A stretch of DNA of 64,000 nucleotides, from NCBI RefSeq assembly GCF_011769985.2, contig NZ_CP039734.2, positions 434,001 to 498,000 of the forward strand. Reading direction: 5' to 3'. The notes below the pieces were generated by a model that made no database searches, was not told the origin of the DNA, and saw only the letters and a list, made by a program, of their open reading frames with translations. Source of the stretch: Sulfurospirillum diekertiae. Lineage in GTDB: Bacteria > Campylobacterota > Campylobacteria > Campylobacterales > Sulfurospirillaceae. A program made the translations under genes and the position numbers. Positions within the stretch are counted from its first letter, which is position 1, and every line of letters starts with the position of its first letter. Shown here one piece after another: positions 1 through 64,000 of this stretch.

Positions 1-982
1 TGTGTATAGTAGCCATGTTCAAATAAGCACTATGGCGAAAGAGAAAGATTTAACACAGCGTATTGTTCTTAAAAATACAACGGATGAGCTGGCACAAATA
101 TCGGATGATATTAATGACATGGTGACCTCTTTTGCCACAACCTTAACCCATACGCTTCAAACGTTAGATGTGACCAATGTACAAAGCCAAAAGCTTGATC
201 ACGTCATTGTCTCTTTAGGCGAAAGTATCGAACATCAGGAAAAAAATATTGTTGATATGAATCTTTTGGTCTCAGATGTGGGGATGGAATTAGATGGAAT
301 CGAAAAAGCCTCAAATGCCACGACCGATGATTTACATATTACGGCAAATACCTTGGATGAATTTATTCAAAGCCTGAATCAGTCAGTGCAAAGTATCGAA
401 AATGGTTCGGAACGCCAAAATGATTTAGCACAAAAAGTGCATACACTGAGCGATCAAGCGCGAAGTATTCGCGAAATTCTGAGTATTATTGGCGATATTG
501 CCGATCAAACTAATCTTCTTGCCCTCAATGCTGCCATAGAAGCTGCTAGGGCAGGTGAACATGGGCGTGGTTTTGCCGTCGTTGCGGATGAAGTACGAAA
601 ACTAGCTGAACGAACACAAAAGAGTCTTTTGGAAATCAGTGCCAATGTTAATGTCATTACTCAAAGTGTCAATGATATAGCAGAAGATACAAAACAAACA
701 ACCGAAGAGATGCTTGAATCATCACAATTAGCCAAAGAGCTTATCTTACATGTTGAAGGAACAAAAGAGAAACTTTCCAGTACGTATATCAAGTCAACGG
801 ATGTTCGCAATAAAACGACATACGTTGCTACCCGTACTAAAAACCTCGTCGGTTTGATGGCCAGTATTGTAAACGGTACAACACTCAATAAAAAATTAAG
901 CCATGAGGTAGGAGAAGTTTCTGTATCTCTCTCTAATGGAGCAAATGAATTAGAAAAAACACTCAAGCAGTTTAAAGTATAA
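1..982 (+). CDS. Methyl-accepting chemotaxis protein, C-terminal part (truncated by window edge)
   Basis: The frame is open to the left edge, so the sensor domain and membrane segments lie outside the window. What remains begins with the end of a HAMP-like segment ([15 protein letters not shown]), then long coiled coil. The conserved hairpin tip of the MCP signalling domain sits near residues 165-200 ([21 protein letters not shown], then [15 protein letters not shown]). This tip binds the CheW/CheA complex in the family, so the protein should relay an unknown stimulus to chemotaxis. The apparent GTG at base 2 is not a credible start because the HAMP domain is cut. A strong hairpin terminator follows directly. 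Confidence 0.93.
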
Positions 983-1010
983 AAGAAAAGAGCCTTTTGG
1001 CTCTTTTCTT
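983..1010. terminator. Bidirectional hairpin terminator
   Basis: Perfect 12-bp inverted repeat (983-994 with 999-1010) around a TTTT loop. A-rich and T-rich flanks let it serve both the chemoreceptor and the convergent superoxide reductase gene, whose stop codon it touches. Confidence 0.85.
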
Positions 1011-1434
1011 AAAGTTTTATTGAAGCGCTGTACTCACCGTGAAGGTTACAATAAGCTATGGCAGAAAGCATTTTGACATCTTTGGTGTTAATACGTGCTG
1101 CAAGAAAACCTCTTGATGTTGTTGGCTCAAGTGAGACATCTGCCACTTTTTTACCATCGGCTAAAAGTTCGATTTCGTAAATCCAATGGTTATCAACGCT
1201 TGGGTGAATGACTCCTTTTTGTCCGATATTGACTTCAACCAACGAAAATCCTTGTGCATCTGCTGCACCTACTTTAATTTCAGGTGAGTGTTTGAGTTCA
1301 AGCTCTGTCATATTCGCAGGGTCTTTGATTTCCATTTTCTTTTTGTTGACAATCAATTTCTCATCATAAGCCGAAGCATAGGTGGTAGCAAGTGCTGCTA
1401 CGGCAGCTAGTTTAAGGGCATCTCTTCGTAACAT
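1009..1434 (-). CDS. Superoxide reductase (neelaredoxin/desulfoferrodoxin-type), exported
   Basis: 141 aa. The family reduces superoxide to hydrogen peroxide at a non-haem Fe(His)4Cys centre without releasing O2. The centre is visible: His49 after Lys48, His77 and His83 in HPSVDNH (the family's six-residue spacing), and Cys129 with His132 in CNLH. There is no N-terminal desulforedoxin Cys4 domain, so it is a one-iron type. Residues 1-22 form a signal with RRDALK, resembling a twin-arginine motif, followed by a hydrophobic stretch ending in ASA, so a periplasmic location is likely. A good AAAGGAG lies before the ATG. It sits next to the Fe superoxide dismutase, making a two-compartment superoxide defence pair. 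A related thiosulfate-oxidation SoxZ-like fold is less likely because all five iron ligands are present. Confidence 0.85.
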   Translation of the reverse strand: MLRRDALKLAAVAALATTYASAYDEKLIVNKKKMEIKDPANMTELELKHSPEIKVGAADAQGFSLVEVNIGQKGVIHPSVDNHWIYEIELLADGKKVADVSLEPTTSRGFLAARINTKDVKMLSAIAYCNLHGEYSASIKL

Positions 1435-1470
1435 ATAGAACTCCTTTTAAATTAAGTTTGGTGTTGAAAA

Positions 1471-2064
1471 TTACTTCAAATTAGCGTTTGCAAAATCCCA
1501 ATTAATCAGATGATTAAAGAAAATATCTAAGTAATCTGCACGTTTGTTTTGATAATCCAGATAATAAGCGTGTTCCCACACATCAACGGTCAGGATTGGC
1601 TTAATGCCATGTGCAATGGGGGTATCAGCATTGGCGGTTTTCATGATCTCTAAAGTACCATTTTTAATTACGAGCCATGCCCATCCACTACCAAATTGTG
1701 TTAATCCTGCATTTTTAAATGCTTGAATAAACGCATCGTAACTTCCAAAGGCAGCATTAATTTTAGCAGCAATGTCTCCACTAGGGGCTCCACCACCTTT
1801 TGGTTTCATAGAGTTCCAGTAGAAGGTGTGATTCCACACTTGCGCGGCATTGTTAAAGATACCGACACGATCAGGATTGTTGACTGATTTTAAAATGAGA
1901 CCCTCAAGAGGCTCATTGGCTAAGTCGGTTCCTTCAATCAATTTAAGGAGGTTGGTCACATAGGTTTGATGATGTTTGCCATGATGGATTTCTAATGTTT
2001 TTGCACCAATATAAGGCTCAAGTGCCTCATGAGCATAAGGAAGATTGGGTAATACAATTGCCAT
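1471..2064 (-). CDS. sodB: Iron superoxide dismutase
   Basis: 197 aa from the ATG at 2064, chosen because AAAGGA lies just upstream. A start 15 bases earlier would lack one. The Fe/Mn SOD fold is clear: first ligand His27 in EIHHGKHH, the FeSOD-type signature AQVWNHTFYWN, GSGWAWLV, and the last ligands in DVWEHAYYLDY. Length and signature fit cytoplasmic FeSOD of microaerophilic Campylobacterota. It converts superoxide to O2 and H2O2. It has its own leader and is separated by only 36 bases from the superoxide reductase gene downstream on the same strand, so the two may be co-transcribed. Confidence 0.97.
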   Translation of the reverse strand: MAIVLPNLPYAHEALEPYIGAKTLEIHHGKHHQTYVTNLLKLIEGTDLANEPLEGLILKSVNNPDRVGIFNNAAQVWNHTFYWNSMKPKGGGAPSGDIAAKINAAFGSYDAFIQAFKNAGLTQFGSGWAWLVIKNGTLEIMKTANADTPIAHGIKPILTVDVWEHAYYLDYQNKRADYLDIFFNHLINWDFANANLK

Positions 2065-2183
2065 ACTAAATCCTTTCAAATAAGCTTTAGCCTTAAGAGA
2101 TATTTAAGCTATTCTTAAGGCTTGTTCTCATTCTATATTAAAACGACTTTAGAGTCAAGAGTATTTTTTTTAAGTTAAAAATC

Positions 2184-2195
2184 TTTACATGTAAA
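2184..2195. repeat. TTTACATGTAAA palindrome, exact, intergenic
   Basis: Lies 7 bases beyond the mscL stop codon, between mscL and sodB. Confidence 0.95.
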
Positions 2196-2202
2196 CGTGT
2201 TC

Positions 2203-2631
2203 TTATGCTTGTAGTGTTGCGCAATAAGGACATTTTTTAGCGGCAACGGGAATAGCCATCGCACACTCTGGACATGCTTTTGTAATTGCCTCAGGAGCTT
2301 TTTTAGGCGCGATTTTTCCATAACCCTTGATCATCATAAACATGACAAAGCCCAAAATAACAAAGGAAGTTAAGTCATTGAAAAAGACACCTAGTTTTAT
2401 GGCAGGTGCTCCTGCTTTTTCCAAATCAGCTAATGAAGCATACGTTTTACCATCAAGTGCGATAAACAGTGAGGAAAAATCAACATTGCCTAAGAGTAGA
2501 CCAATAGGAGGCATAATGACATTGGTAACAAGCGATTTGACAATGGTCGCAAAGGCTGCACCAAAGATAAAACCAACGGCCATATCAACAACATTGCCTT
2601 TAAGCAAAAAATCGCGAAACTCTTTTAACAT
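2203..2631 (-). CDS. mscL: Large-conductance mechanosensitive channel with C-terminal zinc ribbon
   Basis: 142 aa from the ATG at 2631, preceded by AAAGGAG. The longer open frame upstream overlaps the acetyltransferase gene and is not needed. TM1 (about 16-45) carries the conserved VVDMAVGFIFGAAF, and TM2 is about 80-104. MscL opens under membrane tension to release solutes on osmotic downshock. The tail is unusual: after TM2 there are two CxxC pairs (Cys120/123 in CPEC and Cys134/137 in CPYC), which look like a rubredoxin-type zinc ribbon on the cytoplasmic C-terminal bundle. Standard MscL has no cysteines there. Family call is certain; metal binding is inferred. Confidence 0.93.
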   Translation of the reverse strand: MLKEFRDFLLKGNVVDMAVGFIFGAAFATIVKSLVTNVIMPPIGLLLGNVDFSSLFIALDGKTYASLADLEKAGAPAIKLGVFFNDLTSFVILGFVMFMMIKGYGKIAPKKAPEAITKACPECAMAIPVAAKKCPYCATLQA

Positions 2632-2641
2632 GAAAACTCCT

Positions 2642-3067
2642 TTAATAGGTGATTTGTTTGATAAAATATTTAGGGGATTCAACATAGCCATGTCGTTCGT
2701 AAAAACGATGCGCCTCTTTGCGCCTTTCATGACAATGTACTTCAATGCGATCGCATCCTCTCTCTTTGGCAATGTATGTGGCGTAAGCTTCGAGTTCTGA
2801 TCCAATGTGATGAGAGCGCATTGTTTCATCCACGATAAAATAACTGATACGTAAAAACGAGCCTAAAAGGGCAATTTGAGGAATTACATGTAAAGAGAGA
2901 AGGGCGATTACACTGCCTTCTATTTCATAGCAAAAGAGCATTGCATCAGGGTTGGCTAAAAGCTCTTGAATGCGTTCTTTACAGAAAGAGTGTGTATTGG
3001 CATAGCCCAGCTGAGCCAGAAGTTCAACAATACGATCACTGTCTTCCGCCGTGGCATTACGTATCAT
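2642..3067 (-). CDS. GNAT-family N-acetyltransferase
   Basis: 141 aa. N-terminal MIRNATAEDSDRIVELL and the central acetyl-CoA pyrophosphate-binding region (YFIVDETMRSHHIGSELE, about residues 80-98), then a C-terminal FYERHGY motif, are typical of GNAT enzymes. The glycine-rich loop RSHHIGS is a variant of R/QxxGxG/A. The substrate cannot be deduced. It lies 10 bases upstream of the mscL start and 8 bases after ribA on the same strand, so ribA, this gene and mscL could be one transcript. A near-copy of the genome palindrome (2883-2894) is inside the gene, read as LHVI. Confidence 0.85.
   Translation of the reverse strand: MIRNATAEDSDRIVELLAQLGYANTHSFCKERIQELLANPDAMLFCYEIEGSVIALLSLHVIPQIALLGSFLRISYFIVDETMRSHHIGSELEAYATYIAKERGCDRIEVHCHERRKEAHRFYERHGYVESPKYFIKQITY
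2883..2894. repeat. TTTACATGTAAA palindrome, one mismatch, in acetyltransferase CDS
   Basis: Reads ATTACATGTAAA on the plus strand. It is in the LHV frame of the minus-strand gene. Confidence 0.75.
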
Positions 3068-3075
3068 ACTCTCTC

Positions 3076-3639
3076 CTAAAGAAGATGTCCCATCTGTTCT
3101 TTTTTGGTTTTCAAATAACCTGCATTGAACTTATTGGAAGGAATAATCACAGGAATTCGCTCTACAATGTCGATATGTTTCAAGCTCTCAATTTTCTTAG
3201 GATTGTTGGTTAAAAGCTTAATTTTTGTGATCTTAAAATAGTCCAAAATAAATTCGACCATCTCATAAGTGCGTTCATCATCTAAGAAACCTAGTTGATG
3301 ATTAGCTTCGATGGTGTTCAAGCCTTTATCTTGCAAAGCGTACGCATTGACTTTATTGAGCAGTCCAATATTTCTACCTTCCTGACGTAAATAAATAACC
3401 ATTCCGCCGTTTTGTTCGACTGTTTTCAGCGCGAATTCAAGCTGATCTCGACAGTCACATTTAAGACTTCCTATGCTGTCTCCTGTTAAACATTCACTGT
3501 GAACGCGTACCAACGGAATCTCACCCAAAGGCTCTTTAAAAATGACTAAATGCTCTTTAATGCCTTCTTTAAATGATTGGATTTTGAATGTCCCAAAGCG
3601 TGATGGGAGGTTCGCAACCTCGGAAATTTCTATTTTCAT
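3076..3639 (-). CDS. ribA: GTP cyclohydrolase II
   Basis: 187 aa, the length of monofunctional RibA. It hydrolyses GTP to the diaminopyrimidine that starts riboflavin synthesis. The zinc-binding cysteines are Cys50, Cys61 and Cys63 (SEC then KCDC), and the catalytic loop YLRQEGRNIGL is intact. It is divergent from hemB, with about 77 bases for both promoters. In C. jejuni ribA, hemB and argF are also neighbours, although there ribA runs in the same direction. Confidence 0.96.
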   Translation of the reverse strand: MKIEISEVANLPSRFGTFKIQSFKEGIKEHLVIFKEPLGEIPLVRVHSECLTGDSIGSLKCDCRDQLEFALKTVEQNGGMVIYLRQEGRNIGLLNKVNAYALQDKGLNTIEANHQLGFLDDERTYEMVEFILDYFKITKIKLLTNNPKKIESLKHIDIVERIPVIIPSNKFNAGYLKTKKEQMGHLL

Positions 3640-3658
3640 TTTCTTTTATATCCAGTTA

Positions 3659-3667
3659 TGCTAAAAT
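3659..3667 (+). promoter_or_regulatory. Putative promoter of hemB, extended -10 TGCTAAAAT
   Basis: TGC followed by TAAAAT about 50 bases before the hemB ATG. The same 9-base form precedes gapA, and TGnTACAAT variants precede several other genes here. There is no obvious -35, as usual for sigma-70 promoters of Campylobacterota. Confidence 0.6.
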
Positions 3668-3716
3668 CACTACTTTTTATAACGAGGTCTAATTTTAACC
3701 AAGATAAGGCAAAAAA

Positions 3717-4691
3717 ATGTTTAAAAGATTTAGAAGACTTAGAATGAATGCAACACTTCGCTCACTCGTGCGCGAAACAACCTTGAGTATGGACGATTTT
3801 ATTTATCCGTTGTTTGCTAAAAGTGGCGAAGGATTTAAAAAAGAGATCAGTTCGATGCCAGGTGTGTATCAGATGAGCATTGATGAAATCGTCAAAGAGT
3901 GTGGCAGTTTGCAAGAACTGGGTATCAACTCTATTATTTTATTTGGTATTCCTGAGGTAAAAGACAGCGTAGGAAGTGACGCACTCTGTGAACATGGCAT
4001 TATTGCCAGTGCGATTAAAGCGGTTAAAAAAGCGTATCCCTCTATGTTTGTGGTCACCGATCTTTGTTTTTGCGAATTTACCGATCACGGACATTGTGGT
4101 ATCTTAGATATGGAACACGAGAGTGTTGACAACGATGCAACTTTGGAGATTTTAGCTAAACAAGCACTTGTGCATGCGCATGCGGGAGCGGATATGATCG
4201 CCCCTTCAGGTATGATGGATGGTATGATCGAAGCATTGCGTGAAGCATTGGATGGCGAAGGGTTTATCAACCTTCCGATTATGAGTTATTCGACTAAATT
4301 TGCAAGTGCTTATTATGGACCATTCCGTGATGTAGCAGAATCTGCTCCTTCTTTTGGAGATCGCAAAACCTACCAAATGGATCCAGCAAACAGAAGAGAA
4401 GCGATCGCCGAATCTGTTGAAGATGAGATGCAAGGAGCAGACATTTTAATGGTCAAACCAGCCCTCGCGTACCTTGACATCGTTCGTGATGTACGCAATG
4501 CCACGAGTACGCCATTGTGTGTTTACAACGTGAGTGGCGAGTATGCACTTTTAAAAGCGGCTGCAAAAGCAGGTGTGATTGATTACGAGCGTGTCATGAT
4601 GGAAACCATGATTGCGTTTAAACGTGCTGGAGCTGACATTATCATCAGTTACCACGCGAAAGAAGTCGCTGAGATTTTAAGGAGAAAGTAA
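3717..4691 (+). CDS. hemB: Delta-aminolevulinic acid dehydratase (porphobilinogen synthase)
   Basis: 324 aa. It condenses two 5-aminolevulinates to porphobilinogen in haem synthesis. The metal-binding segment [14 protein letters not shown] (about residues 114-127) keeps the three cysteines of the zinc-type enzyme, and the Schiff-base lysine region [10 protein letters not shown] is present near 245. Full length and in context with hemN three genes downstream. The 74 bases to argF contain two short stem-loops (4696-4708 and 4733-4745), so argF expression may partly depend on readthrough. Confidence 0.97.
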
Positions 4692-4765
4692 ATTCTACGC
4701 AAAGCGTAAGCTTGAGTGCGGGGAATTTTATGTGGGCTTTGCCCAAATAAAAGGAGACATTGAAT

Positions 4766-5692
4766 ATGAGACATTTTTTAACACTGAAAGATTATAGCAA
4801 GGCAGAGATTTTAGAGATCATTGACTTGGCGATTAAAATTAAAAAACAAGCCAAAAAAGGCAAATATAAGCCTTACCTTGAAAATCAAACCTTAGGGATG
4901 ATTTTTGAAAAAAGCAGTACACGTACACGCGTCAGTTTTGAAGTAGGCATTCATCAGCTCGGAGGCGTGGGTCTGTTCCTCTCTTCCAATGACTTGCAAC
5001 TAGGACGTGGTGAGCCGATGAAAGACACGGCACGTGTGATTAGCCGTATGGTTGACATGGTGATGATCCGAACCTTTGCGCAAAGTACACTCGAAGAGTT
5101 TGCGGCGTATTCACGAGTTCCTGTCATTAGTGGGCTGAGTGATTCGTACCATCCTGTACAACTGATGGCAGATTACCTCACGATGGTGGAGTATAAAAAA
5201 GATCAAAACCCTATCGTCGCTTACGTAGGAGATGGCAACAATATGACCCATTCCTGGCTTATGCTCGCTTCCAAACTGGGTTTTGAGCTTCGTATCGCTA
5301 CCCCTAAAGGGTATGAAGTGGATGCTAAAATTTTAGAAGATGCGCTTGCTTTTGCACAAGAGAGTGGGGCGGTCATTCACATTGGCAACGACCCGAAAGA
5401 GGCGATCAAAGGTGCTACGGTTGTCACCACAGACACATGGGTTTCCATGGGGCAAGAGAGTGAAAAAGCAGCACGTGTATCAGCATTCCAAGGCTACATG
5501 GTGGATGATGCGATGATGAGCTTAGCGCAGGACGATGCGATGTTTTTACACTGTTTGCCAGCGTACCGTGATTATGAAGTGAGTGAGAGTGTCTTTGAAG
5601 CGCACGCGGATGAGATTTTTGATGAGGCAGAAAACAGACTTCATGCCCAAAAAGCCGTCATGGTATGGCTTGATAGGCACAGAAACAGCTAA
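4766..5692 (+). CDS. argF: Ornithine carbamoyltransferase
   Basis: 308 aa from the ATG at 4766, nine bases after AAGGAG. An in-frame TTG at 4760 is too close to it. The carbamoyl-phosphate motif STRTR (about 52-56), HPVQ in [11 protein letters not shown], the DTWVSMG ornithine loop and HCLPA near the C-terminus are all present. It makes citrulline from ornithine and carbamoyl phosphate. Its TAA overlaps the ATG of the next gene by one base (TAATG), which suggests translational coupling. Confidence 0.97.
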
Positions 5693-6180
5693 TGGAATTT
5701 AAACGAAAAAAAGAGTTCAAGATGATAGAAAAAATTTCTAAAGGTTTGAGCGTCAGCAAACAAAAAGAACAGACAGTTTTAGAGATCGTGCCAAGTGAGG
5801 CAGAAGAAACAAAGCTTTTACGCCTTAAAAATGGCTCGTGGGACAATGCGAAAGAACCATGGTTAGTGTATGATGAAAATCAAAAACTTCATGCACTGCT
5901 TTCGATTGATACCCTCAGTAAAATGATAGAGCATTTTAAAAAAGCGGAGCAAGAAGCTCTTTTTCTCAAATTGGAAAAAAGTATTTTGCAACAATTGCCA
6001 CTGGACTTTCAAGACGTTTGGGCGGTAGCAACCGAAGAGATCAAAAAGAGTAAAAAAAGTGAAATTGATTTTGATAAATTGGTCAAAAAGATCAAGAAAG
6101 ATCACCCCAATCTCTTTTTAGACCTGAAAGACCTCTATTTGCCTGAAGGGGCGAGTATTATCAACGCGACAACGCGTTAG
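5692..6180 (+). CDS. UPF0763 / DUF2603 family protein, function unknown
   Basis: 162 aa, lysine- and glutamate-rich, with no signal peptide or membrane segment. It resembles the Campylobacterota-specific UPF0763 family (Cj0993c-type) by size, position and the motifs KEPWLVYDENQKLHALLS and DHPNLFLDLKDLYLP. In C. jejuni the homologue occupies the same slot between argF and hemN, so a link to that cluster is conserved, but no function is established. A second possible start at 5722 (MIEKISK) would shorten it by ten residues. Confidence 0.8.
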   Translation: MEFKRKKEFKMIEKISKGLSVSKQKEQTVLEIVPSEAEETKLLRLKNGSWDNAKEPWLVYDENQKLHALLSIDTLSKMIEHFKKAEQEALFLKLEKSILQQLPLDFQDVWAVATEEIKKSKKSEIDFDKLVKKIKKDHPNLFLDLKDLYLPEGASIINATTR

Positions 6181-6188
6181 GATGAAGT

Positions 6189-7565
6189 ATGATTGATTTT
6201 GATAAATTTGCTAAATATTCTAAACCAGGGCCAAGGTATACCAGTTACCCAACAGCACCTGAATTTCATGAGGGATTTACGCACCAAAGTTATGAGAGCA
6301 TTTTAGCTACGCAAGATAAAAGTCGTAAACTCTCGCTCTATTTTCATCTTCCATTTTGCCGAAGTGCCTGTTACTTCTGTGGATGTAATGTTGTTTATAC
6401 GAGCAAGGAAGATAAAAAAGAGCGTTACATTAGCTATCTTGAACGAGAGCTTGAATTGCTCTCTAAACATCTCGATACTTCGCGTGAAGTGATTCAGATG
6501 CACTTTGGTGGTGGTACACCAACATTTTTTAGCGCACCGCAATTGAAGCGCATTATTAGTGCTATCAGAAGCCACTTCAAAAACTTTGCCAAAGATGCTG
6601 AGATCAGCTGTGAGATCGACCCTCGCTATCTCACTAAAGAGCAGTTGGATGTGCTTACATGTAACGGATTTAACCGTGTCAGTTATGGCGTGCAAGACTT
6701 CAACGATGAGGTTCAAAAAGCGATCCACCGCATCCAACCTTATGAGGTAACCAACAATGTCGTTAAAATGGCAAAAAGCTCAGGTATTAAGTCGATCAAT
6801 ATGGACTTAATCTATGGGCTTCCGTATCAAACGTTTGAGACATTTCAAGAGACTCTTCGTTTAGCGGTATCGCTTGATCCGAGTCGTTTGGCAGTGTTTA
6901 ATTATGCCCATGTGCCGTGGATGAAAAAATCCATGCGTAAAATTGATGAGACAACACTACCTCATCCAAGCGTCAAGCTTGCTATTATGCGCTATACGAT
7001 TGATTATTTAGAGTCAAATGGCTATAAAATGATCGGCATGGATCACTTTGCAAAGCCTGATGATGAGCTTTTCTTGGCGATTGAAAAAGGGGAGCTACAC
7101 CGCAACTTCCAAGGATATACCACTAAAGGCGGCGCGGACTTAATCGGTATTGGTTTAACAAGTATTGGTGAGGGTTTGAAACACTATGTTCAAAACTTCA
7201 AAGAGATGGACGCTTATGAAAAAGCGATTGATGCGGGTGTATTGCCGGTGCATCGTGGTCTGACTCTCAATGATGATGATGTGCTTAGGAAAAGCTGTCA
7301 TTATGGAGATGATGAGCAACTTCAAACTCTGAATATCGCTGGTATTGAAGCTCAGTTTGGCATCGACTTTTTTGATTATTTTGCCGATGCAGTAGCTGCC
7401 CTTGCACCGTTTGAGCAAGAAGAGTTGGTAATCGTTGATAGAGTTGCTAAAAAGATTTTAGTCAACACGACAGGCACACTGCTTATTCGCAATATTGTGA
7501 TGCCTTTTGATGCATATCTCCAAAAAATCCCTGAAGATAAACGACGCTTCAGTAAAACGGTGTAA
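6189..7565 (+). CDS. hemN: Oxygen-independent coproporphyrinogen III oxidase
   Basis: 458 aa, the full HemN length. It is a radical-SAM enzyme that decarboxylates coproporphyrinogen III to protoporphyrinogen IX without O2. The cluster motif CxxxCxxC followed by C appears in FCRSACYFCGCNVVYTS (about residues 54-70). The SAM-binding GGGTPTF and the HemN C-terminal domain (GIGLTSIGEG) follow. It starts 8 bases after the UPF0763 gene and is followed after 3 bases by the Fe-S oxidoreductase. A degenerate copy of the genome palindrome at 6654-6665 is read as LTCN. Confidence 0.96.
   Translation: MIDFDKFAKYSKPGPRYTSYPTAPEFHEGFTHQSYESILATQDKSRKLSLYFHLPFCRSACYFCGCNVVYTSKEDKKERYISYLERELELLSKHLDTSREVIQMHFGGGTPTFFSAPQLKRIISAIRSHFKNFAKDAEISCEIDPRYLTKEQLDVLTCNGFNRVSYGVQDFNDEVQKAIHRIQPYEVTNNVVKMAKSSGIKSINMDLIYGLPYQTFETFQETLRLAVSLDPSRLAVFNYAHVPWMKKSMRKIDETTLPHPSVKLAIMRYTIDYLESNGYKMIGMDHFAKPDDELFLAIEKGELHRNFQGYTTKGGADLIGIGLTSIGEGLKHYVQNFKEMDAYEKAIDAGVLPVHRGLTLNDDDVLRKSCHYGDDEQLQTLNIAGIEAQFGIDFFDYFADAVAALAPFEQEELVIVDRVAKKILVNTTGTLLIRNIVMPFDAYLQKIPEDKRRFSKTV
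6654..6665. repeat. TTTACATGTAAA palindrome, 10-bp core, in hemN
   Basis: CTTACATGTAAC: the central ten bases are exact and both outer bases differ. It is in the TC (FTCK-type) frame. Confidence 0.6.
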
Positions 7566-7568
7566 CAG

Positions 7569-8831
7569 ATGTTTAAATTTGATGTAACAAGCGATGCCTG
7601 TGTCAAGTGTGGTAAGTGTATACCTGTTTGTACAATTCACGAAGTCAACCGTGATGAAGTTACCAGTCCCAGAGGTTTTCTTGACCTTCTAGGTGCCTAT
7701 CAACGAGGTGAACTTGAACTGGACAAAAATGCTAAAAGTATTTTTGAAAGCTGTTTTTTGTGCACCAACTGCGTAAGTGTCTGTCCGAACGATTTGCCAG
7801 TCGATATGTTGATAGAACAAGCGCGTAACGACATTCGCAAAAAATTTGGGCTTGCATGGTACAAAAAACTCGCCTTTTTCTTGCTTCGCAATCGTAACAT
7901 CATGGATGTTCTTGCACGCTTTGGCTTTATGTTCCAAACCTGTGGTTTTAAAATAGTGGAGAAAAAAAGCTCCATGTATCTGCGAAACTTTCCCATTATC
8001 AAGATGGACAGACTTTTCCCAAGTCTCGCAAAAAAAACCTTCTTAAACTCCCATCCCGATGTCATCCATAATGGTGGCAAAGGCAAAGTGGGCATTTTCA
8101 TCGGCTGTTTAGCCAATTACATGTATACCGACATCGGCAAGTCACTTTTAGAGATTTTGAAAGAGTTGCAGATAGACGCGTATCTCATAAAACAACAAAA
8201 ATGCTGTGGTGCACCTCAATACTTTACAGGCGATTTTGATAGCGTGGATTATTTGGCAAAATTTAACATTGAGTACATCGAAGGCTTTGTAAATGAACTT
8301 GATGCCATCATTATTCCTGAAGCAACGTGTAGTGCGATGATCAAAGAGGACTACGCGCATTTTTTCCATGACCAACCTGAATGGAAAGCACGTGCCATTG
8401 CCATCAAACCTCACATTTTTATGGCAACCGAATACCTAGAGAAAAAGACAAATTTGGCTGAAATCTTGGCTACCAAAGCTCGTAAAAGTGAAGTAGTCAC
8501 CTACCATGACCCATGCCATGCGCGCAAAATGCAAGGCGTTTGGAAAGAGCCACGTAACCTCATTTCTCAAAACTACGTCATTAAAGAGATGAGCGACCCG
8601 AACCGCTGTTGTGGTTTTGGAGGCGTTACGATGCAAACAGGAAATTACCGCTTTGCCAAAGCCGCAGGACTTCCAAAAGCCGCGATGATCAAAGAGACGG
8701 GCGCAGAGTATGTGAGTGCCGAGTGTAGTGCGTGTCGCATGCAACTAGGCGATGCCATGCATGGGCAAAAAGTGGACACTATCTTTAAAAATCCAATCGA
8801 ATTGATTGCTAAAGCACTTCGAGAGGGTTAA
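7569..8831 (+). CDS. (Fe-S)-binding oxidoreductase, GlpC/glycolate oxidase iron-sulfur subunit type
   Basis: 420 aa. There are two N-terminal 4Fe-4S motifs (CVKCGKCIPVC near 12-22 and CFLCTNCVSVCP near 60-71), then two CCG domains (KCCGAPQYF near 214 and NRCCGFGGV near 345) with CHARK between. This is the layout of GlpC, GlcF and LutA-type subunits that pass electrons from a dehydrogenase to quinone or HdrB-like centres. No flavin subunit is adjacent, so the substrate is open. The same gene follows hemN in C. jejuni (Cj0991c), which points to a conserved but undefined partner role. It ends at a hairpin made of two genome palindromes. Confidence 0.85.
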   Translation: MFKFDVTSDACVKCGKCIPVCTIHEVNRDEVTSPRGFLDLLGAYQRGELELDKNAKSIFESCFLCTNCVSVCPNDLPVDMLIEQARNDIRKKFGLAWYKKLAFFLLRNRNIMDVLARFGFMFQTCGFKIVEKKSSMYLRNFPIIKMDRLFPSLAKKTFLNSHPDVIHNGGKGKVGIFIGCLANYMYTDIGKSLLEILKELQIDAYLIKQQKCCGAPQYFTGDFDSVDYLAKFNIEYIEGFVNELDAIIIPEATCSAMIKEDYAHFFHDQPEWKARAIAIKPHIFMATEYLEKKTNLAEILATKARKSEVVTYHDPCHARKMQGVWKEPRNLISQNYVIKEMSDPNRCCGFGGVTMQTGNYRFAKAAGLPKAAMIKETGAEYVSAECSACRMQLGDAMHGQKVDTIFKNPIELIAKALREG

Positions 8832-8839
8832 GTTAAACG

Positions 8840-8851
8840 TTTACATGTAAA
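8840..8851. repeat. TTTACATGTAAA palindrome, exact, intergenic
   Basis: First member of the hairpin pair, 8 bases after the stop of the Fe-S oxidoreductase. Confidence 0.95.
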
Positions 8852-8861
8852 GCTTTTCAAC

Positions 8862-8873
8862 TTTACATGTAAA
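8862..8873. repeat. TTTACATGTAAA palindrome, exact, intergenic
   Basis: Second member of the hairpin pair, 10 bases after the first. Confidence 0.95.
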
Positions 8874-8979
8874 CAGAATACTTCTTAAAACAGAAAACTT
8901 TTGAGTCAATACTTCAGAGCAATCTAGAATAATTTGAGTATACTAAATCGCAGAACACTTTCTTTAGATGAGGTACATC

Positions 8980-11817
8980 ATGAAAGCGGTAATTTCTCTT
9001 CTTTTTATACTGATATCTTTTATGAGTTATTCACAGGCATCCAGTATTGATATTACGCCAAGTGAGCAAGCGTGGCTGGATAAAACTAAAATACTCAAAG
9101 TGCGCATCACCAAAGACCTTCCTCCGTATCAATTTATCCAAGATGGCGAATATGTTGGCATTAGTGTTGAATATATCAAATTTTTTGCAGCTATGTTTAA
9201 TCTCAAAATAGAATATGTTACCGATGGTAGCTGGACGGAAGCACTAAGACGTGTCCAAACACATGATGGTATCGATGTCATTTTGAGAGTCACTCCTAAT
9301 TCGGAGCTAAAACAAACGATGCTTTTTAGCAAATCTTATTGTTCCTTTCCATTTGCTCTCCTCACCCCAAGTACACTTAAAGCAGAAAATTTTTTCGATT
9401 CAAACCCCAAAAAAATAGCCATAGTGCCAAGTTATGTCATTAACGAGAACTTAAAACAGGATTATCCTCATTTCCTTTACATGACGTATCCCAATTCACT
9501 CGAAGCAATGAGGGCAGTCAATGCACACAGTGTAGATGGGTTTATTGGCGATATTGCTATTATGAGTATGTTTGTTCAGGCTTATCATTTAGATAATGTT
9601 CGAATTTCTAATATTCCCCGTTACACGACAGAGGAGCAATCGGTTGCAACTGCAAAAGATTGGCCAGAATTTATCTCTTTATTTAACAAAATGCTCGATT
9701 CTATGCCTACGGATTTACATGTAAAAATCAAACGAAAATATTTACCTTTCGCAACATCGGAACGACCTTCTCCCATTGTTCCCGAAATCGAATTAACCGA
9801 GAGTGAAAAAGCGTATCTTCAAAAGCACCCTGTTATTAGCGTGACTAATGAGCTTAGTTGGTATCCGTATGATTTTAATGAAGATGGAGAAGCTAAAGGG
9901 TATTCTGTTGATTATATGAGACTTCTAGCCGATAAAATTGGTATCCGTTTAAATTTTATCAGTGGCACATGGCCTAATGTGTATGAAAAATTTAAAAACA
10001 GAGAGATTAGCGTAGCGCAACCACTCATTCCCTCAGATGAGCGACATCAGAAATTTCTGTATAGCACTAAATTTATTACCATGGATCTGGCACTTGTTAG
10101 CCAAACAAAGCGTCACGATATTAACACTATTGATGATTTAAAGGGTAAAACCGTTGGTGCAGGGAGAGCGTGGCCCACAACAAAGTATCTTAAAGAGGAG
10201 TACCCTGAGCTTACAGTTGTAGAGTATGAGACAACGAAAGAGATGTTAGAAGCGGTTGCATTTGGGCTGATTGATGCAGGAGTAGATGATGCTTTATCGG
10301 TACAATACGTCATCAGTAAAGAGATGCTTTCCAATCTTCATATTGTCTCCAAACTTGATTTACAAAATTTAAGAGATAAAAATCTTTACATTATGATGCA
10401 TCCAGAAGATGAACCCTTACAGAGTATTATTAACAAAGCTCTCAATAACGTAACGCAAGAAGAGCTTTCTACCCTTAAATCCAAATGGTCTAAAAGTATT
10501 CTTCCTAAAGAGACGAGACTTGCTTTTTCACTGGATGAGCAAATTTATTTGGCACAAAAAAAGCGTATTACGATGTGTATTGACCCTGATTGGATGCCTT
10601 TAGAGATGAACCAAAAGGGTAAGCATGTAGGAATGGCTGCAGATTATATGCATGAGATGGAACAATTTATTGGTTTGCCTATCGAGCTTGTTAATACTCA
10701 AACATGGTTAGAATCTTTAGAATATGCCAAAGAACGTAAGTGTGATATTTTTTCTCTTGCCATGCCTACACCCGAACGCAGACTGTATATGAATTTTACC
10801 CATCCTTATATGCAAATACCCATCGTACTTATTTCCAATATTGATAAAGTTTTTTACACGGACATTGATATGCTGACTGGAAAATCCATTGGCATTGCAA
10901 AAGGGTATGCGTATGGTGAAATTTTAAAAGTACGATACCCCAATATGCACTTTGTGGAAGTTGCAAGTGATGCAGATGGTCTAAAGCACGTGGAGCAGAA
11001 AAAGCTTTTTGGCTATATCGGAACACTGGCTACGGTGGCATATCAAATTCAAAAAGATTACTATGGATCACTGAAAATTGTGGGTAAATTTGATGATAAA
11101 TGGGAGCTTGGTGTTGCAACGCGCAATGACGAACCTCTTTTGCTCTCTATTTTCGAAAAAGCGATTGAATCGATTGATCCAACCAAAAATCAATCGATCT
11201 TAAATAAATGGATATCGGTTAATTATGAAGAGCGTATGAATTACACCTACATCTATTTGTTAGCCGTGATCACGGTGGTGATTATTTTAATTGTTTTGAT
11301 ACGACAGTATCAACTCAAAAAGTATAATGCACAACTTGAAATTCTCTCCAATACGGATAAATTAACAGGCATTCATAACCGTTTAAAATTGGATGATATT
11401 TTAGAGTATGAAAAAAAGATATTTGATCGCGATCAGTCACCTCTTTCGATTATTATATTTGATTTGGATTATTTTAAAAATGTGAATGATAACTATGGAC
11501 ACAAACGAGGCGATGAGGTTCTCCAAAGTATTGCCAAAATTGTGACAAACGTTAAACGCGAAACGGATATATTTGGGCGCTGGGGTGGCGAAGAGTTTTT
11601 GCTTATCTGCCGTGATACCAACATTAAAGGTGCAAGACATTTAGCTGAAAAAATAAGAGCAGCTATTGAGGCATATGAATTTCCTGAAATTATCTCGGTA
11701 ACCGCTAGTTTTGGAACAGCACAATTTGAAAAGTATGACAGTATTATCAAAATTTTTGACAAAGCAGATAAAGCACTTTACGAAGCCAAAGAACATGGGC
11801 GTAACCGAGTCGTTTAA
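8980..11817 (+). CDS. Diguanylate cyclase with three tandem periplasmic solute-binding domains
   Basis: 945 aa from the ATG at 8980, which has GAGG six bases upstream. A signal peptide (about 1-22) is followed by three repeats of the type 3 solute-binding fold, each opening with a similar strand (KILKVRITKDLPPYQF, HPVISVTNELSWYPYDF, KRITMCIDPDWMPLEM). One transmembrane helix (about 757-775) leads to a GGDEF domain. The active site GGEEF and the RxxD inhibitory site (RETD, five residues before it) are intact, so it should make c-di-GMP and be product-inhibited. The sensor resembles BvgS/amino-acid binding proteins, so polar ligands such as amino acids are likely. It is monocistronic, between two palindrome sites. 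Confidence 0.92.
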   Translation: MKAVISLLFILISFMSYSQASSIDITPSEQAWLDKTKILKVRITKDLPPYQFIQDGEYVGISVEYIKFFAAMFNLKIEYVTDGSWTEALRRVQTHDGIDVILRVTPNSELKQTMLFSKSYCSFPFALLTPSTLKAENFFDSNPKKIAIVPSYVINENLKQDYPHFLYMTYPNSLEAMRAVNAHSVDGFIGDIAIMSMFVQAYHLDNVRISNIPRYTTEEQSVATAKDWPEFISLFNKMLDSMPTDLHVKIKRKYLPFATSERPSPIVPEIELTESEKAYLQKHPVISVTNELSWYPYDFNEDGEAKGYSVDYMRLLADKIGIRLNFISGTWPNVYEKFKNREISVAQPLIPSDERHQKFLYSTKFITMDLALVSQTKRHDINTIDDLKGKTVGAGRAWPTTKYLKEEYPELTVVEYETTKEMLEAVAFGLIDAGVDDALSVQYVISKEMLSNLHIVSKLDLQNLRDKNLYIMMHPEDEPLQSIINKALNNVTQEELSTLKSKWSKSILPKETRLAFSLDEQIYLAQKKRITMCIDPDWMPLEMNQKGKHVGMAADYMHEMEQFIGLPIELVNTQTWLESLEYAKERKCDIFSLAMPTPERRLYMNFTHPYMQIPIVLISNIDKVFYTDIDMLTGKSIGIAKGYAYGEILKVRYPNMHFVEVASDADGLKHVEQKKLFGYIGTLATVAYQIQKDYYGSLKIVGKFDDKWELGVATRNDEPLLLSIFEKAIESIDPTKNQSILNKWISVNYEERMNYTYIYLLAVITVVIILIVLIRQYQLKKYNAQLEILSNTDKLTGIHNRLKLDDILEYEKKIFDRDQSPLSIIIFDLDYFKNVNDNYGHKRGDEVLQSIAKIVTNVKRETDIFGRWGGEEFLLICRDTNIKGARHLAEKIRAAIEAYEFPEIISVTASFGTAQFEKYDSIIKIFDKADKALYEAKEHGRNRVV
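9714..9725. repeat. TTTACATGTAAA palindrome, exact, in GGDEF sensor CDS
   Basis: Read in frame as LHVK at the end of the first solute-binding domain. Confidence 0.92.
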
Positions 11818-11819
11818 TC

Positions 11820-11831
11820 TTTACATGTAAA
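11820..11831. repeat. TTTACATGTAAA palindrome, exact, between convergent genes
   Basis: Fills nearly the whole 17-base gap between the stop of the GGDEF sensor and the stop of the convergent sotB-like gene. It may serve as their shared 3-prime signal. Confidence 0.95.
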
Positions 11832-11834
11832 GTG

Positions 11835-13013
11835 CTAGGAACGTTTTAAAAGATAGGTTTTCCAAATCCAAATAGCTAATAAAAGTGCCGTACATCCAAA
11901 CAATGCACCTATGATTCCGACATAAGCCATTGAACTGTGCAAGATAACAAGACTACCAACAAAAGCACCTCCACCGATACCAATATTATAAATACCGGAG
12001 TAAAGTGACATCGCAACATCAGTTGCATCAGGCGTGAGCTCTAAAACCGTCACCTGAAGAATGAGGCTAATGAGACAAATTGCAATACCCCACCCCAGAC
12101 ATACACAACTTAATAAAAATTGATACGGTGCAAGAGGGCGCATTAAAAGCAGCGCTACAATGAGCAATCCTAGTGAACATACAATGATCGTGAAAGGGTA
12201 TTTATGTTTGAAATAAGCAAAAATAGCACTTCCTATAAATCCTGCTATACCAAAAATAAAGAGAGTTAGTGTTGCAAAATGAGCACTTAAATGTGCGATT
12301 TGTTGCACAAAAGGTTCAATGTAAGAGTAGGCTGTAAAATGTGCCGTGATCGCTAAAGCGGTTAAAAGATAAACCCCCATAAGGGCAGGGCGTTTTACTA
12401 AAAGGGGTAAGCTTTTGAGTGAGCCTGCATTGACGCTAGGAAGCAGTGGCAAGACTTTCATCAAGACAAAAAGCATTAAAAATGCCAAAATGGCGATGCA
12501 GCCAAAGGTGGCTCTCCACCCTAAACTTTGCCCTATGATACGACCCAGTGGTAAGCCCAAAACGATGGCAAGTGATGTGCCTGTCGCTAGGATACCAAGG
12601 GCGCGTGTCTTTTTCCCTTCAGGGGCTAAACGATAGGTCAGTGAGGCAGTAATCGACCAAAAAACGGCGTGTGAGAAAGCAATGCCAATGCGAGAGATCA
12701 TTAAAATCCAAAAGCTCCATGCGATAGCGGAGAGAAGATGGCTCGCAATAAACAGAGCAAATAACAGCAAAAGCAAGCGACGTCGCTCCATATCTTTGGT
12801 GAGGAGCATCAATGGTAAGGAGAGGCTTGCAACCACCCACGCATAAACGGTCATCATGAGTCCTGCATGTGCTTCACTAATGTTAAAATCGTTTGCAATA
12901 TCCGTCAGTAGGCTAATAGGCGCAAATTCGGTGGTGTTAAAAATAAACGCAGAAATGGTTAATCCAACTACAGGAAACCAGGGTTTCCATGACAAGAAAA
13001 TCGAAGAATACAT
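11835..13013 (-). CDS. sotB: MFS efflux transporter, SotB (sugar efflux) type
   Basis: 392 aa with about 12 hydrophobic helices. It matches the SotB/YdeA family along its length: FNTTEFAPISLL in TM1, TVYAWVVASLSLP, the motif A-like loop TKDMERRRLLL, ISRIGIAFSHAVFWSITASL, GLPLGRIIGQSLGWRATF, SLPLLVKRPALM and ELTPDATDVAMSLYSGIYNIGIG. In E. coli this family exports arabinose and IPTG and lowers their cell content. The natural substrate in a non-sugar-using campylobacterote is unclear. It stands alone, convergent to the GGDEF sensor. Confidence 0.88.
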   Translation of the reverse strand: MYSSIFLSWKPWFPVVGLTISAFIFNTTEFAPISLLTDIANDFNISEAHAGLMMTVYAWVVASLSLPLMLLTKDMERRRLLLLLFALFIASHLLSAIAWSFWILMISRIGIAFSHAVFWSITASLTYRLAPEGKKTRALGILATGTSLAIVLGLPLGRIIGQSLGWRATFGCIAILAFLMLFVLMKVLPLLPSVNAGSLKSLPLLVKRPALMGVYLLTALAITAHFTAYSYIEPFVQQIAHLSAHFATLTLFIFGIAGFIGSAIFAYFKHKYPFTIIVCSLGLLIVALLLMRPLAPYQFLLSCVCLGWGIAICLISLILQVTVLELTPDATDVAMSLYSGIYNIGIGGGAFVGSLVILHSSMAYVGIIGALFGCTALLLAIWIWKTYLLKRS

Positions 13014-13151
13014 TACAAAAAGCCTTATGATAATTAGGCGATTATTGTAACTAAAGAAGTAATAGAAGCAGTTGAATTCACCTGTTGTGGAAGAGGAGAT
13101 TTAATGAAATGCGTGTATAATAATTGACTCAATATGATTCAAAGAGGAAGA

Positions 13152-13556
13152 ATGAAAGAAGCAAATCTCTGTCCATGCGGTAGTGGTAAAATGTATGCAC
13201 AGTGTTGCGAGCTATACCACAAAAACTATAACGCTCCTACATGTGAAACACTGATGCGTTCACGCTACAGCGCATTTGTCTTTGGATTGATCGATTACCT
13301 CTATGAAACGACGCATCCAAGCCATCGTACAAAGAAATTGAAAGAAGAAATTACCTTTACATGTAAAGGTTTGGCGTGGACAAAACTCGAAGTTTTGGAG
13401 ACATGGCAAGGCGGTGAAAATGACAAAGTGGGCAAAGTCTCTTTTCGAGCTTCGTATGTGCAAGATGGGCATGAAGGTTTACATGGTGAACATTCACGTT
13501 TTAAACGCTATGGTAAGGCGTGGATGTATGTTGATGGAGAAGTAAAGGGCGAATAA
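13152..13556 (+). CDS. YchJ-like protein with SEC-C zinc motif (UPF0225)
   Basis: 134 aa from the ATG at 13152, because GAGGAAG precedes it. An ATG 18 bases earlier has no ribosome site. The N-terminal CPCGSGKMYAQCC is the SEC-C zinc-binding motif also found at the SecA tail. TLMRSRYSAFVFGLIDYLYETTHPS is the YchJ family core. Function is not known for certain. It has only the N-terminal SEC-C copy, whereas E. coli YchJ has two. The stop overlaps the start of the Crp-family gene (TAATG), so the two are coupled. A 16-bp extended palindrome (13354-13369) is read as FTCK. Confidence 0.85.
   Translation: MKEANLCPCGSGKMYAQCCELYHKNYNAPTCETLMRSRYSAFVFGLIDYLYETTHPSHRTKKLKEEITFTCKGLAWTKLEVLETWQGGENDKVGKVSFRASYVQDGHEGLHGEHSRFKRYGKAWMYVDGEVKGE
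13356..13367. repeat. TTTACATGTAAA palindrome, exact, in ychJ-like CDS
   Basis: Extended to a 16-bp palindrome by CC and GG on either side. It is in the FTCK frame. Confidence 0.92.
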
Positions 13557-14212
13557 TGTACGCATTGGACGTGATACAGCAAGAACTTAAAGAAGATATT
13601 GCACGTTTTGGGCGTGTTGTTTATGTTAACAAAGGTAAAATCCTGATGCGCCCTGAAGAGTGCATGGAGCACTTTTTTGTCATCTTGGAAGGGCGTGTCA
13701 AAATTTCGCAAATCAACTTTGAAACAGGAAAAGAGCAAATTCTTTATCTCCTTTCCAACGGCGATATGTATGACATCATTACGCTTTTAGATGCCAAAGT
13801 ACATGAAAATGTAGCAATGGCGCTGGATAATGTAAAACTCTTGGTCTTTCCCATTGAGCTTTTTCGCGAGTGGATTGAAACAAAACCTTCTTTCAATAAG
13901 CTTTTTTTACCTTATGTGGCTAAACAACTTCGAGAGGTTGAAACGTTAGCAAGTGATCTCTCACTTTACGATACTACAACGCGTTTAGTCAAATTAATTG
14001 CTAAAAACATTGAAACTCAAGGGGATAAACAAACCCTAAAACTCATTAATAACCTCTCCCATGAAGAGCTTGCAAGTCTTGTCGGTACGGTACGAAAAGT
14101 GCTCAATCGCAACCTTCAGTCGCTTAAAAAACAAGGACTTATTGATATCAAACGCAAAGAGATTTTCATCAAAGACTCTCAAAATCTGCTTGAACATCTT
14201 CCTGAAGAATAA
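13556..14212 (+). CDS. Crp/Fnr-family transcriptional regulator
   Basis: 218 aa. It has an N-terminal cyclic-nucleotide-binding-type beta roll (FFVILEGRVKISQ, near 38-50), a dimerisation helix, and a C-terminal winged helix with NLSHEELASLVGTVRKVLNRNL as the DNA-reading helix (about 165-186). It has a single cysteine (EECMEHF), so it lacks the four-cysteine iron-sulfur site of FNR. It also lacks the cAMP pocket signature of CRP, so the signal is unknown. NssR-like nitrosative regulators are of this size in Campylobacter, but identity is not shown. It is coupled to the YchJ-like gene upstream. Confidence 0.88.
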   Translation: MYALDVIQQELKEDIARFGRVVYVNKGKILMRPEECMEHFFVILEGRVKISQINFETGKEQILYLLSNGDMYDIITLLDAKVHENVAMALDNVKLLVFPIELFREWIETKPSFNKLFLPYVAKQLREVETLASDLSLYDTTTRLVKLIAKNIETQGDKQTLKLINNLSHEELASLVGTVRKVLNRNLQSLKKQGLIDIKRKEIFIKDSQNLLEHLPEE

Positions 14213-14394
14213 ACATCATACAACCCCCCCCCATTCTGCCTCGTGTGAGGCAAGCTTTAGCACCACAGCAGCTTAGCATAGGCTTTTGTGTGTTGCCTAA
14301 AAGCCATGAAAAAATGATTTTTTGTGCTACTTAAGTGGCAGACAAAACGCTTTATATGTACTAAACTTCTTCCAAAAAATAAAGGAGTTTTACC
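14213..14394 (+). promoter_or_regulatory. Intergenic region upstream of hsp20 with two stem-loops
   Basis: It holds a run of nine C, a stem-loop GCCTC/GAGGC (about 14237-14250) just after the Crp-family gene, and a second stem-loop GGCTTTT/AAAAGCC (14281-14287 with 14299-14305). AAAGGAG lies directly before the hsp20 ATG. I see no CIRCE or HAIR element, so the heat-shock control is not evident. Confidence 0.4.
14224..14232. repeat. Poly-C tract, nine bases
   Basis: A nine-base C homopolymer in otherwise A+T-rich intergenic DNA, 12 bases after the Crp-family stop. Tracts of this length slip in Campylobacter and Helicobacter. Here it would alter the leader or promoter spacing and not a reading frame. 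Confidence 0.7.
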
Positions 14395-14823
14395 ATGTTA
14401 GTCACACGATTTAATCCATACAAAGAGCTTAAAGCGTTGGAGAGTCGGTTGTTTAACTACTATCCAATCGAAACTGAAGAGAGTGACATCTCTGCTTTTA
14501 AACCCACAGTCAGTACAAGGGAAGGTGAGTTTGCTTACCATGTCGAAATTGATCTTCCAGGGGTTAAAAAAGAAGACATTCACATTGACCTCAAAGACAA
14601 TCAAATCGTCATCTCCGGAGAGCGAAGCTTCAAAGAAGAGCGCCAAGAAAAAGACTACTACAAAGTCGAAAGTAGTTACGGCAAGTTCCAACGAAGTTTT
14701 GCATTGCCTGAAAACGTCGATGTGGAAAATATTGAAGCAAGTAGTGAAAACGGTGTCCTCGAAGTTGTGCTTCCAAAACTCAAAGTTGAAAAAGCCGAAG
14801 TGAAAAAAATTCAAGTCAAATAG
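14395..14823 (+). CDS. Small heat-shock protein Hsp20/alpha-crystallin family
   Basis: 142 aa. It is an ATP-independent holdase that keeps unfolding proteins soluble. The alpha-crystallin domain spans about 42-138, with FAYHVEIDLPGVKKEDIHIDL, the GERSF strand, YGKFQRSFALPENV and the closing ENGVLEVVLPK motif. A short N-terminal arm and a C-terminal I-x-V (IQV) anchor are present. It is monocistronic, with a hairpin terminator 3 bases after the stop. Confidence 0.95.
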   Translation: MLVTRFNPYKELKALESRLFNYYPIETEESDISAFKPTVSTREGEFAYHVEIDLPGVKKEDIHIDLKDNQIVISGERSFKEERQEKDYYKVESSYGKFQRSFALPENVDVENIEASSENGVLEVVLPKLKVEKAEVKKIQVK

Positions 14824-14826
14824 TGA

Positions 14827-14857
14827 CTTTAGGCAAGAGTTTTTCTCTTGCCTAAAG
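14827..14857. terminator. Hairpin terminator after hsp20
   Basis: Perfect 13-bp stem (14827-14839 with 14845-14857) around a TTTTT loop, no long T run after it. Confidence 0.75.
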
Positions 14858-14974
14858 CACGATTATGACTATTGTACTGTAACTTTCTTACATTATTATT
14901 TCCAAGTCCTTCTAAATATTCTATCCTCTTTAAATCTTATAACAAATATAATTCATAAAGCATCTCTTTATTTA

Positions 14975-14983
14975 TGCTACAAT
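14975..14983 (+). promoter_or_regulatory. Putative promoter, extended -10 TGCTACAAT
   Basis: TATGC followed by TACAAT, 28 bases before the start of the CHASE/PAS/GGDEF gene. Confidence 0.6.
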
Positions 14984-15011
14984 TGCTGTACTCATGATGA
15001 GAGGAAAATGC

Positions 15012-17330
15012 ATGGCGCGATTGAAATTGTTATCTAAGTCATTTCTTTTTGCATTATTAATTTTAGTATGTGGAGTAAGTTTTTCTGGCTATTTAGCATG
15101 GAAAAGTGCAACATGGATCCAAACATTAGAAAATGAACGATTTACAACAGCTACAAAACAAACTGCTCTTTTAATCCGCAATAAGCTTAATGAAAATATC
15201 CAACTGCTTCATAGTGCTGTAGCATTTATCACGGCTTCTGATAATGTTACTAGAGAAGAGTGGTATTTTTTTACAAAAGAGCATACCCTTGAAACAAGTT
15301 TTATAGGACAAGAAGGGTTAGTGTATGCGCCACGTATAAAAATCAATGAGCGTACTCAACATGAAGAACTTATGCACGCAGAGGGATTAACACATTATCA
15401 GATTCATCCTAAAACATCTAATGCAGATGCGTATCCTATTGTTTTGATTGAACCGTTTAATGAACGCAATAAAAAGGCACTTGGGTTTGATCTATTTTCT
15501 GAGACAACACGCCAAAATGCTATAAAAGAAGCAATACAAAAAAGAGATATCGCTATCTCTTCCAAAATACAATTGATTCAAAGAGCAGATTCTGAACTAA
15601 ATGCAGGTTTTATTATTGTTCATCCCATTTACACTAAAGATATATTGATTAAAACACCTGAAAAGCAAGATGATGCATTCATAGGAATAGTCAGTATTGC
15701 CATCAATGCTCAAAAATTGTTTATGGATGTTTTAGGCGCTAGGTATATTACTTTGGATTTTGAAATCTATGATGGGGATACTCTGCTTGAAACAGAAAAA
15801 TTGTATGATTCCAACCCTTCAATGAAAACAGCACGTTTAGAGCATAATTTACTGATAGATATTTATGGGAAACACTGGACGCTTCATTTTAAAACAAATG
15901 AAGCACTGGATCTTGGCATAAGTCAGTATTTACCATGGATTGAACTTTTTTTTGGGATAGCATTTTCATTTATACTCGCTGGATGGATTTATGCGCTTCA
16001 ACAAACACAAAAAAAAGCATACGCTATAGCTGCTGATAAGACAAAACTCCTTGCTAAGTCCGAATCAAAGATACGCACTATTTTTCAAACAATGCAAGAA
16101 GGTATTATTGTTTTGGATAAAGAACGGATTATTATAGAGTGTAATTTAGCCGCGCAAGGGATGTTAGGGTTTTCCAAAAGTGAGATTGTTGGTAAATCGA
16201 GTAATGATTTGAATTGGAATTTCATCCATGAAGATGGCTCTGCATTTCATATGGAAGATCGTCCATATTATAAAGTCTTTATGACAGGTGTACCACAAAG
16301 CAATATTATGATTGGCATGAAACGACAAGATAGTTTGGTTTTATGGCTAAAAATGAATGCACAGCCTCTTTACTCTGATGATTTTAAAGATGTTAATTCA
16401 GTGCTTATTACGTTTAGTGATATTACGGAGTATCAAAAATCCAAACGCGAGCTTGAAAAATATCTTCAAATTATTGATGCACATGTGATTATTTCAAGTA
16501 CCGATTTACATGGGATTATCACCGAAGTGAGTGAGGCATTTTGTAAAATTTCGGGGTATAGCCAAGAAGAACTTATTGGCAGAAGTCATAATATCGTGAG
16601 ACATCCCGATATGCCTACGACACTGTATAAAGAGATGTGGAGTGCTTTAAAAAAAGGTATTTCATGGTCTGGTGAGATTAAAAATAGACGCAAAGATGGA
16701 TCTGATTATTGGATAGAGACGATTATTGAACCTCGGTATGATGAGGAGTATTCCCTAGTGGGGTTCACTGCAATTCGTCATGATATTACGGATAAAAAAA
16801 GAGTTGAAGAGCTCTCCATTACCGATCGTTTGACGGGGCTGTATAATCGCCTTAAACTTGATGAACTTTTTGCATCGTATCTTAGTATTACCAAACGGCA
16901 TCAAACGCCTTTTTCAATCGTTCTTCTAGATATTGATAAATTCAAATCGGTGAATGATACGTATGGGCATCAAGTAGGAGATAGCTTGCTGCAAGAGATA
17001 GCAAAACTTTTAAAAACCAATGTTCGTTTTGAAGATGCTGTAGGAAGATGGGGAGGGGAAGAATTTTTGATTCTTCTCCCCAATAGTAATAGTGAAGATG
17101 CACGGCTATTGGCAGAAAAGCTTCGTGGTGTCATTGAAGCAGAAGATTTTGCGTACGTAGGAAGTCGTACAGCCAGTTTTGGCGTGGCAACATATCATCA
17201 AAATGATGATGAAAAAAGTATGACTGCACGAGCCGATGAGGCGCTCTACCTTGCAAAAGAGAATGGTCGTAACCGTGTTGAAGTGGAAATACATACGTGT
17301 AATTTGCCATCTTCCTCAACTCCCTCTTAA
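15012..17330 (+). CDS. CHASE-PAS-PAS-GGDEF diguanylate cyclase
   Basis: 772 aa from the ATG at 15012, six bases after AGAGGA. Earlier in-frame ATGs at 14994 and 14997 precede that ribosome site. TM1 (about 9-31) and TM2 (about 305-328) enclose a periplasmic CHASE domain, with features such as GFDLFSETTRQNAI and AGFIIVHPIY. Two PAS domains follow (about 350-470 and 475-590, the second with FCKISGYSQEELIGRSHNIVRHPDMP, which resembles aerotaxis-type PAS). The GGDEF domain has an intact GGEEF and an upstream RxxD (RFED). It should make c-di-GMP in response to an external ligand and possibly redox. It reads toward lgt but is probably separate. Confidence 0.92.
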   Translation: MARLKLLSKSFLFALLILVCGVSFSGYLAWKSATWIQTLENERFTTATKQTALLIRNKLNENIQLLHSAVAFITASDNVTREEWYFFTKEHTLETSFIGQEGLVYAPRIKINERTQHEELMHAEGLTHYQIHPKTSNADAYPIVLIEPFNERNKKALGFDLFSETTRQNAIKEAIQKRDIAISSKIQLIQRADSELNAGFIIVHPIYTKDILIKTPEKQDDAFIGIVSIAINAQKLFMDVLGARYITLDFEIYDGDTLLETEKLYDSNPSMKTARLEHNLLIDIYGKHWTLHFKTNEALDLGISQYLPWIELFFGIAFSFILAGWIYALQQTQKKAYAIAADKTKLLAKSESKIRTIFQTMQEGIIVLDKERIIIECNLAAQGMLGFSKSEIVGKSSNDLNWNFIHEDGSAFHMEDRPYYKVFMTGVPQSNIMIGMKRQDSLVLWLKMNAQPLYSDDFKDVNSVLITFSDITEYQKSKRELEKYLQIIDAHVIISSTDLHGIITEVSEAFCKISGYSQEELIGRSHNIVRHPDMPTTLYKEMWSALKKGISWSGEIKNRRKDGSDYWIETIIEPRYDEEYSLVGFTAIRHDITDKKRVEELSITDRLTGLYNRLKLDELFASYLSITKRHQTPFSIVLLDIDKFKSVNDTYGHQVGDSLLQEIAKLLKTNVRFEDAVGRWGGEEFLILLPNSNSEDARLLAEKLRGVIEAEDFAYVGSRTASFGVATYHQNDDEKSMTARADEALYLAKENGRNRVEVEIHTCNLPSSSTPS

Positions 17331-17352
17331 TCTAAATACAGTAAAATATTTT

Positions 17353-17364
17353 TTTACATGTAAG
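17353..17364. repeat. TTTACATGTAAA palindrome, one mismatch, between GGDEF gene and lgt
   Basis: TTTACATGTAAG. It lies 22 bases after the GGDEF stop, and its right end merges with the TAAGGA ribosome site of lgt. Confidence 0.8.
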
Positions 17365-17371
17365 GATTTAA

Positions 17372-18190
17372 ATGCATTTTTGGAACAACATTTACAGCCA
17401 GTTTGACCCTGTCGCTTTCAAGCTAGGACCCATTGCTGTGCATTGGTATGGCATTATGTATATATGTGCTCTTTTGGGTGCCCTTTATGCCGCTAAATGG
17501 TTTGTCAAAAAAGATAATTTAGGCTTCAGCAACCAAACGTTAGAGAGCTATTTTATTTGGATTGAGATTGGCATTATTTTAGGTGCGCGTATTGGTTATA
17601 TTCTCTTTTACGATCCGCATGTGGATTATTATCTTGCGCATCCATGGCAAATGTTCAATCCTTTCATCGATGGTACATTTGTTGGAATTAGAGGCATGAG
17701 TTATCATGGAGCTATCGTTGGATTTTTTATTGGCACTTGGTTCTTTTATCTCAAACATAAAATCAATGTATGGAGGCTTTTGGATGTAGTAGCCTTGAGT
17801 GTTCCCGTGGGGTATATTTTTGGACGTATTGGCAATTTTCTCAACCAAGAACTCTTTGGTCGTCCTACGGATGTTCCATGGGGCATTTATGTCGATGGTG
17901 TTCTTCGTCACCCTTCTCAACTCTATGAAGCGTTCCTTGAGGGTTTTATGGTTTTTGTGGTGCTTTACGTGTATCGAAATTTCAAAAAATACGATGGTGA
18001 GCTCATCGCCCTTTATGGATTTTTGTACTCTCTTGGACGATTTATTGCAGAGTTTTGGAGAGAGCCAGATTTCCAAATTGGTTTTGTCTATGGCGACTGG
18101 ATGAGTAAGGGACAAGCCCTTTCAATTTTGATGATAATTGCTTCTTTATTATTATATGGTGTAATAATCAAACGAGGAAAAAGGGGATAA
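17372..18190 (+). CDS. lgt: Prolipoprotein diacylglyceryl transferase
   Basis: 272 aa, about seven membrane helices. It transfers diacylglycerol from phosphatidylglycerol to the lipobox cysteine of prolipoproteins in the inner membrane. The Lgt signature GRIGNFLNQELFGRPTDVPWG is near 150-170, preceded by RGMSYHGAIVGFF and followed by HPSQLYEAFLEG, all family hallmarks. This enzyme would process the two small lipoproteins encoded later in the window. TAAGGA before the ATG overlaps a genome palindrome. The 3-prime end merges with a hairpin. Confidence 0.97.
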   Translation: MHFWNNIYSQFDPVAFKLGPIAVHWYGIMYICALLGALYAAKWFVKKDNLGFSNQTLESYFIWIEIGIILGARIGYILFYDPHVDYYLAHPWQMFNPFIDGTFVGIRGMSYHGAIVGFFIGTWFFYLKHKINVWRLLDVVALSVPVGYIFGRIGNFLNQELFGRPTDVPWGIYVDGVLRHPSQLYEAFLEGFMVFVVLYVYRNFKKYDGELIALYGFLYSLGRFIAEFWREPDFQIGFVYGDWMSKGQALSILMIIASLLLYGVIIKRGKRG

Positions 18191-18214
18191 AAAAATCCCT
18201 TTTAAATCCCCTTT
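18178..18214 (+). terminator. Stem-loop at the 3-prime end of lgt
   Basis: AAAGGGGAT and its complement ATCCCCTTT enclose a second nested CCC-containing segment, so two alternative stems can form over the lgt stop codon. Confidence 0.55.
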
Positions 18215-18318
18215 CGTGTATTATAATTTCAACTAGTATGTACAAAATGACATAATCATTGATTGTTCAAACTTGTTGCAATTTCCCTAAATAGGGTATT
18301 TTGTAAGAGATTGACATT

Positions 18319-18346
18319 CATAAGTGTGTTGTTCTGCACATTTATG
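18319..18346 (+). promoter_or_regulatory. Stem-loop in the frdC leader
   Basis: CATAAGTGTG (18319-18328) can pair with CACATTTATG (18337-18346) with one G-U pair and an 8-base loop, about 33 bases before the frdC start. A smaller CCCTA/TAGGG stem lies at about 18284-18295. The 189-base leader region has no other gene. Function is inferred as mRNA stability or regulation of the frd operon. Confidence 0.4.
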
Positions 18347-18379
18347 AGCGTTTATCAAACTTCACAAAAAGGATGAGAT

Positions 18380-19162
18380 GTGAGTGACCTACTTGAAGGG
18401 TTTTTAGGTACGAGCGTTGAGGGGAAAAAGAGTAGAGTTCCAGCCAAACTTGATTATATTCAAAGTGCGACTGGTCTATTCTTAGGTTTGTTTATGTGGG
18501 GACATATGTTCTTTGTATCAACGATTTTGATCAGCAAAGACTTTATGTACACCATAACCAAAATGTTTGAAGGCAGTATGTTCCTAAGCGAACCACAGCC
18601 TATAATCGTTTCTGGGATTGTCTTGTTTGTATTTGCAGTCTTTATTGTACATGCGATGCTTGGTATGAGAAAATTGCCTATCAATTTTAGACAATATCAA
18701 GCATATAAAACACATATGGGTATGATGAAACACGATGATACAACGATGTGGTTTACACAAGCATTCACCGGTTTTGCAATGTTCTTCTTAGGTTCTGCGC
18801 ACCTCTTTACCATGGCAACCCAAGCAGATAAAATTGGACCATTTGGTTCATCAGATAGAATGTACAGCGAATTTATGTGGCCATTTTATCTTCTTCTTCT
18901 TCTTGCTGTTGAGTTCCACGGTGGTATTGGTCTTTATCGCCTCTGTGTTAAATGGGGTTGGTTTGAAGGAGCAGATGCAAAATCTTCTCGTAAAAATCTC
19001 AAAAAAGCTAAATGGGCTATTACAACATTTTTCTTAGCACTTGGTCTTTTAACACTTGCAGCATACGTAAAAATCGGTTATGAACACAGAAATAACGTAG
19101 GTGAGAAATACAAACCAACGGCACAACTAGAAGTAAGATATGATGTGAAGGTTAGGGCGTAA
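18380..19162 (+). CDS. frdC: Fumarate reductase dihaem cytochrome b subunit
   Basis: 260 aa from a GTG start six bases after AAAGGA. An ATG two bases earlier is out of frame. It anchors the quinol:fumarate reductase, oxidises menaquinol and carries two b haems. The four axial histidines are present: His42, His91, His141 and His180, each two residues before the Wolinella succinogenes His44, 93, 143 and 182. The two glutamates important in Wolinella are also present as Glu64 (menaquinol site) and Glu178 (E-pathway). Five membrane helices are visible. It begins the frdCAB operon, with frdA two bases after its stop. Confidence 0.97.
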
Positions 19163-19164
19163 AA

Positions 19165-21150
19165 ATGAACGTAAAATATTGTGATGCACTGGTTATCGGT
19201 GGTGGTTTAGCAGGTCTTAGAGCGGCGATTGCAACGCAATCTAAAGGTCTTAGTACAACAGTTTTAAGTCTTTGTCCAGTTAAGAGATCTCACTCTGCTG
19301 CGGCACAAGGTGGTATGCAAGCAAGTCTTGGTAACTCAAAAATGAGTCGTGGTGACAACGAAGATGTTCACTTTGCCGATACTGTAAAAGGTAGTGACTG
19401 GGGTTGTGACCAAGAAGTTGCACGTATGTTCGTTACCGTTGCTCCTAAAGCGATTCGTGAATTAGCGGGCTGGGGCGTACCTTGGACTAGAATTGCTAAA
19501 GGTGGTAGAGAAGCTATCATCAATGCTGAGAGAACAACGATCGTGGAAGACGATGAAGTACATGGTTATATCCACTCTCGTGACTTTGGTGGTACTAAAA
19601 AATGGAGAACCTGTTATACAGCAGATGCTACAGGTCATACCATGCTTTTTGGTGTTGCGAATGAAGCTCTTAAACATAATGTCAATATTGAAGATAGAAA
19701 AGAAGCGATTGCTTTAATTCATGAAAATAACCGTTGTTACGGTGCGATTGTAAGAGACCTTGTAACGGGTGAGCTTTGGGCTTATGTTGCTAAAGGTACT
19801 TTGATCGCAACGGGGGGTTACGGAAGACTTTACAAACAAACAACTAATGCGGTTATTTGTGATGGTATTGGTGCTGCTATTGCTCTAGAAACGGGTGTTG
19901 CAACACTGGGTAACATGGAAGCAGTACAATTCCACCCAACCCCAATCGTTCCTTCAGGTATTCTTTTAACAGAAGGCTGTAGAGGTGATGGTGGTTTACT
20001 CCGAGACGTTGATGGTCATAGATTTATGCCTGACTACGAGCCAGAGAAAAAAGAATTGGCTAGCCGTGACGTTGTAAGTCGTCGTATGATGGAACACATC
20101 CGTAAAGGTAAAGGTGTTAAATCTCCATATGGCGAGCACTTGTGGTTAGATATTTCTATCCTTGGTCGTGCGCACATTGAGAGAAACCTAAGAGATGTAC
20201 AAGAAATTTGTCAAATCTTTAACGGTATCGATCCTGCGGATGAAGGTCCAAAAGGCTGGGCACCCGTTCTTCCAATGCAACATTACTCAATGGGTGGTAT
20301 TAGAACCAAACCAACCGGTGAGTCTCCAACACTTTCAGGTCTTTTTTCTGCGGGTGAAGCTGCTTGTTGGGATATGCACGGATTTAACCGCCTTGGTGGT
20401 AACTCAGTCAGTGAAACCGTTGTTGCAGGTATGATTGTTGGTGATTATTTTGCGGATTATTGTTTATCAAATGAAGTCAATGTTAATACAGCAACGATTG
20501 AAAAAGCATTGAAAAAACAATCTGATTTCATCAACCACTTGTTAACCAACAAAGGTAAATTTAATATCTTTGAAATCAAAAACAGAATGAGAGATATTAT
20601 GTGGGAAAAAGTTGCGATTTTCCGTGATGGCAAAGGTCTTGCTGAAGCAGTTAACGAGCTTGAAGAACTTCTCAAAAAATCTCATGATGTTACGATTAAA
20701 TCTAAAACAACTTCTGCTAACCCAGAGCTTGAAGAGGCATACCGTGTTCCAATGATGCTTAAACTTGCTCTTTGTGTTGCTGCAGGTGCACGTGATAGAA
20801 CAGAGAGTCGTGGTGCGCATTACCGTGAAGACTTCTTGAAACGTGATGATGCGAACTGGTTGAAACGTACCCTTACTTCATGGAAAGAGGGCGCTACCCT
20901 TCCAACGGTAAGTTACGAAGACCTCGATATTATGAAAATGGAAATTCCACCAGCGTTCCGCGGATACGGTGCAAAGGGCATGATTATTGAAAATGAGTTA
21001 AGCCTTAAACGCCAAGAAGAAGTGGATAAACTCCGTGAAGAGATGGAAGCCGCAGGCAAAGACAGATATATGATTCAAGATGCGCTTATGCCATTTGAGC
21101 TTCAACCATACTATAAAGCTAAAAATGAGAGATTTGGAGATGCAAAATGA
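19165..21150 (+). CDS. frdA: Fumarate reductase flavoprotein subunit
   Basis: 661 aa. It reduces fumarate to succinate as the terminal electron acceptor reaction in the cytoplasm. The FAD dinucleotide fold [10 protein letters not shown] is near 12-21. His43 in [10 protein letters not shown] is the covalent FAD attachment residue by alignment to Wolinella FrdA. The substrate-binding MEAVQFHPT, the active-site arginine region and the [18 protein letters not shown] segment follow. Codon use shows the bias of a highly expressed gene, and no genome palindrome is present in the operon. It overlaps frdB by 4 bases (ATGA). Confidence 0.98.
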
Positions 21151-21866
21151 GTAGAACTATTACCATAAGGGCTATGAAATATAACCCACAATCAAAACTT
21201 TCAAAAGCACATTTTGCAGAGTACAAACTTGAAGAAACTGATGGTATGACACTGTTTATTGCGCTTACGAAAATTCGCGAAACAATGGATGCTGACCTTT
21301 CTTTTGACTTTGTATGCCGTGCAGGTATCTGTGGAAGTTGCGGTATGATGGTTAATGGTAAACCTGCCCTTGCATGTAGAACATTGACAAAAAATTTCCC
21401 AGGCGGCGTGATTCAATTGATGCCAATGCCAGCATTTAAACTCATTAAAGACCTTTCAGTTGATACAGGTAACTGGATGAACGGTATGAGTAAACGTGTT
21501 GAGAGTTGGATTCATACGAACCATAAACCAGATATTTCTAAACTTGAAGCACCGATGGATCCAAAACTCGCAGATGAGACGTTTGAGCTTGATCGTTGTA
21601 TTGAGTGCGGTATCTGTGTTGCGGCATGTGGTACAAAATTGATGAGACCAAACTTTATTGGTGCCGTTGGTTTGAACCGTGTTGCACGTTTTGCAATGGA
21701 TCCACACGATGAAAGAACCGATGAAGACTTCTATGAGCTTGTTGGCGATGATGATGGAATCTTTGGATGTATGAGTCTCGTTGCGTGCGAAGACAACTGT
21801 CCAAAACACTTACCACTTCAATCAAAAATTGCTTATATGAGACGAAAACTCGTCGCTCTCAAATAA
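21147..21866 (+). CDS. frdB: Fumarate reductase iron-sulfur subunit
   Basis: 239 aa, the same length as Wolinella FrdB. It passes electrons from the FrdC haems to FAD through three clusters. The 2Fe-2S motif is [12 protein letters not shown] with a later LAC, the 4Fe-4S motif is [11 protein letters not shown], and the 3Fe-4S motif is [15 protein letters not shown]. All cluster cysteines are intact. Last gene of frdCAB, followed after 16 bases by a strong terminator. Confidence 0.98.
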
Positions 21867-21882
21867 AAAATTGCCTTCTTTT

Positions 21883-21911
21883 AAGGGATAAGATACTTTG
21901 TCTTATCCCTT
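21883..21911 (+). terminator. Hairpin terminator of the frd operon
   Basis: Perfect 11-bp stem AAGGGATAAGA/TCTTATCCCTT with a 7-base loop. Confidence 0.8.
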
Positions 21912-21963
21912 GCCTTAATCTTGACATTTAGTCTCACAATTTTGTTTCTCTTATAAGAAATAC

Positions 21964-21972
21964 TGATATAAT
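21964..21972 (+). promoter_or_regulatory. Putative promoter of the dynamin pair, TGATATAAT
   Basis: Extended -10 with a perfect TATAAT, ending 26 bases before the ATG of the first dynamin-like gene. Confidence 0.6.
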
Positions 21973-21998
21973 CAAAAAAACTTTAAAGATAGTATCTC

Positions 21999-24371
21999 AT
22001 GCATATCATCAATGATTTTTTCTTACTCATCTGGGGTGAGAGGTTAAACCAAGAAGTTGTTTTCGATGAAAAACATACTACAGAGTTCGATCAATACAGA
22101 TTAACTTCTTTCGATAATTTTTGCGACAGTGTCGCTATCTTATTGATCATGAGTCCTCAGAATTTTACCAATATGGCAATCTTAGAAGAACCCAAAACAG
22201 TTTTAAATACACTTTTTCAACATGCAACATTTAGCAAAGAAAACATCCAATATGCGCAATCTCAACTGCTGGGTTATCTGGTTACTTTGGGTAATTTGCA
22301 AGTCAACCATGCTATCACAAAGCGCTTAGAGCTTTTAAAAAAAGAGGGGATTATCTCTTATGATGCTGTGCGTTCTTTAGGCAGTATCATCTCTCTTATC
22401 GAAGAGAAAAAAATCGAAGTAACCTCTTTACATGTAAAGCGTGCAACAAGCCAAGAAAACTACTATAAAACCAAACTCAATCTTCTGCTTACTGCCATTG
22501 AAAATCTGAAACAAGCGGTTGAAACACCTCGTTTGCATGATCGTTTGAGTGCCATACCCGAACGTCTTGAAAATCAGCGTTTTTCCATTGGAATTACAGG
22601 TGTTATGAATGCGGGTAAATCGACGATGCTCAATGCACTTTTAGGTCAAGAGGTGCTAGGAACATCTGTTGTCCCTGAAACGGCGAACCTAACCCTCATT
22701 AAATACGCCAAAAACCCTTACGCCATTGTCAATTTTTGGAATACCAAAGAGTGGAGCAAGATCGAAGAGGGTGCCAAAAGTCTTAAAAGTTTAGAAGCAT
22801 TTGTTAAAGAGAGCAAAGCGCATTTTGGTGACACCTTTAATGCACTCGTAACGCCAAAAGGGCAGAGTGAGTCTATCTCTGTCGAAGATTTGGCCCTTTA
22901 CACTTCGGCAAAACACTCTGATAAAAAATGCAATCTTGTTAAAAGTGTTGAACTTTATACTGATTTGAAGTTTGTCCAAGATGGTGTTCAAATCGTTGAT
23001 ACTCCGGGTCTTGATGATCCTGTCGTGCAACGTGAAGAGATTACGTTGGAATACCTCAGTGAATGTGATTTGATGATTCATCTTATGAATGCAGCGCAAG
23101 CAGCGACCCAAAAAGATATCGATTTTATCATTGACGCACTTTTGTATCGTAATGTGGCACAGTTGCTGATTGTGATTACACGTATTGATGCGATTGCCGA
23201 GAAAGAGCTTCAAGAAGTAATTGCCTATACCAAACGCAGCATCGAAGCAAGGCTTAACGAGCAAAACAAAGGCGCAAAACTCGATGAAGTGATCGCTAAA
23301 ATCGTCTTTATCCCCATTGCTGGGAAACTTGCCTTAATGCATAAATTAGGGCAAGAAAAAGATGCCCTCGCACTTGGATATGATATGGAACGTACTGGCT
23401 TACCTCTGGTGGAAGCCTATTTGGAAGATGTTCTTTTTGGAAGTAATAGCCAAAAAGCCAATCTTATTATCTCCGCCAATCGAAAAGAGATTGAGTCTGT
23501 CATTACTGAGTCGATGAATACCTTCGAGCAAGAGCTCCACTACTTAAGTATCTCGAATGAAGAGATTGAACACGCCTACGCGAAACACCAAGAAGAAAAA
23601 GCGGTCATGGCAGACTTTTTGGAGCAGATCAAAACCAGCGTGGCGCAGAGCAAAGAGGAGATGGAACACTACTTTGGCACCCTTTCCAAATTTGCAAGCA
23701 ACCAACTCAATAAACTTCAAGATATTGTTAAGCGCCGTATTACAGACGATGTAAGTTATGAGTTTAGCAAAAACAAAAAAGCGCCCAAAGAGGAGCGCAT
23801 TGGCTCGATCATAGAAACGGCGATCAAAGATGGTATGGTCGATTTGGTGCGCGATTATCGCTATGAGTTTCAAAAAAAGATGCAAAGTTCCTTAGAGTAC
23901 ATGGATGCAAAATACGGTGAATTTAAGACAGAGGGCACAGCCCCAATGTTTGATGCCAAAGCCTTTTGTGAAGAGCATTTAGGTTCACTCCTGATTTTCA
24001 AAAACAGTACCATTGTGATAGCGGCAACCAATGATGCGATCGCAAAGTATGGCAAGAATGATCCTAGTGCACTTTCTATGAGCTTTGAGACGATTTTTGG
24101 AACGGAATTCTCCCACATCAAAGAGATGCTTGAGGAGAAACTCCACAACGTTAATCAAGAACTTTTAGGTTCATTTGTCAATCTCTGTGAAGCACCTGCA
24201 CGTGTCATTGAAGAGCGTTTTAGCACAGAAGGTGTATTGATCGAACATGCGATGCGCCAGATGAAAGATCAATCGCTCAACCGTGAAGCACGCATTTTAG
24301 AGATTAAAGAAAAAGAGCGTGTAATGGGCATCGTCTTAAATGACTTAAACGTACAAAAGGAGTCAAAATGA
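21999..24371 (+). CDS. Bacterial dynamin-like GTPase, first of a pair (DLP1-like)
   Basis: 790 aa. An N-terminal helical region of about 190 residues precedes a GTPase domain: G1 GVMNAGKST near 200, G3 DTPGLDD near 333, G4 TRID near 392. A long, charged, largely helical C-terminal half (about 500-780) would form the stalk. In C. jejuni the homologous pair Cj0411/Cj0412 also follows frdB. Its structure shows two proteins assembling into a tetramer that bridges membranes. The role here is therefore inferred as membrane remodelling or tethering. It overlaps the second gene by 4 bases. An exact genome palindrome at 22427 is read as LHVK. Confidence 0.9.
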   Translation: MHIINDFFLLIWGERLNQEVVFDEKHTTEFDQYRLTSFDNFCDSVAILLIMSPQNFTNMAILEEPKTVLNTLFQHATFSKENIQYAQSQLLGYLVTLGNLQVNHAITKRLELLKKEGIISYDAVRSLGSIISLIEEKKIEVTSLHVKRATSQENYYKTKLNLLLTAIENLKQAVETPRLHDRLSAIPERLENQRFSIGITGVMNAGKSTMLNALLGQEVLGTSVVPETANLTLIKYAKNPYAIVNFWNTKEWSKIEEGAKSLKSLEAFVKESKAHFGDTFNALVTPKGQSESISVEDLALYTSAKHSDKKCNLVKSVELYTDLKFVQDGVQIVDTPGLDDPVVQREEITLEYLSECDLMIHLMNAAQAATQKDIDFIIDALLYRNVAQLLIVITRIDAIAEKELQEVIAYTKRSIEARLNEQNKGAKLDEVIAKIVFIPIAGKLALMHKLGQEKDALALGYDMERTGLPLVEAYLEDVLFGSNSQKANLIISANRKEIESVITESMNTFEQELHYLSISNEEIEHAYAKHQEEKAVMADFLEQIKTSVAQSKEEMEHYFGTLSKFASNQLNKLQDIVKRRITDDVSYEFSKNKKAPKEERIGSIIETAIKDGMVDLVRDYRYEFQKKMQSSLEYMDAKYGEFKTEGTAPMFDAKAFCEEHLGSLLIFKNSTIVIAATNDAIAKYGKNDPSALSMSFETIFGTEFSHIKEMLEEKLHNVNQELLGSFVNLCEAPARVIEERFSTEGVLIEHAMRQMKDQSLNREARILEIKEKERVMGIVLNDLNVQKESK
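22427..22438. repeat. TTTACATGTAAA palindrome, exact, in first dynamin gene
   Basis: Read as LHVK. With the flanking C and G it is a 14-bp palindrome. Confidence 0.92.
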
Positions 24372-26392
24372 GTCTGCTCGAGAGTTTTGTCACTTCTTAT
24401 AAAGAACATTTTCTAAAAGTTGTTCCAACCTTTGATGCTACGCTTTTGGGAGCTCTCAAAAAAGTGCAATATGTACTTCTTGAAGAGCAGCAACTCCCTT
24501 CTATCCAACTCAAAAAAGCGTTAGATCGTCTTCAAATGCGCTCCGAAGAGCCGATGAAAGTTGCTATAACAGGGCAGTTTTCCAGTGGAAAATCAACGTT
24601 TCTCAATGCACTTTTAGCCAAAAATATTCTTCCCACAGGCATCACGCCCGTGACGTCCAAAGTCAATTATATTCGTTATGGTGAAGAGTTTAAAATCCGT
24701 GTGCGCTATAAAGACGGGCGTGATGAATACCATGACATCAACACGATTGCGCATTTTACAGACCAACGTGAGCATGTTGAAGACATCGCTTATCTTGTGC
24801 TTTATGCGCCACTCAACATCCTCAAAGATGTTGTATTTGTAGATACTCCAGGTCTTAACTCTCAAGCGGCGAGTGATACGCAAACGACTGAGAAAGTGCT
24901 CAAAGAAGTCGATGGCATTATCTGGTTGACACTCATCGATAATGCGGGAAAAATGAGTGAACTTCAAGTTTTGGAAGAGTACCTTGGCAAGTACCAAAAC
25001 AAATCTCTTTGTGTTCTAAACCAAAAAGACAAATTTACGCCACAACAGATCGAAGAGACAACGAATTACGTGAAGACGGCTTTTAAAGAGTTTTTTAGTG
25101 ATGTCATTCCTATCTCGGCACGTCAAGCGTTAGAGTCACGTAGTCACGACAAAAAAGTGATGATGGAAGAGACGCTTGAAACGTTTATGCATGATTTACA
25201 TGTAAAGCTTGAAAACGGTGGTGAGAAGCTTGACTTTGCACAAGTTGAGCATGATTTTAAAGCGTATCAAACGACACTGGATTCGATCTTACAAAGTGAT
25301 TTGGGTGCTAATCTTAAACTTTTGGAAGAGTCCAATATCGATAAAGTCTTGGATTTTATTCGCAACGAAATTCAACCCAAATCGACCCAATCCAAAGAGT
25401 TTGCTATTACCAAAGAGATTAAAGATATTACAGCCAAATTGATTGCGCAACACCAACTCTTTCTCTCTATTTACGATGAACTTTTAGGCGAAATTATCCG
25501 TTTTGAAGCTGAGGCAAAAGGTTTATTTACTGAACTAAAAGGTAAATTCTCACATGATCTGAAAAGTGCGTTTATGCGCATTGAGCAGATCATTGAGACC
25601 ATTGCTGATGCCATTTACAATCAAATCACCACGGTAACACAAATACGTTATGAAGCGCAAAAAACAGGGCTTTTCAGTAAACACCAATCGTATCTGCCTT
25701 TTGAGTACCAAGCGCCGAAAATTAACTCTGATCTCATCTATAAAAGTCTTTTTTACGAAGAGAATTTGATTGGCAAAATGTTCAAACAGTACGTAAAAAA
25801 TCTAGGCGCTATTCAAAATGAAGTCAACGATAAAAACCGTTTGGTGTACCGTTCATTAGAGCAGGGTATTTTGAAATGGCAAGCACCGTATGAGGTGATT
25901 CGTAAAAGTGAAGAGCTTCACTCCGACATCGAATTTGCCAATATGCGCCGTTTTGCTTCCAAGGCGTATGAGAGCATCTTAAAACCGTTTAACGATGAAA
26001 TCGCTAGTTCCTACGCGAAGATCAGTTCCGAGTTTAACCATCTTAGTAGCGCGGTCAGTTTCAACTACCAAAATGCCACTGAAGTATGTGTAGCGTTTTT
26101 GGAGAACAAAATCGAAAAATCCGCTAAGCTCTACGAGGAAAATCCCACAAAATTTTCACTCTATACCCCCAAACTCGATGAGATTAAAGAGCGCCTTAGA
26201 ACCTCATTTCATCTCTATGAGCTTGAAAATATGATGAACACACGAAACACATTCCTCAATAAAGATTATGACCGTTTAATCAGTCAATTTACGGCGATTA
26301 AAGAGGAAAAAGTAGCCTTTTTGGAAGAGCGAAAAGCACGTCATCATAAGATTATAGAGCAAATAGAAACGTTGGTGAAAGAGATAGTCTAG
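24368..26392 (+). CDS. Bacterial dynamin-like GTPase, second of a pair (DLP2-like)
   Basis: 674 aa. The GTPase domain comes early: G1 GQFSSGKST near 68, a conserved threonine-rich switch (GITPVTSK) near 95, G3 DTPGLNSQ near 158, G4 NQKD near 218. Helical stalk sequence fills the rest, with a short hydrophobic stretch in YNQITTVTQIRYEA that could be a membrane paddle. By family knowledge this partner provides the membrane-binding half of a heterotetramer with the upstream protein. The four-base overlap supports balanced synthesis. Palindrome at 25195, again read as LHVK. Confidence 0.9.
   Translation: MSLLESFVTSYKEHFLKVVPTFDATLLGALKKVQYVLLEEQQLPSIQLKKALDRLQMRSEEPMKVAITGQFSSGKSTFLNALLAKNILPTGITPVTSKVNYIRYGEEFKIRVRYKDGRDEYHDINTIAHFTDQREHVEDIAYLVLYAPLNILKDVVFVDTPGLNSQAASDTQTTEKVLKEVDGIIWLTLIDNAGKMSELQVLEEYLGKYQNKSLCVLNQKDKFTPQQIEETTNYVKTAFKEFFSDVIPISARQALESRSHDKKVMMEETLETFMHDLHVKLENGGEKLDFAQVEHDFKAYQTTLDSILQSDLGANLKLLEESNIDKVLDFIRNEIQPKSTQSKEFAITKEIKDITAKLIAQHQLFLSIYDELLGEIIRFEAEAKGLFTELKGKFSHDLKSAFMRIEQIIETIADAIYNQITTVTQIRYEAQKTGLFSKHQSYLPFEYQAPKINSDLIYKSLFYEENLIGKMFKQYVKNLGAIQNEVNDKNRLVYRSLEQGILKWQAPYEVIRKSEELHSDIEFANMRRFASKAYESILKPFNDEIASSYAKISSEFNHLSSAVSFNYQNATEVCVAFLENKIEKSAKLYEENPTKFSLYTPKLDEIKERLRTSFHLYELENMMNTRNTFLNKDYDRLISQFTAIKEEKVAFLEERKARHHKIIEQIETLVKEIV
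25195..25206. repeat. TTTACATGTAAA palindrome, exact, in second dynamin gene
   Basis: Read as DLHVK, as in the GGDEF sensor copy at 9714. Confidence 0.92.
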
Positions 26393-26421
26393 TCTATCTC
26401 TTTCGCAGGTTCTTGTTATTT

Positions 26422-26443
26422 TTATCTTTACATGTAAAGATAA
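26422..26443. terminator. 22-bp perfect palindrome centred on a TTTACATGTAAA copy
   Basis: The 12-mer at 26427-26438 is extended by TTATC on the left and GATAA on the right into a 22-bp perfect palindrome, 29 bases after the dynamin operon. Likely a 3-prime end signal of that operon. Confidence 0.6.
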
Positions 26444-26583
26444 TCTTGATATCTCCTTCAAAAAAGTTAAATACTTAATTCTGACTCTTTATTTCATAAC
26501 TCCGATCATTGCATCTCCAAAAGTAGGAGATTCTAAAAAAGAAATATTGATGTATAGTGGAGTGATCTGTAATGCTACACCAT

Positions 26584-26611
26584 TTCAGCTCTTTTAAACA
26601 AAAGGGCTGAA
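26584..26611 (+). promoter_or_regulatory. Leader stem-loop upstream of small lipoprotein gene
   Basis: TTCAGCTCTTTT (26584-26595) pairs with AAAAGGGCTGAA (26600-26611) through 12 pairs including one G-U, loop AAAC. A smaller ATCTCC/GGAGAT stem is at 26513-26531. The larger stem begins about 30 bases after a possible -10 (TATAGT near 26554), so it would be in the 5-prime leader. The rest of 26444-26658 shows no gene. Confidence 0.45.
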
Positions 26612-26658
26612 GATACAAAAAATTCTTGAGAGCATCAGTAAAATCGAAAGGATACACA

Positions 26659-26820
26659 ATGAAAAAGAGTTTAACATTTCTAATGCTTCTGTTCATAGTT
26701 ATCATGGCAAGTGGTTGTGAAACATGGCATGGTGTCAAAAAAGATACCGCAAACGGTGCTGAATGGAGCAAAGATAAGGTCAATGATGGCGCTAAATACA
26801 TAGAGAAAAAAACGGAATAG
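26659..26820 (+). CDS. Small entericidin-like lipoprotein
   Basis: 53 aa from the ATG at 26659, preceded by GAAAGGA. Lipoprotein signal with lipobox MASGC, then a charged amphipathic segment (GVKKDTANGAEWSKDKVNDG). It resembles entericidin A/B, in which C-x-T-x-x-G-V is followed by D and G repeats. A second copy is encoded at 53156 and the two share the frame C-x-TW-x-G-x-KKD-x-x-x-GA-x-W-x-K-x-KVN-x-GA-x-Y. In enterobacteria, entericidins are membrane lipoproteins linked to stationary-phase lysis. Here the role is unknown. It would be modified by Lgt. Confidence 0.8.
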   Translation: MKKSLTFLMLLFIVIMASGCETWHGVKKDTANGAEWSKDKVNDGAKYIEKKTE

Positions 26821-26848
26821 TTCCATAGAATCATTTTATATTCCGAAA

Positions 26849-26897
26849 AAAAAGAGGTTAGGGCTAAACGTTTAACGTTTAGCCCTAACCTCTTTTT
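26849..26897. terminator. Strong bidirectional terminator
   Basis: A perfect 24-bp inverted repeat (26849-26872 with 26874-26897) with one base between the arms, A5 on the left and T5 on the right. It serves the lipoprotein gene and the convergent AI-2E transporter gene, and overlaps the genome palindrome at 26895. Confidence 0.9.
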
Positions 26898-26906
26898 ACA
26901 TGTAAT
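26895..26906. repeat. TTTACATGTAAA palindrome, one mismatch, forming the stop codon of the AI-2E transporter
   Basis: TTTACATGTAAT. On the minus strand it reads CAT TAC ATG TAA, so the protein ends HYM and the palindrome supplies its TAA. Confidence 0.8.
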
Positions 26907-27936
26907 GCTTCTCTTTGAGCAGTTTGTAGAGTTTTAAAAGTGATAAAAAGAGTGTCGTAATCGCAGGGCCTAATATCATTCCCCAAAAACCAAAGGTTGT
27001 AAGTCCTGCAAAAATAGCAAAGAAAATCAAGAGTTCATTAACGGCAGTAGGCGTTTTAACCATTTTGTCATTGATGTACTTGATAATAAGTGGTTTAATA
27101 AATGTATCGGCGATGATAGAAATCACTACAATCGAATAGGTTGCAATGATAATCGCGGTTGTCGTATTGCCATGCGCCACTTCGATGGCACAGAGTGGAA
27201 TCCACATGAGTGCTCCACCCACAATGGGGATAAGAGATGCAAACCCATAAAAAATTCCTAACAATAATCCATCATAACCAAAGTACATACCAATGAACGA
27301 AAAGAGTGCCCCTTGAAAGATTGCACTAAATAAAATAGAATAGAAAACAACACTCATGACATTGGTAACCTCAGAAAAGACAAAATTAACCTCTTTTTCC
27401 TCAATAGGCATCACGCTTTTAAAATAATCAATGAGGTCTTTGCCATTGAGCAGTGCAAAGAAGAAAAAGACAACGATGAGGAGCATGTCTTTTAAAAAGC
27501 CAGCACTATTTTTACCGATTGATCCAAGATAGGAAAGGGCAGTCGTAGAGATTTGAGCGATATTAAGATTGCTGATAAAATCATCCAAGGTTGATTGCAT
27601 AAATGCCAGTGGCGCAGGAAGGTGATAATCAAGTGTTCGCAGATATGTTTGTACTCTTTCGATCATCGAAAAATCAAAATTGTTGACTATTCCACCAATC
27701 GAAGTGATAGTATAAACAATAGGTCCAAACAGTAAAATGGATAAAAAAACCGTTGACAAAAGAGCCGATAGATGTTTACTTTTTGTCAATTTATATAACT
27801 GCAGGTTAATCGTATACGTTGCCATAGCGAGAAGTGAAGCAATGGTAATAATCATCAAAAAAGGTTCATACAGCTTGATAATAGAAAATAAAACGGCTAA
27901 GAAAATGGCTGTTAAAAAAAAGCGATGTTCATTCAT
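26896..27936 (-). CDS. AI-2E family transporter (PerM/TqsA type)
   Basis: 346 aa with about eight membrane helices. The family fold shows in the helix-rich termini and the [26 protein letters not shown] segment (about 225-255), and the closing [20 protein letters not shown]. Members export the AI-2 signal, or act as Na+/H+ antiporters, so the substrate is not fixed by sequence. It overlaps ruvB by 4 bases on the same strand, as in C. jejuni where an AI-2E gene follows ruvB. Transcription ends in the 24-bp terminator. Confidence 0.87.
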
Positions 27937-28964
27937 ACATTATCCTCAAAAAGTGCACTTTGTAACGTTGGGGGAGTAAGACGAAAAAGTTCATACGTTT
28001 TAGCCGTGGCAATTCTTCCACGCGCTGTTCGTTCAATATAACTGTTAGCAAGCAAATAAGGTTCAATCACATCTTCAATGGTTCCCTCATCTTCACTCAA
28101 AGCAGCTGCCATCGTGCTGAGCCCTAAAGGACGACCTTTACTTTGTAGCAAGAGTTCAAGGTATTTAATATCCAGTTCATCAAAACCAAGATCATTGACC
28201 CCTAGTTCATTGAGTCCATATTGCGCTCGTTCGATGCTAATTGTCTCTTCATCTACCACGTCGGCATAATCACGGATACGTTTTAAAAGGCGTAAGGCAA
28301 TCCTAGGCGTACCTCGTGAGCGTCTTGCCATCTCATGTGCTGCATCGTGTTGACAGATTTTTTCAAGTTTATGCGATGCTTTGGTAATGATGAGTGAAAG
28401 CTCCTCTTTCGTGTAAAATTGTAAACGAAAGTGCATTCCAAAACGATCGCGCAAAGGTGAGCTAATCATACCAGCCCTTGTGGTTGCCCCTATGAGTGTA
28501 AAATGAGGCAAATCAATTTTGATCGTTTGTGCCGCAGGGCCAGAGCCTATGATAATGTCAAGGCGAAAATCTTCCATTGCGGGATAGAGTATCTCTTCAA
28601 TGGCAGGAGAAAGCCTGTGAATTTCGTCAATAAAGAGGATGTCCCCTTCTTGAAGATTAGTCAAAATCGCGGCTAAATCACCACTTTTTTCGATCATCGG
28701 CGCGGCGGTTATTTTCATATTAGCACGCATCTCGTTGGAGATGATATGTGCTAGTGTCGTTTTTCCAAGACCTGGAGGGCCAAAAAAGAGAATGTGGTCT
28801 AAGCACTCGGAGCGTTTTTGTGCGGCTTGAATGAAAACTTGTAAATTCTTTTTGATCTTCTCTTGCCCGATGTAATCTTCAAATGAAGAGGGACGTAAAC
28901 TTTTTTCGTACTCATTTTCAAAAGAGATTTTTTCGATTTCCACAATGCGTTCCATCTCGCTCAC
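27933..28964 (-). CDS. ruvB: Holliday junction branch migration ATPase
   Basis: 343 aa. It is the AAA+ motor that drives branch migration with RuvA. Walker [10 protein letters not shown] near 60, Walker [10 protein letters not shown] near 110, sensor 1 [18 protein letters not shown] near 155-172 and the C-terminal winged helix ([13 protein letters not shown]) are all present. The annotated GTG start at 28964 overlaps the panB stop (GTGA). An ATG at 28955 is a possible alternative, and neither has a clear ribosome site. No ruvA or ruvC is in the window. Confidence 0.97.
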
Positions 28965-29749
28965 TTTGTGTAAGTGTAAGGTATTTCAGGGAAGCTTCGT
29001 TCTTGCACCTCTTTAACATAAGCATCAACAGCGTTTTGCACCAAGGTAGCACCTTCTAAATAGCGTTTAACAAATTTGGGTTGAAACGCTTGAAAGAAAC
29101 CTAACATATCGCTCCAGACTAAGACTTGACCATCGGTATATTTACCCGCTCCTATCCCAATCGTTGGAATAGAAATCGCTTCAGAAATACGACGTGCGGC
29201 TTCTTCGACAACCCCTTCGATGACCACGCTAAAAGCACCTGCCTCTTCGATAGCCTTAGCATCTTCAATCAAGGAAAGAATATCTGCTTCACTGCGCCCA
29301 CGGACTTTATAGCCGCCTTCACTTCTTACATACTGAGGCATTAAGCCAATGTGTGCCATGACGGCAATAGAGTTTTGTGTCAGTGCTTTGATAATAGGTG
29401 CACGACTGATTCCGCCTTCAATTTTAACGGCATGCGCATTGGTTTGACTATAGACGAGTGAAGCGTTATGCAGTGCCATTTTTTCATCAGTGTAAGTACC
29501 AAAAGGCATATCACAAATAATAAAAGTTTCTTTGGCTCCAGCACATACTGCTTTAGTGTGGTATAACATTACTTCCATGCTAGCAGAGAGCGTATCTGGT
29601 TTAGCATTGAAACTCATATTGAGGCTATCGCCCACAAGAATCATGTCGACCTTTTGGTCAAACAGTGATGCAAAGAGTGCATCATATGCCGTAATCACAG
29701 TAAGGGGAGTTTGCCCTTTATGTTGTTTAATGGATGTAATTGTTTTCAT
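28961..29749 (-). CDS. panB: 3-methyl-2-oxobutanoate hydroxymethyltransferase
   Basis: 262 aa from the ATG at 29749 ([12 protein letters not shown]). A longer frame upstream is not like the family. It makes ketopantoate for pantothenate. [23 protein letters not shown], the Mg-binding acidic residues and KIEGG are present, with [20 protein letters not shown] near the C-terminus. No Shine-Dalgarno precedes the ATG. A TATAAT ends seven bases upstream of the ATG, suggesting a leaderless transcript. panC is about 32 kb away in this window, so the pathway genes are split. Confidence 0.95.
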
Positions 29750-29755
29750 GGGGAG

Positions 29756-29761
29756 ATTATA
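29756..29761 (-). promoter_or_regulatory. -10 box of panB predicting a leaderless mRNA
   Basis: TATAAT on the minus strand, followed by CTCCCC and then the ATG. The usual six-base gap places +1 on the A of the ATG. Confidence 0.6.
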
Positions 29762-29796
29762 CCCTATTTTAGGACAAGAAAAATTTATAAAAAACA

Positions 29797-29805
29797 TGAT
29801 ACAAT
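29797..29805 (+). promoter_or_regulatory. Putative promoter of HPt-trpA, extended -10 TGATACAAT
   Basis: 24 bases before the HPt gene ATG, with GGAGG at 29816-29820 as ribosome site. It is divergent from panB. Confidence 0.65.
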
Positions 29806-29828
29806 GAGCTACTTCGGAGGGTAAAAAC

Positions 29829-30239
29829 ATGGGTCTTTTGGCACAATTGGAAGTTGATTTTGACATCGAAATTGTAGGAGATTTTATCTCTCACTATGCC
29901 ATTATGTGTGAAAATATGGAGCCTCTGATTATTGGGCTCAGCAAAAAAGAGCGTTATGTTGACAATATTGGGGATCTTTTTCGTATTTTCCACAATATGA
30001 AATCAGCTGCGGGCTTTTTAAAACTCGATCCCATTATTAAATTGGCAGTCTTGTGTGAAGATATTGCTGAAGAAGCACGTACATTGCAAGGCCCTGCAAG
30101 TGAAGAATTTATTGATTGGTTACTTCTTGTAAGTGACCAGTTTGAACGATATCGCAAAGATGTGGAAAATGATGCTGCATTTTTTACGGTTTTAAATCCC
30201 TTAATTATAAAAGTACCTCATACGTTGGAGAGAGAGTGA
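29829..30239 (+). CDS. Stand-alone HPt-domain (histidine phosphotransfer) protein
   Basis: 136 aa, all helical. The phosphotransfer motif is FHNMKSAAGFLKLD with His55 as the likely phosphorylated residue, in the HxxKxxAxxLG pattern of HPt domains. No kinase or receiver domain is attached. By family it relays phosphate between a hybrid kinase and a response regulator, or binds like a scaffold. Both partners would be elsewhere. It overlaps trpA by 4 bases (GTGA), an odd pairing of signalling with tryptophan synthesis. Confidence 0.78.
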   Translation: MGLLAQLEVDFDIEIVGDFISHYAIMCENMEPLIIGLSKKERYVDNIGDLFRIFHNMKSAAGFLKLDPIIKLAVLCEDIAEEARTLQGPASEEFIDWLLLVSDQFERYRKDVENDAAFFTVLNPLIIKVPHTLERE

Positions 30240-30976
30240 AGCAATTAGTTGCCTATATTACTGCGGGATTTCCCGATCAAAATTTTTCATTAGATTTAGT
30301 TTCTGCCCTAAAAGAAGCAGGTGTAGATAAATTAGAGTTAGGAATTCCTTTTTCTGATCCTGTAGCGGATGGTCCTATCATCGAAGTTGCAAATTTACAT
30401 GCCTTGCAAAATGGTTTTAAAATGGAGACACTTTTTGAGATTTCTTCTGTGGTTGCTCCAAAAATTGAGACGTATTGGATGGGATACTTTAACCCTTTTT
30501 ATCATAAAGGTGTTGAAGTGTTTGCTCAAAAAGCGGCTGAGTTTGGTGTGAAAGGATTTATTATTCCTGATCTCCCTCATGAAGAAGCGTTGCCTTATGT
30601 CTCTTTAATGGAGCAATATAAGCTTTCACTCATTAGTTTTGTAGCACCAACGGATAGTAAAGAACGGATTGCTAAAGTGGTCAAAGATGCAAAAGGGTTT
30701 ATTTATCTTGTAGCTTATGCGGGCATCACTGGAGCTCACTCAAGTGAAGATCTTACCAAAACCATTCAAATGATTAAAGAACAGAGTAGTACACCTCTGT
30801 TTGTAGGCTTTGGTGTGAATGAAAAGACAGCAAAAGAACGGGCTCGTGGTGTTGATGGAGTTATTGTCGGAAGTGCTTTCGTGGAGGTTCTGCTTAATGA
30901 GGGTCTAAGTGGCTCAGAAAAAATTGCGATGATTGCTCAAAAAGCAAAAATCATTAAAGAGAAAATTAACGCATAA
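30236..30976 (+). CDS. trpA: Tryptophan synthase alpha chain
   Basis: 246 aa from a GTG start overlapping the HPt stop. It cleaves indole-3-glycerol phosphate to indole for TrpB. The catalytic glutamate and aspartate lie in LELGIPFSDPVADGP (about 33-47), and the phosphate-binding GFGVNEKTAKE and VIVGSAFVE are present. No other trp gene is adjacent, so trpA is separated from trpB in this genome. It is slightly shorter than the E. coli enzyme at both ends. Confidence 0.96.
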   Translation: MKQLVAYITAGFPDQNFSLDLVSALKEAGVDKLELGIPFSDPVADGPIIEVANLHALQNGFKMETLFEISSVVAPKIETYWMGYFNPFYHKGVEVFAQKAAEFGVKGFIIPDLPHEEALPYVSLMEQYKLSLISFVAPTDSKERIAKVVKDAKGFIYLVAYAGITGAHSSEDLTKTIQMIKEQSSTPLFVGFGVNEKTAKERARGVDGVIVGSAFVEVLLNEGLSGSEKIAMIAQKAKIIKEKINA

Positions 30977-31005
30977 TATCAAAGAAACAGTGGTGTTGCC
31001 AAAAA

Positions 31006-31608
31006 TTACTGTTTCTTTGGTGTCAGCTCATCAGGTTTTTTGAGCCTTTCAAGTAAATTCTCAAAAGGCTCTTTCGCTAAAATATCTGCAAACTGTGTAC
31101 GATACGTTTGAATGATACTGACTCCCAAAATATCAACATCATAAATCATCCAACTACCATTTTTGTCTTTATAGAATTTATAAATAATCTCATATACTTC
31201 ACTGTTTTTCATCAAATGCGTTGTTAAATGGATACGGGTGTCTTTAATTTTTTCTAGATTCTTAATAACAATTTTTTCATCAGTGTAGAGATCAAGTTTT
31301 TCCATATATGAATTTTTAAGCTTCATCTCAAAGAGTTTAGTAAATTCCACTTGTTTTTCTGGCGCAAGTGATGACCATTGCTTACCACCGATGGCAAGTT
31401 GTGCCATTAAATTATAGTCAAAAATTAAATCAAAAATAGCAAAAAGTTTTTCTGATCTCTCAGTTTTTTGAATTTTTTTGTCACGTAGAATTGTGGTTGC
31501 TAGATCAATATTGGTTTGCATAAAAGAAGAAATATTTTGCTCTTCAAGTGCCATAGCTGGTGAAGTGCATAAAAGGGATAATAGTAATAGCGTAAAAATT
31601 CGTTTCAT
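31006..31608 (-). CDS. mlaC: MlaC-type periplasmic phospholipid carrier
   Basis: 200 aa from the ATG at 31608. A GTG at 31620 would overlap mlaA and is possible. Signal peptide to about residue 20 (ending AMA). The body is the Ttg2D/MlaC fold: FDYNLMAQLAIGGKQW, SLAPEKQVEFTKLFEMKLKNSY, and DVDILGVSIIQTYRTQF near the C-terminus. The carrier shuttles phospholipids between the MlaA outer-membrane complex and an inner-membrane MlaFEDB-like transporter, which is not in this window. It directly follows mlaA. Confidence 0.92.
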   Translation of the reverse strand: MKRIFTLLLLSLLCTSPAMALEEQNISSFMQTNIDLATTILRDKKIQKTERSEKLFAIFDLIFDYNLMAQLAIGGKQWSSLAPEKQVEFTKLFEMKLKNSYMEKLDLYTDEKIVIKNLEKIKDTRIHLTTHLMKNSEVYEIIYKFYKDKNGSWMIYDVDILGVSIIQTYRTQFADILAKEPFENLLERLKKPDELTPKKQ

Positions 31609-31612
31609 TGCT

Positions 31613-32365
31613 TTATTCACTTATGAGTTTATTTCTTCGTGATTCGTAGGCATTACGTAAAAAAGGATAGAGTTCAATAGCATCTTTTTTAAAACTGTCA
31701 TACTCTTTTACATGTAAAGAAGTTTTATTGACGATATAGAATGCTGTAACAGCTAAAGATTCTCCTGAGCTATTAAATAAATCAGGATCATTGTCATTAA
31801 TGTAATTGATAGGATTGAGCCATGCGTCACCCACAAGACCAACAATATCGCGGACATTGGATGGTCCCAATAGCGGAAGGACAACATGAAAGCCACTACC
31901 CACGCCATAATACCCAAGTGTTTGTCCTAAATCTTCATCGTGTGCTTTAATGCCGAGCTCTTCACCTGCAACGTCACGAAAGCCTAAAATACCCATCGTT
32001 GAATTAAGTACAAAACGTTCAGTTTCTTCCCAACTATTGTGCAATTTAAGCTGTAAAAGATTGTTAACAAAACGGATAGGAAAGAAAAGGTTCTCAAAAA
32101 AGTTTGAGACACCATGCCGAGCCATTTCAGGAACAATATACGCATAGCCTTGTGCAGTTGGTCGCAAAAGGTATTCATAAAAATGATCGTTAATGGATGT
32201 CATGATTTCATTGTAACCGCTCAGTGGATCAAAAAGATTTTCACTATTTTGTGTATTAAATTCAGCTTCTAAATCTCCATTGCTCTGCAAATCGCTACCA
32301 AGGTACTTTATATTTGAGGCACTTAGTAAGGATACGCTCAATAAACAGGCTAAAATAAAACGCAA
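31613..32365 (-). CDS. mlaA: MlaA/VacJ-type outer-membrane lipid asymmetry protein
   Basis: 250 aa from a TTG start seven bases after GAGG. It removes misplaced phospholipids from the outer leaflet and hands them to MlaC. Family segments are FDPLSGYNEIMTSINDHFYEYLLRP, SNFFENLFFPIRFVNNLLQ, and ERFVLNSTMGILGFRDVA with EDLGQTLGYYGVGSGFHVVLPLLGPS. The N-terminus is a signal (LLSVSLLSASN) with no lipobox cysteine, so unlike E. coli MlaA it is not a lipoprotein. The same is seen in some other phyla. Palindrome at 31707 read as LHVK. Confidence 0.92.
   Translation of the reverse strand: MRFILACLLSVSLLSASNIKYLGSDLQSNGDLEAEFNTQNSENLFDPLSGYNEIMTSINDHFYEYLLRPTAQGYAYIVPEMARHGVSNFFENLFFPIRFVNNLLQLKLHNSWEETERFVLNSTMGILGFRDVAGEELGIKAHDEDLGQTLGYYGVGSGFHVVLPLLGPSNVRDIVGLVGDAWLNPINYINDNDPDLFNSSGESLAVTAFYIVNKTSLHVKEYDSFKKDAIELYPFLRNAYESRRNKLISE
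31707..31718. repeat. TTTACATGTAAA palindrome, exact, in mlaA
   Basis: Read on the minus strand as SLHVKE near the C-terminus. Confidence 0.92.
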
Positions 32366-32395
32366 AATAGTACCTCTTTCTTTTAAAATTGCGCA

Positions 32396-32401
32396 ATTAT
32401 A
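32396..32401 (-). promoter_or_regulatory. -10 box of mlaA-mlaC
   Basis: TATAAT on the minus strand, 30 bases before the TTG start. Confidence 0.6.
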
Positions 32402-32486
32402 GGATTTTTTTGATTTAAAGTAAATTAAAGTAAGTAAATTTTCTTATAAAATGATTAAAGCAAGCAAAAATTAATCTTTTTTTGAC

Positions 32487-32492
32487 TATAAT
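32487..32492 (+). promoter_or_regulatory. -10 box of the rpsB operon
   Basis: TATAAT in TTGACTATAATCACC, giving a leader of about 93 bases before rpsB. Confidence 0.65.
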
Positions 32493-32510
32493 CACCGTCC
32501 AAATCTCACA

Positions 32511-32555
32511 CACACCAATCCTTTACGGTTGCAGTTTATACTGTTGATGGGTGTG
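32511..32555 (+). ncRNA. Candidate structured rpsB leader (three-way junction)
   Basis: CACACC (32511-32516) pairs with GGTGTG (32550-32555), enclosing two hairpins: 32517-32530 (AA-CC/GG-TT with one bulge) and 32532-32543 (CAGT-TTTA-ACTG). It lies in the 5-prime leader between the promoter and the rpsB ribosome site. Autoregulatory S2 leaders are known in other proteobacteria. Identity here is inferred from position and pairing only. Confidence 0.5.
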
Positions 32556-32591
32556 GAGGCTAAACCAAAAAACAAAACAAAGGAGCACTTC

Positions 32592-33383
32592 ATGGTAACC
32601 ATGAAAGACTTATTAGAGTGTGGTGTACACTTCGGACACCAAACACGTCGTTGGAATCCAAAGATGAAAAAATTCATCTTCGGCGAGAGAAAAAACATCT
32701 ATATCGTAGATTTACAAAAAACACTACGTTATTTTAGATATACATACAATGTTGTTAAAGATGCAGCAGCAGAGGGCAAAACAATGCTTTTTGTTGGTAC
32801 AAAAAAACAAGCAAGCCAAGCGATTAAAGAGTACGCAGAAAAATGTGGAATGCCATACGTTAACCACAGATGGTTAGGCGGAATGCTTACTAACTATCAA
32901 ACCATCAGACAATCAATCCGTAAACTTGACATCATCGAGAAAATGGAAGAAGATGGACAAATTGACCTTCTAACGAAAAAAGAAGCGTTAATGCTTAGAA
33001 GAAAAAAAGAGAAACTTCTTGATTACCTTGGTGGTATCAGAAACATGAAAAACTTACCAGATATGATCTTTGTTATTGACACCGTAAAAGAGAAAATCGC
33101 CGTTCAAGAAGCAAGAAGACTTGGAATTACTGTTGTAGCTCCACTAGATACTAACTGTGATCCAGACGTTGTAGATCTTCCAATCCCAGGAAATGATGAT
33201 GCGATCCGTTCAATTCAACTTTTCTGTAAAGAGATGTGTGAAGCGATGACTGAAGGCTATGAAATCCGTTCAAAAGACGCTCCAGCAACTGAAGAAGTGG
33301 CTGACATTAGCGAAGACGAGAAAAAAGAGTTGATCGAAGAAGTGGTCAGCGAAGAAGAATTTGCAGTAGAGGCAGGCGAATAA
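32592..33383 (+). CDS. rpsB: 30S ribosomal protein S2
   Basis: 263 aa from the ATG at 32592 ([20 protein letters not shown]), with AAAGGAG seven bases upstream. The open frame extending 63 bases further is leader. S2 signatures [20 protein letters not shown] and [24 protein letters not shown] are present. The C-terminal tail is strongly acidic. It binds the back of the 30S head-body junction. Its TAA and the tsf ATG overlap by one base. Confidence 0.98.
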
Positions 33384-34450
33384 TGGCTGAGATTACTGCT
33401 GCTTTAGTTAAAGAGTTACGTGAGTCCACTGGGGCTGGTATGATGGACTGCAAAAAAGCACTTGTCGATACTGACGGTGACTTTGAAGCAGCAAAAGACC
33501 TTTTAAGAGAAAAAGGTCTTGGTAAAGCAGCTAAAAAAGCTGACAGACTTGCAAGCGAAGGTTTGGTCAATGTTTTTGTTGATCCAAGTCTTAAAATTGC
33601 AACCGTCAGTGAAATTAATGCTGAAACTGACTTTGTTGCCAAAAACGAAGGCTTTATTAATTTAACGAAAGACACTACCGCACATATCCAAGCAACTAAT
33701 GTTGAAACAACTGAAGAGTTGATGAAAACAACCATTAATGGTACTGTGTTTGAAGAGTATTTTGCAACGAAAGTTGCAACCATTGGTGAAAATCTTGTTG
33801 TTAGGCGTTTTGCAACGCTTAAAGCGGGTGCAAATGGCGTTGTAAATGGCTACGTTCACTCAAATGGTCGTGTAGGTGTTCTTATCGCTGCAAATTGTGA
33901 CAGTGAAAAAACAGCAGCAGCAGTGGGTGAATTCATCCGTAACCTCTGTATGCATGCAGCAGCAATGAAACCATCTTTCTTAAGCTATACAGAACTTGAT
34001 CCTGAGTTTGTAGAAAAAGAGACGATTGGTATTAAAGCAGACATTGAAAAAGAGAATGAAGAGTTAAGTCGTCTTAAAAAGCCTCTTAAACGTATGCCAT
34101 TGTTTGTCTCTCGTGTACAGTTAAATGATGCTGTTTTGGAAAATGCTAAAAAAGAGATGGAAGCAGAGCTTAAAGCACAGGGTAAACCTGAAAAAATCTG
34201 GGATAAAATTATTCCTGGTCAACTTGAGCGTTTTATTGCTGACAATACTCAGCTTGATCAACAATATACACTTTTAAGCCAATTCTATGTAATGGATGAT
34301 AAAAAAACCATTGCACACGTTGTTGAAGAAAAAGCGAAAGAACTCGGTGGTAAAATTGAGCTTGTTGGCTATGTTCGTTTCGAACTTGGAGAAGGCTTAG
34401 AGAAAAAAGCATGTGACTTTGCTAGCGAAGTTGCAGAGCAACTTAAATAA
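33383..34450 (+). CDS. tsf: Elongation factor Ts
   Basis: 355 aa, the long form common in Campylobacterota. It is the nucleotide exchange factor for EF-Tu. The N-terminal UBA-like segment VKELRESTGAGMMDCKKAL and the EF-Tu contact TDFVAKNEGF (around residues 80-89) are intact, with two core subdomains after that. Co-transcribed with rpsB, as in nearly all bacteria. A GAAA-capped hairpin follows. Confidence 0.98.
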   Translation: MAEITAALVKELRESTGAGMMDCKKALVDTDGDFEAAKDLLREKGLGKAAKKADRLASEGLVNVFVDPSLKIATVSEINAETDFVAKNEGFINLTKDTTAHIQATNVETTEELMKTTINGTVFEEYFATKVATIGENLVVRRFATLKAGANGVVNGYVHSNGRVGVLIAANCDSEKTAAAVGEFIRNLCMHAAAMKPSFLSYTELDPEFVEKETIGIKADIEKENEELSRLKKPLKRMPLFVSRVQLNDAVLENAKKEMEAELKAQGKPEKIWDKIIPGQLERFIADNTQLDQQYTLLSQFYVMDDKKTIAHVVEEKAKELGGKIELVGYVRFELGEGLEKKACDFASEVAEQLK

Positions 34451-34466
34451 GTATTAAATTATTTGT

Positions 34467-34488
34467 GGTGAAGAGGAAACTCTTCACC
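34467..34488 (+). terminator. Hairpin after tsf
   Basis: GGTGAAGAG and CTCTTCACC form a perfect 9-bp stem with a GAAA tetraloop, followed by CTCTTTCTT. Probably a partial terminator that sets lower expression of the ABC/fliR genes downstream. Confidence 0.65.
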
Positions 34489-34508
34489 CTCTTTCTTGAA
34501 GGACATTG

Positions 34509-35153
34509 ATGTCTTTACTACAGGTACAAAATATCTCTCATGCTTTTGATTATCTTTTATTTGAAAATGTTAATTTTACACTAGAACCCAAAGAGTCGAT
34601 GGCGATTTTAGGGGTAAGTGGTAGTGGCAAGTCAACCTTACTTCATATCTGTTCAACACTGCTTCATCCCAATCACGGTGAAGTGATTTTATGTGATCAT
34701 AACATTTACAACGATAATGATGACGCAAGATTAAAACTAAGACGTTATGACGTGGGTATCATATTTCAATCACACTATTTATTCAAAGGTTTTTTTGCGA
34801 ATGAAAATATTGAATTAGCTTCATTTATTAGTGACAAAAAAATTGATAATGGTATTTTAGAGCGTTTAGGAATTGCTGATTTTATGCATTACCGTGTTGG
34901 AGATCTCTCGGGTGGACAGCAACAGCGTGTTTCAATTGCTCGTGTATTAGCCAAAAAACCGAGAATTATTTTTGCAGATGAGCCAACAGGAAACTTGGAC
35001 GATAAAACAGCTCAAGAAGTTATGAATGTTTTGTTTGAGTACATTGAAAAAGAAAATGCTGCATTGCTTCTAGTGACGCATAATCAGCAGTTAGCAAAAC
35101 AGTGTACATATATGAAACATCTCCATCTGGATGGATTAAAAGAGGACGCATAA
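34509..35153 (+). CDS. ABC transporter ATP-binding protein, LolD/FtsE/MacB type
   Basis: 214 aa from the ATG at 34509, with AAGGA upstream (a TTG at 34506 is less well placed). Walker [11 protein letters not shown]-loop IFQSHYLF, signature LSGGQQQR, Walker [14 protein letters not shown] and the switch histidine in VTHNQQ are all intact. This is the LolD-like group that works with FtsX-type permeases in lipoprotein release or cell division. No permease gene is adjacent. The same orphan sits between tsf and fliR in C. jejuni (Cj1180c). Confidence 0.9.
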
Positions 35154-35156
35154 GCT

Positions 35157-35930
35157 ATGGAATCGCTTGTCAAACTGTTTGGTGAAAATCAAGTGATTCT
35201 TTGTTTTCTTCTCTTTGCCCGCTTGAGTGGTCTTTTTGCTTTTTTCCCTTTTTTTTCCCATGCCAATATTCCTCTTACGATTAAAACTTCGATGACTTTT
35301 TTTATGGTTATTTTTTTATATCCACTCTTAACGCCTTTACATGTAACGCCAACGTTGCTCAATCTTTCACTGGCCATTGTGGGCGAGCTACTCATAGGTT
35401 TTGTAGCAGGACTTTTTTTATCCATAACGCTTTCAATTTTGCAAATGGTTGGCATGCAAATCTCTTTTATTATGGGATTTACAATGGCAAGTGTCGTTGA
35501 TCCTCAAACAAGTACATCTATTCCTCTTTTATCGCAATTACTCTCTTTTATAGGGTTAATGGTCATTTTAGCGTTTAATGGTCACCACCAAATGCTTTTA
35601 TTTATTGCTGATTCGCTCAATCTTTTACCGCTTGGAAGTTTCTATCCTCAGACGAATATGCTCGCATATCTTGCTAAGGCTGTAACAGGCATGTTTATCT
35701 ACGGGTTCACACTCTCTTTCCCTGTTGTCGCTTTTTCTATGCTCTTAGATGCTGTCTTTGGAATGTTGATGAAAACAATGCCACAATTCAACCTTCTTGT
35801 TATCGGCTTTCCTATTAAAATTGCTGTTTCGTTTGTTGTGTTGATTGCAACACTTACCTCTATGATGTTGATATTTAAAAAAGAGTTTTTGGAAGCTCTC
35901 AATCATTTAACCATTCTTTTTGTCCGTTAA
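35157..35930 (+). CDS. fliR: Flagellar export apparatus protein FliR
   Basis: 257 aa with about six membrane helices. It is part of the FliP-FliQ-FliR export gate of the flagellar type III secretion system. RLSGLFAFFPFFSHANIPLTIKT, the loop QMVGMQISFIMGFTMASVVDPQT and the C-terminal FNLLVIGFPIKIAVSF are FliR hallmarks. It follows the ABC gene by 3 bases. No other flagellar gene is in the window, which is typical of the scattered flagellar loci of Campylobacterota. Near-exact palindrome at 35336, read as LHVT. Confidence 0.95.
   Translation: MESLVKLFGENQVILCFLLFARLSGLFAFFPFFSHANIPLTIKTSMTFFMVIFLYPLLTPLHVTPTLLNLSLAIVGELLIGFVAGLFLSITLSILQMVGMQISFIMGFTMASVVDPQTSTSIPLLSQLLSFIGLMVILAFNGHHQMLLFIADSLNLLPLGSFYPQTNMLAYLAKAVTGMFIYGFTLSFPVVAFSMLLDAVFGMLMKTMPQFNLLVIGFPIKIAVSFVVLIATLTSMMLIFKKEFLEALNHLTILFVR
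35336..35347. repeat. TTTACATGTAAA palindrome, one mismatch, in fliR
   Basis: TTTACATGTAAC, read as LHVT in a periplasmic loop. Confidence 0.8.
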
Positions 35931-35953
35931 AGCAATCATAAATTTTTTTATAC

Positions 35954-35959
35954 TACAAT
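35954..35959 (+). promoter_or_regulatory. -10 box upstream of acidic-protein gene
   Basis: TACAAT in a T-rich context, 32 bases before the ATG. Confidence 0.5.
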
Positions 35960-35991
35960 GAGAGTTAATTAATTCTCATTCAGGAGTGAGC

Positions 35992-37434
35992 ATGCGCCTG
36001 TTACTACTCAATAATAATCCAGCTGTTTCAAGATTGATCAAACTTAGTGCCGAAAAAGCAGGGTATGAGTTAGATGAGTTTGAAGACTATGGCTTGGTGC
36101 CACTAACAACTTATGATGTCATTTTAGTCGATAATGAACTTTATGATGAAGCTTCGATTGTAGGAGCATGTGAAAACACAGGCTGCGACTATATTATTTA
36201 TATTTGTCAGCGAGGTGCGAAAAAACCCGATATTGCCCATGTTGCTTTAGAAAAACCATTTTTACCCACAGATTTTTTAGTGCTTTTAGAAAAAGTCAAA
36301 AATGTCATTATTAGTCATAAGGCTGAAGCTACAGAAGAAGCAACTAAAGTATTGCAATCCTTAGACGAGAGTGAAAAGTCCGCTGCTTTTGATATTGACC
36401 AGATAGATACTTTAGAAGATGAGGATGAAGACAATACTTTGCCTATCAATCTTTTAGAAGAGCCTGATGATCTTGAAAAAGAAGAGGATGAAAAAGAACT
36501 TACTTTTGATGAGATTGAAGCAGAAGATTTGGGGTTAGAGCAAGAACTTTCCTTAGATGATATAGTAGATAAAAATGATGAGGATAAAGAGTTGAAAATT
36601 GATGATGAATTTTCATTTGATGAGTTAGATTCATTAGAAAAAGAAGAAGTATCATCATTGGAAGATTTTGATTTTGATGAGGGAAATACCACTTCTCTAA
36701 CTCCGGCTGAAACAGAAGATGAGCGTGAAGAAGAATTTGCAAATCCATCTATTCTCGATAAAGATGATATCAATGAAGTGAAACAACTATTGGATGAAAG
36801 CGAAGAAGAGGCTGAGGAAGAAGAAATTTCTGAATTATCTCTTGATGCATTTGACTTGGACAAAGAGAACGAAGAAGCAGGAAAATTCTTTTTTGATGAT
36901 GTTGAAAAGGAAGATGAATCCTTAGAAAAAGACGATATGGAAAAATCATTAAATCTTGAATTAGACGATGTCTCTTCTTTGGATTTTGAAGAAGTAGCTC
37001 CTGTTGGAGAAGAAGAGAAAGAAGATCAGAGCATAGAAATACCCGAAGAGCAAGAAGAAATTATTGACGATTTTGCTGAAGGTATTGAAGAAAAGATTGA
37101 AGAAGAAGAAAAAGAGCTTGCACAGGAAGAAGATATATTAATTCCGCAGGTTGATGTTGCTTTTGATGCTTTAGCACAAAATGGTGACATTGACTCTCTT
37201 GATGATCTCAATGAAAATTTACTCAAAAAAGCCTTTGGTGAAGAGGTCAATGAAGAAGAATCTACACCGATAAGTGTTCCTGAGGAAAAAGGTGAAAAGA
37301 TTGAAGTGATTCGAGGCGAAATTGAAAGTAGTATTGCAAGAAGTATCTCAGGTTTAGCGCAAAGTGATATCTTACGCGAAGCGCTTAAAGGGATGCGTAT
37401 TAATATTTCTATTACGTTTGATGAGAAAGAGTAA
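35992..37434 (+). CDS. Highly acidic protein with N-terminal receiver-like domain
   Basis: 480 aa from the ATG at 35992, five bases after CAGGAG. Residues 1-110 look like a response-regulator receiver: LLLLNNNPAVSRLIKLSAEKAGYE, then DVILVDNELYD and LEKPFLPTDFL. The aspartate of ILVD and the lysine of EKPF match the phosphorylation and switch residues, but the usual acidic pair is replaced by NNN, so phosphorylation is doubtful. About 300 residues of Glu/Asp-rich, likely disordered sequence follow. A compact conserved C-terminus (IARSISGLAQSDILREALKG) ends the protein. The C. jejuni homologue between fliR and gmk is called highly acidic protein (Cj1178c). Role unknown. It overlaps gmk by one base. 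Confidence 0.82.
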   Translation: MRLLLLNNNPAVSRLIKLSAEKAGYELDEFEDYGLVPLTTYDVILVDNELYDEASIVGACENTGCDYIIYICQRGAKKPDIAHVALEKPFLPTDFLVLLEKVKNVIISHKAEATEEATKVLQSLDESEKSAAFDIDQIDTLEDEDEDNTLPINLLEEPDDLEKEEDEKELTFDEIEAEDLGLEQELSLDDIVDKNDEDKELKIDDEFSFDELDSLEKEEVSSLEDFDFDEGNTTSLTPAETEDEREEEFANPSILDKDDINEVKQLLDESEEEAEEEEISELSLDAFDLDKENEEAGKFFFDDVEKEDESLEKDDMEKSLNLELDDVSSLDFEEVAPVGEEEKEDQSIEIPEEQEEIIDDFAEGIEEKIEEEEKELAQEEDILIPQVDVAFDALAQNGDIDSLDDLNENLLKKAFGEEVNEEESTPISVPEEKGEKIEVIRGEIESSIARSISGLAQSDILREALKGMRINISITFDEKE

Positions 37435-38051
37435 TGGTAAAAGGCAACCTTCTGGTCATTTCAGGTCCAAGTGGTTCTGGGAAAAGCTCATTGATGAAAG
37501 AAGTCATCAATGAAATATCAGATTCATATTTCTCAATTTCAAGTACGACACGGGCTATTCGAGAAGGAGAAATTGATGGAATTAACTATCACTTTATCTC
37601 AAAAGAAGATTTTGAAAAAGATATAGACGCAGGATTTTTTTTAGAGTGGGCAAAAGTACATGATAATTACTATGGTACGTCACTCAAACCCATCTTAAAA
37701 GAGCTCCACGAAGGTAAGTTGGTGATCTGTGATATTGATGTGCAAGGACATAAAATTGCACGGGAAAAATTTGGTAATTTAATTACGTCTGTTTTTATCA
37801 CGACTCCCGATCAAAAAAGTCTAAAAGAGCGACTGATTCATCGTGGAACAGACAGTCAGGAAATTATTGAAAAACGTTTAGCCAATGCTGTTTCAGAGAT
37901 GACGCGGATCAGAGAGTACGATTATGTTTTAATTAATGATGACTTTAAAATAGCGTTACATGACATGTTGGCAATTGCCTATGCTTCACGTAAAAAAATG
38001 GAATTGATGGATTTAGGTGAGTTTATCAGTTCATGGGCAAATATTGATTAA
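37434..38051 (+). CDS. gmk: Guanylate kinase
   Basis: 205 aa. It phosphorylates GMP to GDP. P-loop SGPSGSGKSSL near 9-19, GMP-binding STTRAIREGEIDGINYHFIS, and the lid segment ERLIHRGTDSQEIIEKRL are present. Translationally coupled to the acidic protein by TAATG. Complete. Confidence 0.97.
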   Translation: MVKGNLLVISGPSGSGKSSLMKEVINEISDSYFSISSTTRAIREGEIDGINYHFISKEDFEKDIDAGFFLEWAKVHDNYYGTSLKPILKELHEGKLVICDIDVQGHKIAREKFGNLITSVFITTPDQKSLKERLIHRGTDSQEIIEKRLANAVSEMTRIREYDYVLINDDFKIALHDMLAIAYASRKKMELMDLGEFISSWANID

Positions 38052-38083
38052 AAAGAGTGCTTCATTTTTTGTTTATAAAAAAA

Positions 38084-38092
38084 TGATACAAT
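38084..38092 (+). promoter_or_regulatory. Putative promoter of tatA, extended -10 TGATACAAT
   Basis: 33 bases before the tatA ATG, same form as at 29797. AAAGGAG precedes the ATG. Confidence 0.55.
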
Positions 38093-38125
38093 AAATATAA
38101 AGTTTATAAGGACAAAGGAGAGAAT

Positions 38126-38371
38126 ATGGGTTCATTTAGTATTTCACATTGGTTAGTGATTTTAGCAGTCGTTGTTTTATTGTTTGGTGCTAAGAAAATA
38201 CCAGAGCTAGCTAAAGGCGTAGGTCAAGGTATCAAGGATTTTAAAAAAGCCATTAAAGAAGATGAAGAAGCTAAAACGACCGTTGATAAAGTGGAAGTAA
38301 AACCAGAAGCTGGTGCTACTCCAACAGCTACAACAACAGCCGCACCAGCAGATGAAAAAAAGTCTGTATAA
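38126..38371 (+). CDS. tatA: Twin-arginine translocase subunit TatA
   Basis: 81 aa. N-terminal membrane helix ([20 protein letters not shown]), the FGxKK hinge and an amphipathic helix ([19 protein letters not shown]), then an alanine/threonine-rich tail. It oligomerises to form the passage for folded proteins. The superoxide reductase in this window with its RR signal is a plausible substrate. tatBC are not in the window. Followed after 9 bases by argS, as in C. jejuni. Confidence 0.96.
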
Positions 38372-38380
38372 GGTTATCTA

Positions 38381-39967
38381 TTGAAAAAATCGGTTATTCG
38401 TGCTATTAAAGAGACATTGCAAAGAGAGTTTGTTTTAGAAAAACCTACCAATCTTTCTTTTGGTCATTATGCAACTCCTATCGCTTTTTCTCTTGCTAAA
38501 GAGTTAAAAAAATCGCCTATTGCTATTGCTGAAGAGATTTGTCAAAAGTTTACTATTGGAGAAATTTTTCAAGAAGTTACTCCAATTAAAGGTTATATCA
38601 ATTTTAAACTCAGTGAGAGTTTTTTAGATCAATATGCGACATGGGCCATTCAAAATGAGGCACTTTTTGGATCTGATGAGCAAAATGAATCTATTTTATT
38701 AGAATATGTGAGTGCAAATCCTACGGGACCTTTACATATTGGTCATGCAAGAGGTGCTGTGATTGGTGATGCATTGGCTCGTATTGGAAAGCATTTAGGG
38801 TACAAGATTACCACAGAATACTATGTCAATGATGCAGGTAATCAGGTTGATCTTTTAGGTCTTTCTCTTTATCTCTCCGGACGTGAGCATATTCTAGGTT
38901 TTCCAGTAGAGTGGCCAGAAGAGTTTTATCGAGGTGAATATATTATTGACCTCGCCCACGTTGCTTCTGCAGAATTGGGAAAAGCTATTTTTGAAGATGA
39001 AGCCAATATTCCATTGCTCTCTGTTTGGGGTAAAGATAAGATGTTGGAGCTCATTAAGTCGAATCTTGCCGATGTTGGTATTGAGTTTGAGCAGTTTGTC
39101 AGTGAAAAATCGCTTTATAACAAGTGGGATGAAAGCTTCGCCAAACTTCAAAAAAGTGATAAAACCTATACTGAAGGTGGTAAAGTTTGGATTCGCTCTA
39201 CTGAACTCGGAGATGAAAAAGATCGCGTTGTTGTTAGAGAAGATGGTAGACCAACTTATTTAGCGGGTGATATTATCTACCATGACAATAAATTTCAACG
39301 AGGGTATGATAGCTATATCAATATCTGGGGTGCTGATCACCATGGGTATATTACGCGTGTCAAAGCGGCTATTCATTTTTTAGGCTATGATGAGCAAAAA
39401 CTTGAAGTGATTTTGGCACAAATGGTTTCACTTTTAAAAGGTGGTGAACCGTATAAAATGAGCAAACGTGCCGGTAATTTTATTTTGATGAGTGATGTGG
39501 TGAATGAAGTGGGAAGTGATGCTTTACGTTTTGTATTCCTCAGCAAAAAGTCCGATACTCATCTTGAATTTGATGTGGATGTTTTTAAACAAGAGGACAG
39601 TAACAATCCAATTTTTTATATCAACTATGCACATGCGCGAATCAATCAAATTTTTGCTAAAGCAGAAAAGACACTTGCCGACGTACAAAATGTTAAGCTC
39701 GAAAATTTAAGTGAAGAGGCTCAAAACCTTCTCTTTAGTGCACTGTTATTGCCAGAAGTTCTTGAAGATACCTTTAGTTCTCGTCAAGTACAAAAACTGA
39801 CAGAATATCTTAAATCACTTGCTGCCGCTTTACATAAATTTTACAATGAAAATCGCGTTGTAGGTAGTGAGGATGAAGAAAAATTTCTCAAACTCTTTGC
39901 TGTTGTAGGACTATCACTGCGTGTTGGGCTCAAACTTATAGGTATTAATGCAAAAGATAAAATGTAA
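38381..39967 (+). CDS. argS: Arginyl-tRNA synthetase
   Basis: 528 aa from a TTG start, with AAGG seven bases before it. Class I enzyme. The N-terminal tRNA-recognition domain, the HIGH box in GPLHIGHARGAV (near 115) and a KMSKS-like YKMSKRAGN (near 360) are present. C-terminal DALR anticodon-binding domain ends near VGLSLRVGLKLIGI. Complete and in the same order as in C. jejuni (tatA-argS). Confidence 0.97.
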   Translation: MKKSVIRAIKETLQREFVLEKPTNLSFGHYATPIAFSLAKELKKSPIAIAEEICQKFTIGEIFQEVTPIKGYINFKLSESFLDQYATWAIQNEALFGSDEQNESILLEYVSANPTGPLHIGHARGAVIGDALARIGKHLGYKITTEYYVNDAGNQVDLLGLSLYLSGREHILGFPVEWPEEFYRGEYIIDLAHVASAELGKAIFEDEANIPLLSVWGKDKMLELIKSNLADVGIEFEQFVSEKSLYNKWDESFAKLQKSDKTYTEGGKVWIRSTELGDEKDRVVVREDGRPTYLAGDIIYHDNKFQRGYDSYINIWGADHHGYITRVKAAIHFLGYDEQKLEVILAQMVSLLKGGEPYKMSKRAGNFILMSDVVNEVGSDALRFVFLSKKSDTHLEFDVDVFKQEDSNNPIFYINYAHARINQIFAKAEKTLADVQNVKLENLSEEAQNLLFSALLLPEVLEDTFSSRQVQKLTEYLKSLAAALHKFYNENRVVGSEDEEKFLKLFAVVGLSLRVGLKLIGINAKDKM

Positions 39968-39993
39968 AGTGTGATCGTGAATAGATCACACTT
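39967..39993 (+). promoter_or_regulatory. Stem-loop covering the start of the endonuclease gene
   Basis: Perfect 10-bp inverted repeat AAGTGTGATC/GATCACACTT with a 7-base loop. The left arm starts on the last base of the argS stop and contains the likely GTG start of the next gene. It may end argS transcripts or restrict translation of the nuclease. Confidence 0.55.
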
Positions 39994-40813
39994 TATTGCT
40001 TCTTTTCTTTCTTTTTTAATTAAAAATCCCAAAGCTTTTCTTTTAGCGCTTCTTTTAGGAGGGCTATCATACTCGTATGAGTTTTTTATTGCACGTGATA
40101 CAATGGTATTTCAAGGCATACCAAAAGCAATAGAAAACTCTTTGCACACATACACGCGAATCTTTCGTAATCGAGCTTATATGGTAGGTTATTCTGATCT
40201 AAAAGGAAACCCTTTATGGGTTGTTTATAAGCTCACACCTCCTTTTCAAAATGTATCACCTCTCAAACGACCGGATAGTTTTAATGCGGATTGGCGTAAT
40301 ATGGGATTGATTACATCAAGCGATTATGTCAATAGTGGTTATGATAGAGGTCACATGGCTCCGAATCATGCAATTGCTCTTTTATACGGCAAAGAAGCGC
40401 AAGAAGAGACCTTTTTGATGACGAATATTACACCTCAAAAACCAATGCTAAATCAAAAACTCTGGCAACATCTTGAAGTGATTGAGCTAGAATCCTTTGC
40501 TCCAAAATTTAAAGAGCTTTGGGTTTATACGGGTCCTCTTTTTGATTTTAAAACCACACACTTAAAAAGTTCTCGTTTTATTGAAATCCCCGATGCCTTT
40601 TATAAAATCTATGTGGGGATAGAACACAGTGGAGAGATCAAAACACTTTCGTTTATCATTCCTCAAAATGCAAAGGGAAATGATCGTTTGGAAAAGTATT
40701 TGGTGAGTATTGATGAAGTGGAACGCCGTAGTGGATTCGATTTTTTATATGAGTTGGATGATAAAATCGAAAATGTATTGGAAAAAAAGATTGATCAAAG
40801 TAGCTGGTTTTAA
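39971..40813 (+). CDS. DNA/RNA non-specific endonuclease, membrane-anchored or exported
   Basis: 280 aa from a GTG at 39971 (or a second GTG at 39977). No other start precedes the signal. A hydrophobic segment (about 20-38, FLLALLLGGLSYSYEFF) should anchor or export it. The NUC/EndA beta-beta-alpha metal domain has GYDRGHMAPNHA (catalytic His near 126) and the metal-ligand region FLMTNITPQKPMLNQKLWQHLE. Relatives include EndA of pneumococcal DNA uptake and secreted nucleases that degrade external DNA. Which applies is not decided by sequence. It begins 3 bases after argS within a hairpin and ends 2 bases before a genome palindrome. Confidence 0.88.
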   Translation: MIVNRSHFIASFLSFLIKNPKAFLLALLLGGLSYSYEFFIARDTMVFQGIPKAIENSLHTYTRIFRNRAYMVGYSDLKGNPLWVVYKLTPPFQNVSPLKRPDSFNADWRNMGLITSSDYVNSGYDRGHMAPNHAIALLYGKEAQEETFLMTNITPQKPMLNQKLWQHLEVIELESFAPKFKELWVYTGPLFDFKTTHLKSSRFIEIPDAFYKIYVGIEHSGEIKTLSFIIPQNAKGNDRLEKYLVSIDEVERRSGFDFLYELDDKIENVLEKKIDQSSWF

Positions 40814-40830
40814 TCTTTACATGTAAAGAT
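40813..40830. repeat. 18-bp palindrome containing an exact TTTACATGTAAA
   Basis: 12-mer at 40816-40827, extended by ATC and GAT. It fills the 18-base gap between convergent stop codons of the endonuclease and the GGDEF-EAL gene, like the site at 11820. Confidence 0.95.
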
Positions 40831-40831
40831 A

Positions 40832-42739
40832 TTAGGAGGCTATTGAAGGGGTTGGTTCAGCGAAAAAGAGACCTTGTGAATACTCAATTCCTAAAGATTT
40901 TATTTTGTCATAAATCATCTCATTGCTAACATACTCCGCAATAACTTTTATATGCGCTTCTTTGGCAAAAGAGACAATGTTTTTAACCAGTAAAAATGAG
41001 ATTTTATCATCCAAAATCTTTTGAATGATAGTGCCATCAATTTTAATGAAGTCAGTTTTAATTTCTGTAAGATAGATAAAATTGGAGTAGCCACTGCCAA
41101 AATCATCAATCAAAATTCGATATCCCAATTTTTTGAGCATCAAAAGATTGTTTTTTGCATCATCTCGATGGGTTATCTCTTCGCTCTCTATGATTTCTAA
41201 TCCCATTCTATGAGCGATATTTTTTTGCTTTGCATAACTCTTTAAAAGAGTAAGGATTGCTTCATCAATAATATCATGAGGATTTAGATTGATATTAATA
41301 GCAATAGATGGTTTTTCGACTAACTGTTCATAACAAATTCGTAATACTTCTTTCGTAATGTTTCGTAGAACAAAAGTTCCTCTGATCGTTGGGAGAATTT
41401 TTTCAGGTAAGATAATGGAGCCATTTTTATCAATAATGCGAAGTAAAGCTTCATAGTGCGATAACTTTTGTGTTTGTGTGTCAACAATGGCTTGATAGTA
41501 GCAAAGGATTCTATTTTCTTCAATGGCTGCTTTTATTTCATTGAGTGATAGGCATAGATTTTGGGTATATTCATTTTCATCGTAAATATCGATCGTATTT
41601 CTACCTTTATTTTTAGCATTGTAGAGTGCTATATCGGCTAGCTTAAAGGCTTCAGAGAAGGTTCTTGATTTGTATGGTACTAAATTAACCCCAATAGAGA
41701 CAGTGACTTTGATCGATTCATTGGAAGAAATATGAAATCTCGTTTCTTGAATTGTATGAGAAATCCTTTCAATAACATTCAGTGCGCCTAAGTGATCATC
41801 TCTACGCGTTTTGGCCAAAATTAAAAATTCTTCGCCCCCATAACGTATGACGATATCATCTTTATGGCGAATAGCGAGTAAGATTGTGTCGGCAACTTGT
41901 TTTAAAACTTTATCACCGGCATCATGCCCGTAAGTATCATTGACTTTTTTAAAGTAGTCAATATCCAAGGTTGCTAAAATATAGTCATTGAGATTAATGA
42001 AATCTTCATATTTTTGAAGATAATTTCGGTTGTATACATTGGTGAGTTTATCAATAAAAGCAGTTTTTTTAACGGCTCGAAATCGTACTGCTTGAATAAT
42101 GACAAAGAACAAGATAATAAATATAACTGCCATAACTGCGAAAATACCATTTTGTATCATATGAATGATTTGGTTAATTTCTTCAACTTTTTGGATGGAA
42201 AAATCAATGGCTAAAATAAGTTCGACATTGTTTTGATACATAATGGGAACAAGGTAGCTCATTGAGAGTTGTTGGAGCATTGAATGCCGTATAATCAAAG
42301 CTTTTTTCTGGGCATAAATATCAAGCCATTCGGGGCTATCAGCATCAAATTTTTGGTCGATAAATGCCTTATCCTCATGCTTAGAAGCATCTCCTAGAAA
42401 TCTAAATACACCTCGGCTGTCTCTGTACAAAAGATAGGCATATTTTATATTGGGGGTGATTAAGGTTTTTAAGCTCTCCTCAATTTTATGTTGAAGCGCA
42501 CTATTAAGTTTGATATCAGAAGTATAATCGGTACTCTCTTTTAAGAGAGATTGGATTGATGAAGCACTGTTATTGGTAATCGAAAATACGTCAGAAATTG
42601 AAATTTCAAATAGCTTTTTTTCAATGCTTTGTTCCAGATTGGCTGTTGAAAAAAGCACGAGTCCTAAAATGGTCGCAATAATAAACGTTGGAAAAATGAA
42701 ATAGAATGGATATTTAAAAAAGAGCTTGTCGCTATCCAT
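40832..42739 (-). CDS. Membrane-bound GGDEF-EAL c-di-GMP turnover protein
   Basis: 635 aa. TM1 (about 13-33) and TM2 (about 196-216) enclose a periplasmic sensor domain of about 160 residues. The GGDEF domain has GGEEF but its inhibitory site reads HKDD, without the arginine of RxxD. The EAL domain keeps YEALLRI, the metal and base residues in NINLNPHD, DDFGSGYSN and IKIDGT, so phosphodiesterase activity is plausible and net output is uncertain. It is the last gene of an operon with a TonB-dependent receptor and a periplasmic protein, which suggests the sensor responds to the cargo or state of that receptor. Confidence 0.92.
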   Translation of the reverse strand: MDSDKLFFKYPFYFIFPTFIIATILGLVLFSTANLEQSIEKKLFEISISDVFSITNNSASSIQSLLKESTDYTSDIKLNSALQHKIEESLKTLITPNIKYAYLLYRDSRGVFRFLGDASKHEDKAFIDQKFDADSPEWLDIYAQKKALIIRHSMLQQLSMSYLVPIMYQNNVELILAIDFSIQKVEEINQIIHMIQNGIFAVMAVIFIILFFVIIQAVRFRAVKKTAFIDKLTNVYNRNYLQKYEDFINLNDYILATLDIDYFKKVNDTYGHDAGDKVLKQVADTILLAIRHKDDIVIRYGGEEFLILAKTRRDDHLGALNVIERISHTIQETRFHISSNESIKVTVSIGVNLVPYKSRTFSEAFKLADIALYNAKNKGRNTIDIYDENEYTQNLCLSLNEIKAAIEENRILCYYQAIVDTQTQKLSHYEALLRIIDKNGSIILPEKILPTIRGTFVLRNITKEVLRICYEQLVEKPSIAININLNPHDIIDEAILTLLKSYAKQKNIAHRMGLEIIESEEITHRDDAKNNLLMLKKLGYRILIDDFGSGYSNFIYLTEIKTDFIKIDGTIIQKILDDKISFLLVKNIVSFAKEAHIKVIAEYVSNEMIYDKIKSLGIEYSQGLFFAEPTPSIAS

Positions 42740-42740
42740 A

Positions 42741-43196
42741 TTAGATTCCTTCTATAAATTGATTGAAGGTGGAAGGCAAGACAATAGCCTTCTTGTCAAG
42801 TCTATTTTTAATAAAAACAATATTAGGCCTACTCTTGTTCCAAAAAAGTGCTCCATAGTATTTGTCATCTGATAATAATTTACGATAGTTATTTGTAAAA
42901 AAGAGTCTTTTAGTATTGTCGCATAACGTCTCACGATCAACCGTTTTATTGACAAAAACAAAGTTTGATGTTTCACATTTTTGAGTGAGCGTAAAATATT
43001 GAGAATAGACTTTCTTCTCCATCTCTGACATATTGGGAATAAAAAGTTTGATCTCTTCATGAAGAGAGGATGTTGCAATTTCAGAGATGATTTTCGCCTC
43101 AAGTTCTATCTCTTTGCTGTAAGGTTGAACCAAAAAAGTATAGTTTTCTGCCGATAAAAGGCCAAAAAAAGTTAAAAGAAGGATGAGTCTTTTCAT
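42741..43196 (-). CDS. Periplasmic protein of unknown function, receptor/GGDEF-EAL operon
   Basis: 151 aa from the ATG at 43196, which overlaps the receptor stop (TAATG). A signal peptide (about 1-16, ending LLSAEN) and no membrane segment. Two cysteines (KCETSN and TLCDNT) might form a disulfide. The C-terminal part, ALFWNKSRPNIVFIKNRL, resembles ends of small solute-binding-like proteins, but I cannot assign a family. Placed between a TonB-dependent receptor and a GGDEF-EAL sensor with 1-base spacing, it could pass a signal from one to the other. Confidence 0.7.
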   Translation of the reverse strand: MKRLILLLTFFGLLSAENYTFLVQPYSKEIELEAKIISEIATSSLHEEIKLFIPNMSEMEKKVYSQYFTLTQKCETSNFVFVNKTVDRETLCDNTKRLFFTNNYRKLLSDDKYYGALFWNKSRPNIVFIKNRLDKKAIVLPSTFNQFIEGI

Positions 43197-44149
43197 TAGA
43201 AAACCCACCTAAAGGAGAGAGTGACACTTCGATCATTGTCATCTAATGCAAAATTGGTTTTTCCAAAATTTTCTAAATACAGTGACTTTGTCGATTTATC
43301 TAAAATGTTGCTTGCTTTAATACTATAACTCAAATCTTTTGTGACATGATAGGTCGCACCAAGGCTCATATCAAAGCTATTGGGAATATCAAGATTAAGG
43401 TATTCATAGCCATTTCGATAGATCACTGAAGTGAAGTAATCAAACTTTTGATACCCACCCATAAATTTGATAAAACCGCCTTTGGTTGAGTTATTGACGG
43501 TCTCACTCAAATTGGAAGTATAGTAATTGAGTTTGATTTTGTCCCTATTGGAAAAGCTATACTCGTAGTCAAAGATGAGCCCATTTGTGGTGATAGTACG
43601 GTCAATATTGATAAATCCAACAGGAGTAAGATAGAGAAAATTATCCATATCAACATGATTGTAGTTAATGCCAAATTTGGAATCTCCTTTAGTATAAACT
43701 GCTTCGAGGGTATAGATATAATACTGCTGAGATTTGAGATTGGGTTTAGTTCTATCGGCATAATCGACATTGTAAAAAGATGGAGGAAGGGCTGTTTGGG
43801 TATAAAAACTTTTAAATCCCCAATTTTCGGTTGGGGTATAGATAGCGCCAACTCTTAAAAGCGTCTCTGTACTGTCTTGTAGGTAGGCATTACGATCATA
43901 GGAATCAAGTTTTGCATTAGCCACTAAAATAAGTGTATCGTTTAGTTTATAATTGTCTTGAAAGAGTATCGATGAAGTGGTCTCTTCATCAAAAGCGTTA
44001 TAGTTTCCTACATTGCGTGTTTGATTCATGAAATTGGTGGTTTCACGGTTTTGCACATCATAGGTTTTGTTTTTAACATTGAGTGCTGCGATGAATGAAT
44101 TGTCTTCAACATCAAATGATTTAGAAAGATATGTCAAACGAACTGCTAA
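43196..44149 (-). pseudogene. TonB-dependent receptor, 3-prime fragment (barrel part)
   Basis: About 318 codons of outer-membrane beta barrel, cut off from its 5-prime part by the IS21 element. Alternating aromatic strands and the final SVTLSFRWVF, ending in an aromatic residue, are typical of TonB-dependent receptors. Reading continues upstream without stop into the element, with a TTG near 44137 as the only local start, so an independent product would lack plug and signal peptide. Together with the 5-prime part the intact gene would encode about 650 residues, a normal receptor size. Confidence 0.88.
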
Positions 44150-44256
44150 ACTGGTCAGTAGAAAATGTAATTTGAGAGTTGCATTTTGATTTAAAACCTT
44201 AAAGAACCAAGTTAAATTGGTTAAACTCCATTTTCAATTTTTTGGAAAGGAGTTGA

Positions 44257-45368
44257 ATGTTAAAAAAAGGTGAAATTAAAATGATAAAGAAGTTTTTAGC
44301 TGAAGGGTTTAGTAAAAGTGCCATTGCTAGAAAGTTAGGTATTTCAAGAGAAACTGTAAGGCGCTATGCCAATCTTCCAGATGATTATATTCCCCATATC
44401 AATAGACCTCCTGTGATTAACAGTGTTGATCCTTATTTGCCACATATCGCCAAGATGTTAGAGACGGCAGAGCAGCAGAAAAGTGAAATACCCTTAACCG
44501 TCATTTATGAAGAGATTAAGAAGCTTGGATATGATGGAAGTCTAAGGTGGCTTCAACAAGTCATACTAAGATATGAGCTTAGAGCTCGAGCCAAATTAGA
44601 TGAGCCTATTATACGCTTTGAAACCAAACCAGCCCAGCAGATGCAAGTTGACTGGGTAGAGTTTCCAAGGATAATTTATCCGCCTTTGTAGCGACGATGG
44701 GTTACTCTAGAGCATCTTATGTGGAATACGTTAATAATGAGAAGATTGAGACCTTGATAGGGTGCCATATGAACGCTTTTGCCTACTTTGGTGGTGTTCC
44801 AAAAGAGTGTTTATATGACAATATGAAAACTGTCATATTGTCACGAAATGACTATGGTAAAGGTGATCATAGATTCAATCCCTTGTTTGCTGACTTTGCC
44901 AAACACTGTGGATTTAGTATCAAAGTATGCAAACCCTATCGCGCTAAAACCAAAGGAAAAGTTGAGAGATTTAACCATTATCTGCGGTATAACTTTCATA
45001 ATGGATTACGAGTGAGACTCTCTATGAAACATTACACATTAACGCTTGATAATGCAAATGCGGAAGTTCTAAAATGGTTGGACAATACCGCCAATAAACG
45101 CATCCACCAAACGACATTACAGATGCCATTTGAGTTGTTAGCACAGGAGCAGTTACAGCTACTTCCTGTGCCTAAAGCCTATCAAGGAATCCACCCTAAA
45201 GCTTTGATTGAAAGTGTAGCTAAAAAATATTCCCCAATCAATTCTCACAAAGACTTGGAAAAATTATATATCCCCAATAGAGACATTCAATGTTACGATG
45301 AGTTTATACCCATGGTTGCAAACATCATCCTTCCTGTTGGATTTTATGGTGGTGCATTATGGAGTTAG
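44257..45368 (+). pseudogene. istA: IS21 transposase IstA, frameshifted
   Basis: Two overlapping pieces: 44257-44691 encodes the N-terminal helix-turn-helix (FSKSAIARKLGISRETVRRYA) and the first catalytic Asp in MQVDWVEF. The remaining part, in another frame, runs to 45368 and holds the second Asp (CLYDNMKT) and the Glu (KGKVERFNHYL) of the DDE triad. Continuous reading is restored as WVEFP then DNLSAFVATMGYSRA if one A is added near 44668-44672, so a one-base deletion is the simplest explanation. There is no slippery heptamer to suggest programmed frameshifting. Confidence 0.87.
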
Positions 45369-46177
45369 ATACCTCTATCGATGAGTTATGTAAAGAACTC
45401 AAGCTCTCTATCATAGGCGAAAAATATCATGATATTGCCAGTATGGCAGCTAAAGAGAATTGGCAATATACACAGTTCTTGGAGGAGGTATTACGAGTGG
45501 AAGTAGATAATAGACTAGGAAGGTCTAAAAATATGTTGACCAAACTCGCAGGATTCCCAGTTATTAAGACATTAGAGCAGTTTGATTACACTTTCTCCGT
45601 TGGCGTGAACCGTAAACAGATTGAAGAACTCTCAAGCCTAATATTTGTTAAAAAGTATGAGAACATCATCCTCTTAGGTGAAAGTGGTGTGGGTAAAACA
45701 CATCTTGCTATTGCGCTAGCACTCAAAGCGGTGCAACATCGCTATAAAGTAAGATTTACCACCATAAGTGAGCTTTTAAGTAATGCAAATAGAGCCAAAA
45801 AAGAGAAAAAATATGATAGCTTCTTGAAATCTATCGCCTCTCCATCGGTACTTGTCATTGATGAGATTGGATATTTCAATATGAGCAAAGAAGAAGCCAA
45901 TCACTTTTTTCAAATTATTTCTAAACGCTATGAAAAAAGCTCTACCATTTTTACTTCAAATCTTGTATTTAGTAAATGGGTTCAAGTCTTTGCAGGAGAT
46001 AAAATCGTTACAACCGCTATATTAGATCGAGTGTTACATCACTCACATATCATCAATATTCAAGGAGATAGCTACCGACTTAAAGAGAAGAAACAAACAG
46101 GAGTTTTACACTCAGAAATCTATAAGTTTGAAGCTAAATCTTCAAACATAGAAGGTCAAAATCAAGAGGTGGTTTAA
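45359..46177 (+). CDS. istB: IS21 transposition helper ATPase IstB
   Basis: 272 aa. AAA+ ATPase of the DnaC/IstB group that assists IstA in target DNA binding. Walker A GESGVGKTHLA near 103 and Walker B VLVIDEIGYF near 160 are intact, with the sensor segment IFTSNLVFSKW. It overlaps the istA reading frame by 10 bases, normal for the family. Intact, although its partner transposase is broken, so the copy is likely immobile unless helped in trans. Confidence 0.94.
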   Translation: MELDTSIDELCKELKLSIIGEKYHDIASMAAKENWQYTQFLEEVLRVEVDNRLGRSKNMLTKLAGFPVIKTLEQFDYTFSVGVNRKQIEELSSLIFVKKYENIILLGESGVGKTHLAIALALKAVQHRYKVRFTTISELLSNANRAKKEKKYDSFLKSIASPSVLVIDEIGYFNMSKEEANHFFQIISKRYEKSSTIFTSNLVFSKWVQVFAGDKIVTTAILDRVLHHSHIINIQGDSYRLKEKKQTGVLHSEIYKFEAKSSNIEGQNQEVV

Positions 46178-46217
46178 GTTTCAATTCGCAACTTTTTTAC
46201 ACTATAAACTGACCAGT

Positions 46218-47212
46218 TCTGCGCTTCGCTTGACAAGATAGGCATTGGTTTTGAAAAATCGTAGATCTTCGTTAAAATTTTTAGGAATGGTTGCCCCAAG
46301 ATTGGAGAAATTTAAAACAGGGATCAGTCCTATACCTTGCGCATTTGCTTCATCATAACTTCGATCATTCACATCGACAGAGAGGTTGGCTTTAAGCGAC
46401 TTGTCGTCTAGAAAATAGTGTGTATAGTTAATGAAAAAATCTTTGGAGAGATTTTATCCACTATCAGGTGTAGCATCAAGGGCGAGTCCCGCATAATTAT
46501 TTTTAGAAACATCCGTATAGCCCATGTTGATTTTTGTCGTTTCATTGCTAACGTCGGCATAAAGATATTTCTTACCGCCATTGGTATTAAGTTTATGACC
46601 ATCGTAAAGTGTTGTATATTTAATCTGTTCATGGTTGAGAAACATTAAATAAGACCAACCATTTTCCAAACTTGAAGAGTTGGTAAAACTTTCTGAATGA
46701 GAACCTTTTGTTGTGACCAATCCATTGAGTTCAGAGCCATTCTCTTTCAGCGCTGATTTGGTGTAAATACGTACAAAATAGATACCGGTTTCATTGCCAA
46801 AGGAAAAGGAACTTTCACCGTAATAAATCTCAACGTGATCAACAAAATCTAAAGGTAAATCGCTCCAAGAGAGTGAAGTGGATTGATCGTAACCTGAACT
46901 GATTTCATGGTCATTAATAAAAAATCTAAAAAAGCCACTGGTGGTTGTTTTAGAACCGATCAGAGAGTAATTGGTCAAGCCAAATTGGTTGGTATTAACG
47001 TTAAGAAGAGGGAGTTCTTTTAAAATATCATTGAGTTTTGTGTATTGCATCAATCGAATTTCTTTTTGCGAATAAATAATAACATGTCCAATTTTTTCAT
47101 TGACCGTTTGCAATGAATTATCGGAAGTTGTTTTATATTCTTGGAGTAAAGAGTCGAGTGAGTCAGCTAAAAGTAGACCGACACTTAATGCAATCAATAA
47201 AATAATTTTCAT
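46218..47212 (-). pseudogene. TonB-dependent receptor, 5-prime fragment (plug part) with in-frame stop
   Basis: A signal peptide (MKIILLIALSVGLLLADS) is followed by a plug domain: IGHVIIYSQKEIRLMQ, LPLLNVNTNQFGLTNYSLIGSK, SLPLDFVDHVEIYYG. At 46454-46456 the frame meets TAA (after ATPDSG), then continues without shift for about 78 more codons of barrel sequence (NLSKDFFINYTHYFLDDKS) up to the IS border. The gene therefore has two lesions, a nonsense codon and the IS21 insertion. First gene of the operon with the periplasmic protein and GGDEF-EAL genes. Substrate class cannot be told from the plug. Confidence 0.88.
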
Positions 47213-47376
47213 CTGTTTATTCAGTGATTCCTTCTATTTGATACTATATGCATATGGGACATATTAGTATAGGGAAGAAGAGCTTAATACTATATTTTTA
47301 TATCACAAAAAGATTACAAGGCTGAGGATGGTTTATTTTACTTGTTTGGGAAGCAGTGAAAATCAAATAGCTTTAA

Positions 47377-47388
47377 ATTACATGTAAA
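47377..47388. repeat. TTTACATGTAAA palindrome, one mismatch, intergenic
   Basis: ATTACATGTAAA, 13 bases beyond the nadD-rsfS stop. The rest of 47213-47401 holds only the receptor upstream region. Confidence 0.8.
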
Positions 47389-47401
47389 GAGAAGGCGTAG
47401 A

Positions 47402-48283
47402 CTATTCTACGCTTCTTACTTTTTTCATTTCTTCTTCTCTCTCTTTGAGAAAGAGTTCTAAGTTATATTTGAGACGATATTGCGGTGTCATAAGGTGAAT
47501 GAGAACATCGCCCATATCAATCACTGTCCAGTTGTCATCAGCATCAACATTTAAAAAACTTTCACCTGCGCCTTTAAGCTCTGTTTTGAGATGATCTAAA
47601 AGTGAAAGCCCGTGTCGCTCACCCATTGTCGTTGCTATAACAACAGTGTTAACAAAATAATCTTTGCCACTCATATCAAATACTTGTATATCTTCTGCTT
47701 TTTTGTCGCTTAGAGCAGTTACGATTCTTTCAATTCTATTATCCATTGGATTCCTTGTATAAAACGCTATCACTTCATTTTTGATGGCTTTTGGAATAAA
47801 TCTTGGGTCCAAAAATGAGCGGAGCTTTGAAGAACTGATATTAACATTAATTGGTAAAATTTTCAAGCCTTTTGGAGGAGTAAACTCTCCTCTTGGTGCT
47901 ACAACAAATTCAACAAGGTTACAAAGCTCATCGTAGCGGTTCCATTTAGGAAGTGCAGAAAAACTATCACTTCCAACGAGCAAAAAGAGTTTAGCTCCTG
48001 GGTACAAACGCTTTACATGTAAAACAGTTTCGATGGTGGGAACTTGTCTTTTTTGATCACATTCATATGAAAAAATTTCGACTTTCTCCATACCTTCAAA
48101 CATCTTAGCCAGCCATTTTTGGCGCATAGCAGCGGGAGCACAAAAACTTTCTTTAAAAGGGCTGAGGTACGTAGTAACAACTAAAAGCTTATCAATATCA
48201 AGAATTTCAAGGGCTTTTTTAACAATGAGTTCGTGTCCAGAGTGAGGAGGATCGAAAGAACCTCCAAAGATAGCTATGTTCAA
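47402..48283 (-). CDS. nadD-rsfS: Fused nicotinate-nucleotide adenylyltransferase and ribosome silencing factor
   Basis: 293 aa. Residues 1-178 are NadD (GGSFDPPHSGHE near 6-17, ISSSKLRSF near 150) and make deamido-NAD from nicotinate mononucleotide. Residues from 180 are RsfS (MDNRIERIVTALSDKKAEDIQVFDMSG, then NWTVIDMGDVLIHLMTPQYR), which binds L14 and blocks subunit joining in starvation. In C. jejuni they are separate adjacent genes. Here no stop separates them, yet an internal ATG at 47746 with CAAGGAA six bases before it would yield a free 114-aa RsfS. So it may give a fusion, free RsfS, or both. Divergent from gapA. Palindrome at 48012 read as LHVK. Confidence 0.88.
   Translation of the reverse strand: MNIAIFGGSFDPPHSGHELIVKKALEILDIDKLLVVTTYLSPFKESFCAPAAMRQKWLAKMFEGMEKVEIFSYECDQKRQVPTIETVLHVKRLYPGAKLFLLVGSDSFSALPKWNRYDELCNLVEFVVAPRGEFTPPKGLKILPINVNISSSKLRSFLDPRFIPKAIKNEVIAFYTRNPMDNRIERIVTALSDKKAEDIQVFDMSGKDYFVNTVVIATTMGERHGLSLLDHLKTELKGAGESFLNVDADDNWTVIDMGDVLIHLMTPQYRLKYNLELFLKEREEEMKKVRSVE
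47746..47757 (-). promoter_or_regulatory. Internal ribosome-binding site and ATG for RsfS
   Basis: CAAGGAA (47751-47757 on the minus strand) before the ATG whose A is at 47746, inside the continuous nadD-rsfS frame. Spacing is optimal. Confidence 0.6.
48012..48023. repeat. TTTACATGTAAA palindrome, exact, in nadD-rsfS
   Basis: Read on the minus strand as VLHVKR in the NadD part. Confidence 0.92.
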
Positions 48284-48326
48284 CTGTAAGACTCCATGTA
48301 CTTTAAACTTTTTTATACATCATTTT

Positions 48327-48335
48327 TGCTAAAAT
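48327..48335 (+). promoter_or_regulatory. Putative promoter of gapA, TGCTAAAAT
   Basis: Identical to the box before hemB, 59 bases before the gapA ATG. Confidence 0.6.
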
Positions 48336-48394
48336 AATTCGCTTTTCTAAAAGCTAGATGGATTAAAACGACTATTATATCAAAAGGAATACCT

Positions 48395-49396
48395 ATGGCA
48401 CTCAAAATTGCTATAAATGGATTTGGTCGCATTGGAAGATGCGTTGCTAGAATTATTGATTCACGCGATGACGTTGAGCTTGTATGTGTGAATGACACAG
48501 CTGAACGTGCTACCACAAAACAACTACTTAAATACGATAGTGTCCATGGCGTTTTCCAAGGTCACGTTGAATTACTTGAAAATGATTATATGCAAATGGG
48601 AAAATCAAAAGTGAAGATGTTCTCAACCCGTGATGCCAAAGAACTTAATTTTGCAGATTATGGTGTGGATGTCGTTCTTGAATGTACAGGAGCACTGTTA
48701 ACCCAAAAAGATATGCAGGTGTTTATCGACAATGGTGTCAAAAAAGTGGTACTCTCTGCCCCGGCAAAAGATGATACACCCACTTTCGTTTTAGGTGTCA
48801 ATGAACATACCTATGCAGGGCAAGCCATTGTCTCCAATGCTAGCTGTACTACAAATTGTCTAGGACCTGTTGCCAAAGTGCTTGATGATGCGTTTGGCAT
48901 TGACAAAGGGTTAATGACAACGGTTCACTCGTATACGAATGATCAAAATATTTTAGATGTGAAACACCGTAAAAATGATTTACGTCGTGCACGTGCAGCG
49001 GCGGTTAATATGATCCCAACGAGTACGGGTGCAGCCAAAGCAATCGGCTTGGTTCTCCCACACCTTAAAGGACGTTTACATGGACAAAGCGTTCGTGTTC
49101 CAACACCTAATGTTTCTATGGTTGATCTGAACGTTGTCCTTAAAAAAGAGACAACCAAAGAAGAGATCAACGCGCTTTTTACGGAGCATGCTAACGGAAA
49201 ACTCAAAGGTATTTTGGAAGTTGATGTTGAACAAAGAGTTTCTCAAGATTTCGTGACTACATCATGGAGCTCCATTGTTGCAGTCGATTTGACACAAGTG
49301 ATTTGTGGCAATATGGTTAAAGTAATGGCGTGGTATGACAATGAGTGGGGCTATTCGACACGTTTGATCGATATGGCTGTTCACGTAAGTAAATAA
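48395..49396 (+). CDS. gapA: Glyceraldehyde-3-phosphate dehydrogenase
   Basis: 333 aa. NAD-binding GFGRIGRCVARI near 8-19, catalytic cysteine in SNASCTTNC near 150-158, and the conserved histidine region VHSYTNDQ are intact. It runs between triose phosphate and 1,3-bisphosphoglycerate, in this group most likely toward gluconeogenesis. First gene of the gapA-pgk-tpiA-fabI set, the order also seen in C. jejuni. No genome palindrome within it. Confidence 0.98.
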   Translation: MALKIAINGFGRIGRCVARIIDSRDDVELVCVNDTAERATTKQLLKYDSVHGVFQGHVELLENDYMQMGKSKVKMFSTRDAKELNFADYGVDVVLECTGALLTQKDMQVFIDNGVKKVVLSAPAKDDTPTFVLGVNEHTYAGQAIVSNASCTTNCLGPVAKVLDDAFGIDKGLMTTVHSYTNDQNILDVKHRKNDLRRARAAAVNMIPTSTGAAKAIGLVLPHLKGRLHGQSVRVPTPNVSMVDLNVVLKKETTKEEINALFTEHANGKLKGILEVDVEQRVSQDFVTTSWSSIVAVDLTQVICGNMVKVMAWYDNEWGYSTRLIDMAVHVSK

Positions 49397-49407
49397 AAGG
49401 ATAGGGA

Positions 49408-50607
49408 ATGATTCGCTCTATTAGAGATTTGGATATTGAAGGTAAAAAAGTTTTTATTCGTTGTGATTTCAATGTGCCTTTAGATGAGTTTACCAATATT
49501 ACGGACGATAGACGTGTACGCTCAGCGATCCCTACCATTCGTTATTGTTTAGATCATGGTTGCTCTATCATTTTGGCAAGTCACTTGGGTCGCCCCAAGG
49601 GTGCCGTGGATGAGAAATATTCACTTGCCCCCGTCCAAATGAGACTCAAACGTCTTTTAGACAAAGAAGTTGTTTTGGCTGCCGATGTGATTGGTAAAGA
49701 TGCAACAGAAAAAGCAGCGGCGCTTCAGCCGGGTGAAATTTTACTTTTAGAAAATCTTCGTTTCAGCAAAGGTGAAACAGCCAATGACGAAGAGTTTGCA
49801 AAAGCGCTGGCGGATATGGCAGAAGTGTACATTAACGATGCCTTTGGTGTATGTCATCGTGCACATGCTTCCGTTGAAGCGATTACCCACTATTTTAATG
49901 AAAAAAGTTCTGCAGCAGGATTTCTCCTTCAAAAAGAGGTTGAATTTTCTAAGAACCTTCTTCGTCGTCCAACACGTCCCTTTGTCGCCGTTGTCGGTGG
50001 TAGTAAAGTCAGTGGTAAACTTCAAGCGCTGGTTAACTTGCTCCCACGTGTCGATAAACTCGTTATTGGTGGCGGTATGGCATTTACATTCTTAAAAGCG
50101 CAAGGACTCGACATTGGCAATTCAATCGTTGAAGATGAGTTGCTGGATGAAGCAAACCGCGTTATGGAAGAGGCTAAACGTTTAGGGGTAAAAATTTACC
50201 TTCCAGTGGACGTTGTTGCTGCGCAAACATGCTCTCAAGATGCTACGATTAAGTTCGTTACCGTTCAAGAAATTCCAAAAGGTTGGATGGGCTTGGACAT
50301 TGGACCTGCAACATCACGACTCTTTAGAGAAGCACTCGCAGATGCACAAACGATTCTTTGGAATGGTCCAATGGGTGTTTTTGAGCTTGAGAAATTCTCG
50401 AAAGGTAGTTTCAAAATGTCTCATGTGATTGCAGAAGCCCATGCAACAACGGTTGTGGGTGGTGGCGATACCGCAGATGTGGTGGCGCGCGCTGGCGATG
50501 CCGATGAGATGACATTTATCTCTACCGGTGGTGGGGCAAGTTTAGAGCTTATTGAGGGTAAAGAACTTCCGGGCGTTAAAGTTTTAAGTAAAGATGAGAC
50601 TGAGTAA
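49408..50607 (+). CDS. pgk: Phosphoglycerate kinase
   Basis: 399 aa, full length. [10 protein letters not shown] near 18-27, [10 protein letters not shown], the hinge, [12 protein letters not shown] and the C-terminal nucleotide site [13 protein letters not shown] are present. Transfers phosphate between 1,3-bisphosphoglycerate and ADP. Starts 11 bases after gapA, with AGG before the ATG, and ends 2 bases before tpiA. Confidence 0.98.
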
Positions 50608-50609
50608 GC

Positions 50610-52158
<1,549 letters not shown>

Positions 52159-52167
52159 GGTAAACAC

Positions 52168-53133
52168 ATGAAATTAGTGCTGCAAAAACTTGGATATGTA
52201 GTACTAATGCTCTGTATCATCTCGTTAATCTCTTTTGGAGCAATTCATCTTGCTCCAAACTCTTTCTTTGCCAGTGGTGAACTCAATCCTAACATTACAC
52301 CAGAAGCATTAGAGCAACTCAAACACGTTTATGGACTTGATCAATCTTTGCCCGCACAATTTTTTGCATGGTTTAAAGCGATGCTCCAGCTAGACTTCGG
52401 TATCTCGTTTGCTAGTGGCAAGGCTGTGCGCGATGAAATTCTAGAGCGACTTCCTATCACCCTTTTGATGAATGTTGTTAGTTTAATTTTCGTCTTTATA
52501 CTGGCTTTGTATTGGGGTATAAAATCTGCTATGAAACAATCAAGCCTTTATGATAAAAGCATCAAACAGTTTGCCCTTATCAGCTACGCAATGCCTTCGT
52601 TTTACCTCTCTTTGTTGTTGGTTATTCTTCTCTCGGTACAGTGGAAACTGTTTCCTATCTCAGGATTGCACTCACAAGGCATTAGTGGAAATGGTATTGT
52701 TTACATGGCGGATATGGCATGGCATTTAGCCTTACCAATCTTTGTAATGGTCTTTGGTGGGCTTGGAAGTTTGATTTTGTATGTGCGAAGTTTGACACTC
52801 AATATTTTAAAAAGGGACTATATCTTTTTTGCCAAAAGTAGGGGTATTGAGGGAAGGGCACTTTTAATGCGTTTTATTTTGCCGAATCTCTCACCTCCCA
52901 TTGTGACGATTCTAGGACTTTCGCTGCCAGGACTTATCGGGGGTAGTGTGATTTTGGAGTCTATTTTTGCGATTAATGGCATGGGACTCTTGTTTTATCA
53001 AAGTGCATTGAGCAGGGATTATCCTGTGATTATGGGAATACTGATTATTTCATCTTTTTTGACTTTATTTGGCAATATGATTGCCGATTTGATTTTAACA
53101 AAACTCAATCCTCATTTTAAACGACGAGGATAA
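52168..53133 (+). CDS. Orphan ABC permease of the DppB/OppB family
   Basis: 321 aa with about six membrane helices. The first-helix segment LISLISFGAIHLAPNSFF, PNITPEALEQLKHVYGLDQSLPAQF and the coupling loop ARS-type SRGIEGRALLMRFILPN match peptide/nickel permease subunit DppB. It begins 9 bases after fabI. No DppC, ATPase or binding protein is adjacent, so it either works with distant partners or in a dedicated system. Complete. Confidence 0.87.
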   Translation: MKLVLQKLGYVVLMLCIISLISFGAIHLAPNSFFASGELNPNITPEALEQLKHVYGLDQSLPAQFFAWFKAMLQLDFGISFASGKAVRDEILERLPITLLMNVVSLIFVFILALYWGIKSAMKQSSLYDKSIKQFALISYAMPSFYLSLLLVILLSVQWKLFPISGLHSQGISGNGIVYMADMAWHLALPIFVMVFGGLGSLILYVRSLTLNILKRDYIFFAKSRGIEGRALLMRFILPNLSPPIVTILGLSLPGLIGGSVILESIFAINGMGLLFYQSALSRDYPVIMGILIISSFLTLFGNMIADLILTKLNPHFKRRG

Positions 53134-53155
53134 ATAATTTTAAAAGGAGCCAACA

Positions 53156-53308
53156 ATGAAAAATATTCTTTTAGTGCTAGTAACCGTTTTATTAATGAGT
53201 GGCTGTGCGACATGGGGTGGTATTAAAAAAGATGCTAAAGATGGCGCCCAATGGACCAAAGAGAAGGTCAATCATGGTGCTGAATACGTGAAAGAAAAGA
53301 CAGAGTAA
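53156..53308 (+). CDS. Small entericidin-like lipoprotein, second copy
   Basis: 50 aa, with AAAAGGAG six bases before the ATG. Signal and lipobox LMSGC, then ATWGGIKKDAKDGAQW and TKEKVNHGAEYVKEKTE. It is clearly a paralogue of the 53-aa lipoprotein at 26659: about half of the residues are the same, and both end in EKKTE or KEKTE. It may be co-transcribed with the permease gene 22 bases upstream. A pair of genome palindromes forms its terminator. Confidence 0.82.
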   Translation: MKNILLVLVTVLLMSGCATWGGIKKDAKDGAQWTKEKVNHGAEYVKEKTE

Positions 53309-53322
53309 GTTTGCAAAAAAGT

Positions 53323-53334
53323 TTTACATGTAAA
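53323..53334. repeat. TTTACATGTAAA palindrome, exact, intergenic
   Basis: 14 bases after the lipoprotein stop. Confidence 0.95.
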
Positions 53335-53344
53335 GCAAAAAAGC

Positions 53345-53356
53345 TTTACATGTAAA
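53345..53356. repeat. TTTACATGTAAA palindrome, exact, intergenic
   Basis: 7 bases beyond the nusA stop. Confidence 0.95.
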
Positions 53357-53363
53357 GAAGTTC

Positions 53364-54488
53364 TTAAAGTCCGCCAAAAAGGTTTTTAAGGGCGTTTGGA
53401 TCACGTTGTTCTGCTTGTTCATCACTGCTTGCATCACTGTTTGCAGTTGTTCCACCCGATTCGACCAATTCAATTTCAAATCCTGTTAACATCGAAGTAA
53501 GACGAATATTGATGCCATTCTTACCAATTGCTTTTGATTTTTGATCGCTTGGAAGCGTTACAATGGCTTTACCATTTTGAATTTTGACATTGGAAATAAT
53601 CGCAGGAGAAAGAGCACGTGCGATGAAGATTTCAGGAATATTGGAGTATTCGATACAGTCAATATTTTCATTATGTAACTCTTTACTGACCGCATTAATT
53701 CTCACACCTTTTGTACCGACAGTTGCCCCAACAGCGTCAATATTAGGGTGCAATGAACTGAGTGCTACTTTTGCGCGTTCTCCTGGAATTCTAGCACTGC
53801 CAATAATCTTAATGAGTTCATCTTTGATCTCAGGAACTTCAAGTTCTAAAAGAGATTCTAAAAATTTTGGACTGGTACGAGAAAGTTCGACATACATTCC
53901 TTGTGTTTTATCAATGAGAACTTTACGAATGACACTTTTGACCACGTTGCCGACTTTAAATTTTTCACCTTTGATACGGTTTTTGCGTGGCAATACCGCT
54001 CTAATTTCTTCAATTTCAATATAGGTATTTTCATCGTTATCAACGCGCACGACAGATCCAAAAACAGTTTTGCCTACAAGTTTTTGATATTTTTCAAAAA
54101 TATTGTTTTCAAGGAGACGTTGAATGTGGTATTCAAGCTCTTTTTGAAGCGTTGCTGCTGCGGTTCTTCCTAGATTATCAAGTGGCAATTCATAGGTAAG
54201 TTCATCACCAATTTCGATCTCTGGGTCAACCTCTTTAGCATCTTTAATAGCAATAAAATTTTCATTACCTTCTAAAAGTCTTGTATCATCAGGTTCAACG
54301 ACAATGACTTTTTGATAGAGTTTAAGTGTTTTAGTGGCTGGGTCTATTTCTGCGCCATATTCGTATTCTGCGCCATAAATTCTTTTGGCTGTTTTGACAA
54401 GAGCAAGTGTAACGGTATTTTTAACTTCGTTAATATCCAACCCTTTTTCATGGGCAATAGATTCTATAATGTCTATAATTTTTTCCAT
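53364..54488 (-). CDS. nusA: Transcription termination/antitermination factor NusA
   Basis: 374 aa. N-terminal RNA polymerase-binding domain, an S1 domain (about 130-200), and two KH domains (IPGERAKVALSSLHP and GATVGTKGVRINAVSKEL, then SKAIGKNGINIRLTSMLTG). It modulates pausing and termination. It lacks the acidic AR1/AR2 repeats of E. coli NusA, as is usual outside gammaproteobacteria. AAGGA lies before the ATG. Divergent from the HP0268-like gene across about 250 bases, which hold a TATAAA-type -10 for nusA (near 54520) and no gene. Confidence 0.97.
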   Translation of the reverse strand: MEKIIDIIESIAHEKGLDINEVKNTVTLALVKTAKRIYGAEYEYGAEIDPATKTLKLYQKVIVVEPDDTRLLEGNENFIAIKDAKEVDPEIEIGDELTYELPLDNLGRTAAATLQKELEYHIQRLLENNIFEKYQKLVGKTVFGSVVRVDNDENTYIEIEEIRAVLPRKNRIKGEKFKVGNVVKSVIRKVLIDKTQGMYVELSRTSPKFLESLLELEVPEIKDELIKIIGSARIPGERAKVALSSLHPNIDAVGATVGTKGVRINAVSKELHNENIDCIEYSNIPEIFIARALSPAIISNVKIQNGKAIVTLPSDQKSKAIGKNGINIRLTSMLTGFEIELVESGGTTANSDASSDEQAEQRDPNALKNLFGGL

Positions 54489-54739
54489 AGGTTTCCTTAA
54501 TAAAGATACGTATTTTTATATCATGGTGTAATCGCAATGATGAAAAATCAAAAATGGAAATTTAAACGATTGCGGTGAAGAGTAAGGATTATAACTAAAA
54601 TCTTCTTTTATTTTTCTTTATGAGAAGGTGGTTGTTTGCTTTTAATGAGGAATTTATTGAAATTAAAGTATACTTCGCGATATATCTTTGTGCGTGTTGT
54701 ACACATACGATAATTTTTGCGATAGAAAAGAGGTTTACA

Positions 54740-54982
54740 ATGGAAATCAAATTAGCACGAAATGAAATTAATGGAAAACCAAAGACAATTACATTGGAGA
54801 AAGTGACCGAGATTATTGAAAAAGAGGGACAAAAGATCTTCTATTTTGATAAAGAAAACTCTCATAAAGACCTCGTAAGCTTGGTAGAACACTTTGAAGC
54901 ACAAGGGTTTAGTGTCTATTTAAGAGATATTCGCTACGGTTTGGGTGAGAGCGATTATATGTACGAAGTACACATTCTTTAA
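54740..54982 (+). CDS. HP0268-domain protein (small nuclease family)
   Basis: 80 aa from the ATG at 54740, after AGAGG. The longer upstream frame is not homologous. Sequence MEIKLARNEINGKPKTITL and the C-terminal SVYLRDIRYGLGESDYMYEVHIL match the Helicobacter HP0268 family. H. pylori HP0268 was reported to nick DNA and cleave RNA. It precedes miaB and a DUF374 acyltransferase just as HP0268 precedes HP0269 and HP0270, so the order is conserved across the phylum. Confidence 0.85.
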   Translation: MEIKLARNEINGKPKTITLEKVTEIIEKEGQKIFYFDKENSHKDLVSLVEHFEAQGFSVYLRDIRYGLGESDYMYEVHIL

Positions 54983-54991
54983 GGCTATATT

Positions 54992-56308
54992 TTGGGTATT
55001 TTAGAGGAAAAGAAACTTTATATAGAAACACTTGGTTGCGCGATGAATGTGCGAGATTCTGAGCACATTATCGCCGAACTAGGTGATAAAGAAAATTATG
55101 TCTTGACCAATAGTCTGCAAGAGGCAGATCTTATTTTGGTCAACACATGTAGTGTACGTGAAAAGCCTGTGAGTAAACTGTTTTCAGAGATTGGTAAGTA
55201 TAACCTTCAAAAAAAAGAGGGTGCAAAAATTGGTGTATGCGGATGTACCGCAAGCCACTTAGGAAAAGAGATTTTTAGACGGGCTCCCTATGTGAGTTTT
55301 GTCATTGGAGCACGTAATGTCTCCAAAATCTCCACTGCCGTTAATACCGAAAAATTTTTAAGTGTCGACACCGATTATGATGAGAGTACGTACGCTTTTG
55401 GCGAGTATCGCAATAGTCTTTACAAAGCGTATGTGAATATCTCCATTGGGTGTGATAAAAAATGTACCTACTGCATCGTCCCGCAAACGAGAGGCGATGA
55501 GATATCCATTCCTGCAGAATTGATTGTCAATGAAGCACGCAAAGCTGCTCAAAATGGGGCTAAAGAGATTTTCTTACTCGGTCAAAATGTAAACAATTAT
55601 GGCAGACGTTTTAGCGGTAACGTAGAGCGTTCCATGGATTTTTCAGACCTACTTAACCTTATCAGTGAAATCCCCGAAGTAGAGCGCATTCGTTTTACTT
55701 CTCCCCATCCCCTGCATATGGATGATAAATTTTTAGAGACTTTTGCCAATAATCCAAAAGTATGTAAGTCAATGCACATGCCATTGCAGAGTGGTTCCAC
55801 GCATATCTTAGAGCAGATGAAACGGGGTTATAGCAAAGAGTGGTTTTTAAATAGAGCTTTAAAACTTCGTGAAATGATTCCTGATGTCTCTATTAGTACC
55901 GATATTATTGTCGCTTTTCCAGGGGAAAGTGATGCCGATTTTGAAGATACACTGGATGTCATGCGACACGTGAAATTTGAACAGATTTTCGCCTTTAAAT
56001 ACTCGCCAAGACCTCTAACCAAAGCGGCAGAGTTTACCAATCAAATCGATTCGGAAGTAGGGTCACAGCGCTTAGAGCGATTACAACTTTTACAAGATGA
56101 AATTTTAGATGAGATTGCCGCGAAAAACCTCAATAAAATTTATCCTGTTTATATTGATGAACTGCGTAATAGTGGTTTTTTAGCAGGACGAAGTGATAAT
56201 AATGCACTGGTTCAGATTAAAGGTGATGAGAGTTTATTGGGACAAACCGTAAATATCAAAATTACCAACCCAAAACGTCTCTCCCTCTATGGCGAAATTG
56301 TTCTCTAA
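54992..56308 (+). CDS. miaB: tRNA-2-methylthio-N6-isopentenyladenosine synthase MiaB
   Basis: 438 aa from a TTG start eight bases after AAGG. It adds the methylthio group to i6A37 of tRNAs. Auxiliary cluster cysteines include [18 protein letters not shown] and VCGCTA, the radical-SAM motif is CDKKCTYC with IVPQTRGDE, and a C-terminal TRAM domain ([22 protein letters not shown]) is present. The C-terminus overlaps the next gene by 20 bases. Its paralogue rimO lies at 60126. Confidence 0.96.
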
Positions 56309-56924
56309 AGAGTTTAAACGTAAACTCTTAGTGTGGATTGTTCCACCTCTTATTTATGCATTGATTAAACTTTTATTCTTTACATGTAAAAAGAAATTTT
56401 ATCGTCCGCAGAATGGTTCTGCTACGCCGAGTATCTATGTTTTGTGGCATGGCGAGATACTGATGGCAGCCGCAGCTTACACATACTATACGAAACGTGT
56501 AGAGGCTGATACCATTGTCAGTAGTCATTTTGATGGTGAATTGGCCGCAAGGCTAATGCAGCTTTTTGGTGGAGGAACGATACGTGGAAGCTCATCCAAG
56601 GGAGGGGCTTCTGTTTTAAGGCAGGCGTTAAAGTCACTTCAAAAAGGACGCGATATCGCTCTCACCCCTGATGGACCAAGAGGGCCAAGACACAGTGTAG
56701 CCGATGGTGCCGCAGTGCTTGCAATGATGAAAAAAGTACCGATTATTACCATGAATTGCAATCCAACCTCGTATTGGAGCATGAAGAGTTGGGATCACTT
56801 TTGTATTCCTAAACCATTTTGTACGATAGAATTCTATTTTGGTAATCCTTTCTATGTTCATGAACTCTCACTTGAAGAGGCAAAATCATTGATCCAAAAG
56901 CGACTTTTAGAGCATGCGGTGTAA
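56289..56924 (+). CDS. DUF374 lysophospholipid acyltransferase family protein
   Basis: 211 aa. An N-terminal hydrophobic helix (about 10-28) and the acyltransferase-like core: [13 protein letters not shown] (HxxxxM variant), [29 protein letters not shown], and [17 protein letters not shown]. Related to the LPLAT superfamily and to lipid A acyltransferases. The acceptor is unknown. It overlaps miaB by 20 bases. Palindrome at 56379 read as FTCK just after the hydrophobic helix. Confidence 0.87.
56379..56390. repeat. TTTACATGTAAA palindrome, exact, in DUF374 gene
   Basis: Read as FFTCKK. Confidence 0.92.
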
Positions 56925-57048
56925 GTCCCTTTGGGGATATGGTATTACTTTTGCTTGATATTTTACAAAACTTAAGCAATATTAGTCTAATATATAGTAT
57001 CAATTCAAATTAACACAAGAGTCGTAATGTGAACAAAGAGTCAGTAAT

Positions 57049-58128
57049 ATGGGCATAAGAACTGTTCTTCAGAAAAAATTTCAGAACCTTTTTGTGGCTA
57101 TTGTGTTAAGTGAAACAGAATGTACATTAAGTTGTAAGGTACTTAAAAATGGTGCCATTATTAGAACTTTTTCCAAAACATTTGAGTTGACTCCTCCACT
57201 TGACGCGCTTGATAAATCACTTGAAAATTATCTGATTTCTTTGCAAGAAGAGTATCAATTCGTGTATATCGCTTTTTTATTAAGCTCTTTAGGACAAGGT
57301 GCTATCTCGGGAACAGGCAATACAAGTTTTCATAAGCATAATGTTGATTTACAAAATGTTCATCATGTTGCTATGTTTAACCAATGGTCAGCATACGCAT
57401 CATATATTGAAATTAAATGGGCAAAAAACCTTTTTTCTGAAGTAGGACTTGATCTTGTATATTCGCCTTTTATTATACTCAGTGATTTTGTTGTTTCCCA
57501 AAAGCTTAAAAATAAACCAACCTGTTATATTTTAAATTGCCAAGATTTTTTTGTTTTAGCCATTTTTGAGGCGAAACAGCTTCACTTTGGAGCCTTTTTT
57601 AAGACACAAAGCGATATTTCATTTACACGCAGTAACGATGTCAACGATTGGGAAAATGAGCAAGAAGAAGATGATATTGTTAGTTCTGATGAGATGCCAG
57701 AAATCAGTGCTGAAGAGCACGAAGATACCGAGCATGAAGGTATAGAAGAACTCAGTGAATTTGGGGAATTAGGCGAATTGGAAGATATTGATGATTTACG
57801 CTCCACTGACTCCTTTTCAGATATTGATGACAAAGCAATAAGTCCTTATAAAGAGATGAAGGATGTTAAAGAAGAAGATATGAGCCTAGAGCTTTATGGG
57901 CGCGATCTTTTAGTGTACAAATATCTCAAATCATCGCTTGAAGAGTATTATCATAACCCTTTGTATGTGAGTGAATTTATTGATGAGATTATCATTTTTG
58001 ATGGCTATGAGATTAGTTCTGATTTAATTCGTCAACTTGAAGATGAATTGATGATGGATGTTGAAATCCATAAAGTAGACGTCAGTGATCGTATGTGCGA
58101 TATAGCTATAAAAGAGGTTTTTAAATGA
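57049..58128 (+). CDS. PilM/GspL-like cytoplasmic protein (tentative)
   Basis: 359 aa, no signal peptide. The N-terminal half (about 10-190) alternates strands and helices in a pattern that could be an actin-like fold: LFVAIVLSETECTLSCKVL at the start, YILNCQDFFVLAIFEAKQLHFGAFFKT later. An acidic insert follows (about 200-265, rich in Glu, Asp, Ser). The C-terminus resumes with LEEYYHNPLYVSEFIDEIIIFDGYE, which recalls the second half of PilM. Family assignment rests mainly on the two downstream genes, which look like PilN and PilO, in the order pilM-pilN-pilO. Overlaps the next gene by 4 bases. A TATAGT at 56993 may be its -10. Confidence 0.55.
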   Translation: MGIRTVLQKKFQNLFVAIVLSETECTLSCKVLKNGAIIRTFSKTFELTPPLDALDKSLENYLISLQEEYQFVYIAFLLSSLGQGAISGTGNTSFHKHNVDLQNVHHVAMFNQWSAYASYIEIKWAKNLFSEVGLDLVYSPFIILSDFVVSQKLKNKPTCYILNCQDFFVLAIFEAKQLHFGAFFKTQSDISFTRSNDVNDWENEQEEDDIVSSDEMPEISAEEHEDTEHEGIEELSEFGELGELEDIDDLRSTDSFSDIDDKAISPYKEMKDVKEEDMSLELYGRDLLVYKYLKSSLEEYYHNPLYVSEFIDEIIIFDGYEISSDLIRQLEDELMMDVEIHKVDVSDRMCDIAIKEVFK

Positions 58129-58646
58129 GACTAAGTTTCATAGCACCACGCGCAAAACCTTTCTTTTCACTCTTTAGTAAGATGTGGCTTGTTTTTATTA
58201 GCTTGATGTCCTGCTTTATGATTATTTTCAATTTTTATATCGTGATCGAGATGAGCTCTTTTAAACATGGTGTCGTTGATTTGACGAAAGAGCGTGAAAT
58301 GCTAGAGAAAAAAATTGATGAAGATGATGAATCTATCGGTCTTATTTTGCGCCAAAAAGCGATTTCTGAAGAGATCTTTTCCAATAATACCCTGCTTAAA
58401 GAGAGTATGAAAAATCTTTTTGATTTAGTTCCGGATCAAATTACGCTGAATAAAGTTCAAATGGAGCGAAACTCACTTATTTTATACGGTGTCTCACCAA
58501 CACAAGACACTTTTAATTTCTTGTTAGCAGCTCCTTTAAAATCAATTTTTCACACGAGCAATACGACATTTTATTTAACCAAAGAGGGTTGGTATAATTT
58601 TGTGAGCATCAATAAAATTCTTGGCGAGGATGGTTTCCGTGAATAG
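58125..58646 (+). CDS. PilN-like inner-membrane protein (tentative)
   Basis: 173 aa. One membrane helix (about 20-45), a coiled coil (KEREMLEKKIDEDDES), then a ferredoxin-like domain with LFDLVPDQITLNKVQMERNSLILYGVSPTQDTFNFLL. This matches the PilN pattern of a short cytoplasmic tail, one helix, coiled coil and an IPDGV-x-L-x-x-L...L-x-I-x-G-x-A-like segment. PilN links cytoplasmic PilM to periplasmic PilO in type IV pilus and type II secretion alignment complexes. The overlap at both ends supports a stoichiometric complex. Confidence 0.65.
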   Translation: MRLSFIAPRAKPFFSLFSKMWLVFISLMSCFMIIFNFYIVIEMSSFKHGVVDLTKEREMLEKKIDEDDESIGLILRQKAISEEIFSNNTLLKESMKNLFDLVPDQITLNKVQMERNSLILYGVSPTQDTFNFLLAAPLKSIFHTSNTTFYLTKEGWYNFVSINKILGEDGFRE

Positions 58647-59178
58647 CCTTGATAGAAGCTTAGAAAAAATAGATATTATGAAATTGCTCATTTTTTTGAT
58701 GGTGTTTATCATCATTACCTTTAGTTTTGTTTTCTTACTCATTATTCCTAATGTAAAAGAGCATCGTGTTCTTCAAGCAGAATATAAACGGGTCTTGGTG
58801 CATAAAACCAGAGTTGAGAACCTTTTCTTAGAGCGAGAAGCAGAGCTTTCCAAACTCAAAGCAGAAAATGTCCATATAATGAGTGCGTTCAAGCATCCTT
58901 TTACACAAGAAGAGTTTATTCGTTATGCGGGAACATTCTTTAAGCAAGTTTCTTTAACAGAAGTAACCAAATCAGACTATAAAAAAGAGTTTGTTGAGTA
59001 CGAGCTCAATGTAACATCAACATTGAAAACACCCACAAATTTTTATAACTTTTTAGAGGGACTTAACCGCTATTCCAGTATTGTTCAAGCAGATTTCCCT
59101 ATTCATTTAGAATCTGGAAAAGAGAATATTAGCTCTACCTTTAAGATTAAAGTGTATGATCTAAACGCAACGCGCTAA
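58639..59178 (+). CDS. PilO-like inner-membrane protein (tentative)
   Basis: 179 aa from a GTG at 58639, chosen for GAGGA eight bases before. An ATG at 58630 overlaps that site. One membrane helix (about 14-38), a coiled coil with many charged residues, and a C-terminal domain with EYELNVTSTLKTPTNFYNFLEGLNRYSSIVQADFP, close to the PilO pattern in which a NF-x-x-FL segment precedes a strand. It ends the three-gene set and overlaps the convergent tilS gene at their 3-prime ends by 32 bases. No secretin, ATPase or pilin gene is nearby. Confidence 0.65.
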   Translation: MNSLDRSLEKIDIMKLLIFLMVFIIITFSFVFLLIIPNVKEHRVLQAEYKRVLVHKTRVENLFLEREAELSKLKAENVHIMSAFKHPFTQEEFIRYAGTFFKQVSLTEVTKSDYKKEFVEYELNVTSTLKTPTNFYNFLEGLNRYSSIVQADFPIHLESGKENISSTFKIKVYDLNATR

Positions 59179-60151
59179 GATCAATATGCGAAGTAAAGAG
59201 GTAAGAGCGAATCTTTGAAGGAATGCGTGCTTGACGGCACCTCTCTTTAAATTTTTTATCCATAGCTTGCTTGAGATACGGTGCTATCAAAATCATTTTT
59301 TCTTCAAAACAGACTGCAATTTTTCCACCCACCACACAGCTCTTCGTTTTTAAAATCTCATCCCTTTGCGCTTTTGATAAGAGAATACCGAGGAGTTTGA
59401 CTATTTTATCAATATGACGAATATTGATCAGGTCATCTTCATCTTTGGGAAGGAGAAATAAGTCTTTGATGCGAGTAGCCTGATGGGGTAAAAGACGTTT
59501 AGCATCTTCTTCCATATAGCGAAAACTTTTAGCGATACCCTCCTCATAATTTTCGATCAACGGATTGGCATAGTGATGGCGAAATTGGTTGCGTACATGT
59601 TTGAAAGAGGTGTTGCTTTCGTCAGTAAAGTAAGTAATTTTATAATTTTCAAGATAGGCTTGAAGTGTTTTTTTGTTGACATGTAAAAGAGGTCGGATCA
59701 TCGTGTAATGCTCTCGCTCTTCTATCTCTTGCATACCCAATAATTCAACAAGCCCAGCACCACGAGTTAGCTGCATTAAAAACCATTCAAGTTTATCGTT
59801 TAAATGGTGTGCGCTTAAAAGTGAATTGTAGCCATGTTCTTGGATGATGTTTTCAAAAAAGGTATAACGCTCTTTCCTCGCAGAGTGTTCAAAATTGGCA
59901 TTTTCAAGTTTACATGTAAAGGTGAAAAGTTGTTTATTGTAAGTATCGGCAAGTTTTTTTGCATACGCTTCTTCGACGTCACTTTGCTCTCTTGTTTGAT
60001 AATTCACATGGGCAATATCAAAAGGGATATTCTGCTCAAGCAGTAAAAAGAAGAGGGCGGTAGAGTCTCCACCGCCTGAGAATGCCAAAAGATTTTTGGA
60101 TGTTTTAAGAAGGTCAATCGTTGCGTTATGCAACAGAGGTAATGGTTGCAA
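59147..60151 (-). CDS. tilS: tRNA(Ile)-lysidine synthetase
   Basis: 334 aa from a TTG at 60151 with GGGAG upstream. A GTG at 60187 is possible but overlaps rimO by more. It converts C34 of tRNA-Ile(CAU) to lysidine. PP-loop [17 protein letters not shown] and the [17 protein letters not shown] segment with IRPLL are TilS landmarks. A C-terminal region of about 100 residues is present. Exact palindrome at 59909 (FTCK) and a near copy at 59676 (LHVN) are inside. Its 3-prime end overlaps the PilO-like gene convergently. Confidence 0.94.
59676..59687. repeat. TTTACATGTAAA palindrome, one mismatch, in tilS
   Basis: TTGACATGTAAA, read on the minus strand as LLHVN. Confidence 0.6.
59909..59920. repeat. 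TTTACATGTAAA palindrome, exact, in tilS
   Basis: Read on the minus strand as FTCKL. Confidence 0.92.
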
Positions 60152-61436
60152 TGAGTTGATCTCCCGCACACTCCGTAATCGTTGCACGGTAGCAAAGGCC
60201 TACTTCAATGTTCTCAATATCGGAGTCATTAACCAAGACTTCGCCATCAATGCTCGGTGCCCAGAGAAGCTCGCGTGCGCCCATAAAAAACTCATGCTCG
60301 CTACTTTCTCCTTCAACCAAGATGATCACCTCTTTGCCGACCTCTTTTTCAAAACTTTTTTTCGTTTTGGCTTGGACGAGTTTGTCAAGTTGTTTAATGC
60401 GTTTATTGATCGTTTTGGTGTCGATTTTTTCATCCATTTCATAAGCGGAAGTGTCTTCTTCATCGGAATAGGCAAAGATGTTCACACGATCAAAATCAAA
60501 CGTTTTGGTGAAGTCCAAAAGCTCTTGAAACTCTGCTTCACTTTCACCCGGGTGACCCACAATAAAGCTGGTGCGAATAAAGCTATTGGGCGCTTGGCGC
60601 ATAAGGTTAAGTTGCTCAATGATACGCTCACGTCCAGCCCCTCGTTTCATACGTTTAAGCATAGAATCGCTGATGTGTTGGATCGGCATATCAAAGTAAT
60701 TATGAAAGAGGGGAGAGCTAATAATGCGCTCAATTAAAGCATTGGATGTTGTCGTTGGATAAAGATATAAAATGCGCGCACTTTTCACGCCTTCGATTTG
60801 CTCTACGGCCTCAATGAGTTTAATCAAACCCTCTTTTTCGCCCACATCACGAAGAAAGGAGCTACTATCCTGCGAGATAAAGCTAAAATCATAAAAACCT
60901 TTTGAAACGAGTGCTTTGACCTCTTTCACTAAAGATTCCAATGTTCGAGAATGGAGTTTGCCTTTAAAGCCAGGAATAGCGCAAAAGCTACACGCTTGAT
61001 TACAGCCTTCGGAAAGTTTGACATACGCATGTGCATTTGAGCCTGTAATAATACGTTCTTCTTCGTTTAAAAGGTATGTTGCAGGGCTAAAACGGTTTTG
61101 GCGAAGTGCGATGATTTCATCAATTTTATCATAATCCCCCACGCCCGTAAACAGATCAACCTCTTTGAGCTCTTTCGTCAAATCTTCTTTGTAGCGTTCG
61201 GTAAGGCAGCCTGCCATCACAAGCAACGAGCCTTTTTTACGGGCTTCATGCAGTGAAAAAATGGTGTTAAGACTCTCTTCTTTCGCAGGTCCAATGAAGC
61301 CACACGTATTGACGATCAAGACATCGGCCTGACTTGGGTCATCGCACATTTCATAGGCTTGAAGTTTGCCAAGCATGACTTCACTGTCAACGAGATTTTT
61401 GTTGCAGCCAAGTGAGACTAAATGTAGTTTTTTCAA
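60126..61436 (-). CDS. rimO: Ribosomal protein S12 methylthiotransferase RimO
   Basis: 436 aa from a TTG at 61436 with AAGGA six bases upstream, giving the canonical N-terminus [20 protein letters not shown]. An ATG at 61454 would overlap panC and lies before that ribosome site. It adds a methylthio group to an aspartate of S12. Auxiliary cluster cysteines (GCNKNL, NTCGFI, AGCLTE), the radical-SAM motif [15 protein letters not shown] and a TRAM domain are present. Followed by tilS as in C. jejuni. Confidence 0.95.
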
Positions 61437-61444
61437 TGTATTCC

Positions 61445-62266
61445 TTAAATCCATAAATTATCAATGAGGCGAGTCGTGCCAACTTTGGCGCAGACGAGAA
61501 TGATGGAGTTGCCTATTTCAATGGTTTCTATTGTATCAAAATCACGATTTAAAATTTCCACGTATTCTACATGTAAAGGTGCTAGGGTGCGCAACATTTC
61601 AGCTTTAATAGCCTCAATATGACGCTCTCCAGCGATAATGTCATGGGTTGCCACTTTGAGGGATTCGCACAGTAAAAGTGCCTCTTGGCGCTCTTTTGCA
61701 TTTAGGTACACATTGCGACTAGAAAGCGCTAAATCATCATCTTCTCTGACGATTTCACAAGGAACAATTTCCAAATCCAGAAAGAGGCTTTTAACCATAT
61801 TTTGAATCAAATAGAGTTGTTGCGCATCTTTTTTACCAAAATAAGCCCGTGTTGGTTTGGTCAAGTTAAACAGTTTCAGAACCACACGTAAAACACCATC
61901 AAAATGACCAGGGCGAGCTAGTCCTTCAAGAATATAGGCTTTAGCGCTTGGTGCTAGGATACTTGGCTCGAGAGAGGAGTACATTACTTCAGGGGTCGGC
62001 ATAAATAAAATACTTACGCCTGCAAGTTCACAAATTTTAATATCGGCTTGAGTACGCTTAGGGTAGGTATTAAAATCTTCTCCTACTAGAAATTGGGTAG
62101 GGTTGACAAATACAGAGACAATGGCATGATCATTTTGAGCTACAGCATTTTGCATTAAAGAGAGGTGTCCATTGTGCAATGCTCCCATAGTTGGAACAAA
62201 GCCTATGGTACCTTTTAACTCGCTTCTAGCGAGCTTGAGTTCATCAATCGTTTTTACTATTTTCAT
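61445..62266 (-). CDS. panC: Pantothenate synthetase
   Basis: 273 aa from the ATG at 62266. A GTG three codons earlier is possible. It ligates pantoate and beta-alanine. [14 protein letters not shown] near 27-40, [21 protein letters not shown], the [10 protein letters not shown] segment and the SSRNVYL loop are intact. It shares the pantothenate pathway with panB, encoded at 28961, but is not in an operon with it. No good ribosome site is visible before either start. Near-palindrome at 61566. Confidence 0.95.
61566..61577. repeat. TTTACATGTAAA palindrome, one mismatch, in panC
   Basis: TCTACATGTAAA, read on the minus strand as LHVE. Confidence 0.6.
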
Positions 62267-62367
62267 TTTAGGCACTTTTGAGTAAAATATAAGACTAGAC
62301 TTCTAAGAAACGGCTTTTGTTGGAGGTCTCTTAAATTGAAGCGAGTATTATAGCAAAAGGAAACCAT

Positions 62368-63462
62368 TTGGATAGTTACGAATACACCGAACTTCTCAAA
62401 AAATTAACCACAAAAGTGGATAACATCGCACAGATTATTAAGCCAGATGAGCTGATCTCAAGGCTTAAAGAGATCGAAACGATTGAACAAAACCCTGAGT
62501 TTTGGAATGATGCCAAAAAAGCAGCGGAGTTACAAAAAGAAAAAACAGCACTCAACTCTTTACTCAATCGTTATACCAAAGCAAATACGGTTGTTGTGGA
62601 TGCCGTGGATTTATATGAAATGGCAAACAGTGAAAACGATGAAACAACACTGGAAGAGCTTTATAAAGATGCACACCATTTGGAAGATCATATCACCAAT
62701 TTAGAAATTGCCATGATGCTCAGTGGTGAAAATGACAATAACAATGCTATTATTTCTATTCATCCAGGCGCTGGTGGAACTGAGAGTCAAGATTGGGCGA
62801 GTATCTTATACAGAATGTATCTAAGATGGGCAGAGCGCTTAGGCTTTAAAGTCGAAGTCCTTGACTACCAAGAGGGCGAAGAGGCTGGGCTTAAAGATGT
62901 CAGCTTTATCATCAGTGGGGAAAATGCTTATGGCTACCTCAAGGTCGAAAATGGTATTCATCGTTTGGTACGTATTAGTCCCTTTGATGCCAATGCAAAA
63001 CGTCACACATCGTTTAGTTCTGTCATGGTTTCTCCTGAAGTGGATGATGATATTGACATTGTCATCGAAGATCGTGATCTTAAAGTCGATACCTATCGCT
63101 CTGGTGGAGCGGGTGGTCAGCACGTCAATAAAACGGACAGTGCGATTCGAATTACTCATATGCCAACCGGTATTGTGGTACAGTGCCAAAATGACAGATC
63201 TCAGCACAAAAATAGAGCAACCGCTATGAAAATGTTGAAATCTCGTTTGTATGAATATGAGCTTGAAAAACAACAAGCTGTGAAAGATGGTGTTGAAAAA
63301 AGTGATAATGGCTGGGGACATCAGATTCGCAGTTACGTTTTAGCACCGTATCAGCAAGTGAAAGACACTCGAAGCAATATTGCGTATTCTCAAGTGAGCA
63401 ATATTTTGGATGGTGATATTTCAAAAATGATTGAAGATGTACTCATTGCACAAAAACGCTAG
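62368..63462 (+). CDS. prfB: Peptide chain release factor 2
   Basis: 364 aa from a TTG seven bases after AAAAGGA. It recognises UGA and UAA. The codon-recognition tripeptide SPF (near 204) and the catalytic GGQ in [11 protein letters not shown] (near 250) are intact. The reading frame is continuous with no in-frame UGA near codon 25, so the programmed +1 frameshift that autoregulates RF2 in many bacteria is absent here. Confidence 0.97.
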
Positions 63463-63509
63463 AGAACTTTGCATTTTGACGAATAAAAAATATTAAAAGG
63501 AAAAAACGT

Positions 63510-63833
63510 ATGGAAAAACAGGCGATCTTAACACAACTAGGTTATGGGGTTACTCCAAATGCACAAGCGCAACTTGAGCGCGTTATTAACAATACTATAG
63601 GTTTTGAACATATTGAAAAACATCTTCTTGCACTGCATGATGCCCTCAAAGTTCACCACTCATTTGTGGCGCTTTCTAGTAACAAAGATTACTTTAAAAT
63701 CAAAAATGAAGCTACAGGTGAAGATCTCATTGCTGAGGTGAATGAGTTAATTAGTAAATGGGCCACAAAGTTCAAAATTACTTTGGAAAAAGTTCCTAAC
63801 AAAAATACCTATTATGTTATAGGTTATAAATAA
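63510..63833 (+). CDS. Conserved hypothetical protein
   Basis: 107 aa with AAAAGGA before the ATG. No signal or membrane segment. It alternates helices and strands (TPNAQAQLERVINNTIGFEHIEKHLLALHDALK, then SFVALSSNKDYFKIKNEA). No family is recognised with confidence. The same slot after prfB holds a hypothetical gene in C. jejuni. 48 bases after prfB, probably co-transcribed. Confidence 0.7.
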   Translation: MEKQAILTQLGYGVTPNAQAQLERVINNTIGFEHIEKHLLALHDALKVHHSFVALSSNKDYFKIKNEATGEDLIAEVNELISKWATKFKITLEKVPNKNTYYVIGYK

Positions 63834-63845
63834 TAAAGGCCCTGT

Positions 63846-64000
63846 ATGTCAAAAATAAAATATATCGTTATATCTTCTGTTGTGGTGGCAGCATTAGCTG
63901 CAACACCTCTTGTTGTTTCGCATAAAGTTGACAGTAGTATAGAAACCAACAGAGTATTGCTTGAACAAAATGGTCAAAAACTAGAGATTTTAAGTAAAAG
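63846..64000 (+). CDS. Exported protein, N-terminal part (truncated by window edge), possibly DUF945/YdgA-like
   Basis: 51 codons are visible from the ATG at 63846. A signal or anchor sequence (YIVISSVVVAALAATPLVVS, about 6-25) is followed by SSIETNRVLLEQNGQKLEIL. The arrangement resembles the start of DUF945 family periplasmic proteins, but too little is present for a firm call. It starts 12 bases after the preceding hypothetical gene. Confidence 0.6.
   Translation, partial: MSKIKYIVISSVVVAALAATPLVVSHKVDSSIETNRVLLEQNGQKLEILSK

What the first reader, a model, noticed from the sequence alone, without database searches (positions are those of the whole stretch)
2184..61577. A 12-bp palindrome, TTTACATGTAAA, is massively over-represented across the window
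I located 17 exact copies (2184, 8840, 8862, 9714, 11820, 13356, 22427, 25195, 26427, 31707, 40816, 48012, 51221, 53323, 53345, 56379, 59909) and 8 near copies (2883, 6654, 17353, 26895, 35336, 47377, 59676, 61566). A simple estimate at about 40% G+C expects about 0.015 exact copies in 64 kb. Copies occur on average every 2.6 kb in unrelated genes and gaps, yet not in the IS element, frdCAB, rpsB-tsf, gapA or pgk. This resembles the cyanobacterial HIP1 palindrome or the uptake sequences of Haemophilus and Neisseria. I know of no such element described for Campylobacterota. A single regulon operator is unlikely at this density.
Basis: partly seen in the sequence, partly recalled or inferred. 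Interest (0 to 1): 0.93.

Follow-up and report, generated by a model that had tools for sequence, protein, structure and literature searches.

The report
Palindromic DNA tag maintained across Sulfurospirillum
A 10-12 letter palindrome, TTTACATGTAAA, is stamped about 800 times (its 8-letter core about 1,400 times) across the genome of a Sulfurospirillum bacterium and is kept almost letter-perfect between species, which is how the 'self' tags used in DNA uptake behave, although no such tag is known in this phylum.

Summary
TTTACATGTAAA occurs 17 times in the window and 791 times in the 2.78-Mb genome (reversed control: 1). It is the most over-represented 12-mer. The host is Sulfurospirillum strain ACSDCE. 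The core TTACATGTAA is a true unit: single-mismatch forms and other half-site spacings are nearly absent.

Against a congener at 81% identity, 51 of 58 sites are intact, core identity is 99%, and the adjacent bases are only 71-74% identical. In an equally close congener with 14 copies (G020), 0 of 46 sites survive, decayed like their flanks. So a lineage-specific factor maintains the sites, and G020 lost it.

The motif has dialects and a patchy spread in three families. It sits in permissive places, mostly just past stop codons, often as hairpin pairs. It accounts for 88 of 102 Leu-His-Val tripeptides in the sample. This is the published behaviour of Neisseria/Pasteurellaceae uptake sequences, but here the motif is palindromic like cyanobacterial HIP1.

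Best guess: a self-recognition sequence for natural transformation, perhaps methylated at its central CATG. A solitary CATG-type methylase was deleted cleanly in G020, but several motif-rich genomes lack it. The receptor is unknown. No prior description was found.

The parts
2184..2195 (.). exact motif, intergenic, 8 bp past the stop of the - strand gene 2203..2829
2883..2894 (.). 10-bp core (ATTACATGTAAA), inside a - strand gene 2642..3067
6654..6665 (.). 10-bp core (CTTACATGTAAC), inside CDS 6189..7565; absent in G022 and G012
8840..8851 (.). exact motif, first copy of a 22-bp-spaced pair just after the stop of CDS 7569..8831; the pair folds as a 14-bp hairpin, -17.3 kcal/mol, z -6.3
8862..8873 (.). 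exact motif, second copy of the same pair
9714..9725 (.). exact motif inside CDS 8968..11817 (SBP_bac_3-GGDEF protein)
11820..11831 (.). exact motif filling the gap between convergent genes ending at 11817 and 11835
13356..13367 (.). exact motif inside CDS 13134..13556
17353..17364 (.). 10-bp core (TTTACATGTAAG), 23 bp past the stop of CDS 14994..17330
22427..22438 (.). exact motif inside CDS 21999..24371 (dynamin-like)
25195..25206 (.). exact motif inside CDS 24368..26392 (dynamin-like)
26427..26438 (.). exact motif, 35 bp past the stop of CDS 24368..26392
26895..26906 (.). 10-bp core (TTTACATGTAAT) overlapping the stop codon of the - strand CDS 26896..27936
31707..31718 (.). exact motif inside - strand CDS 31613..32365
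35336..35347 (.). 10-bp core (TTTACATGTAAC) inside CDS 35157..35930
40816..40827 (.). exact motif filling the gap between convergent genes ending at 40813 and 40832
47377..47388 (.). 10-bp core (ATTACATGTAAA) just past the stop of the - strand CDS 47402..48283
48012..48023 (.). exact motif inside - strand CDS 47402..48283
51221..51232 (.). exact motif inside CDS 50610..51323
53323..53334 (.). exact motif, first copy of a 22-bp-spaced pair past the stop of the nusA-like - strand CDS 53364..54488; the pair folds as a 15-bp hairpin, -18.4 kcal/mol, z -5.8
53345..53356 (.). exact motif, second copy of the same pair
56379..56390 (.). exact motif inside CDS 56289..56924
59676..59687 (.). degenerate copy (TTGACATGTAAA) inside - strand CDS 59147..60187
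59909..59920 (.). exact motif inside - strand CDS 59147..60187
61566..61577 (.). 8-bp core copy (TCTACATGTAAA) inside - strand CDS 61445..62275

Best explanation
The motif is a genome-wide self-recognition tag, most likely the uptake signal of natural transformation. [quoted passage not shown] DNA from kin then replaces mutated copies and spreads new ones, so copies accumulate at about one core (TACATGTA) per 2 kb in places where they do least harm. The central CATG is probably methylated (C-m6A-TG) by a solitary hpyIM-like methylase in most of these genomes, which may be part of the recognition, as methylated RAATTY is in Campylobacter jejuni. SHOWN: extreme over-representation, maintenance of the exact 10 bp between species, neutral decay in one lineage, dialects, location bias, hairpin pairs, intact uptake machinery. 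INFERRED: that uptake is the function, that a receptor exists, and that methylation matters.
For: Numbers: 791 copies in the genome and 549-792 in most congeners. Maintenance: G016 at 81% nucleotide identity keeps 51/58 sites (p about 1e-38 against neutral), G012 20/25, G022 28/29, G024 10/15; core identity 99.2%, bases 4-10 bp away 71-74%, average 81%. Published values for neisserial DUS are the same in kind: 97% identity at DUS against 85% on average, flanks less conserved than average, close inverted pairs acting as terminators (PMC2397512). Location: 41% of sites lie in the 10% non-coding DNA, convergent gaps strongest, many a few bases after stop codons; 22-bp-spaced pairs fold into stable hairpins. 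Dialects: TGACATGTAA/TTACATGTAA in G021, CTACATGTAG in G008 and partly G037/G038, plasmid different. Plasmid C2 holds 4 cores against 17.7 expected. Uptake machinery: secretin, ATPase, platform protein, prepilin-like genes and ComEC present. Precedent in the phylum: C. jejuni takes up only DNA with a methylated palindrome, RAATTY (PMC8468864, PMC8627207).
Against: Known uptake sequences (DUS, USS) are not palindromes. G020, which lost the constraint, keeps intact cts-like and comEC genes, and those genes are also present in motif-poor relatives, so the machine alone does not explain the motif. No receptor was found. Transformation of Sulfurospirillum is not documented in the papers searched. 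The motif is not depleted in the stretch holding a strain-specific glycosyltransferase island (10 cores in L047).
Confidence: 0.5

Rival explanations
1. HIP1-like element created and kept by DNA methylation: a methylase acting at the central CATG, together with some repair or conversion process, turns near-matches into the palindrome and holds them (the model Elhai proposed for cyanobacterial HIP1).
For: Palindrome with a methylase site at its centre, as in HIP1 with GATC (PMC4390886). A solitary D12-class methylase lies at L050:1817-2794(-), with relatives annotated 'ulcer associated adenine specific DNA methyltransferase', i.e. the hpyIM type, which acts on CATG. In the genus its carriers have a median of 657 copies and non-carriers 124 (p 5e-4); in family f8, odds ratio 12.7 (p 0.0045). 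In G020 the gene is cleanly deleted between conserved neighbours, and there the sites decay freely.
Against: Motif-rich genomes without this methylase: G024 (1201 cores, sharp), G035 = S. arcachonense (1124), G168, G391, G333, G346. Many motif-poor genomes, including f2 genomes that I take for Helicobacteraceae, carry relatives at 53-54% identity. The associations are not corrected for phylogeny.
Confidence: 0.25
2. Binding site of a chromosome-organising (nucleoid-associated) protein, spaced every 2 kb and used for folding, segregation or transcription insulation at gene ends.
For: Palindrome typical of a dimeric DNA-binding protein; even spread over the chromosome; preference for gene ends; each site under strong constraint.
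Against: No binding protein found. The ParB/Noc/KorB family, whose sites look alike in layout, has one chromosomal member in nearly all genomes examined, rich or poor. Hundreds of sites inside genes that alter protein sequence (88 of 102 LHV tripeptides) are costly for a mere architectural role. Dialects and loss between close species fit less well.
Confidence: 0.15
3. Ordinary gene regulation or transcription termination: an operator of a very large regulon, or a favoured terminator stem.
For: Close pairs form stable hairpins after stop codons.
Against: Only about 20 close pairs among 203 sites in 464 kb; a single copy does not fold (third sequence); 59% of sites are inside genes with a flat distribution along them, and promoters (divergent gaps) are not favoured.
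Confidence: 0.05
4. A selfish inserted repeat (mobile palindrome) spread by insertion.
For: High copy number.
Against: In the relative that lost the motif, orthologous places align mostly without gaps and differ by 1-5 substitutions (38 of 46 sites), i.e. decayed in place, not empty sites; flanking sequence is unrelated between copies.
Confidence: 0.02

Closest known systems
DNA uptake sequence (DUS) of Neisseriaceae and USS of Pasteurellaceae
   Same: Hundreds to thousands of copies; site far more conserved than its surroundings; placed in permissive spots; closely spaced pairs forming terminator hairpins; dialects between related species; imprint on codon and amino-acid use.
   Different: Here the motif is a perfect palindrome, in another phylum, with a very sharp 10-bp core; no receptor known and uptake preference untested.
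HIP1 (GCGATCGC) of cyanobacteria
   Same: Highly iterated palindrome with a methylase site at its centre, flanking preferences, substituted forms in some lineages, patchy absence, association with a solitary methylase.
   Different: Different sequence, A+T-rich and longer; association with the methylase is imperfect; strong bias to gene ends and hairpin pairs.
Methylated RAATTY / CtsM self-recognition of Campylobacter jejuni
   Same: Same class of bacteria; palindromic self-signal for DNA uptake, with a solitary methylase probably of the same superfamily (about 33% identity to a ~372-aa methylase found throughout f3 genus g7, which I take to be CtsM by size and conservation only).
   Different: RAATTY is frequent by chance (28,482 sites in a C. 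coli genome, PMC8627207) and not enriched into a long motif; here a rare long motif has been accumulated.

Membership tests
DUS/USS uptake sequences | Over-representation of one short motif by orders of magnitude, genome-wide | tested here: met
   791 vs 1; top 12-mer
DUS/USS uptake sequences | Motif more conserved than its surroundings, in permissive places | tested here: met
   99.2% core vs 71-74% adjacent and 81% average; compare PMC2397512
DUS/USS uptake sequences | Closely spaced pairs at gene ends forming terminator hairpins | tested here: met
DUS/USS uptake sequences | Depleted in foreign DNA | tested here: inconclusive
   plasmid C2 4 vs 17.7 expected, but not depleted in L047, which holds a glycosyltransferase island
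DUS/USS uptake sequences | Natural-transformation machinery present | tested here: met
   cts-like operon and comEC intact; also present in motif-poor genomes, so not specific
DUS/USS uptake sequences | DNA with the motif is taken up or transforms better; dedicated receptor | not testable with these tools
   needs an experiment
DUS/USS uptake sequences | Non-palindromic, orientation-bearing motif | tested here: not met
   perfect palindrome with symmetric flank preference; shared by all known DUS/USS but not necessarily required
HIP (highly iterated palindromes) | Palindromic, most over-represented oligomer of the genome | tested here: met
HIP (highly iterated palindromes) | A methylase able to modify the motif in genomes that carry it | tested here: inconclusive
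   present in most but absent from G024, G035, G168, G391 among the families searched; specificity inferred, not tested
HIP (highly iterated palindromes) | Cyanobacterial, GC-rich, GATC core (HIP1 proper) | tested here: not met
   Sulfurospirillum; TTTACATGTAAA
ParB/Noc/KorB binding sites | Extra ParB-family protein tracking the sites | tested here: not met
   one chromosomal ParB in 28 of 31 genomes, rich or poor; extras do not track the motif
Operator of a regulon | Concentrated in promoter regions | tested here: not met
   13 of 202 sites in divergent gaps, 119 in genes
CtsM/RAATTY-type signal | Methylation required for uptake | not testable with these tools
   no methylome held

The most novel reading that the evidence does not exclude
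A palindromic, methylation-coupled uptake code: a solitary CATG methylase and an unknown dimeric receptor read the same palindrome, so that a phylum already known to recognise methylated self-DNA (RAATTY) has here turned the signal into an accumulated genome-wide tag with species dialects that limit gene exchange.
Probability: 0.2. Interest if true: 0.93.

Novelty: new variant of a known kind. Interest (0 to 1): 0.82.

Why it matters
Only two bacterial families are well known to mark their own DNA with accumulated uptake sequences, and the function of the one well-known palindromic counterpart, HIP1, is still open. This adds a third lineage. It has sister species that differ in having or losing the system, species dialects, and a candidate methylase lost in one of them. 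That makes the open question of how such motifs are maintained testable by comparison and by simple transformation assays in harmless environmental bacteria. It also matters in practice for genetic work on organohalide-respiring Sulfurospirillum strains, since DNA with the tag may transform them better.

Tried and rejected
1. Solitary D12 methylase as the sole maintainer: strong correlation in the genus and in f8, clean deletion in G020, but several sharp, motif-rich genomes lack it. 2. Another methylase family (PF01555) filling those gaps: no pattern. 3. Loss of ComEC or of the type II/IV pilus platform explaining G020 or the poor genomes: both intact everywhere tested. 4. A ParB/Noc/KorB-like protein: extras do not track the motif. 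5. Avoidance or restriction at ACATGT: outside the motif ACATGT is at expectation. 6. Insertion of a mobile repeat: orthologous places mostly align without gaps. 7. Rescue by kb-scale interspecies gene conversion: flanks are not conserved. 9. Prepilins next to comEC vary between species but show no rich/poor pattern by eye.
Full report
WHAT WAS CHECKED. The window is G000:C1:434001-498000 of a 2,777,717-bp genome in two contigs. The second contig has 39,868 bp, the plasmid size reported for Sulfurospirillum strain ACSDCE (PMC8865925), so I take that strain to be the source.

SCALE. The genome holds 791 exact copies and the reversed control 1. In 464 kb sampled at 20 places plus the window, TTTACATGTAAA and its one-base shifts are the most over-represented of all 12-mers (135 vs 6.2, fifth-order Markov). 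Among palindromic 10-mers, TTACATGTAA has 203 copies and the next most frequent 21.

SHAPE. The consensus is (C)TTTACATGTAAA(G). The 10-bp core is nearly invariant: among one-mismatch forms of the 12-mer, 57 differ at the outermost base and only about a dozen anywhere inside. Half-sites TTTAC...GTAAA occur 137 times at spacing 2 and five times at all other spacings up to 8. In genomes that maintain it, the excess of one-mismatch forms over chance is 0.08-0.16 per exact copy (G000, G016, G012, G024); in G028 and G032 it is about 0.9, and in G020 and G033 far higher.

PLACE. Of 202 classified core sites, 119 are in genes (90% of the DNA) and 83 between genes; convergent gaps hold 25 sites in 3.4 kb. 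In genes the sites lie almost only in the two reading frames without an internal stop codon (78 and 39; 2 in the third). 88 of 102 Leu-His-Val tripeptides are written TTACATGTA against 3.3% expected from codon use, so the motif has shaped the proteome. Pairs 22-23 bp apart occur just after stop codons and fold as 14-15 bp hairpins (-17 to -18 kcal/mol, z about -6), while a single copy does not fold. Apart from such pairs, spacing averages 2.1 kb and is slightly more even than random (CV 0.85).

MAINTENANCE AND LOSS. Alignment with congeners gives the central result. G016 (81% identity) keeps 51 of 58 sites, G012 (81%) 20 of 25, G022 (93%) 28 of 29, G024 (74%) 10 of 15. Core identity to G016 is 99.2%, while bases 4-10 bp away are at 71-74% and the average is 81%. 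G020 is as close (82%) and has 14 copies in its genome; 0 of 46 sites survive, and the core is as diverged as its flanks (78.6%), 38 of the 46 by substitutions alone. Sites in G020 therefore decay freely, and in its relatives they are held letter by letter. Of G016 sites that lack a counterpart in G000, 12 of 15 differ by four or more mismatches or an indel. The same pattern in Neisseria was read as gain by recombination.

DISTRIBUTION AND DIALECTS. In the family, most of genus g1 has 549-792 exact 12-mers, with lower counts in several species; g4 and g5 vary from 7 to 346; g2 is near zero. The 8-mer core TACATGTA over 397 genomes of the class stands far above its control in f1 (up to 1727 vs 38), in several f8 genomes (G221 848, G391 782, G381 675, G168 611, G156 608, G354 527, G333 368) and in f3 (G361 1480, G346 246), and near control almost everywhere else. 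It is patchy even inside one genus (g13). Flanking bases differ between groups: T at -1 in g1, C in G008, mixed in G037 and G038, TGACATGTAA-type in G021, and a different mix on plasmid C2.

SEARCH FOR THE FACTOR. A solitary D12-class adenine methylase (325 aa, L050:1817-2794(-), G000:C1:2481820-2482794, outside the window) has FAGSG and DPPY motifs and no restriction gene next to it. Relatives are annotated as the 'ulcer associated' methylase, the hpyIM type that modifies CATG (PMC4450513), which is the centre of the motif. In genus g1 its 17 carriers have a median of 657 copies and the 7 non-carriers 124 (p 5e-4); in f8, 5 of 8 rich genomes carry it against 5 of 43 others (p 0.0045). In G020 the gene is missing from between its conserved neighbours without a trace. 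But G024, G035, G168 and G391 are motif-rich without it, and many f2 genomes have it without the motif. It is thus a correlate, neither necessary nor sufficient. PF01555 methylases and ParB-family proteins show no pattern. ComEC and the platform protein of the type II/IV pilus system are present in all genomes tested, including G020; the operon in G000 has secretin, ATPase, platform and further genes.

READING. Extreme iteration, site-limited conservation in less conserved surroundings, preference for gene ends, hairpin pairs, dialects and loss in single lineages are what has been described for the neisserial uptake sequence (97% identity at DUS vs 85% on average; flanks more divergent; inverted pairs as terminators; PMC2397512). 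Within the same class, C. jejuni takes up DNA carrying methylated RAATTY, itself a palindrome (PMC8468864, PMC8627207). I therefore hold self-recognition in natural transformation to be the most likely function (0.5), with methylation of the central CATG as a possible second layer. A HIP1-like methylation or repair origin (0.25; PMC4390886) and a chromosome-organising site (0.15) remain open. Not shown: uptake preference, methylation, receptor.

NOVELTY. No paper in the library holds the 12-mer or its 10-bp core in a bacterial-repeat context, judged by titles and abstracts. Searches on Sulfurospirillum or Campylobacterota uptake sequences or iterated palindromes found nothing. Subscription literature and preprints were not searchable.

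LIMITS. Gene calls were made with a simple scorer. Genome samples are 17% of G000 and about 1-10% of the others. Associations with the methylase are not corrected for phylogeny. The identity of the Campylobacter homologue as CtsM rests on size and conservation only, and the CATG specificity of the methylase on annotation of relatives only.

Noticed in passing
G000:C2:1692-2600 (L099): The plasmid carries its own 55% relative of the chromosomal CATG-type methylase, and its TACATGTA copies (14 in 39.9 kb, 0.75 expected) have different flanks from the chromosome, as if it came from a host with another dialect. The related 38-kb plasmid NZ_CP045454.1 also has one.
   Followed up: partly
L063, L064, L158-L161 (G010): A motif-poor relative that has the methylase shows a weaker excess of ATCATGAT/TATCATGATA (26 vs 6.8; 7 vs 0.6), possibly another dialect around CATG; AATATCATGATA is also over-represented in G000 (6 vs 0.16).
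   Followed up: no
L177 (G008): CTACATGTAG occurs 4 times in 20 kb (0.02 expected) in a genome with only two TTTACATGTAAA: a dialect shifted at one base.
   Followed up: partly
family f2, genus g44 (G320, G309, G312, G300, G244): Mild excess of TACATGTA (50 vs 2, 45 vs 8, 42 vs 5, 30 vs 7, 28 vs 2), perhaps a weak or decaying form.
   Followed up: no
G000 sample (window, L031-L050): GGCC (0.30 of expectation) and CCGG (0.49) are strongly avoided, suggesting past or present restriction at GGCC-type sites.
   Followed up: no
L047:7359-17258: Sugar-nucleotide and glycosyltransferase-like island missing from the G020 homologous region; L047 nevertheless holds 10 motif cores.
   Followed up: no
L050:1554-1808 and L316:4590-4845: A small lysine-rich secreted-type protein gene next to the methylase, retained in G020 where the methylase is deleted.
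   Followed up: no

Follow-up and report, generated by a model that had tools for sequence, protein, structure and literature searches.

The locus lies in a 64,000-nucleotide stretch of the Sulfurospirillum diekertiae chromosome (hereafter the window; NZ_CP039734.2, positions 434,001 to 498,000 of assembly GCF_011769985.2). Here, the gene of a 4Fe-4S / CCG-domain Fe-S oxidoreductase, the protein of which is 100% identical to that of S. diekertiae JPD-1, is followed by two 14-nt arms separated by an 8-nt loop, and then by a sensor gene on the same strand. The stop codon (8829-8831) ends 9 bp before the first TTACATGTAA, the 10-letter core of each arm. A first-pass annotation, made from the letters alone, had described the arms as two palindromes forming a perfect 14-bp hairpin. 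This observation is exact. The features considered are collected in the table.

Features of the window; positions count from its first letter
Positions	Strand	Feature
7569-8831	+	4Fe-4S / CCG-domain Fe-S oxidoreductase gene
8839-8852		Left arm GTTTACATGTAAAG (palindrome 8840-8851 plus flanking G and G)
8853-8860		8-nt loop CTTTTCAA
8861-8874		Right arm CTTTACATGTAAAC (palindrome 8862-8873)
8968-11817	+	Large sensor gene, SBP_bac_3 repeats with GGDEF domain
53323-53356		Second 22-bp-spaced pair (53323-53334 and 53345-53356), AAAGC-AAAAAA-GCTTT inside; intergenic, convergent genes; same kind of RNA hairpin, -18.4 to -18.9 kcal/mol
2184-2195		Single copy, intergenic, just past a gene 3' end
9714-9725		Single copy inside the SBP_bac_3/GGDEF gene
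11820-11831		Single copy between the stop codons of two convergent genes
13356-13367		Single copy inside a gene
22427-22438		Single copy inside a gene
25195-25206		Single copy inside a gene
26427-26438		Single copy between convergent ORFs
31707-31718		Single copy inside an ORF
40816-40827		Single copy between convergent ORFs
48012-48023		Single copy inside an ORF
51221-51232		Single copy inside an ORF
56379-56390		Single copy inside an ORF
59909-59920		Single copy inside an ORF
40832-47212		6.4-kb run of 8 genes without orthologues in the segments of the two relatives compared (G001, G009), GC 0.35, no palindrome site; looks like acquired DNA

Distribution and conservation of the palindrome

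The 12-letter palindrome TTTACATGTAAA occurs in 16 exact and 8 one-mismatch copies in the window against 0.64 expected, and in 791 exact copies in the 2.78 Mb genome (G000) against 1 for the reversed word. All 24 genomes of the genus carry it, with 14 to 792 copies each and 0-3 control words per genome. Among 249 genomes of the order it is confined to this family, with a lesser presence in one other family, probably Sulfurimonadaceae by inference. The core TTACATGTAA shows the same pattern, with about 1,000-1,500 sites in site-rich members and 0-10 in nearly all other families. No open-access paper was found to contain TTTACATGTAAA and none of the 18 that contain TTACATGTAA appears, from title and abstract, to concern these bacteria. 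A search of Rfam gave no match above a curated threshold. Viral contigs with CTTTACATGTAAAG, the commonest 14-mer form, showed scattered single hits and a few operator-like clusters, nothing informative about Sulfurospirillum phages.

In 464 kb we counted 221 perfect TTACATGTAA against 41 one-off copies. Inner one-off variants are no commoner than chance and deviations concentrate at the outermost base. The strict part is TACATGTA (244 copies v 6.1 expected in the 464 kb), whereas the flanks drift among genera and on the plasmid. Depletion of near-miss words under a high-order Markov model was not used as evidence, since the expectation of that model is inflated by the palindrome itself. The 39,868-bp plasmid of the same strain (compare Sulfurospirillum strain ACSDCE, PMC8865925) carries 14 TACATGTA with looser flanks, for example CTTACATGTAG, resembling the form in genus g5, and none with the full TTT...AAA flanks; it also carries a D12 methyltransferase and a ParB-like gene. 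Sister genus g2, represented by genome G042, carries a different iterated palindrome with the same CATG centre, TATCATGATA (31 v 2.6 expected; ATCATGAT 111 v 31), mostly in coding DNA.

Sites favour gene 3' ends and convergent intergenic regions. In the 464 kb, 41% of TTACATGTAA sites lie in the 7% of bases that is intergenic and 59% lie inside genes, with 7.5 sites per kb in convergent regions, 2.8 in tandem, 1.6 in divergent and 0.30 in coding DNA; gene calls were our own, hence exact figures are approximate. Sites cluster 2-20 bp after stop codons and were found at 68 of 215 gene 3' ends v 33 of 245 5' ends. No T-tract follows single 3'-end sites. Spacing of sites along the chromosome is Poisson-like rather than regular.

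In order to determine whether the sites are maintained as DNA, two relatives were compared. Against G001 (82.8% DNA identity) 116 of 129 aligned sites (90%) are identical, compared with 100 of 607 control 10-mers (17%), and sites inside genes are conserved just as strongly: their third codon positions match 97.5% against 62.1% elsewhere and GTA is kept 56/57 v 384/882. The flanks of the sites are slightly less conserved than other DNA (80.8% v 82.7% identity, z -3.1), which indicates permissive positions, and density is lower in accessory than in core genes (0.19 v 0.32 per kb, p 0.04), although the latter test is weak. Against G009, almost equally distant (codon position 3 58.9% v 62.1%), only 10 of 143 sites (7%) remain. 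A protein tree, based on one gene and with several open forks, places G009 inside the site-rich group, so this is secondary loss.

A+T content oscillates with a period of about 11.25 bp in register with the palindrome centre for about 98 bp each side, in coding and intergenic sites separately, which 0 of 200 random sets reach. The wave itself, of 11.0-11.25 bp, is general in these genomes (G000, G001, G009 and G042) and independent of the palindrome, being present in G009 and G042, where the palindrome is absent. However, the words of the palindrome are the most phase-locked of all hexamers in the genome. The related palindromes of G042 and G136 (a genome with 340 TTACATGTAA sites), which are mostly coding, do not show the lock.

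The paired copies as an RNA hairpin

As RNA the focal pair folds into exactly the 14-bp stem (61-nt piece, -18.0 kcal/mol, z -5.3, none of 200 shuffles as good). The first-pass annotation reasoned that, since the unit is itself a palindrome, the extra matched flanking G and C bases show that the pair as a whole has been kept as an inverted repeat, and named a genome search for other close pairs as a check. That search yielded 52 close pairs of TTACATGTAA (control 0), 11 of them at exactly the 22-bp spacing of the focal pair (binomial p = 7e-7 over 31 possible spacings), and one more lies in the window. Of the 12 pairs in the 464 kb, 10 are intergenic, mostly just past a stop codon.

The interpretation is partly supported: its conclusion is supported, albeit by other evidence than was given. 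The inner G and C are simply the consensus of the element, as in CTTTACATGTAAAG, and the outer G-C is shared by few orthologues (alignment columns 3/38, 5 of 11 unpaired). Better evidence comes from 30 non-redundant 22-bp pairs, in which the bases just inside the arms pair more than shuffling gives (WC p 0.002, 0.003 and 0.025), and from orthologues in which the stem is kept with changes on both sides. What could not be seen from the sequence alone is that the unit is a chromosome-wide element, mostly single, so most copies have nothing to do with a hairpin.

At the focal locus eight relatives besides the window keep a 22-bp pair and others keep one copy or none. On 11 orthologous rows 92.7% of stem cells pair and the covariation score is reached by 1 of 500 shuffles; the sequences are few and related, so this is modest evidence. 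The telling rows are G009 (TTTGCATGTAAGGCTGAAAGCTTTACATGCAAA) and sequence L089, in which both palindromes are broken but the stem survives by a compensatory A-U to G-C change. In S. cavolei (L093) and SCADC (L090) an unrelated hairpin with a shared GGTCGAAATTTT(C/T)GACC core takes the place of the palindrome pair just after the Fe-S gene. The 12-nt spacer AGCTTTTCAACT between the TTACATGTAA cores is the exact reverse complement of the spacer in orthologue L095, hence the spacer is inverted in the window lineage, which we infer is best explained by inversion between the arms, for example by template switching. Elsewhere on the chromosome (contig C1 at 408831, 1096420, 1576940, 2603486, 2662852 and 2696511), pairs at 19-21 bp spacing share the interior GGAAAAATCC or close variants (TTACATGTAAGGAAAAATCCTTACATGTAA), perhaps a small dispersed hairpin element.

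The focal pair does not qualify as an intrinsic terminator, since the stem is stable but no T-run follows 8874 on the + strand and a terminator scan found only a match on the minus strand, where no gene ends.

Interpretation and comparison with known systems

Two layers can be distinguished. The analysis demonstrates that YTTTACATGTAAAR, with strict core TACATGTA, is an iterated palindromic DNA mark of Sulfurospirillum, held at hundreds of fixed positions by selection or drive acting on the DNA itself and secondarily lost in one lineage, and that at this gene's 3' end two marks 22 bp apart form a hairpin that is conserved separately. What reads the mark, including any uptake, binding or cleavage at the sites, is inferred, as is the role of the hairpin, which probably serves as a 3'-end stabiliser or terminator-like boundary. 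Our preferred but tentative explanation of the mark is that it works like a DNA uptake sequence. In this view a receptor of the natural-transformation machinery would recognise the palindrome on bendable DNA, such that kin DNA carrying the word would be taken up and recombined. This would spread and restore perfect copies, disfavour imperfect ones and let marks settle in permissive places, often doubled at gene ends; when a lineage changes or loses the reader, the marks would decay and coding positions revert. Against this explanation, known uptake sequences are not palindromes, all characterised cases being oriented words, and no uptake or competence data for Sulfurospirillum and no receptor were found. 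ComEC and a secretin are present in all 25 genomes tested, site-rich and site-poor alike, hence do not track the mark and decide nothing. Presence of TACATGTA on the plasmid and the reach of the A+T wave, further than the two tracts of H. influenzae USS, also count against it. A search for the reader among genes shared by G000 and G001 but missing from G009 in the 464 kb gave only a 44-codon ORF.

The main rival, possible but less likely, is a chromosome-architecture site, in which the palindrome is the central contact of a dimeric protein on bent or wrapped DNA, for example a nucleoid protein or a preferred DNA gyrase gate, placed at 3' and convergent gene ends where positive supercoils collect. 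The phased flanks, the phase-locked hexamers and the density at convergent gene ends suggest this, and E. coli gyrase has a 130-bp symmetric motif with 10.75-bp periodic flanks, AT facing the protein, and sites enriched downstream of transcription units (PMC6379681). Nevertheless, the wave also occurs where the palindrome is absent, G136 and G042 lack the phase lock, gyrase motifs are degenerate whereas this core tolerates no mismatch, and gyrase is presumably universal while sites are patchy. In its boldest form, equally doubtful but not excluded, this would be a chromosome-wide architectural code: an invariant palindrome in rotational register with an 11.25-bp curvature wave, read by an unknown protein, or by gyrase as a dedicated gate, at roughly 1,200 fixed positions, densest between convergent genes, and lost in one lineage that lost the reader.

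A HIP1-like element, created and restored by a methylation- or mismatch-repair-linked drive as proposed for cyanobacteria, is unlikely. The palindromic strict core, the deviations at the outermost base, the alternate palindromes in relatives and the mostly coding sites of G136 and G042 all parallel HIP1 (PMC4390886). However, among the three methyltransferase families searched, which did not include type I or gamma-class enzymes, none tracks the sites: D12, N6_N4 and DNA_methylase are all absent from G136, G017 and G021, which carry 340, 238 and 412 TTACATGTAA sites, and G000 itself has only D12 genes. The 3'-end bias in Sulfurospirillum is also unlike a purely coding element. That the whole family consists of transcription terminators or 3'-end RNA signals, with the focal hairpin as typical member, is suggested by the 3'-end preference, the hairpins at pairs, the conserved focal stem and the unrelated hairpins in S. 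cavolei and SCADC. It is very unlikely as an account of all copies, given that most are single and a lone perfect palindrome has no loop to fold, that most lie inside genes where they are equally conserved, and that no T-tract follows single 3'-end sites, but it stays likely for pairs. Chance, an assembly artefact or a recently copied mobile repeat, for which only the high copy number speaks, are refuted by the controls, by flanks that differ at every copy and by the same positions being kept in another species.

The iterated palindrome of Sulfurospirillaceae is apparently undescribed. Iterated strict words such as DUS, USS and HIP1 are among the few sequence features that mark a whole chromosome as self, and how HIP-type palindromes are made and kept is unsolved. 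The genus offers a clean natural experiment in two relatives about equally distant from the focal strain, one keeping 90% of sites and one 7%, a comparison of whose gene sets should expose the reader. If the word is an uptake signal it would be the first palindromic one we know of and would show uptake specificity in an environmental, organohalide-respiring group; adding it to constructs could also help transform these strains.

Noc/ParB and SlmA sites share a TTT-centre-AAA palindromic architecture scattered over a chromosome, but the present word has far more copies, no TTTCACGTGAAA occurs in the 464 kb, and a second ParB/Noc protein is excluded, since there is only one chromosomal ParB_N hit in site-rich genomes and in G009 and G042 alike. 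HIP1 (GCGATCGC) is likewise a short strict palindrome with hundreds of copies, deviations concentrated at the outer bases and alternate palindromes in relatives (PMC4390886); the Sulfurospirillum word is AT-rich, has a strong 3'-end and convergent bias and lacks a tracking methyltransferase in the three families searched. The E. coli gyrase cleavage motif and the Mu strong gyrase site share the symmetric, about 11-bp periodic A+T flanks and the association with regions downstream of genes (PMC6379681), but the gyrase motif is degenerate at its centre, which here is invariant. Neisseria DUS (GCCGTCTGAA) and Pasteurellaceae USS (AAGTGCGGT, ACAAGCGGT) resemble the word in a density of about one per 2 kb, in the excess of perfect over singly mismatched copies, named as a shared trait of USS and DUS (PMC1626085), in inverted pairs at gene ends, as described for Neisseria (PMC2397512), in conserved positions in permissive regions with fewer in accessory DNA, both reported for DUS, in lineage-specific forms around a shared core and, for USS, in AT-rich helically spaced flanks. 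The Sulfurospirillum word differs in being a perfect palindrome, in an A+T wave that spans about 98 bp on both sides and in its presence at lower strictness on a plasmid, and is therefore, with uptake inferred by analogy alone, regarded as DUS-like rather than as a DUS.
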